This document shows, piece by piece, positions 1-64,000 of a stretch of DNA of 64,000 bases. The notes beneath the pieces were generated by a model that was not told the DNA's origin, did not search any database, and saw nothing but the letters and a program-made list of their open reading frames with translations. A program made the position numbers and the translations under genes. The stretch is taken from positions 14,490,341-14,554,340 of the forward strand of contig OZ029914.1 of assembly GCA_964023275.1 (NCBI GenBank), read 5' to 3'. The stretch comes from Norana najaformis (taxonomy: Eukaryota > Annelida > Clitellata > Crassiclitellata > Hormogastridae). Numbering within the stretch: the first letter of the stretch is position 1; every line of letters begins with the position of its first letter.

Positions 1-413
1 ATTATATTTTCTTTTAAGCAATGAAGGAGCATTAAAATTATCTTGCATCAGAACCTTTGAATTATTCCAAAACTGAACGGCGGAAGTTTGCTAAAAATAA
101 TCAGTTAGCCTGCTCGATTTGTATAGACTTGTGCACCCCAGTAATACAACTATTAATCGCGAAGCCCCTAGCTAAATGCTTCAAGATCAATATTTATAAA
201 ATGTCTAAATTGGATACCGTTTACTTTAGTCTATGTTACTGAGGTTCATAGAAAATTAGAATGCAAAAATCTTATATTTAAATAAATAGGCCATAGATTG
301 CATTTCAAGAATTTGGCGTTCACCCCTAAGCTCTCGAGAACTCTCCTTACTTGAGTCAGTTGTCTCTGTCAAACCTAGACCGACTGAATAAATAAGTTAC
401 GTTGAAAACTTAC

Positions 414-737
414 AAATTATTCTTAAGGCTTTCGAAGTGCAGTTGTATTGATTCGTTGTCGATTCTGTCGTCTGACAAACGTACGAGGATCCGTCCATCT
501 GCAAAGTGGAATTCATAGCTAGGTTGCAAGTGTAAGTATGTCCTGAGTGGAAGCATTCCACAGACGATGAATTAAGCGAGGTGTTTTCTCCCACCTTCAT
601 AAAGTTTAAGGTGGGAGCTTTGTTGCCGCTGTATCGGACGCTGCATGATAGCTGGACCGTCTCTGTTTCTGTTCCGCAGCTGTTTGGTCCAATAACTCCT
701 TTCGCGTTCCAGTTTGCTACGCAAGTTGGTCCTGTCT
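414..737 (-). CDS. Gene A exon 3: second Ig-like domain
   Basis: The exon is 324 nt, phase 1 to 1, with acceptor CTGTACAG and donor GTAAGT. Upstream in the same frame there is a TGA, so the exon has to start after it. The core is TVQLSCSV ... YTCNLA, with extra cysteines before (GPTC, NSC) and after (YVC, YNC). The two upstream cysteines match those of gene B exon 3. It is probably the membrane-proximal Ig domain. Confidence 0.55.
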
Positions 738-3267
738 CTGTACAGAGTAGTAGACATTCTCAAACGATTTTTTCTAGCTGAGTATATCGTTGACACATTG
801 CACACTAGTTGTTTGCTCATGTATTTCTTTATTTTAACAAGGATATCACAAGCTGCCAAAAAGGTCTACATCTTGGTGTCAATAAAGACAAGTCTTAAGC
901 ACAAGAAACAGGGCATATTTTATCCGGTGTAAATCAGAATTGTTTAAATTCATTGATTTAAAATTTGGTATCGGTCATTAAATGGCGGGGATTTCCGGCT
1001 AGAAAAACTTTGGGTTACCGGTGGCGCCCCAAACCCATGTCCAATATATTAATTAACTTAATTAAATATTAATAAATGCTAATTTTTTACATTTCAGTTT
1101 CTTGAAACGGTCTGCAGATCACATGTTGCAGCCAATGGTTATGACCAGTGGCTCATTCGACGCTGGTTTGTTCAAATATGAGCATTTTCTTATTGTTAGC
1201 ATGAAGAACTGCTCTGAAATTATTCCGCAGGTACAAGCGAATAAAGTATGTAATACCAAATATTCTCTTTTGTCTACAAACTTTCCATCGCATTGCCTAC
1301 AGGCTATAGTTGGCGTCATACTTGTGGATGAATGTTCAAGTCCCTTCACAGTCGAAAGTCAAGCTCTCCAGCATTGGTATAAAAATTCAGGCGCAGTGCC
1401 TGTTTGATATATTTTAAAAGAAAATTTGAATAATTTTCAGCCGGGACTCTTTTGGTTAATTGCTGTATACTACTTGTTTATTTGTACATGAAAAACTTCT
1501 GGATGGCTTCTTTGGTGGGTTGAGCCGAAATTTGTGGGCACACAGTATCTTGGACCCATTTCTGGCGCCGCCACTGGGCCTATACTTTGCTTGAATCCCC
1601 AGATCAGCCAAGTAAAAGCGAAATTCTCATAGTGAAACGTCGTGGAGGAGCTCCGTTTCCGCTTTTCGGCCCTTAAACCGGCAATGGACGATTCCTACGG
1701 TCCTGGACACAGGTCCAGTGGATCAAGGAACCTGCCCTTTACTTCCAAATTTACATCGGTACAAAACACACTGCTTTGTTGCAAAAACTAGTACGCGAAC
1801 AACTTGCTCAAGGTCGTTACACGGAGTCCGCTCAGCATGCTCGAACCCGCAATTGTTGGATTGCAGACCAAGCGCGCTACCAGTTTAGCTGCTTACTGGA
1901 TATTATCGAATTAGCAAAATTATAATTGCAACAACGACAATTTATGCGATATCTTGATGGAGTCCGACCTGCGCCTGCTGAATTTTGGACTATGTACGGC
2001 CTGGAGAAGTGCCCAGAACAGAGATGACAGGCAGCGTACTGTGGAAACGGCAACGCTTCGGAGCGGAGCAAGCCACATATGATAATGATGAAGCAAGCTT
2101 ATTAGAGAGATAATATCGAAAACGTTATTGTCCAAAATTGATTCATTACTTGAGGAAGAGTAGAACTGTAGGTAATCTGACTCAACTGTCGAATATGATA
2201 CAATCATAGCTACACTTACCCAGAACAATGAGATGCATTTCCATTCTGTCTTCATTCCCACTGCCTGCATCTCGACAGGTATATCTCCCAGCGTCATCCT
2301 GAGTCACTGAATGAAGTATTAGGTTAGACAACTTCCCAAAACTGTGTGTAGAGTTCTCTACATGAAACCGATCCTTGTAATGCGGCTTGACAGTGCCATA
2401 CGAATAAATAAAAGATTGTCCAAATCGATCTGAACTGAAAAGCCATTCTACATTATCTGATGAAGTGGAACAATTGAAGAAAGTCGTTTCGTTGACCAAA
2501 ATTGACCTAACGCTTGGTATCATTGTGGTGGATACATTTACTGCATTAACAAAATAAAAACAGCTCTAAAAGTCACACAACAAAACCAAAACAGTAAAAT
2601 AATTTTTAAAATTTATCAGGCAAAATTTATTCACAGTAATTCAGGGTTCACTTCAATTGAGGGGAGACACCATGAAACCATGGCACGTCGCCTTACAGAA
2701 ACAAGAGCGAATACTCAAATTTTCAGCCCAAAGCGAAACTTGAGTTGAGAAAGAGGTGTGTGCATGCATAAATGAGGACTGAGGAGATAGTAAAAACTAA
2801 ACTATGGGCCCTGGGTAGTGAGTGAGAGTTATCAAGCAGAGATATAAAAGATGACAAACCCTGTATTCAGAAGATACTTAAAGAAGTAGGTTACAACTAT
2901 TTGCAAAGTAATATGCTACTGCTATGAAGGAAGAATACCTAGAAGAAAAGACTGTGCATGAATTTTGCTTCTATAATAACTGCAGTTACCACGGCACAAA
3001 ACTTACAAGTGTTTTCAAAATGTAGACTTTTGTTTGCCAAATGTTAAATGCTCTTATTGTAAGGATTCAGTAACTGTCAGTGCCGATAAATAATCTATTA
3101 AATTTTGAACAGCAGTAGCCTAACTCAGTCAGAAATAACTGTGAAATACAAAATGCAAGAATAGACAAGTGTACAGTACTTGCTGTCAGTGTTTGCTGTA
3201 AATTTTTCATACCTGTTCCTGAGAATACCGCAGACAGAACAATTAACCATATTATACGCAGTTTCAT
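414..3267 (-). CDS. Gene A: Ig-superfamily membrane or secreted receptor, 5' three exons (3' end beyond window)
   Basis: Three exons read on the minus strand, all joined in phase 1: signal peptide (3267-3213), V-set Ig domain (2540-2220) and a second Ig domain (737-414). Each boundary has an AG acceptor and a GT donor (GTATGA, GTAAGT, GTAAGT). The second Ig exon shares the pattern Cys-x14-Cys-x10-Cys-Ser-Val with gene B (Cys-x13-Cys-x7-Cys-Ser-Val), so A and B belong to one family. A transmembrane or tail exon is expected downstream, but nothing convincing is seen between 1 and 413, so the gene is probably cut by the window edge. It is head to head with gene B. The likely role is a cell-surface recognition receptor; the ligand cannot be inferred. 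Confidence 0.65.
738..2219. other. Intron 2 of gene A, with an unassigned decayed-coding stretch
   Basis: No Ig exon is visible here. On the plus strand, 1100-1200 and 1740-1930 read as short protein-like stretches broken by stops (for example QLAQGRYTESAQHA), which suggests an old mobile-element remnant. I cannot assign a family. Confidence 0.25.
2220..2540 (-). CDS. Gene A exon 2: V-set immunoglobulin domain
   Basis: The exon is 321 nt, phase 1 to phase 1, and encodes about 107 residues. The first core cysteine is in FFNCS, followed by the core tryptophan in VEWLF. The F-strand signature DDAGRYTC carries the second cysteine, and the exon ends in hydrophobic strand G (MHLIVLG). Several N-x-S/T sequons are present. 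The acceptor is GTTAATGCAG and the donor GTAAGT. One exon per Ig domain with 1-1 phase is the usual IgSF arrangement. Confidence 0.75.
3213..3267 (-). CDS. Gene A exon 1: signal peptide
   Basis: ATG at 3267, then a basic residue and a hydrophobic core (MKLRIIWLIVLSAVFSGT, 18 residues plus one base). It ends in phase 1 at a GTATGA donor. Length and composition are typical of a secretory signal, and the phase matches the next Ig exon. An in-frame ATG sits five codons upstream (MQVEE), but the inner ATG gives the standard N-region. Confidence 0.6.
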
Positions 3268-5280
3268 TTCCTCCACCTGCAAAATGTATATTCAAAAATG
3301 CAATGCAGATACATTGAAAACAACAATAAACAATAGGCATATACAACACGATTTACACATGTTGTCGGCTACAAGTGCACTATAATTATAGCTTGACGAT
3401 TGTAAAGCAATTGTGCAATAGCATGTCTTTTGAAGAATTGTGCAGCATACGAACTTTTTTGGGGCTATCAGGCCTATCGAAGGTTAGTCATTCCAACTAC
3501 AATTTAATTCCACTTCGTAATATGTTTATTATTAAAAATATTGTTAATATTAAAACTAATGGACGAGAAATCAGGTTCACTAGCAAAATGGTCAAGCATT
3601 GTTTACAGTATCATATTAGCTAGCAATCTGTACGGACTACGCGCTTCTTCGGGTACAGCTGTATGGGCTTACAAATATATAGGGCGCACATGATATTATA
3701 CACTCTGTGACGAGTTTTAGCATGTTTTCAACGTCTAAGCAGCTACATTGATCTATAATTCTGGCTGTAATCATTTCAATATAATGCAATAGGCTGGCAG
3801 ACTTCTACGATGAAGAGCCTATGCCAATAGGCTATTTATTTATAGGCTATATATGTAGTAAGCCTATATCGATCTACTTGTAAGGCCTACTCAACGTCTT
3901 TAACTGCGCGACTGAAGTCCATTTTCTTTGGACTCTGTGTTTTATTAATTAATTTAATTAGCAAAATGACTTCCTACATGCAGTTCTGGATTTGTTCGTT
4001 TTGTGAAATCCTTGCATTTAAACTTACTGCATTCATCTGGAATGCTATAATGAACCGGAATTCCAGAATCCTTCAAATCTATAAAAAAAAACCGCTTCTA
4101 ACAATCACAAATGCTATATTATGATATGCAGACAAATATAATGTACAGACAAACTGTTTTATAATGAAAACTGAATTTTGCTATTGTGTAATATGAAGTC
4201 TATGACTCATCATTAAAAATAACAATAATAATGCGCCGTAGAACGGCCGTGACAAAAAAGAGAGCGCTATAAATGAGTTCAGAATCAAAGACAATCAAAT
4301 TATGTTTTAAAGCTAGATCTTGAGCGTTTTGAACTGTGACTAGAATGCAAGATTCTCCAAGCTATGTCTCGCATTATTATTAATGGGGCGTTCCTTTCTT
4401 AGTTGCCACGACGTTCTGTCAGCCGTCGCTTTCCTGTGCTTGTAACTCAGGTAGTCTTTGCAATCTGAATTCAGCCATCGAAGGTTGGGTTCTAGGTCCA
4501 ATAGCGCGAAGGTCATGCAACTAATCTATTCTAGACTTTTGTGAATCATAGCTTGGAGAATATTGCCTTCCCTAGCAGCGTGCAGCATGTCCTGACGTTT
4601 AGAATCTCTCGGTTTTGCTCTTTTCCCACACACGAACCATAGCTCCTATAAATGATAGGCGCATTAGGCCTACCCAGCATATACCCCCAGATTTATTTAA
4701 ATTTTAAAGCGGATGTGCTGTAGGATTGGCAGTCAATGAAACACATTAAGCATGCAATCAGAAACGTGACTGGATTTAGAAATACTTCCAACGAGCCCTT
4801 CCATCTGAACGCAACAAACGTTCCAGCTGCATAATTCGCCCCACAGGAAAATATACACAGCAGGTGATACAGTAAGCGATTCTACTAGTAACACGGACAT
4901 GGACAACATTTACACCAGCAGTGAATGCAAGAGAAAGAAAGTGGCGCAGTTGATAAAAAAAACAAGTGCAACATACAATTACGGTTGTATGTTATGCACA
5001 CAATATGCGATATGACGCACCGGATCTTTGTATACCATTAGCTAGTACAGCCAGCTCTAAATGCTAGACAGGCCTATATTTACTCTGATACTCTGAAAAG
5101 TCTTTGCGTAACAGTCTAATAATTGACTACTGCACTTGGTTCATCTAGCAGTAGTAGTAATAGGCGATAGATGAGTATATTGCAGTCTGCAATTATGGAT
5201 TTAGCTGGTTCCGGCTCTGCATTCAAAACCTGTTATTTTAGGCTACAGTTTAATTTACTTCAACGTTAAACATTTACAGC
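3268..5280. promoter_or_regulatory. Shared 2-kb intergenic region between divergent genes A and B
   Basis: The two receptor genes start about 2.0 kb apart and point away from each other, so this stretch should hold both promoters. No clear TATA box was assigned. A 15-bp perfect inverted repeat (4352-4366 and 4547-4561) is the main structure. The rest is AT-rich and non-coding. Confidence 0.35.
4352..4561. repeat. Inverted repeat, 15-bp perfect arms, about 180-bp spacer
   Basis: ATTCTCCAAGCTATG at 4352-4366 is the exact reverse complement of CATAGCTTGGAGAAT at 4547-4561. The flanks also pair partly (CTAGAAT with ATTCTAG). This could be a worn MITE or foldback element. Confidence 0.45.
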
Positions 5281-5323
5281 ATGTTGATCGCAGCAATTCT
5301 ACTAATATTAAAAGTTGGAAATG
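5281..5323 (+). CDS. Gene B exon 1: signal peptide (predicted)
   Basis: ATG at 5281 starts MLIAAILLILKVGN, a short hydrophobic leader that ends in phase 1 before GTTGGT. A better-looking donor (GTAAAA) lies five bases later but would give phase 2, which does not fit the next exon. This is the only leader-like reading I found upstream of the V-set exon. Confidence 0.45.
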
Positions 5324-8300
5324 GTTGGTAAAATACGGCCCTTATGCCATATATACTATGTTTTGTAGACCAAAAGTGAAAAAATCAATTTGAGAGTCCT
5401 TTCTCATGGCCATAATGGAATATTTTCTGTAGTTGAATTTCTCAATAATTTTATATCATCCAAACTTTTCAGATGAAATTTTGTGCAGGTCATATTAATA
5501 GGATTTGATTTTAGATCTACGTAGGCCCTTCTTATCAATATAGAATAAATGATTATTGACATTGAAGTAGGCCTACTTTTCTCCGTTGCAAAAATGTTAT
5601 CTCATATCTGTCTTTTTCCTTTTCAGCTATTTCCAGTTTTGATGTTTATCCGCTTAACAAGGCCGTCCTTGCTGGGCAGAGAATGGAGCTGAAGTGTAAG
5701 ACAAACAACAATGAAACGGTTAATCGATGGATGGTAACACGCGTAGAAAACTGGGAAATGATATATGAGGAAAACCAGCAAGCAAACAACTTACATGTAG
5801 AAGAACAACGAAAGAGACCAATAATCAAATCTAACTTTCCATATTTCGGTGTTTCGTTTCGTCAAAATGGTGACTGTATTCTTTATTCGAACAAAACCGA
5901 ACTACAGGACGCGGGTGTCTATACGTGCTACAAAAATGCAGATGCAGTTCAAACGAGCGCACAACTTATAGTCTTGGGTGAGCATTTTAAATTTCAAAAT
6001 GTAGGTCTATGTTAATAATTCCATTAGTTAGACATATACGTTTAGATTAATGCGTTGTAGTTCAGTAAAATATTACAAATAAGAGACTTTCAGAGGCAAC
6101 TCAAACGTAGATCAGGGCTTAGGCCTATCGTCTGTATATGGAATTACACCAGAGATGTTTAAAGAGAGTGGAGAGCGTGGGCTTAGGCAGTTCACACAGG
6201 TGGTACAAAGAACCTCGCATACAGGGATAATCCCAGAGGACTGGAGGAAATGAAATTATACCTATGGTCTGCAAAGGCAAGGACGGCGGGAGGGAATGTA
6301 GACACTGCCATGGAATCACCCTTATGTTTGTTCCTTAGAAGGTCTTGGCGCGTATCGAGTTGGGACGGGTGAAGGATCTTCTCTTAAAGCATAGCAAACG
6401 GAAACAGTTTCAGGTGTTCCAAAGCATGCAGATAGCGTTTCTGGACGCACAAAGGTACAGATGCAGGCCACTCCTAGAAGAAAGGCAACCACTAAATTAA
6501 ATAAGCTCCACGATGCATTTTCGAGTGCGTGCGAAGGACAGCAGTTTGCATTGAGTCGTGGGACGCATGGATCAGTCACCTGTGACATAGCGACCCAACT
6601 CGTGCCAACTACAACTCGTACAATTGAAGAGACGCAATACCCAAGACGCAATAACTGGAATCGCCTTTCCCGAAAGCTCCGGCTTGAATTCCTCAGTTTG
6701 TCTCTTCCGCAGTTTCGCAAGCGCCTGAAGTCTGTATTATTAGACAGTGGTCTAACTGGTTCGGGTCTGGTGAGTCTATTCTTGAAGTGGCGCTTTATAA
6801 ATGTCAGATTACAATTACAATTACAATTAACCAGCTCATATCGCCAGACCCACATTGAAATCTTAAAATCGACGCTTCATTGAATAGATAGCCAATAAGA
6901 TAGCTGACAACATGTTTCTCCCTTTGGTTTTCCCGCAGCTATCGGAGTTGTAAAATATAAATTGTACGTGATGTCGTTGATATCATTGATATCGCCACTG
7001 TACCGGTCACGTATGGTGCTCTCAGTCAACTCTACGGAAGAGTTAACGCTCTGTCAGAGCTACCTAATTTGTCCAGCAGCTGGTGCTGTCGTTGCGTCGG
7101 ACACAATTCACCTCTTAGGATCCTCCATCCATGGAATAAAGGAATGATTTTCAATAAATGCTATATTTGCTGGTTAACACAACAGAAGTCATGTCTTGTT
7201 CTTTGCAGAATCGAATCCCGTTTGTGAGAGCAACATCTTTGATTCTTACAACTACTCAATGCCTTGTGACGTTAATATCTGGATGCAGTGCAGTGTAAAT
7301 TTTTCCATTGTGAGTAACTGGCATCCGAATATGGAGTGGATACAACATCGCGATGACACACAGTTTACAACGAATGATAGTATTACAGTTACAACAAACA
7401 CTGGCGTAACTTCTGTTTTGAATGTTTCAATCAGTCCAACAGAAAAGGAAATTTATTTTTCGTGCAAAACATTCTTCAAACCTTATAACGGTACCGTAAG
7501 AATGACTGCTTCTAATATCCCTGAGTATGTGTTCATCTGGAATTCATCGAAATTCATTTTCCAAGAAACTACGCTTCCCACAGCCAGATATCTTGATGAC
7601 AAAACATCAGAAAGTAATATGGCTACCAGCGTCACAACTGTACTGCCTGATGGCATTGGTAAAGAATCTTCCAATTATTGGTGTGAGTATAAATTTCCCA
7701 GGAACGGGATTTATAATGCCAAAAGCATTATTATGCAATCAAATGCGTGCACGTTGCATTACTCTAAGTGCACGCCGTTCAAAGTTTAACTGACTTGTCC
7801 AGACAGTAAGGAACATTGAAAACCTTAGACAGATTCAGGTAAAATTCGTCATCATTGCCACCCGTGTTAGCCTTCCTTTCAGAACAGACAACCGTATAAG
7901 GTTGAAGTTCAGATGTACCCAAACACTGCTAAACTTATTCGACTATAATTGAATTTAATAAAAGACTTTCCTGAGTCGTCGACAAGTAGGTTTTAAAGTA
8001 CATGGTATTAAACACTGGATAAATGCGTATTAGTAAAAAGTTTAACAAAATATTATGTTAGAATTATATAAATGTAACAATTTCAATGACATTTTAGTTG
8101 TTGTGTCATTGTCTCTGGTGGCTGTTGTGTCAATATTCTTTATTCTAATGGCAATTATGGCTCTCAACTTCTACATTTGTCGAAAAAGAAAATCTAAAGG
8201 TTTGACATGTTTTTAAATCTGCATAAAATATACGTCTTATACTGTACTTTGGAAGTAAAATTAATCCGCTTATCAAGAAATATATAGGCTTACTGTTGAA

Positions 8301-10224
8301 AGCAGGGGAACTCAAAAAATAATAATCAGCTACCAATCTACAAAGAATACCCTTCGCCTATCTCAAACAAAACTTTAATAGGCATGTGCTCTAATGACCT
8401 TAGAATGTGATCGGCAAGGAATGTGATTCGCAAGAATTATGATATTCAGAGCAAAGATTATGATAGAGAAGGACCGTGATGGGCAAGGAATATAATATAG
8501 GCAAGGATCGTGATAGGCAAGAACTACGACTGGAAAGAGAAAGGATAGGCAATCACTGCGTTAACTTTTCGGTTATATGGAGGTTAGCATAATTTTAGAA
8601 AATTCGGCGCTGCTGCCTGCAAATTTGACGAACCGACTGGCCTCTGTTTTTGTTTAAAACGTGAACTGGGGTCGATCGATAGGTTGACAACATCCAAACT
8701 GTTAAAGAAAAATGTTTGAGGAGACAGAAAGTACAACAAGATTAGCAAACTTCTGGGGATGTTGATTTTATTATGACAAATAGTCAGATAGCATTAAAAT
8801 TAGACTTTCCGATTAAGCCAGCGTTTTATAGCACATTAGATGGATGTTATCATAGAATTTTGTCAACTGGATAAGAAACTAAAATGCTGAAGTTCAAATG
8901 TTAATATATTGGTGATTAATCAGACTGCGAAGCTAACACGAAAACTAGAAGCTCTGACTTTTATCTAATAGGCTTGTGCAAATATAAATGACGGATTCAG
9001 AAGTTTACCAAGTGAGCAAGGCCGTACATGACTTGTCGAAATATTTCTAAAGACCCGTTTCACGTCAGCGGGACTTAACCCCATGTCGTCAAAATTTGGA
9101 TGACCTCTCTTGCTAATTAGCATTTTTGCTATTCTCTCTAGATTTTTGAAAAGCCTTTAGTCATCTTCTTTTGTACTTCCTCCGATTTTAATAACTTTTT
9201 TCAGGATTTGCGATGATTTTTTTACTTTTTTTTATAGCAATTATCCAGTTTCCTAGGATATTTATGACCTTTATATCTATTAGTATACAACCAGTTGTTT
9301 AAGTTTCCCCTTTTTATCTTGACTAGTTTTATCTTTCATTACAAGTTTATTAAGCAAGCCTCGCCCGAACCAGTTTGGGAGCCAACTTAATGGTGTTTCA
9401 AATGGGTACTTGACCCATTTGGCTTGCCTGGATCCATTTTCGATAGATATTACTTTTGATTTAGAATCATCAAAGTTTTGATTTTTGAGCCACATTATAG
9501 AATCTGCACTAGGGACTATTTTTGCCACTTGCTTTTAACAGATGGAGTAGAACCCGCATCAAATTTTGCTTCGCTGGATCAGCCGATCTCAGACGAATAC
9601 GAGATCATGCCTTATGCATACACGGATGGCTACGACAAGATAGACGAAGTCAACGCATCTGATACTGATATCCCGATTCAACTTCCACGGCGAGAAGGCC
9701 CTCTTCCGACACCTGGCTATGACAGACTTTTATCACAACAAAACACACCCACCGTCTATAGCCCTATCGACAACTACAAGCAGCCGTTAAACGAGGAAGA
9801 TGACAAAATAAATTCAACTCATGTACCGGAATCTGTGCAGAAGTCGGACATCGGCAATTTATTAGCAGGTGTACATAGCGTCGAAACCGATGCGAAATGC
9901 AAGGCTTATATTCAGCTCATCAGTGAAACGGAAGAGGGAGAAGATTCTTCTTCATTTGTCTGCATGGCAAAACACGAAATCCAAGTTAAGCCTTCGTCAA
10001 GCGATTCCTCTGACGAAATTCCTTCGTCCTACCTAAAGATCAGCGAAGATGCCACACAAGACGATTCTTCTGAAGAAATCCCTTCGTCCTACCTAAAAAT
10101 CAGTGAAGATATCACAAAAGACGATTCCCCTGAAAAAGACCTTCCTTTTATCCGACTAACTAACTCGAGGGACAGCTGTCACAGGTACATAGACCCTTAT
10201 TACCAAAATTACAAAATTACTTAA
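5281..10224 (+). CDS. Gene B: Ig-superfamily transmembrane receptor with tyrosine-rich tail
   Basis: Five exons, all phase 1, total 1653 nt (550 residues): signal peptide (5281-5323), V-set Ig (5627-5977), second Ig plus stalk (7209-7682), transmembrane helix (8098-8199) and cytoplasmic tail (9542-10224, TAA). The order gives a type I receptor. The tail carries 14 tyrosines. These include the ITAM-like pair YEIM-x7-YDKI, YxxL/I motifs (YDRL, YSPI, YIQL) and two copies of SSYLKI, which fit the ITIM consensus S/I/V/L-x-Y-x-x-I/V/L. Such tails recruit SH2 proteins in known receptors; here the role is inferred. A polyadenylation signal AATAAA lies at 10498-10503. The domain layout resembles innate or allorecognition IgSF receptors. 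Confidence 0.7.
5627..5977 (+). CDS. Gene B exon 2: V-set immunoglobulin domain
   Basis: The exon is 351 nt, phase 1 to 1. The acceptor TTTTCCTTTTCAG follows a strong pyrimidine tract and the donor is GTGAGC. The first cysteine is in MELKCK, the core tryptophan in NRWMV, and the F strand reads DAGVYTCY. It ends SAQLIVLG, like gene A exon 2 (MHLIVLG). About 117 residues. Confidence 0.8.
6125..6835 (+). mobile_element. LINE fragments (RT pieces and 3' end) in intron 2 of gene B
   Basis: 6130-6330 reads as a broken reverse-transcriptase N-terminal region (GITPEMFKESGE, IIPEDW). 6640-6780 reads like the C-terminal end of a CR1-like ORF2 (NWNRLSRKLRLEF). The element ends in GGCGCTTTATAAAT and an (ATTACA)n tail near 6790-6830. 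Both parts carry stops or frameshifts, so this is a dead, possibly composite insertion. Confidence 0.55.
7209..7682 (+). CDS. Gene B exon 3: second Ig-like domain and stalk
   Basis: The exon is 474 nt, phase 1 to 1, with acceptor TTCTTTGCAG and donor GTGAGT. An N-terminal cysteine pair (NPVC ... MPC) precedes MQCSV, the core tryptophan in MEWIQ, and IYFSCK. The last 60 or so residues are rich in Ser, Thr and Asn, as expected for a glycosylated stalk before the membrane. Confidence 0.65.
8098..8199 (+). CDS. Gene B exon 4: transmembrane helix
   Basis: The exon is 102 nt, phase 1 to 1. It encodes about 25 hydrophobic residues (VVSLSLVAVVSIFFILMAIM) followed by the basic stop-transfer run CRKRKSK. 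The acceptor is ATTTTAG and the donor GTTTGA. Confidence 0.7.
8400..8560 (+). repeat. Degenerate minisatellite in intron 4 of gene B
   Basis: Repeated variants of GTGATAGGCAAGGAA, about 20 bp apart, with many substitutions. The rest of the intron (8200-9541) shows nothing coding. Confidence 0.45.
9542..10224 (+). CDS. Gene B exon 5: cytoplasmic signalling tail
   Basis: The acceptor CTTTTAACAG is followed by 227 residues and TAA. There are 14 tyrosines. Tail residues 19-34 read EYEIMPYAYTDGYDKI, where YEIM also fits the PI3K-binding YxxM motif. Two 60-bp tandem units (10003-10062, 10063-10122) each encode EIPSSYLKISED. The composition is acidic and Ser-rich, suiting a disordered tail. The tyrosine-motif functions come from known receptor families and are not shown here. 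Confidence 0.7.
10003..10143 (+). repeat. 60-bp in-frame tandem repeat (2.3 units) in gene B tail
   Basis: Units begin with GATTC at 10003, 10063 and 10123. The first two each carry one SSYLKI motif. The third is cut short after SPEKD. The copies differ at about ten positions, so the duplication is not brand new. Confidence 0.8.
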
Positions 10225-10497
10225 TTTTTAAATAATTGGGGATATAATTCTTTTACATTTTAGACCAATAGTTTTCTCTTTGATTATGACATAAAACTAT
10301 TATTTCACTATAATTAATATTATCAACTGCTTTCAATATTCACTTTAATTTAATTCTAACATCTTATACCCTACCACGACATATTATATACTGATTCTTA
10401 CATCAAGATATTTGCAACACTTCATATTCCATGTTCCGTAACACTTTTTCAACTTATAATAATGGGGGTTATTAGATTTTTTATCTCTACTTTGTTC

Positions 10498-10503
10498 AAT
10501 AAA
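10498..10503 (+). terminator. Polyadenylation signal of gene B
   Basis: AATAAA, 274 bases after the stop codon, in AT-rich 3' flank. Confidence 0.5.
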
Positions 10504-10653
10504 TTCTATAATTACCCTTAGGCCCCTATCTGGCAGACTGTTTCCTCACTGTACGGAAACAGTAAGCCTGTTTATTTGATTGGGGTTGCCTTCCTCTCCC
10601 CACACTGCGTTCTCTACATGCTCCGTATTCTCTGGATCTGACTTCTTCGGAAG

Positions 10654-10748
10654 CATCTAACCTAAAAATCAGTGAAGATATCACAAAAGACGATTCCCCT
10701 GAAAAAGACCTTCATTTTATTTCAAATAATACCCTTGAACTGAACTAA
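10654..10748 (+). CDS. Possible alternative terminal exon of gene B lacking the ITIM tyrosine
   Basis: About 430 bp past the main stop, a copy of the tail repeat recurs. After CTTCTTCGGAAG the phase-1 frame reads SNLKISEDITKDDSPEKD and on to a TAA at 10746-10748. The tyrosine of SSYLKI is replaced by Asn. The phase fits splicing from the transmembrane exon. It could equally be a non-functional duplicate in the 3' flank, since the first polyadenylation signal lies before it. Confidence 0.3.
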
Positions 10749-13630
10749 GTCGATGACCAGAAGCTTTAGTGACATTTATTCAGAAGAACAACTATCCTCG
10801 ATTACTTTTAACATCTAAACTTTGGAATAAGAAATATATTCTGACTTTTCAGTTGACTTAGCATCAGTTTGACCATCTTAATCTGCGTCAAATTATAGCT
10901 GCAACAGTTAAAAACTTGGTTCACCCATGTTCTTTGGTGTATAGTTGGTCCGCAGAAACTGGTGGCCCATCAAATGCGGCTCTCAAAGAAGAGGATTTTG
11001 CTCATTCCGACATGACATATAGCGCCACGAACGCATAAATCTTCATGTGTAAATCCTTAGACACACTTTCAGAAACGATTCAGAGAAGGATTTTCAGACA
11101 TATTTCACGTTGCGAATCTACACGTAGGCAAGACTGCATAATGGCACTCCGAGCTATGACATCCGGTCAGGTGACCTAGCCTCACTTGGACAGGGATCGC
11201 AAAACCCGACCTCCGAACAAAATCAGATAATTTATGCATAACTTTTGAGTTACTCTAAACCTCGAACAGCAGCTTTTTCTTAACTCCGCTCACCATTGTT
11301 ATCTGCTTCGGCCTACTAATCCTGGAATCTGATCCTTCCTGTTTACCGATTTTGTTTTGACTGAGCTCCTGTAAATGAGCTGGTTCCCATTACTGTAGAA
11401 CTCCCTAGTTTACGATTACGATGCTAATCTAGTGTAATCTAATGACTTCTGTAGCGCTGTTAACATAAATAAGTCTAGGCCTATATTGAAACATATTTAC
11501 CCGGAATCAACGTCGAGTATTCCTGATGTTTGCCTTAGTGATTTTTCATTGATTATATGAACTAAATAGACGGTTTTCCTCGGTTTTGGTCTTTGAAAAT
11601 ATAGCTCTATTATGTAGACCCAGCAGAGTAGGCCTACGCCCAGGGTCGTTTCAAGGTCGTCGTAGGCCCTAGGCGCTCTCGCATTTGTAGGCCCCAACTG
11701 CCAACTCTGCATCAGAGCTAAACACATTCTTATCAAAAATTATCTGCGGCCAGCGATGGGACAAGAATGACTATCTTCCCTTGCACTACTTTCAGTCGAA
11801 AACGACTTAATGCGGGAAATGACATTTGAGGACATTTTATGTGATTTTGCTAATGCAAAGAGCTGCAAAGTTAACATAATGTAGCATAGCTTAACTTAAA
11901 TTGTTTCAGTACAACCTTTAAGGTTATTAAATTTGTATTTCCTTTTTCTATTTTCGGGTCAAATTTTTCGGGCCAGTGCCTACTGTGCCTAATGGATAAG
12001 ACGGCCCTGCCTACGCCACTGTAATATTGCGATTATACGATTGGTGGAAAGCGAAAGCTGAAGAATAAGACGACTCTAGAGCAGTTACAGCGCAATTAAA
12101 GCTATTACACGTAGTTTAAACCTGGTGTAACACGCAGACCGGTACTTACCACAAAATTCTGATTCGGGTTGTGTCCGTATAAAAGTTAAAACAATGAAAT
12201 AACTGAAAATTCCAACCATTAAACGCGTACAGAAGTAAAATCGATCAGCCTATATCAATATGCGCGTTAGCCAAGATGCACACTTCAAAATCAATAATGT
12301 AGGCCTAAAGTAGCCTGATTATGCATATTATTCATGCATTTTGGCCTAGACTACCACAAGTTACAGGCAATCTTGGCTGCTGGCCTGGTTAGCTGTATTG
12401 GCTAAAGCGTATGTCATGGCGCCTTTGTGCGTGAGGATGCCGGCTGCATATCGACAGTGGCTATGTTGCAGTGATTTTAATCTCAGGCTAGCACGGTTGG
12501 CACGGGAACCTTAAGTGTCGTGGCGCCCATTCAAACGGGAAACGGTGCTAAAGGATCTCATCCGATTAATTCACTGAAAAATGACCAAGGTCGACGCCAT
12601 AGGGTCGCTATAGAAAAACGTGTGCATTTACATCTGTTATATGTAAGTAATAGCTAGCTTATATGATGCCCAAAATTGTCCGAATGCGTGTGCGTGCGTA
12701 AGTGCGTGCGCGCGCGAGTGCGTATGTGTGTGTGTCTCTCTCTCTGTCTGTCTGTGTGTGTGTGTTGGCTCTGTAGAGACATCTGGGATAGATAATTTCA
12801 GTATTCTACTTTTTTATCTATAGGGCTATCGAAGTGACATCGAAATTCATTGAGTCTGACCGAGTATCATGGACATTGATCTGTTCGTGTTGTTTTATTT
12901 AGGTCAAGTGAAATAAGTCGGCTTTTCTGACACAGCCTTAGTGTGGCGATGACAAATAGCGAAAAGGTTTACATTACATTACATGGCATAAATGAAGTCA
13001 TTAAATTAGCAAGTCACATGGGTGCGCCACATGGAGTTGTAATGCGTCATCGAGAGTAGCTTCTAATCTAACAACTAATCTGGGGTGCAGAAAGAACTGT
13101 CTTGGCTTTCGTTTGATGTTCTTTAAATGCAAATATTTGCAGTTTATTTTTCTTAGAATAATTGTAGGGTTTTCAGTTCCAAAAAGCATGACAGAGCTTT
13201 AGACTGCTTGATAGGATTGGTTTGTGTGGTCGGGCAGCGGTGTGTATTAGGTTCTTTAAGGTTTGCGTCTATGTTTAGAAAAATTTAGGTAGCGCCATAT
13301 ATTCAGTGGCAGTGAATGTAGGGATTAAGTCACTGTATTTTTGTTTAAGCATTTAAGATTACTCGCTTCCTGCTTCGGAATACTCTGTGGCATCCTTCGT
13401 TAAAGTCGGTATCTCGCTTGACCATCACTATCTTGAATGCCCGCTATTGTATACAATTAAAATGAGTCGAACCCGTTCACTTCGATCTGGGACCACACCC
13501 ATTATTTTTAAACGACGCATCGCATTGCTTGTTGTAACAAGTTTGAAGTGTTTTTTCGATGTTGATATCATGTTCTTGGTGCTATAAAAGTTAGATTAGA
13601 GTCAGTTTGAAAAGTTTTAATTGTTATTTG
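10749..13630. other. Non-coding region between gene B and the JARID2-like gene
   Basis: It holds a short element with the common core at about 11325-11430 and a (GT)n/(CT)n microsatellite near 12690-12770. A segment at 11615-12045 recurs in deleted form at 25788-25830. No gene was recognised. The 1-kb part nearest 13630 may include a promoter or 5' non-coding exon. Confidence 0.35.
12690..12770 (+). repeat. Dinucleotide microsatellite (GT/GC then CT then GT)
   Basis: Runs of GTGCGTGCG, GTGTGTGTG, CTCTCTCTC and GTCTGTCTG in sequence; simple repeat by inspection. Confidence 0.7.
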
Positions 13631-13633
13631 CAG

Positions 13634-15105
13634 TGAGGATGAAAGTTAATGATGGGGAGTCTGGTAGCGGCCAAGAATCAAAACCATCAGCCAATTTTTG
13701 TGATGCATACCTGTCCTACCTGAGCAAGAATTCTGCAAGGCTGCCTTCTGCCACGCCAACCAGTGCTAGCAAACCTTCCTCGGGTTCCACAGAAGGAAAT
13801 GGAGTTCTTCGATTAGGCTCAAGTTGTAGTCCTGGGTCAAAGTGGACGTTCTATAACAGGTCAAGTCCTCAGTCAATAGATCTCAAGCTTGGGGGAGCAC
13901 ATGTGAGGAAAAGCAGCGACCGGTTTGCAGCTAGGGAATTAATTGGAGGCAGGGGAATATTAAGTAAAGCCAGCGATAAGCAAATTATAGGCAAAGAACA
14001 GTTGTGTGTGCAAATTGAACAGCTCGATATTAGAAGAAAAGAATTTAACATAAACGGTAAACGAATTCTAACTGGAAGGAAACAGTTAAATGTAGACAGA
14101 GAAGGCTCAAAGCAAGATGGAAAACAGTTAACTGTAGGTCAGAAGCAGCTCAAAGTCAGCGTTGAACTGATAAACTTAAATGACTCGTTTGTAAAAGTAG
14201 ACGGTGAAGTTATCAAAGTACACACAGACCAGTTGCAGATGAGTGAAAATTTGAAGGCTGATGGGTCTGTATCGAAAGCAAGACCGAACCAAGAAGAGGA
14301 CCAATCCAAAGAATTATCTTTAAACCAAACATCCATCTGCCAGACCTCCTTAAACCTGATCTCTTTTCTACCATCTTTGAACCTACAGCCGTCGAGCCAG
14401 TCATCTGTAAACCAGACATCTTCAGCAGCAGCAGCAGTTTGTGCTGAAAAAGATGCAGGGGTTAGAACACAGCCTTCCAATCTTCCGGCTAAAACTCAGT
14501 CTTTCTATTTGGGTAAAAATTTTTGTGAAACGATAGATACATCAGATGTATCAAAAGATGAGGAACAACTGATGGCAGGTAACAAAGATTCAGACAATTT
14601 GCAGGCATCTTCAGATGCTGACAAAACCCAAGTAATTTGTGAAGAATCTGCACATTGTTCCTTGGATCTTTCTGAATGCTTGCAGGTTCAAGGTAATGAG
14701 ACTTGCATTGAACTTAGCGATGATGACAGAGGCTACAGCGAAGTTAAAGAAACCGGGGAAAATGTACCCAAAGCAGACCCTCGAGAAAACATGCCATTTA
14801 ATGGGGTTGATGCAGGATGTATTCGTTCAATCTCCACTATTGGTGTTAAACTACCTGGAAGGTTAACTGATGCTGGAGTTAAATTACCAGGAAGGTTAAC
14901 TGATGCTGGAGTTAAACTACCTGGAAGGTTTACTGAGGGAGGTGAACGATCGAAGTTTTCGCGTCGTTCTTTGAGAAACAGTTATAAGAACTCCTGGAGG
15001 AAGAAGATTGTTAAGAAGCACCTAGTCAGTGAGAAGCTTAAAACACAAGCAACGCGACTTCTGAATGCAGAACGTCCAAAAAGAAATGTCGTTGCCAAGA
15101 AAACC
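13634..15105 (+). CDS. JARID2-like exon 1 (large)
   Basis: The acceptor ATTTGCAG precedes GTGAGG-ATG, and the exon stays open for 489 codons to an ACC|GTAAGT donor (phase 0). The last 60 residues are strongly basic (SRRSLRNSYKNSWRKKIVKK) and end in RPKRNVVAKKT. Residues near 410-440 repeat AGVKLPGRLTD. An upstream non-coding exon is implied by the acceptor. Confidence 0.65.
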
Positions 15106-16426
15106 GTAAGTAATTCTTGAACTTGCCCATGGTTTTGATAATACATACATGTTATATTGGTCAATTTGATGCAATATATAGGCATTTAAAAAGGCGGTAC
15201 TCTGGGGACGGCTTTGGGGTTAAATTTGACTTAGTCTTTACTGTTTTATAATTTTGTGCTGTTTCTGATGCCAGGTATGTTAAGGTAGGACCACATTGAC
15301 AGTTTTCAGTGATCTGATTAAGTGACGGTATTCATAATTTTCCAAGTACAGCATGAAAGCTTTGCTGTGGTTGATCAGTTGTTCTGGAAGATCAGCGTCA
15401 TCTTGTGTGGCATGCTGCTGTATAGAGCATTGCCATTTCCGTAATGTATAGCCAGTAGTCTCAATTATATACTTGTCTCCAGACCATATGTAACCTGAAG
15501 TTCAGTGGGTGCAGGTCAGCTTCCACTGTTCTTGTCCACGAATGGTGAGGGCGTCTGACAGGTCTCTTCTGGCCTCTTGGAGGGTCAGAAATCATTGCTT
15601 GCAAGGCCCTGGCATGGTCCTGGTCACCTTTCACACCGCTTGATGTGTCCAAACAGCCAGAGCATCGTTGTTTGAATGATCTCTGACACTGGACTTGCGT
15701 CGTTTGGCAATATATCTCTGCCTTGGTGACTTGTGCTGGAAGAGGATACCAAATAATATATAGTGAGAATTTCCAAACATTTACCTGCCTTTGTCCAACC
15801 AGCCATTAAAACCGTTTTGTATCATTTTATTTGATTTTGCATTGGATTTTAGGATGGGGCTAGCATAGGTTTGTCCAGACGTGAAGAGGTTGAACTGACG
15901 AGGGCCTTATATGCATCTTTGCAAACACAGAAACAGAAGAACAAGCCACCGGTTACTACGGCAGCAAATGCCAACGAGGATGATGTCACTGAAACCTCTC
16001 ATGATGGTAAATGGCTCATCACATTTAGGAGTTATTAGAGAAACAAGCGGGAAATTAAGCGTTTTGCTATGGAGTAATTTTGGATGACATTTGTGACTTG
16101 ATTTAAATCTTCAGTTGACCTACAGTTTCATTCTTTTATCCAAAAATGGTCTACTTGGAAGTTGGTTTCAAGGTTGAACAACCTTTCATGCAAGACCACA
16201 GGAATCTGATAACACTAAAACATTTTACTCTCCCAACTGCATCATAAGACCTAAGTGATTGACTGATCTCAGAATATCCGTGCTTAAGTTAGTTAATGAA
16301 ATGGATATTGTTGTATGATGAAATAGGAATTTTTTTAAAAACAGGTGCAAGTCAGGCTTCGTCTTTGTTTGGAAGATCGAATTCATATCCCTGTGAGAAT
16401 GAAGGTTTCTTTAGCAGCAGCAGCAG
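13639..16426 (+). CDS. JARID2: JARID2-like protein, N-terminal part (three exons)
   Basis: Exons 13634-15105 (ATG at 13639), 15853-16006 and 16345-16426 join in phases 0 and 1 and end in phase 2. Across the first junction the protein reads ERPKRNVVAKKT then DGASIGLSRREEVELTRALY and ASLQ. This matches the start of vertebrate JARID2 as I recall it: an ERPKRN-hydrophobic-x-KK motif, a Glu-rich linker and an LYxSL motif. JARID2 is a non-catalytic Jumonji cofactor of PRC2 in the nucleus. The first exon adds 478 residues before this motif. They hold a Gly-Lys-Gln-Leu-like internal repeat (about residues 110-210), a Ser/Gln-rich part and an 11-residue repeat. ARID and JmjC exons are absent from the window, so the gene is truncated or partial here. 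Confidence 0.5.
14845..14940 (+). repeat. 33-bp in-frame tandem repeat, about 2.8 copies
   Basis: It encodes GVKLPGRLTDA three times, the last diverging to GRFTEGG. Copies differ by a few silent bases (TTACCAGG versus CTACCTGG), so selection on the peptide is possible. Confidence 0.8.
15853..16006 (+). CDS. JARID2-like exon 2
   Basis: Acceptor GGATTTTAG, 154 nt, donor GTAAAT, phase 0 to 1. It encodes the LSRREEVELTRALYASLQ segment that resembles the second coding exon of vertebrate JARID2, then a Lys/Gln and acidic stretch. The conserved intron position just after RPKRN-KK supports the assignment. Confidence 0.55.
16345..16426 (+). CDS. JARID2-like exon 3 (probable)
   Basis: Acceptor AAAAACAG, phase 1, reads GASQASSLFGRSNSYPCENE then FFSSSS, and ends in phase 2 at AGCAG|GTCAGG within a short AGC repeat. 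It is open and phase-compatible with exon 2, but has no homology that I recognise. Confidence 0.4.
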
Positions 16427-17105
16427 GTCAGGCTGCATTCCACGTCTTTGACAATGTAGATTTACCATGAGGTTGATTAGGTTTCATATGCCCTGCTCAC
16501 ATCTTAAACGTCCTCCTGTCTTTCAGTAATCATCTAAAGCAAAGATAATTACTGAAAGACAGGATGTTTATTCGCATAAACTGTTCCAAACAGATTTAGC
16601 CGGATGAACATAATGGGCTAATCAAATCTCGTGACTCGTGTAGTGCCATCATCATGATGGTAGATTCATCTTGTCTTTTGTTTAATAGCTTTATCTAAAG
16701 ATGAGTGATCCTCTCATCTGTGTAAATTGGCGCAATGCTTGCCAGAAATTCAGAAATTAGGATTTTTAGATGGTTTGTAGCTGGTAAGATATGAAGATTA
16801 AAACAGATTTGTATAACCTTCTTTGTTTTCTTCATGATATGTGATGTACCCTGTACTTCTGGAGCATTGCAAGTGTCCAGCTAACTGTTTGATAGATGTG
16901 GTCATGAAAAACTTGTTGGTAATGTATTTCTCTGGACCACTTGAAAGGAAAGCATGGGGTGGGTGACTAACTGGTTTGATGCAACCTTTTTGCCCCACTG
17001 ATTTGTCTTTTTCTTTGATTACCTTGACTATTACATTTGCCAAATTACATATGTGGTGAAATGATTAAATTGTAATCTTTTTTCCTTTTTTTTCAGTTTA
17101 ACTTT

Positions 17106-18180
17106 AACCCGATGACTCATTGGCATTCCATTACAAGCGCGCCTGAAACATGCTGAATCATCAGCTGAAGAATCACGCACACAGACGCGCTAATACTAGA
17201 TTTTGCATTCCATGTTAGATTACAGTCCTGGAAACGGGTAGTGATCAGATAACTAGAAAAGCCATAATCATTAGCGGTGACTTTTCTAGTTATCTGCGCA
17301 TTGTTTAGGGAAAGGCCTATTACTGATAGACTGTAGGCCTAGTTCATTTGTGAGGTAGGCATACGTAAAAGACGATAGACTAAGTGTCTACTGTCTAATA
17401 ATTATGTGATTAGACTTGGTTTATAGGAATATTGCTTTAAGCATTTTGCTTTAATTCGACTGTTGACCAATGATTATAAGCGGAAAGGATTTATTTAACA
17501 AACTAGTGAGGTAGGCATACGTAAAAGGCAATATACTAAGTGACTACTGTCGAGTAACTAAGTGACGAGACTTGGCTGCAATGCATACAACCTTTTGGTT
17601 ATATTATATAATGCTTTCCCCGATGGTGATGCATTCATAAGCCTGATGCAGATGTAGTTTCTACTGAATCAAATGTTTCACAATTATGTCGTAAGCAGAA
17701 CTGCATGCGTTCAGCGCAAACAAGCCGCAGTGCGATAAAATCAGACCAAGGCTTCCGCGCTACGTTATCGCCACCAATTGGTTTAATCCATCGTATTGCT
17801 GCAGTTTTATATTATTATTGCATGGAATTATGTAAAAATTACTATATATTACACTATATTGTGTTATATTATAATAAATTAATAGGCCTATTAATATATA
17901 TGATTGTTGTCTATACAAATATATCCTTTGATGAGTGGTGCGTGATCCGGCTGTATGCATGTATGTGCTGATAAACGCCTGCGCTATCTGGTGAATAATA
18001 TGAGAACTAAAATGTTGTTTAGAACGTGCCTGCTAATTTAAATTTAAACTTAAGCAATGTCCTGAACGACTGGAGGTTCCTATGACTATCAGCAGTTTGT
18101 TTACTAACTTTAAACTTAAAAAGCAGAGTGATAAGGAAAGGGAAAGAGAGCAATTTATTTAAATCTGTTGCTTTCATCAG
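17106..18180. mobile_element. 1.1-kb duplicated element, copy 1
   Basis: It is almost identical to 35870-36978. I saw one substitution (17226) and a 34-bp gap. Both copies begin AACCCGATGACTCATTGG and end GCTTTCATCAG, with unrelated flanks. It contains a 16-bp perfect hairpin (17246-17261 and 17281-17296) and two diverged direct repeats starting GTGAGGTAGGCATACGTAAAA (about 17350 and 17507). No transposase, terminal inverted repeat or target duplication was found, so it may be a non-autonomous element or a recent segmental copy. Confidence 0.6.
17246..17296. repeat. Perfect 16-bp hairpin inside the 1.1-kb element
   Basis: CAGATAACTAGAAAAG pairs with CTTTTCTAGTTATCTG across a 19-nt loop. It is conserved exactly in copy 2 at 36010-36060. 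Confidence 0.85.
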
Positions 18181-18247
18181 CTCAAATATTCCGATTGAGG
18201 TACCCTAGCTTTTATTCTCGTCACGATTCATGTAATTTGTCTGTTAG

Positions 18248-18496
18248 ATGCCTTGGGTAAAACCACAAAACTTAACAGAACTGTACATGAAAATTTTAAT
18301 TTTTCTGTCAACTCTGGTAGTAGTCAGTGATGCAGTTATTCGTGGAACTTCGATAACGACACTGTTGACTGGCTAGAATCTCATGATCAGGTCAAAGAGC
18401 TGAAAAGACCAGGACGTTACATATGTGAAGCTACCTGTATAATCAGGAATAAAAATTGCACCTTTACGCCCATGACAGTTAATGTAATGCCTCTAG
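18248..18496 (+). pseudogene. Gene C Ig-domain exon with in-frame TGA
   Basis: Acceptor TTGTCTGTTAG, donor GTAAGA, phase 1 to 1, 249 nt. The frame gives CSYSW ... VDWLES ... GRYICEA, the core Cys, Trp and Tyr-x-Cys of a short Ig fold, and ends TVNVMPLG. TGA at 18328 interrupts it. In the neighbouring frame, an ATG at 18289 opens a leader-like MKILIFLSTLVVVSDAV that overlaps the stop. Confidence 0.55.
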
Positions 18497-20251
18497 GTAA
18501 GACGATTCAGGTGATTTGTCGTACTCATATTTTATAAATTTCAGTTATCATACGCAGAATTTAGATTAAAACCCTTTCAGTATCATTTATTCGTGTATGA
18601 TGTTGTCATTGTTGTTATTGACCTGATTGCGGCTTGGCTTTTGTGCGCCATCGGTTGATGCCTTGTGCATTAGACACCGGCGCATTAGAATTTTATAATT
18701 AGAAATTATTAATTGAAATACAGGCTATTCCTGATAATCATCAGAGGCGTTCACAAGTTGGAGCCAAGAGGCAGATGCACCTCTGGATTTCGAATCCACA
18801 TATTTGAAAATTCTTATCCTTCTAACTTTGTCAGCGACTGTATGCGTAACTGAAAAGGTCGTTCAGTTTAATGAGTGAAACGTTTAACGTGTGAAACCAT
18901 GGTTTTGAGATCAACTGTGGCAGATTACCGATTATCTGAATTGCGTGCGATGAGTGCACATCGAGCAATGAATGTACATCGAGTGCAAGTAAATCAGAAC
19001 AAAGCTGACTAAATTTATGAGAAATGCTATTGATAAATTTCGCAAGAATCGCCGGTCCTACAGTTTTTGTTTAGATGGATGTAAAATAAATTCCTTTGTT
19101 ACAGTCATAATTGATCTAATTTCAGATATTTTGCTAACATAGTAGGCCTATGTATATATTGTTGCATAAGCTTATTAGTCTTTTTATCAGTTTATTGTTT
19201 GATATACTTTGCATATGGTATTGTGAGAAAATTGATACACTGACGGTCTGCTTTCCTCTGAAAATACTTTCATACCCATGACCTTTGCGCGACATGATTT
19301 TATCCTTTCTCGCTGTAAAATTTCATAGATATCAACATGTTTGGGTTGCGACAGTGGAAAATCTGGCACGATTATTTTGGTTACTATAACGTGGCATATT
19401 CTATCGATGTTGTCATATTAAGGTGCAGTTTAGAATGTTTGTTTTATGTTACTGGTTATGGTAGGATATATATCGCAATAGGTGCTATCATTGTAGTTGA
19501 AATTTGTGTTACTGCAATTATTAAAATCACAATCTTCTTCATTCGGTGCAAGAGTAAGATTGTGGGGTTTCTGTCGCTTTATTTATGATCATGCATCCTA
19601 ACATCTGGTCATCTAGACAAGATAAATAGATACACAATCGTAATTGCTACATATTGCCACTTACGCTTCCGTTCCATGGATTCATGATTATGAGTACTCT
19701 ACTACATAACTCCTCATTTTGGTTAGAGTGTTTGAATTCAGAATGTACATGTACGAAGTTAACGGCAAGTATTACCTTGTAACAAGACTAGTTCTCGTAT
19801 TTGCCTAGACTGTCACATACAGCAATAATAGCATATCGTGGATTATTGTGCTGGACATCTGTATCACGTAGTTTAATAACCTCTCAAAAGGTTGAGTTTG
19901 ATGTTGACGTGAGGATGTTGAGGTCAATCTGTTGATGGTTTGCCGAGCTTATGCTTCAGCTTCTACCAAACTATTCATCAACTCGTGGACAACGCTTCTG
20001 AGGTATTTCCCATTTATTAGCAGTTCAGTATTTTTTTTGAAAGTGAATAGCACTATGAACTGGATACGCAATTTGGTACAAATTTATATGCTTTGCTATT
20101 CATAGATTCTTCGAATAGACAAGATCCACCAGAAGCGCAGCCAATGTCTTCCAATGCTGAAGATACTGGAGATAAAGCAAAACTTATTAAAAATGCAGTG
20201 AAGTTATTGCAAATACGACGTATATTGGTATTAACTGCAGAATGTTGTTAA
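18248..20251 (+). CDS. Gene C: Ig-type transmembrane protein, probably a pseudogene or misassembled
   Basis: Three phase-1 exons are seen: an Ig-like domain (18248-18496), a transmembrane helix (19434-19553) and a short tail (20106-20251, TAA). The Ig exon carries an in-frame TGA at 18328-18330, one codon before its first core cysteine. No signal-peptide exon was found upstream, where the 1.1-kb element sits. The tail has no tyrosine, unlike gene B. It may be a decayed receptor paralogue of A and B, or an active gene with a sequencing error or recoded stop. Confidence 0.5.
19434..19553 (+). CDS. Gene C transmembrane exon
   Basis: Acceptor GCAGTTTAG, 120 nt, donor GTAAGA, phase 1 to 1. The hydrophobic run IYIAIGAIIVVEICVTAIIK continues ITIFFIRCK, giving a single membrane pass followed by basic residues. 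Confidence 0.5.
20106..20251 (+). CDS. Gene C cytoplasmic tail exon
   Basis: Acceptor CTATTCATAG in phase 1, then 48 codons to TAA: an acidic Ser/Pro-rich start (SSNRQDPPEAQP) and a basic-hydrophobic end. There is no tyrosine and no signalling motif. Confidence 0.45.
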
Positions 20252-20339
20252 TGTGTATGATCACAAATGTATGCTGTTTTGAAAAATCTAATCTGAACAA
20301 AAGTACATTTGCAAGTTACTCCATATAAAATAGCATCCC

Positions 20340-20832
20340 AGAACCGAATCTCACCATGCATGTCTGTCGGCTTGAATTCCCATGCTTAACAACTGCAAAG
20401 TAAAAAACAGAACAGTTAATAATCAGCTCAATTATCTTCTCTCTTAGTCCTACAGTTGTCGCGTGTGTTATCGGAACGGTAGTTCTGATTTTCTTGATAC
20501 CTGTAGTAAAAGTTTTTGTTAATCTAAATAACTACCGCTTATGGCTCTATTTTGTAGTTTTGCCGGAATTTAATTGGCCGTTACTCATATACTTGTGCGT
20601 TTACCTTAAAGATATCGGAATAGAAGCTTCAATGTGGGATTTTATACAGATTAGCTTCCTAATTCAATTCTTCAATCGTCGCAACAATATGCACATCCGA
20701 ATGGCGTGGCTAACATCACACAACGTAAACATAGTAGCTTTTACACTATATTATTTCTGCGTTTATTATGCGCCACTATCTAATGACTTAGCATCAATCG
20801 ATGTGCTGAGCAGTTGTGAGTGTAGGATTTAA
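20340..20832. pseudogene. Kappa exon 1 remnant (minus) beside a hydrophobic reading frame (plus)
   Basis: 20340-20447 on the minus strand resembles exon 1 of the kappa gene near 50560 (AGAAGATAATTGAGCT and CTGTTCTGTTTTTTACTTTG), but it lacks an intact ATG and frame. On the plus strand, 20449-20832 is open and hydrophobic (VVACVIGTVVLIFLIPVVK). It could be a stray receptor membrane exon, but its splice phase does not match. Confidence 0.3.
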
Positions 20833-20834
20833 GG

Positions 20835-20927
20835 TCCCAACTCACTAAATGTCTCAGAGGACGCTCAAACGCGTCCTCTCAGCGTTACAAGCTGAGGGCT
20901 CTGTTAACCAATCGGCTACCATGCCAC
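20835..20927 (-). ncRNA. tRNA-like sequence (tRNA pseudogene or SINE head)
   Basis: On the minus strand TAGCCGATTGG resembles box A. A 6-bp anticodon-type stem CTCAGC/GCTGAG encloses the 7-nt loop TTGTAAC, with U33 and A37 in place and anticodon GTA (Tyr). GGACGC/GCGTCC forms a T-arm-like hairpin. The acceptor stem does not pair and the variable region is too short, so it is not a working tRNA. Confidence 0.4.
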
Positions 20928-21295
20928 ACCGATGAGATCTGCACTGTCTGTGAAGTTTCTAAGGAATTGTCGCATTTTAAAGACATGTCTGCGTTTGTTA
21001 AGGCGAAAGGCAGACAGAGAAAATGATTGTTAAAAATGATTAAACTATGAGTGTGATAAGGACCAGGTAATCGTAGTTCGTTGGCTAAATCATCTGCATT
21101 CCAGCCCATGGGCAGAGGATCAGTTGTCCATAACTCTGGATACTAATATAGGTGTAGAGTAACCCTTCGGCAGCGACTCTTCCTTTGAGGGCTTCCTTCA
21201 GGTTCTTCGATTCGACCTCAGAGAAAGGCTCTGGGCCACGAAAATGGGCGGAACGTGGGTCGTCTGTTGTACCGGCGCCTGCGCAGTAATGGAAG

Positions 21296-21565
21296 GTACG
21301 GTAAGGCAAGGTAGGTCAAGATAAGGTAAAGTAAGGTTACCTTAGCTAAGATAAGTCAGGGCAAAGCAAAGTAAGAAAATAACGTCAGATAAAGTAACGG
21401 AAGGTAGTGTAATGTAATATGAGGTATGATAAGGAAAGGAAACATGAACTAAGGTAAGGTAGAGCAAAGTAAAGCAAGATATGATAAGATCCTATAATAT
21501 AGAAACGTAAAGATGAGCTAAGTCAAGGTAATGTTAGGTAAGCTGAGTATTAGGAAACCTGAAGT
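21296..21565 (+). repeat. Degenerate AAGGT/AAGTA pentamer-type repeat
   Basis: About 270 bp made mostly of GGTAAGGT-, AAAGTA- and CAAGGT-like words (for example GGTACGGTAAGGCAAGGTAG). The composition is strongly purine plus T, with almost no C on the plus strand. Confidence 0.65.
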
Positions 21566-23124
21566 AAGTAAAGCAAATTGTTCATTTATTGTGCGCCGCT
21601 GTAAAAATTTGTTCTGATGATTTAATTCGTGCATAACGAGCAAAGTCCGAAGGAAAAAATCGAATGGCGAAATAAATTCTGTACTTCCCCAATAGATAGC
21701 AAAGTTCCTGTTTAGATTAGCCCTGGCACAGCTTCTGTCGCCTCTGTCGTACGGTTTCCTTGTTCGGTGCCAAAATCTGTCCTGAAATGTTAAAACAAAA
21801 GCATATTAGCAGTAAAGCCATAACGCACACTCGATGTATACAGCTTTTCCTCTGCTTTTAACACACACAACACTGACCCCCGTGTGATGTTTGTCACATT
21901 CTAGTAGGTCTTTTGGAGATATAGAATGCTGTAGTATCGGCATATTAAGTATTCGGAAAGAAAAGTTTCGAGATACATTTACTGCATAACCTACAAAAAA
22001 TATTTGAATTTTATTAGGCTACTTGGTCCTTACGAAAACTCGAAGCTTTATCATTTACTGACCAAGTTTCAGACAAAGATGAGAAGGTGTTTCTAATAAT
22101 TTTAAATATATCGATGGCTATTCATAGAATAGTCATGTCGTGGTGTTTTAAAGGCAATTATATAGCTCTCTGTTATAATCGTCTCATGCTGATACTTACT
22201 GATTCACGCCAGTACTCATATCCGTCTGGATTAACAACTGGAACAAAGAATCAACGGTATTTCGCCCTCAGCTTCTGAGCGGTCTCGTCTTTGGCATTAA
22301 TTATCTGTGGATTGGATAAAACTTCAAAAATAAACGTGAAATTATTAAGAATATTGCTATCCTACTGTAATTTATGTAGATTTAGATTAGAGGAGTGTAG
22401 AATGAACTAGTTTCGCACTGAACGAATCACTCCCATAATAGTTACGGTTCGTCTTAGCTATTGACTGTGGCACTGCAGTAATTACTGCCAAACAGAATGC
22501 ATCACTGCTAGGAAAATCTACTTTGGTGACAAATAAATAACGTGGATTTTTATTCTTCAGTTTACGATTCTATTCACTAGCAGAAAATAATGAAACTACA
22601 AATTCGCTGTTCACTTACATAACATACAGACTTTTAGATATATTGTAAAATGCCGGACTTGATATAGTAACAACATAATTTTCAAGTACTAGGAATAATA
22701 TTAAAATTTAGACAACTAGATTATTGGGTCTTTGAGCTATATTACCGGCAGATTAAATGCAGAGGCTTGCGAGATTAACCGCTTGCGTGATTAAACCGAT
22801 GTTCTAAATACGTACCACAATTCCATCGGTGTCGACCGTCGCACGTTTTTCCAATGGAGAAGGTTTTGAGTAGATGGCTGTTCAGTCCATTTTATGACCA
22901 GTTCGTCAAAGTGACCTGAATCTGTTGCCAGCATTGGAGGCGTTTATGCTAAAATAAACTTTAAATTAAGTTAATAATGCCGCATGCCTTGTGCATGAAA
23001 AACTATAAAGTACAGGCTACTTTATTGTAATAGGGAGATAGTAAGTCAGCCTATAACAGTAACTTATTATTAACGTATAATTCCATCCACCACATCATTG
23101 TGACTGTCTGTCTGCCTGACCCTT

Positions 23125-23270
23125 CAATCTTGACCTGGAACCGAACTTGACCTTCTCTGCCTATCGACTTTGTTTTGACGGAGCACCTGTAAATAAGCTG
23201 GTTTCCGCGATTTAGCTTTCTCGGGCGCTGTAGAAATCTTAAGATTACTATTACGAATACGATTATAAAT
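23125..23270 (+). mobile_element. Short interspersed element with GCGCTGTAGAAAT core
   Basis: It shares TTTTGTTTTGAC(T/G)GAGC, AAGCTGGTT and GCGCTGTAGAAAT with about eleven other places in the window. The tail is of the ATTACG type. Confidence 0.5.
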
Positions 23271-23934
23271 GTAATAGGTTTAAAAACGAAATTGACAACA
23301 TCCAAAGAGGCATTTCAATTATTTAAATCAAGAGAATATTTTCTTCTCAGCAAAAAGATCTTACTCTCAATAGTTTGCTCAAGAAAATGTGTAAACTGGC
23401 CAGAGCCGACAGCCGATAGAGCAGATTTATTATCGGTAAAGAAAGACGAGATTGTTGCATTGTTGAGCAGAGATGAGCCATTTTTAACACTGGCAACATT
23501 TTAACATTGACAATATTTTAACATTGCGCCATTTCTTATGAGATGCGTCAAGAAAAGAAATCCTTTCGGTGTGAGTTAGAAAGAAATCGTTGCAGTGTAT
23601 AATCTAATCTTTTAAATTTTATACCATTATTGTGACAATTGTAATTGTAAGTATAATCGTAATCAGAAATTTGTATAGCGCCATTTCAAGAGAAACCACT
23701 CAGAAATAAATGCACGCATACTAACCTCGCTTCAGTTCATGTAGTAATTGGGAGTCATGTAAACATTCCTGAATAAAAGTTGTAATAACGGCGTTGTAGT
23801 CGGAACTTTAAGTCACGCTGTTCATTCAGATACCTAAATGCAGGCCACAGCCACTCATCTGGTCTAACATAATTTTATTATTCAAATAGATCAATCCGGT
23901 GTTCCATGCTATAGCGTTTGTATTGACTAGACGC

Positions 23935-24065
23935 AACCAATCGTAATCGTAAACTCGAGATTTCTACAGCGCCCAAGGAAAGCTAACGAGCTTATTCACA
24001 GGCGCTCAGTCAAAACAATATCGATAGGAAGGAAGGGTCAGAATCGGTTCCAGAACAAGATCCAA
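23935..24065 (-). mobile_element. Short core-tail element, minus orientation
   Basis: Reverse complement of the family seen at 23125-23270 and 27470-27605. The (TCGTAA)n side lies at its left end. Confidence 0.5.
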
Positions 24066-25617
24066 GAGGCAGGCAGGCAGGCAGGCGGGTGGGCGGGCAG
24101 GCAGGTAGGCAGGCATGCAGGTAGGCAGGCCGCTACGGTGGGTGGTGTTTGGAATTGCAAGTGCAAACTTGCAAGTGCAAACTTCCAATCTGAAATCATG
24201 AAATAAATTGCAGGAAAAGCACATCTGCTTTGTGCATGTTGTTACAAAAACCAGGCTTAATAGTTTTTAAAGAAAGAAATTTTACATAATGTTTAACTAA
24301 AAAATATAGTCCACCCTTTATAAAGCAAATTTTCAATAATGAAAAGGAATAAAAAACAGAGATGTGTTGAAGATCTTGGAAAATACACTCGTGAGAAAAT
24401 CATATTAAATGTAGACCTATTGAATGCGAGGTTGTTATCGCTGCGCCATTGTTTACAACTTTCACAGGAGTGAGGCAATTAAAATGATGAAACTATAGGC
24501 CCGTAAGTCACAGCGCCCCATATCATTCAATGAAAAGACATGAATATGATTCCTGTATATAGGATAAAACTATAGATATGTTCAATTTGTATAAAAATGT
24601 TCCTGTTGAAGTTTTTCCAGACAGCACATTCTTTCCCGCAAAAATTATATGCACTTTTGCTTTTGTTGTTTTTGGGGTTATAATCAATAATGGTAAATTT
24701 TAAGCAAACATTTGGTAAAATTTACATAAAATTTATTACAAATTCCAATCTGACCGACAATATAAAAAATAATCCTAGCACAGTACCAATATAATAAGAT
24801 TACTTGAAACAGATAAGATATCGAATATTGATGAAATAGGTTTCCAGTTTTGAACATGTCAAAAATTCTGCCTAGAAACAAGGAACATCCCAGATGTCGT
24901 ACAATGAGTTTTTTTGCAAGTGAAAATTAGTCAAGGCCTGTGGTTAGTATGCACGAGAACACAGAACGAGAAATACAAGTAGCTCTTGTGGATGAGTTAT
25001 GTCAATCGAGTAACTATTAGTTTCTAGATCGTTCCAATATATATTCTGCGGATTTCATTGCCATCATAGGGGCGTAGGCGACTGGGCTCATGGGCTAGCC
25101 CAAACTCAGCGGACCGACAAGTATCGTTAAAATTGAACCGCCTCAACGCTTGCGCACAGCCACGAGTAGAAATCACCAGATTATTCATTTCTAAGACTTT
25201 TATTGCACATATTGCGGTTATACATGCAGTTATATTTTAATTGGGGTTCCAGTTTTCCATTCGGATCTGTTTGATGTGATTTCTGCATTTCCTACCGTGA
25301 ATCGCGACATCCTAAATCGGTGCCATTCCATCTCAATTGTTATGTACCTATAACTAATAAGTCGTTTGAATGGCTTTGCTCTCCTTTCACAACACGCTGC
25401 CAGCCATATTCATGAAAAGCTCATCGGCGAAATATCTCCTACAACCACTAGACAGGAACGCATGAGGTTGGTGACCGGCCGGATTGACATGATCTAATAG
25501 GCCTTTGAGCATGTCGTCTTACCAGATTTGACTGTCTGGGTTGTCTCCCGTAGCGTTCTTTCTCTCCCTAGGTCATCCACAAAGTAGTGAGAGCCAAGTC
25601 ACACCTCCTTCATAGGA

Positions 25618-25790
25618 TAATCGTAATCGTAATCTCCAAATTTTGTAAAGCGCGACTTAAAAGCTAAGCACAGAGCACCAGCTTATTCACGAGTGCTGCG
25701 TCAAAGCAGTGGGGTTGTCCAAAGATGTCTTGTCAAGAACCAAGTCCAGCTACGATTACGATTACTATTACGATTACGATTACGATTAGA
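25618..25790 (-). mobile_element. Short core-tail element bounded by (ATTACG)n runs
   Basis: A reversed copy of the same family at 25618-25700 is followed by a (GATTAC)n run at about 25742-25790. This shows the simple-repeat tail typical of these elements. Confidence 0.5.
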
Positions 25791-25824
25791 CCCAGCAAAG
25801 TACGCGACTGTAATATTGCGATTA

Positions 25825-26070
25825 TACGTTGCGTCAATTCTTTGATGTCTTTGAGGGCTAAACTAAAGACGCATCTCTTTCAACTTACTTACCCACCGTA
25901 GACTGGCGTTTGGTTTCTCTGACCTATCTCAATTCGACCCGGCTTCTCCAACGGATTATGATTTTGGATTGCAATTTTGACTTGAAGCGACCATCGGCTT
26001 ATGCCTTGGGCATTATGATAAAGGCGCACTAGTAGTCTTTAGATTAGATTAGATTAGATTATATTTATTA
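25825..26070 (+). mobile_element. 5'-truncated LINE 3' end with (GATTA)n tail
   Basis: It starts inside the C-terminal ORF2 segment (CTAAACTAAAGACGCATCTC), then 3' UTR, then GGCGCACTAGTAGTCTTTA and repeated GATTA. The same end occurs at 33.5, 39.2, 41.0, 48.7, 51.5 and 60.0 kb. Confidence 0.65.
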
Positions 26071-26280
26071 GAATTGACCTGTTTACACCTGCACCATTAT
26101 GCATTGGGGGCTGCATGTGTGAAGGATTTACAGCGCTAGAACTACGGAATGAGGACCTAGCTCTTAATCCGGGACAAATTAAATCCTTAACGAGTCCAGA
26201 TGAATCAAGGATCAGAATTGAAGTTATTTATTTGTAAAGCATACTTTCAGCACACCAAAATCTAGATGAGGAAAGCATTT

Positions 26281-26286
26281 TTTATT
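26281..26286 (-). terminator. Polyadenylation signal of LU gene 1
   Basis: AATAAA on the minus strand, about 110 bases past the stop. The same sequence follows exon D of LU gene 4 at 41406-41411. Confidence 0.45.
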
Positions 26287-26393
26287 CATTTAGATTAAAA
26301 GTGAAAGTCTGAAAGGCCAAAAACAAATTCCGGTAGAGAAGACAAACGAAGCTTCGCCCAAGTCGCATGAATCGAGGCGCATAAACCCTTTTA

Positions 26394-26608
26394 TTACTTA
26401 GGACATTTTGCCGTCTTCCAGTTGTTGCAATTGTCTGCGTTACATCCTTTTAGGCATACGTGCAAGCTTGTTCCATTGAAGTCATATGGTCCACATTTTT
26501 CGTAGCGATTTAACATAGTTTGGTTTACGCATCCTCTTTCAACGTAGAAAGGAAATTTGTCTCCACCTTCAAAACCACACATTGTCAAATCTAAGATTAG
26601 CTCGATCA
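26394..26608 (-). CDS. LU gene 1 exon D (second half of LU domain, stop)
   Basis: 215 nt starting in phase 1 after CTTGATCGCAG, ending in TAA. Motifs in order: TMCGFEGGD, ERGCVNQT, YEKCGPY, HVCLKGCNADNCNNW, KCPK. Asn-Cys-Asn near the end is the LU hallmark. Confidence 0.7.
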
Positions 26609-27313
26609 CTGCGATCAAGTGAAATAGGCCTATACAAAGTAAGAGAAGAGAAACAATCTGTCTATCTGTCAGTCTGTTTTTGTTTCTCTCTTTGTTTTTA
26701 TATGTCTGTCTAGTTTTTGTTCGTCTGTCTGTCTCTTTGTTTATTTTTCACTGTCTGTATGTTTATTCTTTGTCGGACGGTCAGTGTGTTTGTTTATGTC
26801 TTTGTATTTGTGTCTGCCTGTTTTCACATTGTCGGAGCTTTCTATCATCTAAGTCCGCCTTTCATTTTGGATGGGTTTCTTGACATCTTCGCTCGTAACC
26901 ATTTGAACTATGTCAAGCCTCAGAATGAACTGCCGTTTTCAACTGAAAATTACAGATTTGTCTCGGCATTAGGAAGCCAGAATATTCCAAACTGCATTGA
27001 CTGTTCACCATGAAGAGATCTTCTCATTCGGTGGCCGTTCAGCCGCCTACTGGCAAATGTTCCAGCCTGCACTACGATCCTTGAGGCTCAAGGGATTTCG
27101 AATGGATTTGCTATCCGGTGAGCGGACCGTGTGCTGCAAACACTTCATTCAGCTCTCATTTCTCAATCGCCAGTAGTACAAATCAGAAGCTGCAAAACTG
27201 TCATCAGTGAATCATGATTTGCAATCCGTCGATTGTGTTGTTGACTCTCCAAATCCAAACACCATCCACCGTAGGCATCCGTCTGCCTGCCTGCCTGCCT
27301 GCCTGCCTGCTGG

Positions 27314-27345
<32 letters not shown>

Positions 27346-27362
27346 GCCTGCCTGCCTGCATG

Positions 27363-27453
<91 letters not shown>

Positions 27454-28353
27454 AGCTCTCTGATCTGGACTTGGAACCGATTCTGACCCTTTCTGTCTGT
27501 CGATTTTGTTTTTATTAAGCGCCTGTGCATAAGCTGGTTCTAACGACTTAGCTTTCGTTGGGCGCTGTAGAAATGTCGAGTTTACTATTACGATTGCGAT
27601 TAAGATATAATGCGTGCCGGTGTGAGCTTACGAAAGGACACTTTGGCTGCTTATCGAACATCATTCGGCTGCACTAGAACTTCTCTTATTGACCCGTTAC
27701 ATCACTTCGGCTGCAACGATTTGGAAAGAATCAATGAACGCTATATAATTGTTCAGATGAATAAATTATCAACTAACAGAGCAAAGAGCCCTTATGCGTT
27801 CGAAATTCTAGCTTTCCATGTGAGTTTCAAGAGAGTTGTCCCTATTCTTTGATTTTCAATTCAACATTTTCTAACTTTTTTTGTAGATTTCCCCAACACT
27901 ACAGCGACTCTCTTTGCCGTACACATCGCAAGTAAAAGTTGTATTTCCTTTATCGCAGCATTCCTTTCCATGATGACCAGTCTCGCAATACCAACACGTA
28001 AGGCCTTTATCTGTGCATAGATAAAACAGAAACATACTTCATAATATTATCAGATTGAACTTTAGACTTTTTTTTATTACACTCTGGTCTGAATACATTT
28101 TATTATCAACCAGAAGCTTATGCCTTTCACCTGCGAACAAGATTTCATTTCGCTACAATTCGTAGAACAAGAATGTACAACTATTTTCGAGATCTTCAAC
28201 GAACGTTTAACCAATTCTACCCAGACGGCTGCTTCAATTCTTAATTAAATGTCATTCCCAAACACGAATGCAAATGCAATACGTAATACTTACCGTCAGG
28301 CTGAGTGAAAAATGAACCGAAGCTCCCGCGGCCCCCTGCCGGACCAAAGTGAC
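26394..28353 (-). CDS. LU-domain gene 1 (intact in all recognised exons)
   Basis: Minus-strand exons B (28353-28294), C (28010-27876) and D (26608-26394) join in phase 1. C begins the LU domain with GLTCWYC, then ECC, FTC and SRC. D adds TMC, RGC, EKC, HVC and KGC, and ends GCNADNCNNW, the CxxxCN close of Ly6/uPAR three-finger domains, before a stop. There are 13 cysteines over about 115 residues. LU proteins are usually secreted or GPI-anchored; no GPI-type hydrophobic tail is seen, so secretion is likely. A signal-peptide exon upstream of B was not found. TATA-like CCATATAAGCC lies at 28576-28586 and AATAAA at 26281-26286. This is the only copy with all three exons and splice sites sound. 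Confidence 0.6.
26650..26830 (+). repeat. CTGT/TTTGT-rich simple repeat
   Basis: A run of TCTGTCTGTCT- and TTTGTTT-type words beside exon D. The same block lies at about 41820-42000, 52230-52430, 58280-58380 and 60760-60970. It gives spurious Cys/Leu/Phe/Val-rich reading frames. Confidence 0.65.
26834..27013 (+). other. Conserved 60-codon open block, unit 1 (nature unknown)
   Basis: The plus strand stays open from GAFYHLSPPFILDGFLD to a stop after CIDCSP, and contains PQNELPFSTENYRFV. Copies at 42220-42405 and 61183-61368 are also open, the one at 52634 is frameshifted, and diverged ones lie at 29850, 45110 and 56300. It may be a gene relic or just duplicated DNA; I recognise no family. Confidence 0.25.
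27288..27452 (+). repeat. (CCTG)n microsatellite, about 40 units
   Basis: Almost pure CCTG with a few interruptions (TGG, CAT). The matching sites in the other units (42680, 53090, 61640) have only a few units. The open frames rich in Leu-Pro-Ala-Cys here are artefacts. Confidence 0.9.
27470..27605 (+). mobile_element. Short core-tail element, unit 1
   Basis: AACCGATTCTGACCCTTTCT, then TTTTGTTTTTATTAAGCGCC and GGGCGCTGTAGAAATGTCGAG with a TTACGATT tail. Equivalent copies lie at 42715-42860, 53115-53250 and 61675-61810. Confidence 0.55.
27876..28010 (-). CDS. LU gene 1 exon C (first half of LU domain)
   Basis: 135 nt, phase 1 to 1, acceptor TCTATGCACAG, donor GTTAGA (all copies use this weaker donor). 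It reads GLTCWYCETGHHGKECC, then a sequon NTT, FTC and SRCSVGE. The CxxC start and cysteine spacing fit the first two fingers of an LU fold. Confidence 0.65.
28294..28353 (-). CDS. LU gene 1 exon B (GHFGP mini-exon)
   Basis: 60 nt, phase 1 to 1, acceptor GTCTTTAG, donor GTAAGT. It reads GHFGPAGGRGSFGSFFTQPD. The related 54-57 nt exons at 43.6, 54.1, 58.8 and 62.5 kb keep GHFGP and end in SD. A Gly-rich linker before the LU domain; function unknown. Confidence 0.55.
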
Positions 28354-28575
28354 CTAAAGACAATAATGACTATTCACGGTCTGCATGACTGATCAACTGC
28401 ATTTAGTATTATTATTTGTTTTTGCTTTATACAGCATTTGTGTAATAAATTCCTCTCAGTTCAGCTGCCTATTAAGTTGGCCACGTTAGGCCCATGTCAC
28501 CAAAAATCCTTACAACTACCAGCCTTCGCTATACTCTTGCTCAGCACCTCGATGTATAGGTCCCTGAACCGCTTT

Positions 28576-28586
28576 GGCTTATATGG
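28576..28586 (-). promoter_or_regulatory. TATA-like box upstream of LU gene 1
   Basis: CCATATAAGCC on the minus strand, 223 bases upstream of exon B, conserved at about 43870, 54375 and 62820 in the other units. A GTAAGG donor-like site follows near 28512, so a non-coding first exon is possible. Confidence 0.35.
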
Positions 28587-28739
28587 CTATCAGACCAAGT
28601 TGATCTGCCTCTGTAATTGGCTACAAGCAGTACACTTGCTAGCAAGCGTTGATTAACCTGGCATGAATAAAATCTTCTCTTTCAATGCCATAGTCTTAAT
28701 TAACAGCTTACGTGGTGATATTGTTGTCGTAATTGCCAT

Positions 28740-28960
28740 CGTAACAATCATGAAACATTATCATCACATCATTACGTCATCGTTTTCATCACCGTGATCG
28801 TCACTAACATACTCATCGTCGTCGTCGTCGACGTCGTCATCATCTACTATTTACTTTTCTTCTTCTTCTTCAACAAAATCATTATATTAAATGCATGCAT
28901 CACCATGGTCTCCATGACTGTCATTTTCGTAATCATTAGAAATTTTGCTAACCTGCCGTG
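28740..28960 (+). repeat. (ATC/GTC)n low-complexity block, unit 1
   Basis: CATCATCAC-, CGTCGTCGTCGAC- and CTTCTTCTTC-type runs. In sister units (38350, 44038, 55208, 63680) the plus strand is open as a His-then-Ile/Val-rich frame. Here it is broken early, so coding use is doubtful. Confidence 0.5.
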
Positions 28961-30090
28961 ACCAAGACAAGCAACACACAGCTCGGAACAGATGCGAGTA
29001 GGCGACGTGTCATTCTGTTTCCAACCTTACTTCTTGTCGAATTAAGCAACGTAGTTATTGCAGCGACACCACTTCAGTAAATACAACCACAAAACGCATA
29101 AATGGAAATACAGTATATATAGGCCTGTTTCTCTCGTCGTATTCGTAAAATCTACAAACATCTGCAATTTTTAAACCCATTGACATTGAGGTTAGGCAGT
29201 GCAAACATTACAGTATTGTAGTACAGGCAATATATAATATATATGTATATACTACAATCAGACGATTAGTTTTTGCATAACGAATTAAACATACATTAAG
29301 TCTTAATAGTCTTAAGGTGCTTTGAAGTAAACTATGACTATATTCATATAATACAATCTGCATATAAAGAGTATTGCTGACGATTACTCGCAGAAATAAA
29401 CGAAATAATTATGAAGCTCCAGTAAATAACAACAACATATTTTTCTCATTTTGCAAACATCTGGTGATATTTTTAAAGTTCCATTAACAGATTTGAATAA
29501 GAACGTTGATATGTTTCTTTTCCTAGGTGCAAGTCAATAACTGCGCAAATTTTATTGCCTTAAGTCTGTTCAGTGGGGTGGTTTAACCAGTGACGTCGTT
29601 TCTTAATATGCTGATTGATATCGTAATAGTCCAACGCCAGGATTTATTGGTAAACGCAACTTAAATCTGGTGTGTTTTCCTCGTCCTTGTATCAACGATG
29701 CTATAAAGGTAAGGTTAAAGGGAAATTCTCAGTTTCTTAATATTTGAGCTTCACTCTAAAAGCAAAACTCTTCAGGCAGGCGCAGGCAGAGTCGTTGGGA
29801 AATAACAAAATTTGGCGTTAGACAAAGTTTAGGACTTCTCTCGTCAAAGTCCGCCCTTAATGTTCGATACGTATGCTGACATCTTCACTCTAAACCAGTA
29901 GAATAATGTCAAACCTCCAAATGAACTGACGCATGCAATCGAAAATTACAGACTCGTTGAGGCAGTGGCAAGCCGTGGTTTTCGGTGTGGCATTGATTGA
30001 AGAGAATTCTATGATCCGTTGACTCTGTTGCTGACTTCCTATTCCAAACACCAGCACCGTAGCCGTCTGACCATGTGCCTGATCGACTCT
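28961..30090. other. Spacer with duplicated non-coding DNA, unit 1
   Basis: It matches 44220-45380 and 55440-56560 nearly base for base. No exon was recognised. Confidence 0.4.
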
Positions 30091-30094
30091 CGGA

Positions 30095-30240
30095 TTTTGA
30101 TCTGGAACCAATTCTGACCCTTCCTTTCTATTGATTTTGTTTTGACTGAGCGCCTGTGAACAGGCTGATTCCCGCTACTTAGCTTTCGTTGGCACTGTAG
30201 AAATCTCGAGTTTAAGAGTGCGATTAAGATACAGCGTGAG
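30095..30240 (+). mobile_element. Short core-tail element (second subfamily), unit 1
   Basis: GATTTTGTTTTGACTGAGCG, TTAGCTTTCGTTGGCACTGT and AGAAATCTCGAG. Sister copies lie at 45390-45510 and 56565-56700. Confidence 0.5.
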
Positions 30241-30493
30241 ATTACGAAAAGTGACTTTGGCTGCTTCTTGAACATCATTCGCCTGCAGATGAATTTCCGA
30301 TATTGAACTGTTACATTATTTAGGCTGGAACGCCTTTCAAAGAATCTCTGAGGTGCAGTGTAAATGTTCAGCTAAACAACTACTCAACTAAAACAACAAA
30401 GAGCCCTTATGTACACGTGGAAATTCTAGCCTTCTATGCGACTTTCAAGACAGTTGTTCCTATTCTTTGATTTTCGGCTTAAGGTTTTCTAAC

Positions 30494-30622
30494 TTTTTAA
30501 GTAAGCATCCGATGTAGTTCAGAGTTCCAATTAACTCCCATTTCGGCAAGTTGTTGTGATGTTTGATCGAGCGCATCATCGGTTTCAATAAAAATCAGCC
30601 TCGCAATACCAACACGTAAGAC
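30494..30622 (-). pseudogene. LU exon C pseudo-copy
   Basis: It starts GLTCWYCEADFY and then has stops in frame (TGA where HGN stands in relatives, and more). No matching exon D lies downstream, only a LINE. Sister copies at 45773-45901 and 58479-58605 share the subfamily sequence. Confidence 0.55.
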
Positions 30623-30781
30623 CTTTAGCCGTGCATAAGTAAAACAGAAAAATGAGGTCACTATTTTTTCGGTCTCATTACATATTATTATCAACACAAG
30701 CTAATGTCTTTCGCATGCGAACTAGATTTCACTTCACTACATTTCGCAGAACGAGAATTTTAATTGTAATTTGAGATTTAT

Positions 30782-31670
30782 GAAGCACCTCTTAGAGGAT
30801 AAACTCAACAGAGGTGCTTCCGACTAGAAAAAGTAAAATAACGGTTGAACAGTACAGTCCTGAGGAGGCTGAGGAATACTCAGAGGATAGAGAAAGGACT
30901 TCAAGTCGCAATTCTCGAGGGAGACGATTCGATCTAGTGGGTCCAAAACAGGCAAAACTTCTGCACTGGGCCGCAGAGGTTCGCATGCGAGGGACAAACA
31001 GGAGATCCTGAGTGGCCGAGCGAAGGGTGCAACGGCCCGGCAACGAGGAGACCAAAGTGCAGAAGTGAATGAGGTAAAGGGGAGCAGAGCCAAGAACACA
31101 ATTGCGCATGAGGGAGAGGATCTTAAAGTGGACACGTTGCTGGACGGGTAGCCAGTGAAGAGTGTCACGAATATAAGACGAGATGTGGCCATATTTTGAA
31201 ATGCCCCTATGAGACGATCAGCAGAGTTAAGCACAGATTGTAGCTTAGCAGTATTGGCAAGTGACAGGCCGGTAAAGATGGCGTTACCAAAGTCAATCGT
31301 GGTGCAAATGAGGGCATGGACCAGAGTGGAGAGAGCGCGAAAGGAAAGAGTACGGCGAGTGGTGCGGAGCTGACGAAGATGGTAGAAGCACGAGCGAGAG
31401 ACGCTGTTAACATGAGCAGACAGAGTGTGCTCCTGATCCAGTACAACCGCAAGATTCCGGACCGTCGTAGAGAAGGATGGCGTAAAGAGAAGAGGTCGAT
31501 CTTGGCGAGCTGCATGAGGTCAAAAAGCCAGGCGAACTGGGTCTTGTTACAGTTGAAACAGAGGCGATTGGAGGACATCCATAGGTCAAGGACAGAGGTG
31601 GCGTCGAGAATCCTCTGGACAAGGGCAGGAAATGCACGCCTAACATCCAGATCTTCGACAAAGGTTTAAC
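30782..31670 (-). mobile_element. CR1-like LINE, 5'-truncated, copy 1
   Basis: The minus strand reads the C-terminal part of a reverse-transcriptase ORF in several frames: DLWMSSNRLCFNCNKTQ, then LICTTIDFGNAIFTGLSLAN and KLQSVLNSADRLIGAFQN, then RLPRELRLEVLS. These are typical CR1/L2-type ORF2 segments. The 3' end has an 11-bp hairpin (30782-30792 and 30810-30820) and an ATTACAATT tail. Frameshifts make it dead. Confidence 0.65.
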
Positions 31671-32024
31671 GAATTATAATCATACTCATTGCTAGCTAAG
31701 TAAGTCATGCGTTAATTTCGGATTAGCCCACGTCTCTCTGATAAAGATCCCACAGATTGACCAACCAACCGCACCCATGCATAACTGGACACCTCAGATC
31801 CTTACAACAACTAGGTTTTGCTGTACTCTTGCTCAGCCCCTCCGATTTCTTCCCACTGTGTATATCTCGCTAGTAAGGTATCTGAACCGTTTCGGTTGAT
31901 GTGGCTAGAGGACCAAGGTGATCTGACTCTATAATTATCTGTGAGCAACGCGCTTCTTAACTTTAGTAAGCGTTAATTTACCTGACAGGAATAGACAATT
32001 CTATTTTATTTCCTTCATATTATT

Positions 32025-32260
32025 TTACCAGCTTACATGGTGACATCGTTGTCGTAATTGATATCGTAGCAACCATGCAAACATTGTCATTGTCGTCGAT
32101 GTCATTACTGTCACCGACTTCATAGTCATCATCGTCGACGTCTTCATCATCTTCTGTTTCCTTTTCTTCTTCAACTGCGTCACACGAATCATTGTATTAA
32201 ACGCATGCCTCACCATCGTATCTATGGCTGTCGTTTTTGTAATCATTGCCAGTACATGAT
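32025..32260 (+). repeat. (ATC/GTC)n low-complexity block
   Basis: Same type as 28740-28960, diverged. The 31680-32880 stretch otherwise shows no gene and matches 46840-48040. Confidence 0.45.
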
Positions 32261-32889
32261 GATCACAATTTTGTTAACCATCCGTGGCCAAAACAAGCAG
32301 CATACAGCTCGAAACAGATGCGATTAGGCGACGTGTAACTCTGTTTCCAATCTTATTCCTCGTTGATCTAAGCAACATCTGCTGAACTCAGGTACTACTG
32401 GAACACTACTGTACTTCAGATTGTTACAATCACAAAATGCATAAATGGAAATAAATATTTCAATTGTGTTCATGAAATCTGCCAACACCTGCTATTGTAA
32501 TTGCATTGACACTGAAGTTAGGGAGTACGGAATATTACGTTTGTAATAAAAGCAATCACATCAATAGTTCGCAAAATGAATTAATTATACGTTAAGTCTT
32601 AAAAACTCTTAAGGTGTTTTGAAGTGCCCGGCGTAAGCTTCGACTGCATCTATGCTATGCAATATGCATACAAAGAGTATTGTTGACGATCGTTCACAGA
32701 AGTAACCGGAAAAATTATGAAGCTGCAGTAAATAACAACCTTACCTTTCTCATTTCTAAAAACAGCTGCTGATAATTTTAAATTTTACATCAAAAGATTT
32801 GAACAAGGATGTAGCTATGTTTCTTCTGCTAGGTACAAGCCAATAAGTACGTAAATTTTATTGCTTTAAGTCTGTTGAGTTTGGTGGCT

Positions 32890-33700
32890 TACTTATTGAC
32901 CGCATTGAACGCGCACTCAATTTGGTCGAGTTGTTTGATTCGACTGTATCATTTTCTAACCACGTTCAGACCATAAGCAAATCAGCTCATTTTCACATTC
33001 GAGATATTCGTAGAATCATATGTCTTTTGCCTCAGACTTCTTAATCCAAATAGCCAATTCACTGGTTTCCTGCGCACTTGACTACTGTGACTCACTACTT
33101 GTTGGTAACATTAAGGGAGATCTCCACAAACTACAAATCTTTAAAGACTGTCTCTCCAGACCCATAACCAAGACCCAGAAATATGAGCATATTAAACCAA
33201 TAACACATCCATTGCTCTGGCTGAACATTGAAGAAAGAAAATTATTTCGAAATCTGGTGTATATCTCATAAAGTGCTGCATTTCAATCAGCCGTCCTATC
33301 TACGTTCCATGCATAACCCTCGCCTTAATAGATGTTTCATTCGATCAATGGAAATTGTGACACTTGCAGTGCTCCGTACCGAAACAGTGTTGGGCTCTAG
33401 ATCCTTCTTGGTAGCCGATAGAAGGCTTTGGAATTCACTACCAGTTTCATTTCGTTCTGTCAATTCTATCATGTCATTCAGATCTAAACTAAAGACGCAT
33501 CTCTTTCAACTTTTTTACCCGCCGTAGACTGGATTTTGCTTTCTTTTACCTAACGGAAATCGACCCGACTTCTCCAATGGATTATGATTTTGGATTGCGA
33601 TTTTGACTTGAAGCGACCCCCATCGACTGATGCATTTACGCAGTATGATAACGGCGCTTTTGAAGTCTTTAGATTAGATTATTAGTTTAGATTATACCTG
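32890..33700 (+). mobile_element. L2/CR1-like LINE, 5'-truncated, copy 1
   Basis: Reads FDSTVSFSNHVQTISKSAHF, then IANSLVSCALDYCDSLLVGN, then ITKTQKYEHIKP, then LWNSLPVSFRSVNS and SKLKTHLFQL. These are the standard C-terminal LINE segments, broken by frameshifts. It ends GGCGCTTTTGAAGTCTTTA and (GATTA)n. Confidence 0.7.
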
Positions 33701-34650
33701 TTTACGTCTGCACCATTATACTTTGGCAGTTTCAAGTGTGAAGGCTTTTCAGCGCAAGACAACGATGGAAGGGATACCTAGCTATTAATTCAGTAAAATT
33801 TGAATCAGATACGAGTTCAGATGAATTAAGAATCTCGATTAAAGTTATTAATTTGCAACTCGTACTTTCAACAGGCCAAAATCTAGATGTGGTATTTATT
33901 TTATTATTCATTTAGTTTGAAAATGAAAGTCTTGAGGTGTTTGATGTGCTCGGAGTAGGCTAAGACTTGATTCATATCATGCAATCTGCATGTAACGATT
34001 TTTTGACGATTACTCAATTGAATAACCGAAATAATTATGAGGCTCCATTAAATAACAACCACCCACCTTTCACATTTCTGTTGTCTTCACCAAGTCTGCA
34101 ACCGCCTGCTTGTATTTTTAAACGTTCCATCAAAATATTTGAATCATGATGTAGATATTGTTGGATAGAATTCAAGTAGAAACAAGTAATGTTTAATGCA
34201 TTTATTGACTGCACCTGCAGTTATCTAGAATAAATTTATCAATTTGTTTCTAAAATTTGAGGTTTGATGATAAGTTCTTACGAAGCAACATACAATTAAT
34301 AGATTCACTCCTGTAGTACCTCCTGATAGATTTTATCTGCCTTTTTCTAATATTATAGCCATCCAGAATGAAAATAATGAAGTGAGTGAAGTATTTGACA
34401 ATCTAACTTTTTATTTTCTCTTTTGTTGTCGCGCTTAAGCAGTACTGTACTAACAGATCTGCAGACTTGCAGATCTGCAAATTTGGAGTACTGAAACGGC
34501 AGTAGCTTTAGGGGAATCACTGCATTCAAAAGCAGGGCTTCTCTCCAGTTACTTTTGTCAGGAACAATTTTGTCATATAACAGTAATCCCTGCCACCCAT
34601 ACCTAGAGTTTTAGGCACAGGATTAAGCTAGGTATTTATCATTCTGTCTG
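33701..34650. other. Non-coding spacer downstream of kappa pseudogene
   Basis: It matches 48870-49770 almost throughout. Nothing coding is seen. The matching stretch in unit 2 holds a polyadenylation signal for kappa. Confidence 0.4.
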
Positions 34651-35451
34651 TCAGAGTTCCTCTCTAACGGCGTCTGCGCTTTGACGATCGGTTGTGCGAA
34701 TGTTGTGGTAATGCTCGAGGAGATCAGTCTCGAGTCAGGTCTCATCTCGCTGACCATTCCTTCGATTATGCCGTACGTCTGTTCTCCGCTGGGTTAGATG
34801 AGATTTGCTTGCACCACGTGACCAATCGGAAACCTCGTGATCTCTGACGTCGGCATGACGTCAATGGCATAAGTCCAGTTGAGATTAGGCACGTGCTCGA
34901 CTCAATATATTACAGCGCCTGATACGCGATCTGTAATGTAAAGATATTGGTATGCTTCATGAATGCCTGCGCAAACTGATATAGGCCTACTGTAAGGGTA
35001 TCGATATTTATAGTTCATAAGCAGAACATTGGCCTAATGAGGGCAGATCTGTACGCATACGACCTATCTCGCATTAAATATGAAACAATTTCTGTTTACC
35101 ATAATTATAGGCAATAATTTGTAACTATAGACCTAGTGGCATTTGTAACTGTAGTCCCAATGATATTTGTAGCTATAGGCCCTGTGACAATTGTAACTAT
35201 AGGTCCAGTGACATGCCTACTACAGTTTCTTGCATAATAAAAAATGTGACCATGATTATAATTCCGATGATAATGATGGCGTAATAAACAACTGGTAAGA
35301 CCTTATTTGACCCTACATCTCAAGTGTGGTGGTGTACCAAATCGAAATTTTTCTTGAATTTCTGTAACGTTTTTCGAAGTCACAAGTCCATGTTTACCAA
35401 GTGCAAACTAAAAAACAGAACAGTCAATAGACAGCTCTATGATCTTCTCAT
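34651..35451 (-). pseudogene. Kappa pseudogene (unit 1)
   Basis: Exon 1 (35451-35317) has a TAG at codon 5 (MRRS then stop). Exon 2 (34930-34651) has TGA and TAA stops and a frameshift. Both align with the intact kappa gene at 49771-50594. The intron keeps the 24-bp repeat (about 35110-35220). Confidence 0.65.
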
Positions 35452-35813
35452 ATGCTAGGTTAGATAGCTCAGCAGAGGGCTTTTGCTGTTGTTGGCACAT
35501 CTCCATGGAATGAACTTCCACTATCGTTTCGTGCAAGGGTCACTGTTGATGATAGAGCTCAGTCATCTCGTTGTTTAAAGGCGTTTTTGTTTCCCCAGGG
35601 TACCCATGCTGAAAGCGGCTCTGAGTAGTTTGTTCTGTAAGAAGCGCTAGATTAGTTATCAAATACAATACAGTACAATAGCCTAGGCCTAGTCGTAACC
35701 AGAAGGTCGTGTCGATCGACTTTAAAATAACTGACATTTACATCACAACGTTAGCCTTACGTTTCCCGCGCGAACACCCACGTGATAAAATGCGCATCGG
35801 CTACATTCACTGC

Positions 35814-35821
35814 TGACGTCA
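35814..35821. promoter_or_regulatory. CRE palindrome TGACGTCA upstream of kappa pseudogene
   Basis: A full cAMP-response-element palindrome about 360 bp upstream of the dead start codon, kept at 50826-50833 upstream of the intact copy. The duplication ends a few bases past it. Confidence 0.4.
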
Positions 35822-35869
35822 GCCCGCCTGCACGCAGAGGCGCCCCCAGCCAAGTACGAATAAGTAACC

Positions 35870-36978
35870 AACCCGATGACTCATTGGCATTCCATTACAA
35901 GCGCGCCTGAAACATGCTGAATCATCAGCTGAAGAATCACGCACACAGACGCGCTAATACTAGATTTTGCATTCCATGTTAGATTACAGTGCTGGAAACG
36001 GGTAGTGATCAGATAACTAGAAAAGCCATAATCATTAGCGGTGACTTTTCTAGTTATCTGCGCATTGTTTAGGGAAAGGCCTATTACTGATAGACTGTTC
36101 GAAATGAACTTTAGCACTTATTAGACTACTGTAGGCCTAGTTCATTTGTGAGGTAGGCATACGTAAAAGACGATAGACTAAGTGTCTACTGTCTAATAAT
36201 TATGTGATTAGACTTGGTTTATAGGAATATTGCTTTAAGCATTTTGCTTTAATTCGACTGTTGACCAATGATTATAAGCGGAAAGGATTTATTTAACAAA
36301 CTAGTGAGGTAGGCATACGTAAAAGGCAATATACTAAGTGACTACTGTCGAGTAACTAAGTGACGAGACTTGGCTGCAATGCATACAACCTTTTGGTTAT
36401 ATTATATAATGCTTTCCCCGATGGTGATGCATTCATAAGCCTGATGCAGATGTAGTTTCTACTGAATCAAATGTTTCACAATTATGTCGTAAGCAGAACT
36501 GCATGCGTTCAGCGCAAACAAGCCGCAGTGCGATAAAATCAGACCAAGGCTTCCGCGCTACGTTATCGCCACCAATTGGTTTAATCCATCGTATTGCTGC
36601 AGTTTTATATTATTATTGCATGGAATTATGTAAAAATTACTATATATTACACTATATTGTGTTATATTATAATAAATTAATAGGCCTATTAATATATATG
36701 ATTGTTGTCTATACAAATATATCCTTTGATGAGTGGTGCGTGATCCGGCTGTATGCATGTATGTGCTGATAAACGCCTGCGCTATCTGGTGAATAATATG
36801 AGAACTAAAATGTTGTTTAGAACGTGCCTGCTAATTTAAATTTAAACTTAAGCAATGTCCTGAACGACTGGAGGTTCCTATGACTATCAGCAGTTTGTTT
36901 ACTAACTTTAAACTTAAAAAGCAGAGTGATAAGGAAAGGGAAAGAGAGCAATTTATTTAAATCTGTTGCTTTCATCAG
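35870..36978. mobile_element. 1.1-kb duplicated element, copy 2
   Basis: Near-identical to 17106-18180 with a 34-bp extra segment at about 36098-36132. It sits exactly where the unit 1 duplication ends. No coding capacity is evident; the open frames at 36503-36769 are identical in both copies simply because the DNA is. Confidence 0.6.
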
Positions 36979-37109
36979 AGGTATGATTGAATGAGTTTTG
37001 AGATTCGTGAGAATTGTTGGAAATTTCATTTTTGATCCTGATTTTGTGTTGTCATGCCAGAAGCACCTGTGATCGAGGCGTTTACTTAAAGGGCCACTGT
37101 GGGCACTTT

Positions 37110-37245
37110 TGGATCTTGACCTGGAACCGAACCCCTTTTGCCTATCGATTTGGTTTTGACTGATCGCCTGTGATTAAGGTGGTTCCCATGACGTGGCTTT
37201 CGTTGGACGCTGTAGAAATCTCGAGATTACGATTACGATACGATA
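37110..37245 (+). mobile_element. Short core-tail element
   Basis: GATTTGGTTTTGACTGATCG, then GGACGCTGTAGAAATCTCGAG split by variants, and a GATTACGATTACG tail. Confidence 0.5.
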
Positions 37246-37661
37246 GGCTATAATTTGATGTGCACTTACAATTACGATATATATCCCAGTCATCACTTTC
37301 ACGTTGGGATAATGTTGGAGACATTCAGACGATGCTGAAAAAAGTTGGCGCAACATTGTTCGACAGTGTGTGTGCTGTGTAGGGCAAACTAATGCCCGAA
37401 TCACTAACTGTCATACGAAACAGTACACAATCAGGGAGATCATAAAGTACATCAGTCGGGTCATAATAATGAAAAGGACGTAGGACCCTGACGAGTCCAG
37501 ATGAATTAAGGATCATGATTTAAGTTATTAATTTGTAAAGCGTAGGTATAGGCCCTGCTTTCAACACATCAAAACCTAAATGCGTTATTCATTTTATCAT
37601 TCATTCAGACTAAAAGTTATAGTCTGAAAATCCAAAAGATGCTTCGCTGAATTATATAAAT

Positions 37662-37715
37662 GGGCCTATGTGCCTCGATTCATGATAATTATCATGAATC
37701 GAGGCACATAGGCCC
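37662..37715. repeat. 54-bp perfect palindrome
   Basis: The arms 37662-37688 and 37689-37715 are exact reverse complements with no spacer. The right arm is the normal 3' flank of LU exon D; the left arm is an inverted duplicate of it. Confidence 0.9.
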
Positions 37716-37717
37716 TT

Positions 37718-37892
37718 TTAGGCGCTAGTACATATTTTCATCTTCCAGTCGTTGCATTTGCTTCCGTTACACGCTGTTACACATACTTTGTAGATTGTTC
37801 CTTCGATAGCAAATGGTCCACGGTTTTGGTAGCGCTTCAACACGGTTCGGTTTACACACCCTATCTGAACGATGTCAGGTGTTTTGTCTTTT
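37718..37892 (-). pseudogene. LU exon D fragment, 5' end missing
   Basis: Reads KTPDIVQIGCVNRT, YQNRGPF (the usual KCG cysteine changed to Arg), KVCVTACNGSKCNDW and stop. It begins abruptly at about 37892, so the acceptor and first cysteine are gone. No C or B exon lies upstream. Confidence 0.6.
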
Positions 37893-38349
37893 ATAATTAT
37901 TAGTTTTTGCTCTTTGCTGCTTGTGTACTAAATTGTTTTTCAGTCCAGCTGCATAGGTAAGTAAACCAAAAGCGTTGATTTCCGATTGACCTATATCTCT
38001 CAGATGAAGATCCCAAAGTTGGCACCACACCTCTCCCATGCATAATTGAACATCAAAAATTCTAGGCTCTTTTTCTTACATCAACCAGGCTTTAGCTTGG
38101 CTGTCCTGTTGCTGAGCCACTCCGCTCCCCCACCCTGTATACCTGGCTAATCAGGTCCCTGAACCATTTTGGCTCAAATGGCCACCAGGCCGAGATGATC
38201 TGCCTGTTATTTTCCATAAGGAATACCCTTGCTAACTTGAATAAGCGTCAATTAACCTGACATGAATAAACTATTCTCTTTCAATGCCTTAGTCTTAATT
38301 TACCAGCTCACATGGTGACATCGTTGTCGTAATTGTTATCGCAATAATC

Positions 38350-38556
38350 ATGAAACATTATCTTCACCATCATTACGTCATCGTCATCATCACAATGATC
38401 ATCACCATCATACTAATCATCGTCGTCGTCGTCGACGTTGTCATCATCTTTATCCTATTCTTGTTTTTCTGCTGCGTCAAACTAATCATTATATTCAACT
38501 CAGGCATCACCATCGTCTCTATCAATGCCATTTTCGTAATCATTACCAGTACATGA
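38350..38556 (+). repeat. (ATC/GTC)n low-complexity block with open plus frame
   Basis: The plus frame reads MKHYLHHHYVIVIITM and then long Ile/Val runs. The composition follows from ATC/GTC triplets. A membrane-peptide gene cannot be excluded but is unlikely. Confidence 0.4.
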
Positions 38557-38859
38557 TCACAGATTTTGCTAACATTCCGTGGCCAAGACAAACAACACAT
38601 AGCTCGGAACAGATGCGATTAGGCGACGTGTCATTCTGTTTCCAACCTTATTTCTCCTTGTGTTAAGTCTGCTTAACTCAGGTATTGCTGCAACACCTCT
38701 TCAGTTTGTTACGACAACAAAACGCATAAATGGAAATACATAAATCTCTCGTGTTCATAAAATCTGCAAGACACCTGCTATTTTTAGCGCATTGACATTG
38801 AGGTTAGGCAGTGCAAATATTACAGTTTTGCAGCAGAGGCAATATAATATATTACTAAG

Positions 38860-39430
38860 GAGATCTTCACAAACAACAAATGTTTAAAACCTGTTTCGCC
38901 AGAGGTGAAAACAACACCCGTAAATATCAGCAAATTACGTCAACATTACAGGCATTGCACTGGCTGTCCATTCAGCAAAGAATTCGTTTCGAAATCTGTC
39001 ATAGTTGCAAAGTGCTGCATATAAATCACCTTACCTAACTACGTTCCACGCTCACCCCAACAGATGAATATATTGCACTCGACCAATGCACACTGCGACT
39101 CTTGTTGTGCTCCGTACTCGAACAGTGTTAGGCTCTCGAGAATTCTTGGTAGCTGGTCCAAAGCTTTGGAATTCACTGCAGTTTCATTTCGTTCTGTCAG
39201 TTCTGTGATGTCATTCAGGTCTAAACTAAAGATGTATCGCTTCCAACTTACTTACCCACAGTAGCCTGGCTTATAGTTTATCTGTCCTATCGGAATTCGA
39301 CCTGGCTTTCCCAACGGATAATGATTCTTGATCGAGATTTTGACTTGAAGCGACCATCGACTGATGCATTTGCGCATTATGATAACCACGCTACAAAAAA
39401 TTTAGATTAGATTATTAGTTTAGATTAGAC
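38860..39430 (+). mobile_element. L2/CR1-like LINE, 5'-truncated
   Basis: Diverged copy: SKLKMYRFQLTYPQ near the end of the ORF2 remnant, then 3' UTR and a GATTAGATTATTAG tail. Confidence 0.6.
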
Positions 39431-39744
39431 CTGTTTACGCATGCGCCATTATACTTGGGGGCCGGCTTGTGTGAAGACTGTTGAGCGTTAGAGAACGATG
39501 GAAGGAGGACCTAGCTATTAATCCAGGACAATTTAATCAGGTACCAATCCAGATGAGTTGAGAATCAGGATTTAAGCCATTAAATTGTAAGGCGTACTTT
39601 CAACAGGCTAAAACCTAGATGCGGTATGCATTTTCATATTCATTTAGACTAAAAGTGAAAGTGTAAAAGATCAAAAACTACTTCCAATGGAGAAGACAAT
39701 CGATGCTTCGCTGAAGTCGCACGAATCGAGGCACATAGGCCCTG

Positions 39745-39950
39745 TTAGGAGCTAGAACATTTTGTCATCTTCCATTCGTTGCATTTGCTTCCGTAGCACG
39801 ATTTTGCACATACTTTGTAGACTGTTCCTTCGAAAGTAAATGGTCCACATTTTCCGTAAAGCGTCAACAAAGTTTGGTTTGTGCATCCTCTCCGAAAGAG
39901 GCCAGGTATTTTGTCTCCACCGTATTCCAAATCTATGTTTAGCTCCATCG
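39745..39950 (-). pseudogene. LU exon D, orphan copy
   Basis: Open to the stop (RRGCTNQT, YGKCGPF, KVCAKSCYGSKCNEW), but the expected acceptor is GG instead of AG and the first cysteine (TMC) is deleted. No exon C or B is found before the next unit. Probably dead. Confidence 0.55.
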
Positions 39951-40879
39951 CCACAATCAAGCTCTCTACGGCATATTCTGCTAAATTCTCCTCGATTCAG
40001 CTGCTAGTTAAGCAAGCCATGCGTTAATTTCGGAATAGCCCACGTCTCTCTGATAAAGATCCCTCAGATTGCCCCACACAGCGCCCATGCTTAAATGGAC
40101 ACCTCAGATTTTTACAACTACCAGGCTTCGTTGTACTCTTGCTCAACCCCTCCGCTTTCTTCGCGCCGTGTATACCTCACTGTTTAGCTACCTGATTGTT
40201 TTGGTTGATTTGGTTAGAGGACCAAGGTGGTCTGACTCTATAGTTGTCTATGAGCAACACGCTTACTAACTTGAATAAGCGTTGATTAACCTGACAGGAA
40301 TAGACAATTCTCTTTCATTACCTTCATATTATTTTAGCAGCTTATATGGTGGCATCGTTGTCGTAATTGATATCGTAGCAACCAAGCAAACATTATCTTC
40401 GTAGCCAATGTCACCACCATCATCGCCATCATCTTTTTCCTTTTCTTCTTCTACTGCGTCACATTAAACGTCACATTAAACGCAACTATCACAATCGTCT
40501 CTATGACTGCCGTTTTTCTAATAATTGCCAGTACGTGATCACAAATTTTGCTAACCATCCATGGCCAAGACAAGCAACACAAAGCTCGCAACAAATACGA
40601 GTAGGCGACGTGTCATTCTGTTTCCAACCTTCTTCCTCGCAGAGATAAGCAACATCTGCTTAACTCAGGTTTTGCTGCGAAACTACTTCAGTTTGTTACG
40701 ACAACAAAACGCATAAATGGAAATATATATTTCTGTCGTGTTCATAAAATCTGCAAACGCGTGCTATTTTTGAGGTTTGCCAGTGTAGAATATTACAATT
40801 TGTAATAAAAGCAATCCATATACCACAATCACATGAGTAGTTTGCAAAATGAAATAGTTATGCATTAGGTCGTTACCCG

Positions 40880-41195
40880 CACCCTTACAGTGTTGGACTC
40901 TCGAGCCTTCTCGATGGCCGGTCCGAAACCTTGCAATTCACTGCCCGATTCAGTTCGTTGCGTCAATTCTTTGATGTCTTTAAGGTCTAAACTAAAGACG
41001 CATCTCTTTCGACTTACTTACCCACCGTAGCCTGGCGTTTGGTTTCTCTGACCTATCTCAATTCGACCCGGCTTCTCCAACGGATTATTATTTTGGATTG
41101 CAATTTTGACTGGGAACGACCATCGACTTATGCCTTGGTCATTATGATAAAGGCGCCATATTAGTCATTAGATTTGAATAGATTATTTGATTAGA
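40880..41195 (+). mobile_element. LINE 3' end with (GATTA)n-like tail
   Basis: Same family end as at 25825 (CTAAACTAAAGACGCATCTC; CCGTAGCCTGGCGTTTGG). It marks the left end of unit 2. Confidence 0.6.
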
Positions 41196-41515
41196 GTAGA
41201 CCTGTTAAAGCCTGAACCATTATACCTAGGTAGCTGCATGTGTGAAGGCTTTACAGCGCTAGAGCAATTTGGACTGGGGACCTAGCTATTAATCGGGGAC
41301 AATTGAAATCAGTTGCGAGTCCAGATGAATCAAGGATCAGGATTAAAGTTATTTATTTGTAAAGCGTACTTTCAGCAGACCATAATCTAGATGCGGAAAG
41401 CATTTTTTATTCATTTAGATTAAAAGTGAAAGTCTGAAAGGCCAAACACAACTTCCGGTAGAGAAGACAAACGACGCTTCGCCGAAGTCGCATGAATCGA
41501 GGCGCATAAACCCTG

Positions 41516-43595
41516 TTAGGAGCTAGGACACTTTTCCATCTTCCAGTTGTTGCAGTTGGTTGCGTTGCACCCTTTTACGCATATGTGGTAGGTTGTGCCA
41601 TTGAAGTTTAATGGTCCACATTTTTCGTATTGATTTAACATAGATTGGTTTATGCATCCTCTCTCAATGTAGAAAGGTAATCTGTCTGTACCTTCAAAAG
41701 CACACATTGTCAAATCTAAGATTAGCTCGATCATTGCGATCAAGTGAAACAGACTTATATAAAGCAAGAGTAGAGAAACAATTTGACTATCTCTCAGTCT
41801 GTTTCTTGTTTCTCTCTTTCTTTTCATATGTCTGTCTAGTTTTTGTTCGTCTGTCTGTCTCTTTGTTTCTTTTTGTCTGAATGTTGTTTATTATTTGTCG
41901 GTCAGTCTGTGTGTTGGTTTGTGTCTTTGTATATGTATCTGTCTGTCATCACATTGTACGTCTTCCTGTTTGTTTGTCTCTATGTCGATCTGTCTATAAT
42001 TTGTCAGAGTAACAAAATCTCAGGCAGAATAATTAGGTAAACGCAGTATAAACGTGGTGTCTTTCCTCGTCCTTAGCTCAATGGTGCTATGCTCTGAATA
42101 ACGGTGATATTCCAAAAAAATTTTCAATTTCCTAGTAATCTAGCTGAGTTCGCAAAGCAAACCTCTTCAGGCCGGCGCTTGCAGAGTAGTCGAAAACTAC
42201 CAACGTTCCGTGCTAGACGATGTTCGGAGCTTTCTATCGTCTAAGTCCGTCTTTCATTATTGATGGGTTTCCTGACGTCTTAACTCGTAACCATTTGAAC
42301 GATGCTAAGCCTCAGAATGAACTACCGTTTTCAACTGAAAATTACAGATTTGCTGAGTCAGTAGGAAGCCAGGGTTTTGGAAATGGCATTCACTGTTCAC
42401 CATGAAGAGGTCTTCTCATTCGGCGGCCGTTCAGCCGCCTACTGGCAAATGTTCCAGCCTGTACTACAATCCTTGAGGTTCAAGTGATTTCGAATGGATT
42501 TGCTATCCGGTGAGCGCACCTTGTGTTGCAAACACTTCATTCAGCTCTCATTTCACAACCGCCAGAGGTACAAATCAGAAGCTGCAAACCTGTCATCAGT
42601 GAATCATAAGTTGAAATCCGTCGGCTGTGTTGTTGACTCTCCAAATCCAAACACCATCCACCGTAGGCATCCGTCCGACTGACTGCCTGCTGCCTGCCTG
42701 CCTGCCTGACTCTCTGATCTTGAATTAGAACCGATTCTGACCCTTTCTGTCTATCGATTTTGTTTTTATTAAGCGCGTGTGCATAAGCTGGTCCCAGCGA
42801 CTTAGCTCTCGTTGGGCGCTGTAGAAATGTCGAGTTTACTATTATGATTGCGTTTAAGATACAATGCGTGTCGGTGTGAGCTTATGAAAGGAGACTTTGG
42901 CTGCTTATCGCACATCATTCGGCTGCACAAGAACTGCTCTTATTGACCCGTTACATCACTTCGACTGGAGCGACTTGGAAAGAATCAACGAAGCGCTAAA
43001 TAATTGTTCAGATGAATAAATTATCAACGAGCAGACCAGAGCCCTTTGTGTTCGGAATTCTAGCCTTAGATGCGAGTTTCAAGAGAGTTGTCCCTATTCT
43101 TTGATTTTCACTTGAACATTTTCTAACTTCTAAAGTAGATTTCCCCAGTATAACAACGACTCTCTCTGCCGTATGTACGCGTATCGCAAGTAAAAGTTGT
43201 ATTTCCTCGATCGCAGCATGCCCTTCCATGATGACCAGTCTCGCAATACCAACACGTAAGATTTGTATCTGTGCATAAATAAAACAGAAACTTACGTTCT
43301 TCTTATTATCAGATTGAACTTTAGACTTTTCTTTTATTACACTGTGGTCTGAATACATTTTATTATCAACCAGAAGCTTATGTATATCACCTGCGAACAA
43401 GAATTCACTTCGCTCCATTTCGCAGAACAAGAATGTACAACTAATATCCAGATCCTCAATGAATGTTTAACCAATTCTACCTCTTAAATAAATGTCACTC
43501 CACCCAAACAGAATGCAAATGCAATATGTAAGACTTACTGTCAGACTGACGACGGACTATGTAGCCCCCACCGACCAGTTCCGGACCAAAGTGAC
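41516..43595 (-). CDS. LU-domain gene 4 (coding intact, exon D acceptor altered)
   Basis: Exons B (43595-43539, GHFGPELVGGGYIVRRQSD), C (43268-43128, NLTCWYCETGHHGRACC, FTC, SRCYTGE) and D (41733-41516, TMCAFEGTD, ERGCINQS, YEKCGPL, HICVKGCNATNCNNW) are all open and phase 1. The D acceptor, GCAG in gene 1, is GCAA here, so normal splicing may fail. The D frame runs open upstream from an ATG at 41827 through a leader-like SQIVSLLLLYISLFHLIA, which overlaps the pyrimidine tract. It may be a dying gene or one that now uses a new start. Confidence 0.5.
42220..42405 (+). other. Conserved 60-codon open block, unit 2
   Basis: MFGAFYRLSPSFIIDGF ... PQNELPFSTENYRFAES to CSP and stop, matching 26834-27013 and 61183-61368. 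Unrecognised. Confidence 0.25.
42715..42860 (+). mobile_element. Short core-tail element, unit 2
   Basis: Equivalent of 27470-27605, with the same GGGCGCTGTAGAAATGTCGAG core. Confidence 0.5.
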
Positions 43596-44037
43596 CTAAA
43601 GTCAATGATGACTATTTACTGTCTGCATGACTGATCAACTGCATTTATTATTAATTGATAGTGCTCTCTACAGCATTTGTATACTAAATTTCTCTCAGTT
43701 CAGCATCCTATTAAGTAAGCCACGTTAGACCCACGTCTCTCGGATAAAGATCCCACAGATAGCCCCACACCGCGTCCATGCATAACTGGACACCAAAAAT
43801 CCCTACAACTATCAGCCTTCGCTGTACTCTTGCTCAGCACCTCGAAGTTTAGGTCCCTGAACCGCTTTGGCTTATATGGCTATCAGACCGGGGTGATCTG
43901 CTCTTGTAGTTGGCTACAAAAAACACGCTTGCTAGCAAGCGTTGATTAACCTGACATGAATAAACTATTCTTTTTCATAGTCTTAATTTACCAGCTTACG
44001 GGGTGATATTGTTGTCGTAATTGCCATCATAACAATC

Positions 44038-44322
44038 ATGAATCATTATCACCATCATTACGTCATCGTTTTCATCGCCATCATGCTCATTATCATAATA
44101 GTCGTCGTCGTCGACGTCGTCATCATCTACTCTTTTTCTTCCTTCTTCAACAAAATCATTATATTAAATGCTTGCATCACCAGTGTCTCGATGACTGTTA
44201 TTTTCGTAATCATAAGAAATTTCGCTAACCTGTCGCGACTAAGACAAGCAACACACAGCTCGGAACAAATGCGAGTAGGCGACGTGTCATTCTGTTTCCA
44301 ACCTTACTTCCTGTCGATTTAA
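44038..44322 (+). repeat. (ATC/GTC)n low-complexity block with open plus frame, unit 2
   Basis: It encodes NHYHHHYVIVFIAIML followed by Ile/Val-rich sequence. Open here, but its unit 1 counterpart is broken. Confidence 0.4.
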
Positions 44323-45389
44323 GCAACGTAGTTATTGCTGCAGCACCACTTCAGTAAATACAACCACAAAACGCATAAATGGAAATACAGTATATATAGG
44401 CCTGTTTCTCTCGTCGTATTCGTAAAATCTACAAACATCTGCAATTTTTAAACCCATTGACATTGAGGTTAGGCAGTGCAAATATTACGGTATTGTAGTA
44501 AAGGCAATATATAATATATTTTTATATACTACAATCAGACGATTAGTTTTTGTATAACGAATTAAACATACATTAAGTCTTAATAGTCTTAAGGTGCTTT
44601 GAAGTAAACTATGACTATATTCATATAATACAATCTGCATATAAAGAGTGTTGCTGACGATTACTCGCAGAAATAACCGAAAAAATTATGAAGATCCAGT
44701 AAATAACAACAACATATTTTTCTCATTTTTGCAAACATCTGGTGATATTTTTAAAGTTCCATTAAAAGATTTTGAATAAGGACGTTGATATGTATCTTTT
44801 CCTAGGTGCAAGCCAATAACTGCGCAAAGTTTATTGCCTTAAGTCTGTTCAGTGGGGTGGTTTAACCAGTGACGTCGTTTCTTAATATGCTGATTGATAT
44901 CGTAATAGTCCAACGCCAGGATTTATTGGTAAACGCAACTTAAATCTGGTGTGCTTTCCTCGTCCTTGGATCAATTGTGTTATAAAGGTAAGGTTAAAGG
45001 GAAATTCTCAATTTTTAATAGTCGAGCTTCGCTCTAAAAGCAAAACTCTTCAGGCAGGCGCAAGCAGAGTCATTGGAAACTAATAAAATTTGGCGTTAGA
45101 CAATGTTTATGACTTCTATCGTCGAAGTCCGCCCTTAGTGCTTGATAGGTATGCTGACATCTTCACTCTAAACCAGTAGAATGATGTCAAACTTCAGAAT
45201 GAACTGACGCATGCAATCGAGAGTTATAGATTCGTTGAGGCAGTGACAAGCCGTGGTTTTCGAAATGGCATTGATTGAAGAGAATTCTATGATCCGTTGA
45301 CTCTGTTGTTGACTCTCCTCTTCTAGACACCAGCACCGTAGGCGTCTGTCTATGTGCCTGATCGACTCTCGGATTTTGATCTGGAACCA

Positions 45390-45510
45390 ATTCTGACCCT
45401 TCCTTTCTATTGATTTTGTTTTGACTGAGCGCCTGTGAACAGGCTGATTCCCGCTACTTAGCTTTCATTGGCACTGTAGAAATCTCGAGTTTATGAGTGC
45501 GATTAAGATA
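45390..45510 (+). mobile_element. Short core-tail element (second subfamily), unit 2
   Basis: Near-identical to 30095-30240. Confidence 0.5.
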
Positions 45511-45772
45511 CAGCGTGAGATTACGAAAAGTGACTTTGGCTGCTTCTTGAACATCATTCGCCTGCAGATGAATTTCTGTTATTGAACCGTTACATCATTC
45601 ACCCTGAAACGCCTTTGAAAGAATCTATGAGGTGCAGTATAAATGTTCAGTTAAACAACTAGTCAACTAACACAACAAATAGCCCTTATGTACACGTGGA
45701 AATTCTAGCTTTCTATGCGATTTTCAAGACAGTAGTTCCTATTCTTTGATTTTCAGCTTAAGGTTTTCTAAC

Positions 45773-45901
45773 TTTTTAAGTAAACATCCGACGTAGTTCA
45801 GAGTTCCAATTAACTCCCATTTCGGCAAGTTGTTGTGATGTTTGATCCAGCGCAGCATCCGTTTCCATGAAAATCAGCCTCGCTATACCAGCACGTAAGA
45901 C
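45773..45901 (-). pseudogene. LU exon C pseudo-copy, unit 2
   Basis: Reads GLTCWYSEADFHGNGCCAGS, NITTTC, then TAA. The second cysteine of CWYC is changed to Ser. Counterpart of 30494-30622. Confidence 0.55.
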
Positions 45902-46029
45902 CTTTAGCCGTGCATATGTTAAACAGAAATATATGTTCATTATTTTATCGCTTTAATTACATATTATTAGCAACTACAAGCTAATGTCTTTCGCAAGCGA
46001 ACTAGATTTCACTTCACTACATTTTGCAG

Positions 46030-46835
46030 AACGAGAATTTTAATAGTAATTTGAGATTTATAAATTCTCGAGGAAGACGATTCGATTTAGTGGAACCAAC
46101 ATAGGCAAAGCTTCTGGACTGGGCTGCAGCGGTTCGCAAGCCAGGGACAAACAGGAGATCTTGAGCGACCGAGCGAAGGGTCCTACGGCCCATTAACGAG
46201 GAGACCAAAGTGCAGAAGTGAATGAGGTAAAGGGGAACAGAGCCAAGAACACAATTACGAATGAGGGAGAGGATCTTAAAGAGGACACGCAGCTGGACAG
46301 GGAGCCAGTGAAGAGTGTCACGAATATAAGACGGACGAGATGTGGCCATATTTTGGAATGCCCCTATGAGACGATTAACAGAGTTAAGCACAGATTGCAG
46401 AATAGCTTTGTTGGCAAGCGACAGGCCGGTAAAGATGGCGTTACCAAAGTCAATCGTGGTGCAAGAGGGGGCATTGAGAAGAATGGAGAGAGCGCGAAAG
46501 GAAAGAGTACCGCGAATGGTGCGGAGCTGACGAAGATGTAAAAACAAGGGCGAGAGACGCTGTTAACATGAGCAGACAGGGTAAGCTCCTGATTCAGTAC
46601 AACACCAAGATATAGGACCGTAGTAGAGGAGGATATATCTGGAAATATCTGGCATAAGGAGGACAGATCGATATTGGCGTGCTGCATGAGGCCAAAATGT
46701 CAGATGAACTGGGTCTTGTTAGAGCTGAAACAGAGGCAATTGGAGGACATCCATAGGTCAAGGACAGAGGTGGCGTCGAGAATCCTCTGGACAAGGGCAG
46801 GAAATGCACGTCTAACATCCAGATCCCCGACAAAG
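46030..46835 (-). mobile_element. CR1-like LINE, 5'-truncated, copy 2
   Basis: Duplicate of 30782-31670 carried along in unit 2 (TTIDFGNAIFTGLSLANKA, LLNAPSCT). It has lost the 3' hairpin segment and has frameshifts. Confidence 0.6.
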
Positions 46836-47229
46836 GTTTAACGAATTTTAATCAGACTCGTTTGATAACTTAGTAAGCCATGCGTTAATTTCGGATTAGC
46901 CCATGTCTCTCTGATAAAGATCCCACAGATTGCTTCACACCGTGCTCATGCATAACTGGACACCTCAGATCTTTACAACTACCACTCTTCGCTGTACTCT
47001 TGCCAGGCCCCTCCGATTTCTTCCCACTGTGTACAGTATATGTCGCTAGTAAGGTACCTGTACCGATTCGGTTGATATGGCTAGAGTACCAAGGTGATCT
47101 GACTCTATATTTATCTGTGAGCAACGCGCTTCTTAACTTTAGTAAGCGTTAATTTACCTAACAGACAATTCTCTTTCATTTCCTTCATATTATTTTAACA
47201 GCATACATGGTGACATCGTTGTCGTAATC

Positions 47230-47430
47230 GCTATCGTGGCAACCATGCAAATATTGTCATTGTCGTCGATATCGTCACCACCACCGTCATCATAGTCATC
47301 ATCGTCGACGTCGTCATCTTCAATTTCCTTTTCTTCTTCCACTGCGTCCCACAAATCATTGTATTAAACGCATGCCTCACCATCGTATCTATGACTGTTG
47401 TTTTTGTAATCATTGCCATTACATGATGAT
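47230..47430 (+). repeat. (ATC/GTC)n low-complexity block
   Basis: Counterpart of 32025-32260 in unit 2. Confidence 0.4.
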
Positions 47431-48044
47431 CACAATTTTGCTAACCATTCCTGGCCGAGACAAGCAGCATAAAGCTCAAAACAGATGCGAGTAGGCGACG
47501 TGTAACTCTGTTTCCAACCTTATTCCTCGTAGATCTAAACAACATCTGCTGAACTAGGGTATTACTGGAACACTACTGTACTTCAGTTTGTTGCAATCAC
47601 CAAATGCATAAATGGAAATAAATATTTCAGTTGTGGGCGCGAAATCTGCCATTACCTGCTGTTTTAATTGCATTGACATTGAAGTTAGGTAATGCGGAAT
47701 ATTACATTTTGTAATAAAAGCAATCACATCAATAGTTTTAAAAATGAATTAATTATACATTAAGTCTTAAAAACTCTTAAGGTGTTTCGAAGTGCCCGGC
47801 GTAAGTTTCGACTGCATCTATGCTATGCAGTATGCATATAAAGAGTATTGTTGACGATCGTTCATTGAAGTAACCGAAAAAAATTATGAAGCTCCAGTAA
47901 ATAACAACCTTACTTTTCTCATTTCTAAAAACAGCTGCTGATAATTTTAAATTTTGCATCAGAAGATTTGAACAGGGATGTAGAGGTTTCTTTCCCTAGG
48001 TACAAGCCAATAACTGCGTAAATTGTATTGCCTTAAGCTTGTTC

Positions 48045-48870
48045 AGTTTGGTGGCTAACATATTGATCGCATTGAACGCGCACTCAATTTGGTCGAGGTG
48101 TGTGATTCAACTGTATCATTTTCTAACCATGTTCAGACCATAAGCAAATCAGCTCATTATCACATTCGGGATATTCGTAGAATCAGATCTCTTTTGCCTC
48201 AGACTGTCTTAATCCAAATAGCTAATTCATTGGTTTCCTGCATACTTGACTACTGTGACTCACTACTTGTTGGTAACACTAAGGGAGATCTCCACAAACT
48301 ACAAATCTTTAAAGACTGTCTCACCAACGCCATAACCAAGACCCAGAAATATGAGCACATTAAACCACTAATACATTCATTGTACTGGCTGTGCATTGAA
48401 AAAAGAAATTTATTTCGAAATCTGGTGTATATCTCATATAGTGCTGCATTTCAGTCAGCCGACCTATCTTCGTTCCATGCTCACCCCTCACTTTAATTGG
48501 TGTTCCTTTCGATCAATGGAAATTGTGACACTTGCAGTGTTCTGTACCGAAACAGTGTTGGGCTCTAGATCCTTCTTGGTAGCCGATAGAGGGCTTTGGA
48601 ATTCACTGCCAGTTTCATTTCTTTCTGTCAATTCTATGATGTCATTCAGATCTAAACTAAAGACGCATCTCTTTCAACTTTTTTACCCGCCGTAGACTGG
48701 ATTTTGCTTTCTTTTACCTAACGGAAATCGACCCGACTTCTCCAATGGATTATGATTTTGGATTGCGATTTTGACTTGAAGCGACCCCCATCGACTGATG
48801 CATTTACGCAGTATGATAACGGCGCTTTTGAAGTCTTTAGATTAGATTATTAGTTTAGATTATACCTGTT
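48045..48870 (+). mobile_element. L2/CR1-like LINE, 5'-truncated, copy 2
   Basis: The best-preserved ORF2 end in the window: 48089-48496 reads FSNHVQTISKSAHYHIRDI, ILDYCDSLLVGNTKGDL and KYEHIKPLIHSLYWL. The next frame then gives LWNSLPVSFLSVNS. Same insertion as 32890-33700. Confidence 0.7.
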
Positions 48871-49544
48871 TACGTCTGCACCATTATACTTTGGCAGTTT
48901 CAAGTGTGAAGGCTTTTCAGCGCAAGACAACGATGGAAGGGATACCTAGCTATTAATTCAGTAAAATTTGAATCAGATACGAGTTCAGATGAATTAAGAA
49001 TCTCGATTAAAGTTATTAATTTGCAACTCGTACTTTCAACAGGCCAAAATCTAGATGTGGTATTTATTTTATTATTTATTTAGTTTGAAAATGAAAGTCT
49101 TGAGGTGTTTGATGTGCTCGGAGTAGGCTAAGAGTTGATTCATATCATGCATTCTGCATGTAACGATTTTTTGACAATTACTCAAGTGAATAACCGAAAT
49201 AATTATGAGGCTCCATTAAATAACAACCACCCACCTTTCACATTTCTGTTGTCTTCACGAAGTCTGCAACCACCTGCTTGTATTTTTAAACGTTCCAACA
49301 AAATATTTGATTCATGATGTAGATACTGTTAGATAGAATTCGAGTAAAAACAAGTAATGTTTAATGCAGTTATCTAGAATAAATTAATCAAATTTGTTTA
49401 AAATTTGCTTACGACGCAACATACAATTATTATGTGGATGCCTGTAGTATCCGCTGATAGGATTTATCTACCTTTTTCTAATATTATATATAGCCTTCCG
49501 GAATGAAAACAATGAAGTGAATGAAGTATTTGACAATCTAACAT

Positions 49545-49550
49545 TTTATT
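49545..49550 (-). terminator. Polyadenylation signal of kappa gene
   Basis: AATAAA on the minus strand, about 220 bases after the stop codon. Confidence 0.5.
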
Positions 49551-49770
49551 TTCTCTTTTGTTGTCGCGCTTAATTAGTACCGTACTAACAGATCTGCAAA
49601 TTTGGAGTACTGAAACGACAGTAGCTTCAGGGGAATCACTGCATTCAAAAGCAAGACTTCTCTCCAGTTACTTTTGTCAAAAACAATGTTGCCCTATAAC
49701 AATAATCTCTGCCAACCATACATAAAGTATTTTGGCACATGCTTAAGCTAGGTGTTCTTCCTTCTGTCTG

Positions 49771-50051
49771 TCAGAGTTCCTCGCTAACGGCGTCTGAGTT
49801 TTGACGGTCGGTTGGGCGGATGCCATAGTAAAGCTCGAGTAGGTCAATCTCGAGGTCAGGTCTCATCTCGCTGACCATTCCTTCGATTATGTCGTGCTTC
49901 TGTTCTCCGCTGGCGTAGATGATATTTGCTTGCACCACGTGACCAATCAGAAACCTCGTGCTCTCTGACGTCGGCATGACGTCAATGGCATAAGTCCAGT
50001 TGAGGTTAGGCACGTCCTTGACCCAATATATTAGAGCGCCTGATACGCGAT
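49771..50051 (-). CDS. Kappa exon 2: terminal exon
   Basis: 281 nt, phase 1 in, stop TGA at 49773-49771. Balanced amino-acid use and an acidic C-terminus (NSDAVSEEL) look like genuine protein. No sequence family came to mind. Confidence 0.6.
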
Positions 50052-50594
50052 CTGTAAGGCAAGGATATTGGTATGCTTCGTGAATGCCTGCGCAAACTGA
50101 TATAGGCCTACGGTAAAGGTATCGATACTTATAGTTAATAAGCAGAAGATAGGCCTAATGAGGGTAGACCTGTACGCATACGACATATCTCGCATTAAAT
50201 ATAAAGCAATTTCTGTATATCATAATTATAGGCAATAATTTGTAACTATAGACCTAGTGGCATTTGTAACTATAGTCCCAATGATTTTTGTAGCAATAGG
50301 CCCAGTGGCATTTGCAGGTTTAGGCCCTGTGACAATTGTAACTATAGGTCCAGTGACATGCTTACCACAGTTTCTTGCATTATAAAATAATGTGACCATG
50401 ATTATAGTTTCGATGATAATGATCATGTTATAACCAACTGGTAGACCTTATTTGAGCTTACATCTCAGGTCTGGTGGTGTACCAAATCGAAATTTTTTCT
50501 GAATTTCTGTAACTTTTTCCGAAGCTACAAGCCCATGCCTACCAAATGCAACAAAAAACAAAACAGTCAATAGAAAGCTCAATAATCTTCTCAT
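49771..50594 (-). CDS. Kappa: small secreted protein, two exons, family unknown
   Basis: Exon 1 (50594-50462) starts MRRLLSFLLTVLFFVAFG, a clear signal peptide, and ends DLR in phase 1 at GTAAGC. Exon 2 (50051-49771) follows CTTGCCTTACAG in phase 1 and stays open for 92 codons to TGA. The mature part is about 115 residues with no cysteines except possibly at the junction. Landmarks are IYWVKDVPNLNWTYAIDV, RFLIGHVVQANIIYASGE and DLEIDLLELYYGI. TATATA lies 67 bp upstream, with a CRE at 50826 and AATAAA at 49550. I do not recognise the family. The intact splice sites, frame and promoter contrast with the broken copy at 34651-35451, which argues that this copy is real. Confidence 0.55.
50229..50360 (-). 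repeat. 24-bp minisatellite in kappa intron
   Basis: About five units of GGCCTATAGTTACAAATGCC-like sequence on the minus strand, shared with the pseudogene copy at about 35110-35220. Confidence 0.65.
50462..50594 (-). CDS. Kappa exon 1: signal peptide and short linker
   Basis: 133 nt. The start ATG at 50594 is chosen because the leader follows at once; a longer open frame upstream (to 50708) runs through the TATA region. After the leader comes ASEKVTEIQKKFRFGTPP. Confidence 0.55.
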
Positions 50595-50660
50595 ATGCTC
50601 GGTTATGTAGCACAGCAGAGGGCTTTTGCGGCTCTGAGTAGTTTGTTCTGGAAGAAGCTC

Positions 50661-50667
50661 TATATAA
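50661..50667 (-). promoter_or_regulatory. TATA box of kappa gene
   Basis: TTATATA on the minus strand (ACTTATATAGAGC), 67 bases upstream of the ATG. Confidence 0.45.
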
Positions 50668-50825
50668 GTTATCAAATGCAATACAACACAAGTCCTAGGC
50701 CCGGTCATAAGCAGAAGGACGTGTCGATCGACTTTAATATAACTGACATTTACATCACAACGTAGGCCTGAAGTTTCCCGCGCGAACTCTCACGTGATAA
50801 AATGCGCATCGGCAACAATCACTGC

Positions 50826-50833
50826 TGACGTCA
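50826..50833. promoter_or_regulatory. CRE palindrome TGACGTCA upstream of kappa
   Basis: Located 232 bp upstream of the ATG. The flanks (CACGTGATAAAATGCGCATC, GCTGACGTCAG) are conserved in the other unit. Confidence 0.4.
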
Positions 50834-51334
50834 GACCGCCTGCACGCACGTAGCAACCATGCAAACACTCTCATCGTCGTCATCACCATCATCGTCATCA
50901 TCTTCTTTTTTCCTTTTCTTCTTCTACTGCGTCACATTAAACGTCATATTAAACGCAAGTATCACTATCGACTCTATGACTGACGCTTTTGTAATAATTG
51001 CTAGTATATGATCACAAATTTTGCTAACGTTCCGTGGCCTAGACAAGCAACACAAAGCTCGGAACAGATACGAGTAGGCGACCTGTCATTTTGTTTCCAA
51101 CCTTCTTCCTCGCAACATCTGCTTAACTCAGGTTTTGCTGCGAAACTACTTCAGTTTGTTACGACAACAAAACGCATAAATGGAAATATATATTTGCAAA
51201 CACCTGCTATTAATAACGCATTGACATTGAGTTAGGCAGTGCAGAATATTACAATTTGCAATAAAAGAAATCTGTATACCACAAGCACAGGTTTAGACTG
51301 AAAATGAACTAGTTATGCATTAAGTCGTTACCAG

Positions 51335-51650
51335 CACCCGAACTGTGTTGGGCTCTAGAGCCTTCTGGGTAGACTGTCCAAAGCTTTGGAATTCACTGCC
51401 CGTTTCAGTTCGTTGCGTCAATTCTTTGATGTCTTTAAGGTCTAAACTAAAGACGCATCTCTTTCAACTTAATTACCCACCGTAGAATGGCGTTTGGTTT
51501 CTCTGACCTATCTGAATTCGACCCGGCCTCTCCAACGGATTATGATTTTAGATTGCAATTTTGACTTGAAGCGACCATCGACTTATGATAAAGGCGCATT
51601 AGTAGTCTTTAGATTAGATGAGATTAGATTATTTGATTAGAATAAAACTC
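51335..51650 (+). mobile_element. LINE 3' end with (GATTA)n tail
   Basis: Same family end as at 25825 and 40880. It lies at the left end of unit 3. Confidence 0.6.
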
Positions 51651-52633
51651 TTTACGCCCGCACCATAATACTTTGGTGGCTGCAAGTTTGAAGGCTTTAC
51701 AGCGCTAGCGAACTATGGAATGAGGACCTAACAATTAATCCGGGTCAATTTAATTCATTTACGCGTCCAGATGAATCAAGAATCAAGATTAAAGTTACTT
51801 ATTTGTAAAGCGTACTTTCAGCAGACCAAAATCTAGATTAAAAGTGAAAGTCTGAAAGGCCAAACACAACTTCCGGTAGAGAAGACAAACGGTGCTTCGC
51901 CGAAGTCGCATGAATCGAGACACATAGGCCCTGTTAGACGCTGGGACATTTTATCGCCTTCCAGTTGTTGCAGTTGCTTCCGTTGCACCCTTTTATGCAT
52001 CCGTGATAGACTGTTCCATTGGAGAAATATGATCCACATTTTTCGTATTGATTTATCATAGATAGGTTTGTGCATCCTCTCTCAAAGTAGGCAGGTAATT
52101 TGTCTGTACCTTCAAAAGCACACATCGTAAAATCTAACATTAGCTCGATCACTGCGATCAAGTGAAATACACCTATATAAAGTAAGAGAAGAGAAACAAT
52201 CTGCCTGTTTCTTGCTTCTCTGTTTGTTTTCATATGTCTAGATTTTGTTCGTCTGTCTGTCTCATTGTTTCTATTTGTCTGTTTGTATGTTTATTCTTTG
52301 TCGGTCGGTCTGTGTCTTTGATTGTGTCTTTGTATATGTTTCTGTCTGTCTCCATATTGTACGCCTTCCTGTTTGTTTGTCTCTATGTTTATCTGTCCAT
52401 ATTTTTTGTCTGTCGGTCAGAGCTACAAAATCTCAGGCAGAATAATTAGGTAAACGCAGTATAAACCTGGTGTCTTTCCTCGTCCTTAGCTCAATGCTGC
52501 TTTGCTCTGAATTGCGATGAGATTCAAAAAGAATTTTCAATTTCCTAATAGTCGAGCTGCGTTCGCAAAGCAAAACTGGTCTGGCCGGCGCTTGCAGAGT
52601 AGTCGAGAACTACCAACGTTCCGTGCCAGACGA

Positions 52634-52817
52634 TGTTCGGAGTTTTCTATCGTCTAATTCCGCCTTTCATTATTGATGGGTTTCTTGACCTCTTCACTCT
52701 TAACCATTGAACGATGTCAAGCCTCAGCATAAACTACCGTTTTCAACTGAAAATTACAGATTTGCTGAGGCAGTAGGATGCCAAGGGTTTCGAAGTGGCA
52801 TTGACTGTTCACCATGA
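52634..52817 (+). pseudogene. Conserved open block, unit 3, frameshifted
   Basis: Matches 42220-42405 but lost one T near 52706, which breaks the frame. This argues against strong selection on the block. Confidence 0.25.
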
Positions 52818-53114
52818 AGTCTTCTCATTCGGCGGCCGTTCAGCCGCCTACTGGCAAATGTTCCAGCCTGTAATACGATCCTTGAGGCTCAAGTGATTTC
52901 GAATGGATTTGCTATTCGGTGAGCGCACCATGTGTTGTAAACACATCATTGGGCTCTCACTTCTCAACCGCCAGTAGTACAAATCAGAAGCTGCAAACCT
53001 GTCATCAGTAAATCATGAGCTGCAATCCGTCGATTGTGTTGTAAAGAATCCAAATCCAAACACCATCCACCGTAGCCATCCGTCTGACTGCCTCCCTGCC
53101 CGACTCTCTGATTT

Positions 53115-53250
53115 TGACTTAGAACCGATTCTGACCCTTTCTCCCTATCGATTTTGTTTTTATGAAGCGCCTGTGCTAAGTTGGCTTCCGCGACTTAGCT
53201 CTCGTTGGGCGCTGTAGAAATGTCGAGTTTACTATTATGATTGCGTTTAA
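53115..53250 (+). mobile_element. Short core-tail element, unit 3
   Basis: Equivalent of 27470-27605. Confidence 0.5.
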
Positions 53251-53414
53251 GATACAATGCGTGTCGGTGTGAGCTTATGAAAGGAGACTTTGGCTGCTTA
53301 TCGAACATCATTCGGCTGCACAAGAACTTCCCTTATTGACCCGTTACATGACTTCGACTGGAGCGACTTGGAAAGAATCCATAATGCGCTATTTAAATGT
53401 TCAGATGAAGAAGA

Positions 53415-53520
53415 TATCAACTGTTCTCCTCCTTCGCCGAGGTTGGATTGGGAGCGCTTCTGAGTAGTTTTCTTGAAGGGGCGCTATATAGGTGTTCGGT
53501 ATAAAGAAACAAATAAAATA
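53415..53520 (+). mobile_element. Unit-3-specific LINE tail insertion
   Basis: About 100 bp ending GGGGCGCTATATAGGTGTTC and an A-rich AAATAAAATAAAG stretch. It is absent at the matching points of the other units (27770, 43020, 61970). Confidence 0.5.
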
Positions 53521-55207
53521 AAGAGCAGAGCAAAGAGCCCTTATGTATTCAAAATTCTAGTCTTCCATGCTAGTTTCAAGGGAGTTGTCCCTTTTCTTTG
53601 ATTTTCAGTTGAACATTTTCTAACTTTTTAAGTAGATTTCCGCTGTACCACAGCGAACATCTTTGCCCTGCTCCTCCCAAGGCATTGTGCGATTTCATCC
53701 AGCGCAGCATGCCTTTCCATGATCACTAGTCTGGCAATACCAACACGTAAGATTTTTATCTGTGCATAAATAAAACAGAAACTCATGTTCATTATATTAT
53801 CAGATTGAACTTTAGACTTTTCTTTTATTACACTGTGGTCTGAATACATTTTATTATCAACCAGAAGCTTATGTCTTTCACCTGCGAACAAGATTTCATT
53901 TCGCTACAATTCGCAGAGCAAGAATGTACAACTATTTTCGAGGTCTTCAACGAACGTTTAACCAATTCTACCTAGACGGCTGCTTCAATTCTTGATTAAA
54001 TGTCATTCCACTCAAACAGATTGCAAATGCAATATGTAAGACTTACTGTCAGACTGACGATGGACTGTGTAGCCCCCGCCGACCAGTGCCGGACCAAAGT
54101 GACCTAAAGACAATAATGACTATTTACTGTCTGCATAAGTGATCAACTGCATTCATTATTAGTTGTTAGTGCTCTCTACAGCATTTGTATACTAAATTCT
54201 TCTCAGTTCAGCTGCCTATTAAGTAAGGCATGTTAGGCCCATGTCTTTTGGATAATGATCCCACAGATAGCCCCACACCGCACCCATGCATAACTGGACA
54301 CCGAAAATCCTTAAAACTACCAGCCTTCGCTGTACTCTTGCTCAGCACCTCGCTGTTTAGGTCCCTGAACTCTTTGGCTTATATGGCTATCATACCGAGG
54401 TAATCTACCTCTGTAGTTGGCTGCAAGCAATACGCTAGCCAGCTTTAGTAAGCGTTGATTAACCTGACATGAATAAACTATTCTCTTTTAAACCTTAGTC
54501 TTATTTTAACAGCTTAAATTGTGACGTCGTTGTCGTAATTCCTATCGTTGCAACCATGCAAACATTATCATCACCATCATTACGTCGTTGTTGTCATCAT
54601 CTGCTTCAATTCTTAATAAAGTCTCATCCCACCCAAACAACGAAGATGCAATATGTACTACCAGAATGAAGGACTGTGGAGTCATCATAGACCAGCGTCT
54701 GACCAAAGGGACGTGAAGACAGTGATGACTGACATCGTGGTGTCTGCATGGCTGATCAACTGCTTTTATTATTATTATTTGTTATTGCTCTTTGTAGCGC
54801 TTGTGCCTATATTTTTCAACAGTTAATAGTCTAGTTAAGTAAGATAAAAGCGTCGTTGCTTTCCGATTGGCGTTCGTGTCACAGGTGAAGATTCCAAAAT
54901 GGCCCCCCAAACCAAGCCCATAGATAACTGACCACCAAAAATTCTAAGCTCTTTCCTTTACAACGACCAGGTTTGAGCTTGACTGTCCTGTTGCTGAGCC
55001 ACTCCGCTTCCCGACCCCGTATACCACGCTATTTAGGCCCTAAACCATTTATGGCTTATATGACTACCAGACCCGGATGATCTGCCTGTTGTTTTCCTGA
55101 AGCAAAACGCTTGCTAACTTGAGCAAGCGTTAATTAACCTGACATGAATAAACTATTCTCTTTCAATACCTTAGTCTTAATTTACCAGCTTACGTGGTGG
55201 CATCGTT

Positions 55208-55444
55208 GTGGTAATTGCCATCGTAACAATCATGAAACATTATCATCACCATTGTTACGTCATCGTTGTCATCACCATGATAATCACCATCATACTCATC
55301 GTCGTCGTCGTCGTCGCCGACGTCATCATGCACTCTTTCCCTTTCTTCTTCTTCAACAAAATCATTATATTAAATGCATGCATCACCATGGTCTCCATGG
55401 CTGTCATTTTCGTAATCATTAGAAATTTCGCTAACCTGCCATGA
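55208..55444 (+). repeat. (ATC/GTC)n low-complexity block with open plus frame, unit 3
   Basis: Open for 78 codons, His-rich start then Ile/Val-rich. Same block as 44038 and 63680. Confidence 0.4.
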
Positions 55445-56564
55445 CCAAGACAAGCAACACACAGCTCGGAACAGATGCGAGTAGGCGACGTGTCATTCTG
55501 TTTCCAACCTTACTTCCTGTCGATTTAAGCAACGTAGTTATTGCAGCAACACCACTTCAGGAAATACAACCACAAAACGCATAAATGGAAATGCAGTATA
55601 TATAGGCTTGTTTCTCTCGTCGTATTCGTAAAATCTACAAACATCTGCAATTTTTAAACCCTTTGACATTGAGGTTAGGCAGTGGAACCATTACGGAATT
55701 GTAGTAAAGGCAATTATATAATATATTTATATATAACGCCATTAGATGATTAGTTTGCATAATGATATTAATTACACATTAAGTCTTAATAGCCTTAAGG
55801 TGTTTTGAAGTGCCCGGAGTAAACTATGACTACATTCATATTATGCAATCTGCATATAAAGAGTTGCTGACGATTACTGGCAGAAATAACCGAAATAATT
55901 ATGAAGCTCCAGTAAATAACAACAACATATTTTTCTCATTTTTGCAAACATCTGGTTATATTTTTAAAGTTCCATTAAAAGATTTGAATAAGAACGTTGA
56001 TATGTTTCTTTTCCTAGGTGCAAGTCAATAACTGCGCAAATTTTATTGCCTTAAGTCTGTTCAGTGGGGTGGTTTAACCAGTGACGTCGTTTCTTAATAT
56101 GCTGATTGATATCGTAATAGTCCAACGCCAGGATTCATTGGTAAACTCAACTTAAATCTTGTGTGTTTCTTCCTGGTCATTGCATGAATGATGCTATAAA
56201 GGTAAAGTTAAAGGGAAATTCTCAATTTCTTAATAGTCGAGCTTCGTTCTAAAAGGCGTATGCAGAGTCGTTGGGAACTAACATAATTCGGTGTTAGACG
56301 ATGTTTAGAACTACTATCGTCGAATTACTCCCTTCATTTTTGATAGGTATGCTGACATCTTCACTCTAAACCAGTAGAATGATGTCAAACCTCAGAATGG
56401 AATCGAAAAGTACAGATTCGTTGGGGCAGTGGCTAGCCGTGGTTTTCGGAGTGGCATTGATTGAAGTGAATTCTATGATCCGTTGACTCTGTTGTTGACC
56501 TCCTATTCCAGACACCAGCACCATAGCCGTCTGACCGTGTGCCTGATCGACTCTCGGATTTTGA

Positions 56565-56700
56565 TCTGGAACTGATTCTGACTCTTCCTCTGTATCGATT
56601 TTGTTTTGACTGAGTGCCTGTGAACAATTTGATTCCCGCTACTTAGCTTTCGTTGGCACTGTAGAAATCTCGAGTTTACGAGTACGATTAAGATACAATA
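56565..56700 (+). mobile_element. Short core-tail element (second subfamily), unit 3
   Basis: Near-identical to 30095-30240 and 45390-45510. Confidence 0.5.
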
Positions 56701-56872
56701 CATGTCGGGGTGAGCTTACGAAATGAGACTTTGGCTGATTTTTGAACATCATTATTTTATCTGTCTGATTACATATTATTATCAAGCAGAAGCTAATGTC
56801 GTTTGCATGCGAGCTAGATTTCACTTCACTATATTTCGCAGAACCAGAATTTTAATTGTAATTTGAGAAGTA

Positions 56873-57780
56873 TGAAGCACCTTTTAGTGGATAAACTCAA
56901 CAGAGGTGCTTCCGACTAGAAAAAGTAAAATAACTGTTGAAAAGTACAGTCCTCAGGAGGCTGCGGAATACTCAGGGGATGGAGAAAGGACTTCAAGTCG
57001 CAATTCTCGAGGGAGACGATTCGATCTAGTGGGACCAACATAGGCAAAGCTTTTGGACTGGGCTGCAGCGGTTCGCATGCGAGGGGAAAACAGGAGATCC
57101 TGAGTGACCGAGCGAAAGGTGCTACTGCCCATCAACGAGGAGACCAAAGTGCAGAAATGAATGAGGTAAAGGGGAGCAGAGGCAAGAACACAATTGCGCA
57201 TGAGGCAGAGGATCTTAAAGTGGACACGCTGCTGAAGAGGGGCGGCCAGTGAAGAGTGTCACGAATATAAGACGAGATGTGGCCATATTTTGGAATGCCC
57301 CTATGAGACGTTCAGCAGAGTTAAGCACAGATTGCAGCTTAGCAGTGTTGGCAAGCGACAGTCCGGTAAATATGTCGTTACCAAAGTCAATCGTGGTGCA
57401 AATGACGGCATGGACCAGAGTGGAGAAAGCGCGAAAGGAAAAAGTACGGCAAATGGTGCGGAGCTGAGGAATTTGGTAAAAACAAGAGCGAGAGACGGTG
57501 TTAACATGAGGATACATGATAAGCTCCCGATTCAATACAAACCTCAAGATCCAGGACCGTAGCAGAGAAGGATATATCCGAAAATCTCTGGCGTAAGGAG
57601 GAGAGGTCGATCTTGGCGAGCTGCATGAGGCCAAAAAGCCAGATGAGCTGGGTCTTGTTACAGTTCAAACAGAGGTGATTGAAGGACATCCATAGGTCAA
57701 GGACAGAGGTGGCGTCGAGAATCTTCTGGACAAGGGCAGGAAATGCACGCCTAACATCCAGATCCCCGACAAAGATTTAA
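56873..57780 (-). mobile_element. CR1-like LINE, 5'-truncated, copy 3
   Basis: Reads LTPSLALVF in one frame and VHAVICTTIDFGNDIFTGLS with NSAERLIGAFQNMATS in another. The 3' hairpin is present but with mismatches (GAAGCACCTTTTAG versus AGAGGTGCTTC). Confidence 0.6.
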
Positions 57781-58031
57781 CGAATTATAATCATACTCGT
57801 GTGCTAACTAAGCAAGCCATGCGTTAATTTCGGAATAGCCCACGCCTCTCTGATAAAGATCAGACAGATTGCCCAACCAACCGCCCATACATAACCGGAC
57901 ACCTCAGATCCTTACAACTACCAGGCTTCGCTGTACTCTTGCTCAGCCCCTCCAGTTTCTTCCCACAGTGTATAGACAATCGATGCTTCGCTGAAGTCGC
58001 ATGAATCGAGGCACATAGGCCCTGTTAGGAG

Positions 58032-58873
58032 CTAGAACATTTTGTCATCTTCCAGTCGTTGCATTTGCTTCCGTACAACGATTTTGCACATACTTTGTAG
58101 ACTGTTCCTTCTAGAGGAAATGGTCCACATTTTCCGTAAAGCGTCAACAAAGTTCGGTTTGTGCATCCTCTCTGAACGATTCAGGTATTTTGTCTCCACC
58201 TTCAAAAGTGCATATTGCAAAATCTATGTTTCACTCCATCGCTACAATCAGGTGAAGTATATAAAGAAGAAAAGACAAGCCGTCTGTCCTTCTATATTTT
58301 GTTTGTCTCTTTATCTATTTATCCGCCTGTCTATTTTTTGTTAATCTGTCTCTCTGTTTGTTTGCCTCTTAATCTTCTTTGCATCTCTAACGGAATAATG
58401 TGTCGAAATTCTAGCCTTTCATGCGATTTTCAAGAGAGTTGTTCCTATTATTCGATTTTCAGCTTATCGTTTTCTAACTTTTTCAGTTAATTTCCGTTGT
58501 AACGCAGAGATCCACTTTACTGCCATCTTGGCAAGTTGTTGTGATGTTTAATCCAGCGCAGCATCCGTTTCCATGAAAATCAGACACAATACCAACACGC
58601 AAGACCTTTACCCGTGCATAAGTAAAACAGAAGCATATGGTCATAATATTATCCGTCTGATTACATATTATTATCAACCAGAAGTTAACGTCTTTCGCAT
58701 GTAAACTAGATTTCGTTTCACTACATTGCGCAGAACGAGAATGTACACCAAATATCCTAAATTCTTAATTAAATCTCACCTCACTGAAACATCATGCAGA
58801 CGAAATATGTAAGACCTACTGTCAGACCCACAGACTGTTGAGCCTTCGCGGACCAGTGTCTGACCAAAGTGAC
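58032..58873 (-). pseudogene. LU-domain gene 6 (compact pseudogene)
   Basis: Exons B (58873-58820, GHFGQTLVREGSTVCGSD), C (58605-58479) and D (58241-58032) lie within 0.85 kb, much closer than in other units. In C the CWYC start and the later DFHGNGCCAGLNITTTC lie in different frames. In D a TGA (58233-58231) follows ATG GAG, and a frameshift precedes the RGC motif. Clearly dead. Confidence 0.6.
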
Positions 58874-59869
58874 CTGAAGACAATGATGGCTCGCTTTAGT
58901 GTCTGACTATCTGATCAACTGCTTTCATTATTATCTCATATTGCTCTCTCCGGCATTTTCTGCTAAATTCTCCTCGGTTCAGCCGCTGCCTAAGTTAGCC
59001 ATGCGTTGATTTCCGACTAGCCGGCGTCTCTCTGATAAAGATCCCTCAGATTGCTCCACACAGCGCCCATGCATAAATGGACATCTCAGATCCTTACAAC
59101 TACCAGGCTTCGTTTTACTCTTGCTCAACCCCTCCGATTTCTTCGCACCGTGTATACCTCACTGTTTGGATACCTGACCGTTTTGGTCGATATGGTTAGA
59201 GGACCAAGGTGGTCTGACTCTATAGTTGTCTATGAGCAACACGCTTACTAACTTGAACAAGCGTTATTTAACCAGACAGGAATAGACAATTCTCTTTCAT
59301 TACCTTCATATTATTTTAGCAGCTTATATGGTGGCATCGTTGTCGTAATTGATATCGTAGCAACCAAGCAAACAATTTCATCGTCGCCGATGTCATCACC
59401 ATCGTCGTCATCTTCTTCTTTTTCCTTTTCTTCTTCAACTGCGTCACACTAAACGTCATGTAAACACAAGTATCACTAACGACTCTATGACTGACGTTTT
59501 TGTAATAATTGCTAGTACATGATCACAAATTTTCCTAACCATCCGTGGCCAAGACAAGCAACACAAAGCTCGGAACAGATACGATAAGGCGACGTATCAT
59601 TCAGTTTTCAACCTTCTTTCTCGCAGAGTTAGGCAACATCTGCTTAACTCAGGGTTTGCTGCGAAACTACTTCAGTTTGTTACGACAACAAAACGCATAA
59701 ATGGAAATATATATTTCTGTCGTGTTCATAAAATCGGCAAACGCCTGCTATTTATAACGCACTGACATTGAGGTTGGGCATTGTAGAATATTACAATTTG
59801 TAATAACAGCAATCTATCCTACCACAATCAAATGATTAATTTGCAAAATAAATTAGTTATGCATTAAGT

Positions 59870-60170
59870 CCGAACTGTGTTGGGTTCTCGAGCCTTCTCG
59901 GTAGACGGTCCAAAGCTACCCGTTTCAGTTTATTGCGTCAATTCTTGGATGTTTTAAGATCTAAACTAAAGACGCATCTCTTTCGACTTACTTACCCACC
60001 GTAGCCTGGCGTTTGGTTTCTCTGACCTATCTCAATTCGACCCGGCTTCTCCAACGGATTATTATTTTGGATTGCAATTTTGACTTGAGGCGACCATCGA
60101 CTTATGCCTTGGGCATTATGATAAAGGCGCTATAGTAGTCTTTAGACTAGATTAGATTAGATTTATTAGT
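59870..60170 (+). mobile_element. LINE 3' end with GATTAGATT tail
   Basis: Same family end as at 40880, with the GGCGCTATAGTAGTCTTTAG core. It marks the left end of unit 4. Confidence 0.6.
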
Positions 60171-61182
60171 ATAGACCTGCTTACGCCTGCGCCATTAAAC
60201 TTTGGTGGCTGAAAGTGTGAAGGCTTTACAGCGATAGAGAACTGTGGAATGAGGACCTAACTATTAATCCGGGACAATTTAAATCAGTTACTAGCCCAGA
60301 TGAATCAAGGATCAGAATTATAGTTATTTATTTGTAAAGCATACTTTCAGCAGACCAAAATCTAGATGCATTAAGCATTTTTTATTCATTTATATTAAAA
60401 GTGAAAGTCCAAAAGGCCAAACACAACTTCCGGTAGAGAAGACAAACGACGCTTCTTTCAACTCGCATGACTCGAGGCGGCTACCCCTGTTAGGAGCTGG
60501 GACATTTTTCCATCTTCCAGTCGTTGCAGTTGGTTCCGTTGCACCATTTCAAACATGCGTGGTACTCTGTTCCATTGATAACACTTGGTCCACATTTTTC
60601 GTAGCGATTTATGACAGATTGGTTTGTGCATCCTCTCCCAACGTAGAAAGGTATTTTGTCAGTATCTTAAAAAGCGCATATTGTAAATTCTAAGATTAGC
60701 TCGATCACGCGATCAAGGGAAATAAGCCTATATAAAGTAAGAGAAGAAAAACAATCTGTCTATCTGTCAGTCTGTGTGATGCCTGTTTCCGTCAATGTTT
60801 TATATGTCTGTCTAGTTTTTGTTCGTCTGTCTGTCTCTTTGTTTCTTTTTGTCTTTCTGTATGTTTATTCTTTGTCGGTCGGTCCGTGTGTTTGTGTCTT
60901 TGTACTTGTGTCTGTCTGTTTTCAGATTGTCTCTATGTTTATCTGTCTATATTTTTTGTCTGTCTGTCAGAGCTACAAAATTTCAGGCAGAATAATTAGG
61001 TAAATGCAATATAAACTTGATGTATTTCCAAGTCCTTAGCTCAATGGTGCTATGCTCTGAATAACGGTGATATTCAAACAGAATGTTCAATTTCCTAGTA
61101 GTCGAACTGCTTTCGCAAAGCAAAACTTGTCTGGCCGGCGCTTGCAGAGTAGTCGAGAACTACAAACGTTCCGTGCTAGGCG

Positions 61183-61368
61183 ATGTTCGGAGCTTTCTAT
61201 CGTCTAAGACTGCCTTTCATTTTGGATGGGTTTCTTGACGTCTTCACTCTAAACCATTTGAACGATGTCAAGCCTCAGAATGAACTACCGTTTTCAACTG
61301 AAAATTACAGATTTGTTGAGGCAGTAGGATGCCAAGGGTTTCGAAGTGGCATTGTCTGTTCACCATGA
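61183..61368 (+). other. Conserved 60-codon open block, unit 4
   Basis: MFGAFYRLRLPFILDGF ... STENYRFVEAVG ... CSP stop. Matches 42220-42405. Confidence 0.25.
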
Positions 61369-61674
61369 AGTCTACTCAATCGGCGGCCGTTCAGCCGTCT
61401 ACTGGCAAATGTTCCAGCCTGTAATACGATCCTTGAGGCTCAAGTGATTTCGAATGGATTTGCTATTCGGTGAGCGCATCATATGTTGCAAACACATCAT
61501 TGAGCTCTCACTTCTCAACCGCCAGTAGTACAAATCAGAAGCTGCAAACCTGTCATCAGTAAATCATGAGTTGCAATCCGTCCATTGTGCTGTTAAGTAT
61601 CCAAATCCAAACACCATCCACCGTAGGCATTCGTCTGACTGCCTCCCTGTCCGACTCTCTGATTTTGACTTGGA

Positions 61675-61810
61675 ACCGATTCTGACCCTTTCTGTCTATC
61701 GATTTTGTTTTTATTAAGCGCCTGTGCATTAGTTGGTTCCCGCGACGTAGCTTTCGTTGGAGACTGTAGAAATGTCGAGTTTACTATTACGATTGCGTTT
61801 AAGATACAAC
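61675..61810 (+). mobile_element. Short core-tail element, unit 4
   Basis: Equivalent of 27470-27605, with the core changed to GGAGACTGTAGAAATGTCGAG. Confidence 0.5.
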
Positions 61811-63450
61811 GCGTGTCGGTGTGAGTTTACGAAAGGAGACTTTGACTGCTTATCGAACATCATTCGGCTGCACAGAACTTCTCTTATTGACACGTTACAA
61901 CACCTCGACTGGAACCACTTGGAAAGTATCGATGAAGCGCTATATAACTGTTCAGATGAATAAATTATCCACTAGCAGAGCAAAGAGCCCTTATGTGTTC
62001 GAAATTCTAGCCTTCCATGCGAGTTACAAGAGAGTTGTCCCTATTCTTTGATTTTCATTTGAACATTTTCTAACTTTTTTTGTAGAGTTGCACATAAGCG
62101 CAGAATTTATAGGGCTCTGGGCAAGGATAAGTAAAATTTCCTCGATCGCAGCATGCCTTTCCATGATGACCAGTCTCGCAATACCAACACGTAAGATTTG
62201 TATCTGTGCATAAATAAAACAGAAACTCATGTTCATTATATTATCAGATTGAACTTTAGACTTTTCTTTTATTACACTGTGGTCTGAATACTTTTTATTG
62301 TCAACAAGAAGCTTATGTCTTTCACCTGCGAATAAGATTTCACCGCTACAATTCGCAGAACAAGAATATACGACTAGCATCCAGATCCTCAATGAACGTT
62401 TAACCAATTCTACCTAGGCGGCTGCTTCAATTCTTAATTAAATGTCATTCCACCCAAACAAAATGCAAATGCAATACGTAAGACTTACTGTCAGACTGAC
62501 GCCGGACTGTGTAGCCCCCGCCGACCAGTGCCGGACCAAAGTGACCTAAAGACAATAATGACTATTTACTGTCTGCATGAGTGATCAACTGCATTCATTA
62601 TTAGTTGTTAGTGCTCTCTACAGCATTTGTATACTAAATTCTTCTCAGTTCAGCTGCCTATTAAGTAAGCCATGTTAGGCCCATGTCTTTTGGATAATGA
62701 TCCCACAGATAGTCCCACACCGCACCCATGCATAACTGGACACCGAAAATCCTTAAAACTACCAGCCTTCGCTGTACTCTTGCTCAGCACCTCGCTGTTT
62801 AGGTCCCTGAACTCTTTGGCTTATATGGCTATCAGACTGAGGTAATCTGCCTCTGTAGTTGGCTGCAAGCAATACGCTAGCTAGCTTTAGTAAGCGTTGA
62901 TTAACCTGACATGAATAAACTATTCTCTTTTAAACCTTAGTCTTATTTTAACAGCTTAAATTGTGACGTCGTTGTCGTAATTCCTATCGTTGCAACCATG
63001 CAAACATTATCATCACCATCATTACGTCGTTGTTGTCATCATCTGCTTCAATTCTTAATAAAGTCTCATCCCACCCAAGTAAAATGAAGGTGCAATATGT
63101 ACTACTAGACTGAACGACTGTGGAGCCATCACAGACTAGCGTCTAACCAAAGGGACATGAAGACAGTGATGACTAACATCGTGGTGTCTGCATGGCGGAT
63201 CAACTGCTTTTATTATTTTTATTTGTAAATGCTCTTTGTAACGCTTGTGCCTATATTTTTCATCAGTTTGGTGTCTAGCTAAGTTAGCTAAGAGAGTTGC
63301 TTTCCAATTGGCGTTCGTCTTTCAGGTGAAGATTCCAAAATGGTCCCCCAAACCAAGCCCATAGATAACTGACCACCAAAAATTCTAGACTCTTTCCCTT
63401 ACAACATCCAGGCTTGAGCTTGACTGTCCTGTTGCTGAGCTACTCCGCTT

Positions 63451-63465
63451 CCCCCCCCCCCCCCC
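63451..63465 (+). repeat. Poly(C) run, 15 bases
   Basis: Fifteen consecutive C. The sister site at about 55011 reads CCCGACCCCG, so this is a local slippage or assembly-prone site. Confidence 0.9.
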
Positions 63466-63679
63466 GTATACCACGCTATTTAGGCCCTAAACCATTTATG
63501 GCTAATATATCTACCAGACCGGTGGAGATCTGCCTGTTGTTTTACAGAAGCAAAACGCTTGCTAACTTGAGCAAGCGTTAATTAACCTGACATGAATAAA
63601 CTATTCTCTTTCAATACCTTAGTCTTAATTTACCAGCTTATATGGGGACATCGTTTTCGTAATTGCCATCGTAACAATC

Positions 63680-63892
63680 ATGAAACATTATCATCACCAT
63701 CGTTACGTCATCGTTGTCATCACCATGATTATCACCATCATTCTCATCATCGTCGTCGTCGTCGACGTCGTCTTCATGCACTCTTTCCTTTTCTTCTTCT
63801 TCAACAAAATCATTATATTAAATCCATGCATCACCATGGTCTGCATGACTGTCATTTTCGTAATCATTAGAAATTTCGCTAACCTGCCGTGA
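63680..63892 (+). repeat. (ATC/GTC)n low-complexity block with open plus frame, unit 4
   Basis: Open for 70 codons, MKHYHHHRYVIVVITM then Ile/Val-rich. Fourth open copy of this block. Confidence 0.4.
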
Positions 63893-64000
63893 CCAAGACA
63901 AGCAACACACAGCTCGGAACAGATGCGGGTATGCGACGTGTCATTCTGTTTCCAACCTTACTTCCTGTGGAATTAAGCAACGCAATTATTGCAGCAACAC

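Follow-up and report, generated by a model that had tools for sequence, protein, structure and literature searches.

A tandem array of LU-like, cysteine-rich genes with divergent domain exons in the annelid Norana najaformis

Introduction

A cluster of short, cysteine-rich exons on contig OZ029914.1 of Norana najaformis raises two questions: whether the paired exons encode domains of the LU (Ly6/uPAR, three-finger) type, and what has driven the divergence of those exons between copies. In LU genes, as described in PMC6600238, the exon pair encoding the domain is flanked by phase-1 introns and the inner intron lies at the tip of loop 2. An earlier note on the window (the entire stretch of 64,000 nucleotides analysed here) read the cluster as an array of LU genes with domain exons C and D and a mini-exon B, and made no mention of pseudogenes or fast-evolving exons.

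Results

The C and D exons all lie on the minus strand, as do all features described below, and the seven C and seven D exons reported earlier were both confirmed. A profile built from four D exons recovered those four and three more (E 2.9e-37 to 3.1e-22), with the next-best matches at E 0.075 and 0.14, and an nhmmer search using the g1 C exon as the query returned the query itself and six further copies (E 2.7e-38 to 1.8e-16 for those six). A signal-peptide-like exon A had been overlooked; it is present in 10 copies, giving ten units. The array is real over the span 26394..62545 first assigned to it and reaches beyond that end to 63944, the last unit (g10) beginning 56 bases from the window edge. 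All four exons A, B, C and D are present in five of the ten units. Three units (g1, g4 and g10) are open through all four, a single unit (g7) is interrupted by a stop in exon C, and the remaining six are broken or lack some exons; the array is mostly decayed. Two unit types can be distinguished: type I comprises four units (the three open genes plus the interrupted g7) and type II comprises six, none of which is open. Segmental duplications underlie the copies (for example 30910-35486 versus 46063-50629, 89%), and the array is therefore not a product of chance similarity. The proposal that small proteins, probably secreted ones, have expanded in tandem is upheld. Rfam gave no match in the window at the gathering threshold, and no relative of the array was found in the viral contigs scanned.

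In g1, the signal-peptide-like exon A (28953..29013; MTRRLLASVPSCVLLVLVTA) ends in phase 1 and is followed by a 60 nt exon B (28294..28353; GHFGPAGGRGSFGSFFTQPD; AG/GTAAGT borders), exon C (27876..28010), which carries the first half of the domain with six cysteines, and exon D (26394..26566), which carries the second half with a further six cysteines and the stop codon. The corresponding exons of g4 are A (44230..44290), a 57 nt B (43539..43595; GHFGPELVGGGYIVRRQSD), C (43128..43268) and D (41516..41691). Those of g10 are A (63884..63944), a 57 nt B (62489..62545; GHFGPALVGGGYTVRRQSD), C (62075..62203) and D (60490..60665), the last of which reads open when its start is placed behind TTTTTAAG or at more internal sites. 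In g7, exons A (55436..55496), B (54047..54103, 57 nt) and D (51934..52109, open) accompany an exon C (53625..53759) that carries an in-frame stop and lacks one of the cysteines. The type II unit g9 consists of A (59540..59600), a 54 nt B (58820..58873), a C exon (58479..58611) with a broken frame, stops and the acceptor CACGG, and a frame-broken D (58025..58199). The claimed 54-60 nt mini-exon B was thus found in five copies with AG/GT borders, four beginning exactly GHFGP and that of g9 beginning GHFGQ; two further B-like copies, near 63207 and 54763, are decayed and lie between exons A and B of g10 (63091..63207; E 2.7e-6) and of g7 (54646..54763; E 1.1e-6).

The other type II units are reduced to fragments. 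One is represented by an exon A with a stop (51009..51110), for which B, C and D were not found. Relic exons A that have lost the start codon lie at 47432..47531 and 32266..32365, and relic exons C with stops, for which B and D were not found, at 45748..45933 and 30469..30653. Two units retain A and D, with B and C not found: the exon A at 40537..40638 is partnered by D at 39745..39930, and that at 38554..38656 by a D exon at 37708..37889 which has lost one cysteine.

Every intron of g1, g4, g7 and g10 has AG/GT borders and is in phase 1 in the models. Across the complete units, the predicted A/B and B/C joins are in phase 1 in all five and the C/D join in four of five, the frame of g9 being broken. 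The start of exon D was picked among AG sites that preserve phase and frame, as listed for four units, and the site after TTT(G/T)AAG was taken because it is open in all four and leaves the cysteines even in number. An alternative site 33 bases deeper into the exon likewise leaves all four units open, at the cost of the xDKxPFY segment; should g10 be dead, a start 24 bases upstream, at which g1, g4 and g7 are all open, would also be possible. Two candidates were rejected: the start behind the strongest pyrimidine tract (TATAG), which leaves g1 and g7 open and g4 and g10 closed, and coding use of the hydrophobic stretch before D, which is frame-broken in g10. With the predicted splice, C and D fit together as one two-part domain, as had been suggested; secretion and splicing as modelled are inferred.

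The LU identity of the joined C and D domain is plausible. The domains of g1, g4 and g10 contain 12 cysteines each, all of them invariant across the three open genes, and ten of these follow an LU-like order with the tenth followed by N, with loose spacings and two extra cysteines. This pattern, a loose one drawn up after the sequences had been seen, was satisfied by 78 to 106 of 200,000 shuffles per domain. In LU domains the disulfides join cysteines 1-5, 2-3, 4-6, 7-8 and 9-10. In the array domains C6 and C7 are 11 apart, and three residues separate C8 from C9, two cysteines that are adjacent in the five human LU domains compared. The C/D intron lies 8 residues past the fifth LU-like cysteine, between the fifth and the sixth, and the models follow the LU exon rule, in which phase-1 introns flank the two domain exons and the intron between these sits at the tip of loop 2.

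Of the LU-like cysteine spacing and ending described in the earlier note, the compatible order and the final C-x4-C-N are seen in the three open genes, and the profile match that it had proposed as a check did not materialise in Pfam at E up to 10. Five sequences were searched (g4, g10, g1 in two models, and the domain of g4 on its own), and none matched the Pfam families UPAR_LY6, Toxin_TOLIP, CD59 or Activin_recp, while five human LU domains, used as a positive control, all matched both UPAR_LY6 and Toxin_TOLIP when run against the same library. An hhalign comparison, in which the LU side consisted of only those five human sequences, gave a score of 12.2, which was reached by 110 of 300 column shuffles. 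PDB sequence searches with the spliced domain identified no relative: one was empty, and in the others every match (E 0.16 to 4.8) was unrelated; one PDB profile search spanned 57 positions, effectively exon D. The AlphaFold model of exon D alone was of too low quality (pLDDT 51, pTM 0.27) to serve as a query for a fold search. The lack of LU profile support in Pfam, PDB profile searches and hhalign, together with C8-x3-C9 and the two extra cysteines, would be expected if the array encoded an unrelated 12-cysteine, disulfide-rich secreted family with a fold of its own that has arrived at the same phase-1 two-exon plan by coincidence. This is rather unlikely in our estimation, given that a cysteine order ending in C-x4-C-N, as well as the intron position and phases judged by the rule in PMC6600238, are compatible with LU genes.

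In order to assess how the exons have changed, the type I units were compared with their own introns. Exons C and D together are more divergent than the introns in all six type I pairs (0.17-0.24 versus 0.075-0.115; Fisher p 0.0019 to 3.6e-15), whereas the divergence of exon A lies below that of the introns in 6/6 pairs. Variable columns make up 50/129 in C (p 6.8e-7) and 60/176 in D (p 8.6e-6), compared with 376/1967 in introns. By codon position, C varies at 19/43, 19/43 and 12/43 sites, the third position varying least, and D at 21/58, 20/59 and 19/59, the three positions being alike. Pairwise dN/dS in C exceeds 1 in all six pairs (1.35 to 2.04). In D it is 0.62, 0.63 and 0.85 among the three open genes (below 1 in 3/3 pairs) and exceeds 1 in 12 of all 15 D pairs. 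Relative to the intron rate, omega in g1, g4 and g10 is 2.74 for C, 1.97 for D, 2.29 for C and D together (p 4.6e-10) and 0.69 for A. Model M2a was better than M1a for C and D together (p 1.8e-5; 1.4e-8 with g7 added) but gained no clear preference when D was analysed by itself (three genes, p 0.21; four genes, p 0.0037), and whole-exon omega under M0 did not differ from 1 (1.04, p 0.90; with g7, 1.34, p 0.26). Synonymous change in C and D is above the intron value in most pairs, so that conversion from diverged copies, or another process acting across whole exons, may play a part. Use of near flanks as the reference shrinks the excess in some comparisons (D of g4-g10, 0.188 versus 0.159; C of g1-g4, 0.148 versus 0.112). 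Judged on these substitution patterns, the case for selection appears good in C and mixed or doubtful in D, since silent change in D is high too.

Dead copies provided one usable control for exon C: the relics ending at 30653 and 45933 differ at 9/133 sites, compared with 59/725 in their flanks, and show no excess. The dead exon A pair 32365/47531 differs at 7/61 sites, compared with 57/628 in flanks. Two dead D pairs, 39930 versus g9 (12/182) and 39918 versus 37888 (33/171), were unusable since their flanks do not align (163/297 and 100/275 sites differ, respectively). For the C exon of g7-g10, divergence is 0.271 against 0.192 in the near flanks, where the introns of the whole unit gave 0.075; the short flanks in this comparison may be misaligned.

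These comparisons bear on whether the array is simply an ordinary secreted LU family with a regulatory role, in receptor modulation or cell adhesion, whose high exon divergence reflects relaxed constraint on dying copies, homogenised introns and conversion from diverged copies and not an arms race. Clusters and lineage-specific expansions are typical for LU genes according to PMC6600238, 48 three-finger proteins are reported from a starfish in PMC11595613, seven of the ten units here are broken or interrupted, and exon D combines high silent change with a dN/dS below 1 in each open-gene pair. Relaxed constraint alone, however, can raise exons as far as the intron rate and no further, and C and D exceed that rate in every type I pair; the third codon position is the least variable in C; the single usable dead C pair sits at the flank rate; and homogenisation of the introns would require tracts to end repeatedly at exon borders. 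We consider this explanation unlikely.

The segment encoded by exon B is about 18-20 residues long, Gly-rich and not acidic. Over 57 sites, the exon B of g1 shows 16 to 19 differences from the other B exons, whereas those of g4, g7 and g10 are separated from one another by only 2 to 4. A mini-exon ahead of the domain was not familiar from LU genes to the earlier note, but precedents exist: as described in PMC6600238, human GPIHBP1 and SP-10 (ACRV1) have an extra exon ahead of the LU exon pair, encoding an N-terminal segment.

Discussion

On balance, we lean towards reading the array as a set of genes for secreted, cysteine-rich, LU-like proteins in which the core is kept and the loops are driven to change by a changing partner. 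Each gene would comprise a signal-peptide exon A, an N-terminal exon B and exons C and D jointly encoding a single 12-cysteine domain, giving a protein of about 100 residues beyond the N-terminal segment. The scaffold would be a three-finger (LU-like) one with ten LU-like cysteines and one extra pair. Exon B would encode a short, probably disordered N-terminal segment, which might be cut at a dibasic (RR) site in g4 and g10. The core would remain constant while surface loops, chiefly those from exon C, are pushed to vary, the driver being a binding partner that itself changes and could be microbial or parasitic, a receptor of the mate, or prey, and birth and death of copies could provide the raw material. 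A fuller claim, namely that these are hypervariable secreted recognition proteins on a 12-cysteine LU-like scaffold, with exon-confined change convergent with that of snake three-finger toxin genes and with exon B as a swappable block, is distinctly doubtful. Among the literature matches listed, there was no report of such an array or recognition system.

If expressed, the array would be a test case for the diversification of a conserved disulfide scaffold beyond snakes and salamanders, in which the introns serve as an internal neutral ruler, the dead copies as a control, and the three open genes could be produced for assay.

The closest points of comparison are the LU genes themselves. As in LU genes such as SLURP-1, CD59 and LYNX1 (PMC6600238), a signal exon precedes the pair of domain exons in the array models, the introns are in phase 1 and the one within the domain falls close to the tip of loop 2; ten cysteines stand, with loose spacings, in a compatible order with a final CN, and copies are clustered. 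Unlike LU genes, they have two extra cysteines, C8-x3-C9 in place of CC and an extra exon B, and find support neither in an LU profile match nor in hhalign. GPIHBP1 and SP-10 share with the array an additional exon for an N-terminal segment before the LU pair (PMC6600238), and mini-exon B would add another modular N-terminal exon before an LU-like domain. The segment of GPIHBP1 is strongly acidic and the protein GPI-anchored according to the same source, whereas the B segment of the array is not acidic and exon D, inspected by eye, has no GPI-type hydrophobic tail at its end.

Viperid three-finger toxin genes, as reported in PMC2474615, resemble the array in that the signal exon and introns are similar between copies, exon segments diverge and cysteines are kept. 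This resemblance would suit a secreted toxin or venom family that has come to look like three-finger toxins by convergence, and in a ribbon worm, proteins of the three-finger toxin superfamily have been reported among toxins putatively used for defence (PMC9132205). Nothing in the sequence evidence points to venom tissue, however, positive selection has also been described for courtship pheromones of salamanders (PMC8904931) and immune proteins would fit too, so that a toxin role seems quite improbable. The array differs from snake three-finger toxin genes in having twelve cysteines and not ten, four coding exons and not three, and no link to venom. For LU-like proteins with loops driven to change, a further parallel, drawn by description only, is provided by the three-finger pheromones of salamanders (plethodontid modulating factor), which are likewise multi-copy and secreted and are described as evolving fast under positive selection (PMC8904931).

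Exon anatomy and state of the array

The tandem array was located on the minus strand, from about 26.4 to 64 kb of the window. A profile built from four D exons (second half of the cysteine-rich domain) recovered those four and three more, and single-copy nhmmer searches recovered seven C exons (first half) together with five well preserved and two decayed copies of mini-exon B (GHFGP), so the earlier note's counts of seven C and seven D exons were exact. Its account lacked an exon A of 61 nt (MTRRLLASVPSCVLLVLVTA or variants of it), which reads by eye as a putative signal peptide and whose 10 copies indicate ten units. The A to B join is in phase 1, with the last base of A completing the G of GHFGP. 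The ATG of the last unit lies 56 bases from the right edge of the window, and the array may continue past it.

Most copies are decayed. Complete A+B+C+D sets were found in five units (g1, g4, g7, g9 and g10): g1 and g4 are open with several alternative D starts, and g10 is open when D begins after TTT(G/T)AAG or at either of two more internal sites; exon C of g7 contains a stop and has lost one of its cysteines, and in g9 both C and D are disrupted. The unit at 51110 retains only an exon A containing a stop, those at 47531 and 32365 have A without a start codon and C with stops, and those at 40638 and 38656 keep exon A plus exon D.

Sequence and flanks divide the units into type I (g1, g4, g7 and g10) and type II (the other six), none of the latter having an open four-exon set. 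All three type II C exons (58637, 45933 and 30653) carry the acceptor CACGG rather than CACAG, which suggests that the acceptor was lost before their duplication. The motif TATATATA lies 108 bases upstream of the ATG in g1, g4 and g7 (the equivalent in g10 falls outside the window), and the short stretch holding it is absent from 6/6 type II copies; this tie between a possible TATA box and type I is no more than suggestive. AATAAA is located 103 to 107 bases downstream of the stop in g1, g4 and g10, while g7 has none within 1.5 kb past its stop and has ATTAAA at 179 instead.

Fragments resembling non-LTR retrotransposons by eye (33020-33527, 48089-48695, and near 25.9 and 39.2 kb) lie in or beside duplicated units and may have aided the duplication; Pfam gave no match at E 0.01 for 48089-48493. 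A 24-bp tandem repeat occurs in two duplicated segments (35117-35214, 4.1 copies; 50238-50359, 5.1 copies). An 851-bp direct repeat (17330-18180 and 36128-36978) is 100% identical, with identity stopping at the first base on either side, and represents a transposition or copying event that took place very recently.

Exons C and D diverge faster than introns

The four type I units were aligned along their whole length. Across the six pairs, differences per site were 0.075 to 0.115 in introns, 0.016 to 0.098 in A, 0.156 to 0.271 in C and 0.170 to 0.244 in D; C+D exceeded introns in all six (p 0.0019 to 3.6e-15, p-values here assuming independent sites) and A in none. Variable gap-free columns numbered 50/129 in C, 60/176 in D, 19/57 in B, 376/1967 in introns, 57/260 in the 3′ flank and 7/61 in A. 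Third codon positions vary least in C (12/43 vs 19/43 and 19/43), and the three positions vary to a similar degree in D (21/58, 20/59, 19/59). When intron-derived branch lengths were imposed, omega across g1, g4 and g10 came to 2.29 in C+D (2.25 minus gapped codons), 2.74 in C, 1.97 in D and 0.69 in A. Only one pair of dead exons could serve as a control for C or D, the C exons 30653 and 45933, which differ at 9/133 sites vs 59/725 in their flanks.

Pairwise dN/dS was above 1 in C in 6/6 pairs (1.35 to 2.04); in D it was below 1 in all three open-gene pairs (0.62, 0.63, 0.85) and above 1 in 12/15 of all D pairs. Under M0 with branch lengths left free, the open trio had an omega of 1.04 (p 0.90), which rose to 1.34 when g7 was added (p 0.26). 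M2a was favoured over M1a for C+D (p 1.8e-5; 1.4e-8 with g7, the four-gene runs using one tree only), the gain coming chiefly from C (p 5.1e-5; 6.7e-7 with g7), where loop indels make the alignment risky; D alone gave p 0.21, and 0.0037 with g7. Silent change is also high in the exons, and some of the divergence may come, beside selection, from a process acting on whole exons, for example conversion from diverged copies. Measured against near flanks, the excess is smaller in some comparisons, both in D (g4-g10, 0.188 vs 0.159; g7-g10, 0.199 vs 0.129) and in C (g1-g4, 0.148 vs 0.112; g4-g10, 0.248 vs 0.088). We read diversifying selection as well supported on exon C and possible on exon D.

Relation to the LU domain

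The g4 domain, NTNLTCWYCETGHHGRACC...CVKGCNATNCNNWKMEKCPSS, has 105 residues, of which 53 columns are common to the open genes g1, g4 and g10, including all 12 cysteines. Read as an LU (Ly6/uPAR three-finger) domain, it has C1-x2-C2 at the start, C5 8 residues ahead of the C/D intron, C6 as the C of RGC, and C8-x3-C9-x4-C10-N at the end; one first-half cysteine and the last cysteine would then make up an additional pair. A loose LU pattern, composed with the sequences in view, is matched by all three open genes and by 78 (g4), 97 (g1) and 106 (g10) per 200,000 shuffles. As described in excerpts of PMC6600238, a typical LU gene consists of one signal exon followed by two exons for the domain, with introns around them that are generally phase 1 and an inner intron that falls at the loop 2 tip; the gene plan as modelled here matches that rule, which favours LU.

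The earlier note had proposed an LU array, yet no Pfam LU model matched at E up to 10, the test it had named. As a control, five human LU domains do match these models, indicating that the library works for vertebrate LU. PDB sequence searches with the domain returned no relative, and the hhalign score against the same five domains was equalled by 110/300 column shuffles. The prediction for exon D folded alone shows strands plus one short helix, with low confidence (pLDDT 51). The gene plan thus points to LU, although the sequence searches do not show it, and in our judgement the family is probably LU or LU-like. If so, its cysteine set would be an unusual one and exon B an addition; otherwise this would be a disulfide-rich family that we could not place.

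The earlier note did not know such a mini-exon from LU genes. According to excerpts of PMC6600238, just two human proteins, GPIHBP1 and SP-10, have an additional exon, coding for a disordered N-terminal segment, ahead of the LU pair; they offer a precedent in kind and none in sequence. Five copies of B, four in type I units and one in a type II unit, are bounded by AG/GT. Of 57 sites, 2 to 4 differ among g4, g7 and g10, against 16 to 19 when g1 is compared with any of them. The omega of B against introns, 2.74 (p 0.0012), is driven by g1, and dN/dS between g4 and g10 is 0.37. A dibasic RR is present in B of g4 and g10 and in neither g1 nor g7. The interest of the array lies in exon acceleration measured with an internal intron ruler more than in the mini-exon.

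Other open frames in the window

Unjoined plus-strand pieces of a possible immunoglobulin-domain receptor comprise a V-set-like exon at 5566-6015 (Pfam E 4e-4, below the curated cut-off), an open frame at 7178-7789 with no Pfam match, a hydrophobic stretch resembling a membrane helix at 8082-8180 (a second is at 9195-9275), and an open frame at 9460-10224 with several tyrosine motifs, including SSYLKI twice, which we take to be ITIM-like; a 60-bp tandem repeat (9998-10134) lies within this region. A second immunoglobulin-domain open frame is on the minus strand at 2182-2565 (Pfam I-set E 4e-5, just above the cut-off). An immune-type neighbourhood is possible. A 499-residue plus-strand open frame (13621-15120) contains a 33-bp tandem repeat (14841-14936) and had no Pfam match at E 0.01.

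Proposed role and comparison with known systems

The exon anatomy, the decay of most copies, the cysteines fixed in the open genes and the fast exons are observed directly. Most likely the exons are spliced as modelled and the product is secreted; it would have a rigid disulfide core carrying variable loops and would bind a co-evolving partner. As our judgement and not a result, we consider an immune or defence role the leading candidate, at somewhat under an even chance, a reproductive role less likely, a toxin unlikely and any other role slightly more so. The array's signature resembles that of viperid three-finger toxin genes, in which, according to excerpts of PMC2474615, introns and the signal exon are similar and the domain exons change while the cysteines are kept. 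Salamander courtship pheromones, some of them three-finger proteins, are described in part of PMC8904931 as changing under positive selection. The 48 three-finger proteins reported for a starfish in excerpts of PMC11595613 mean that invertebrate expansion of three-finger proteins is already known.
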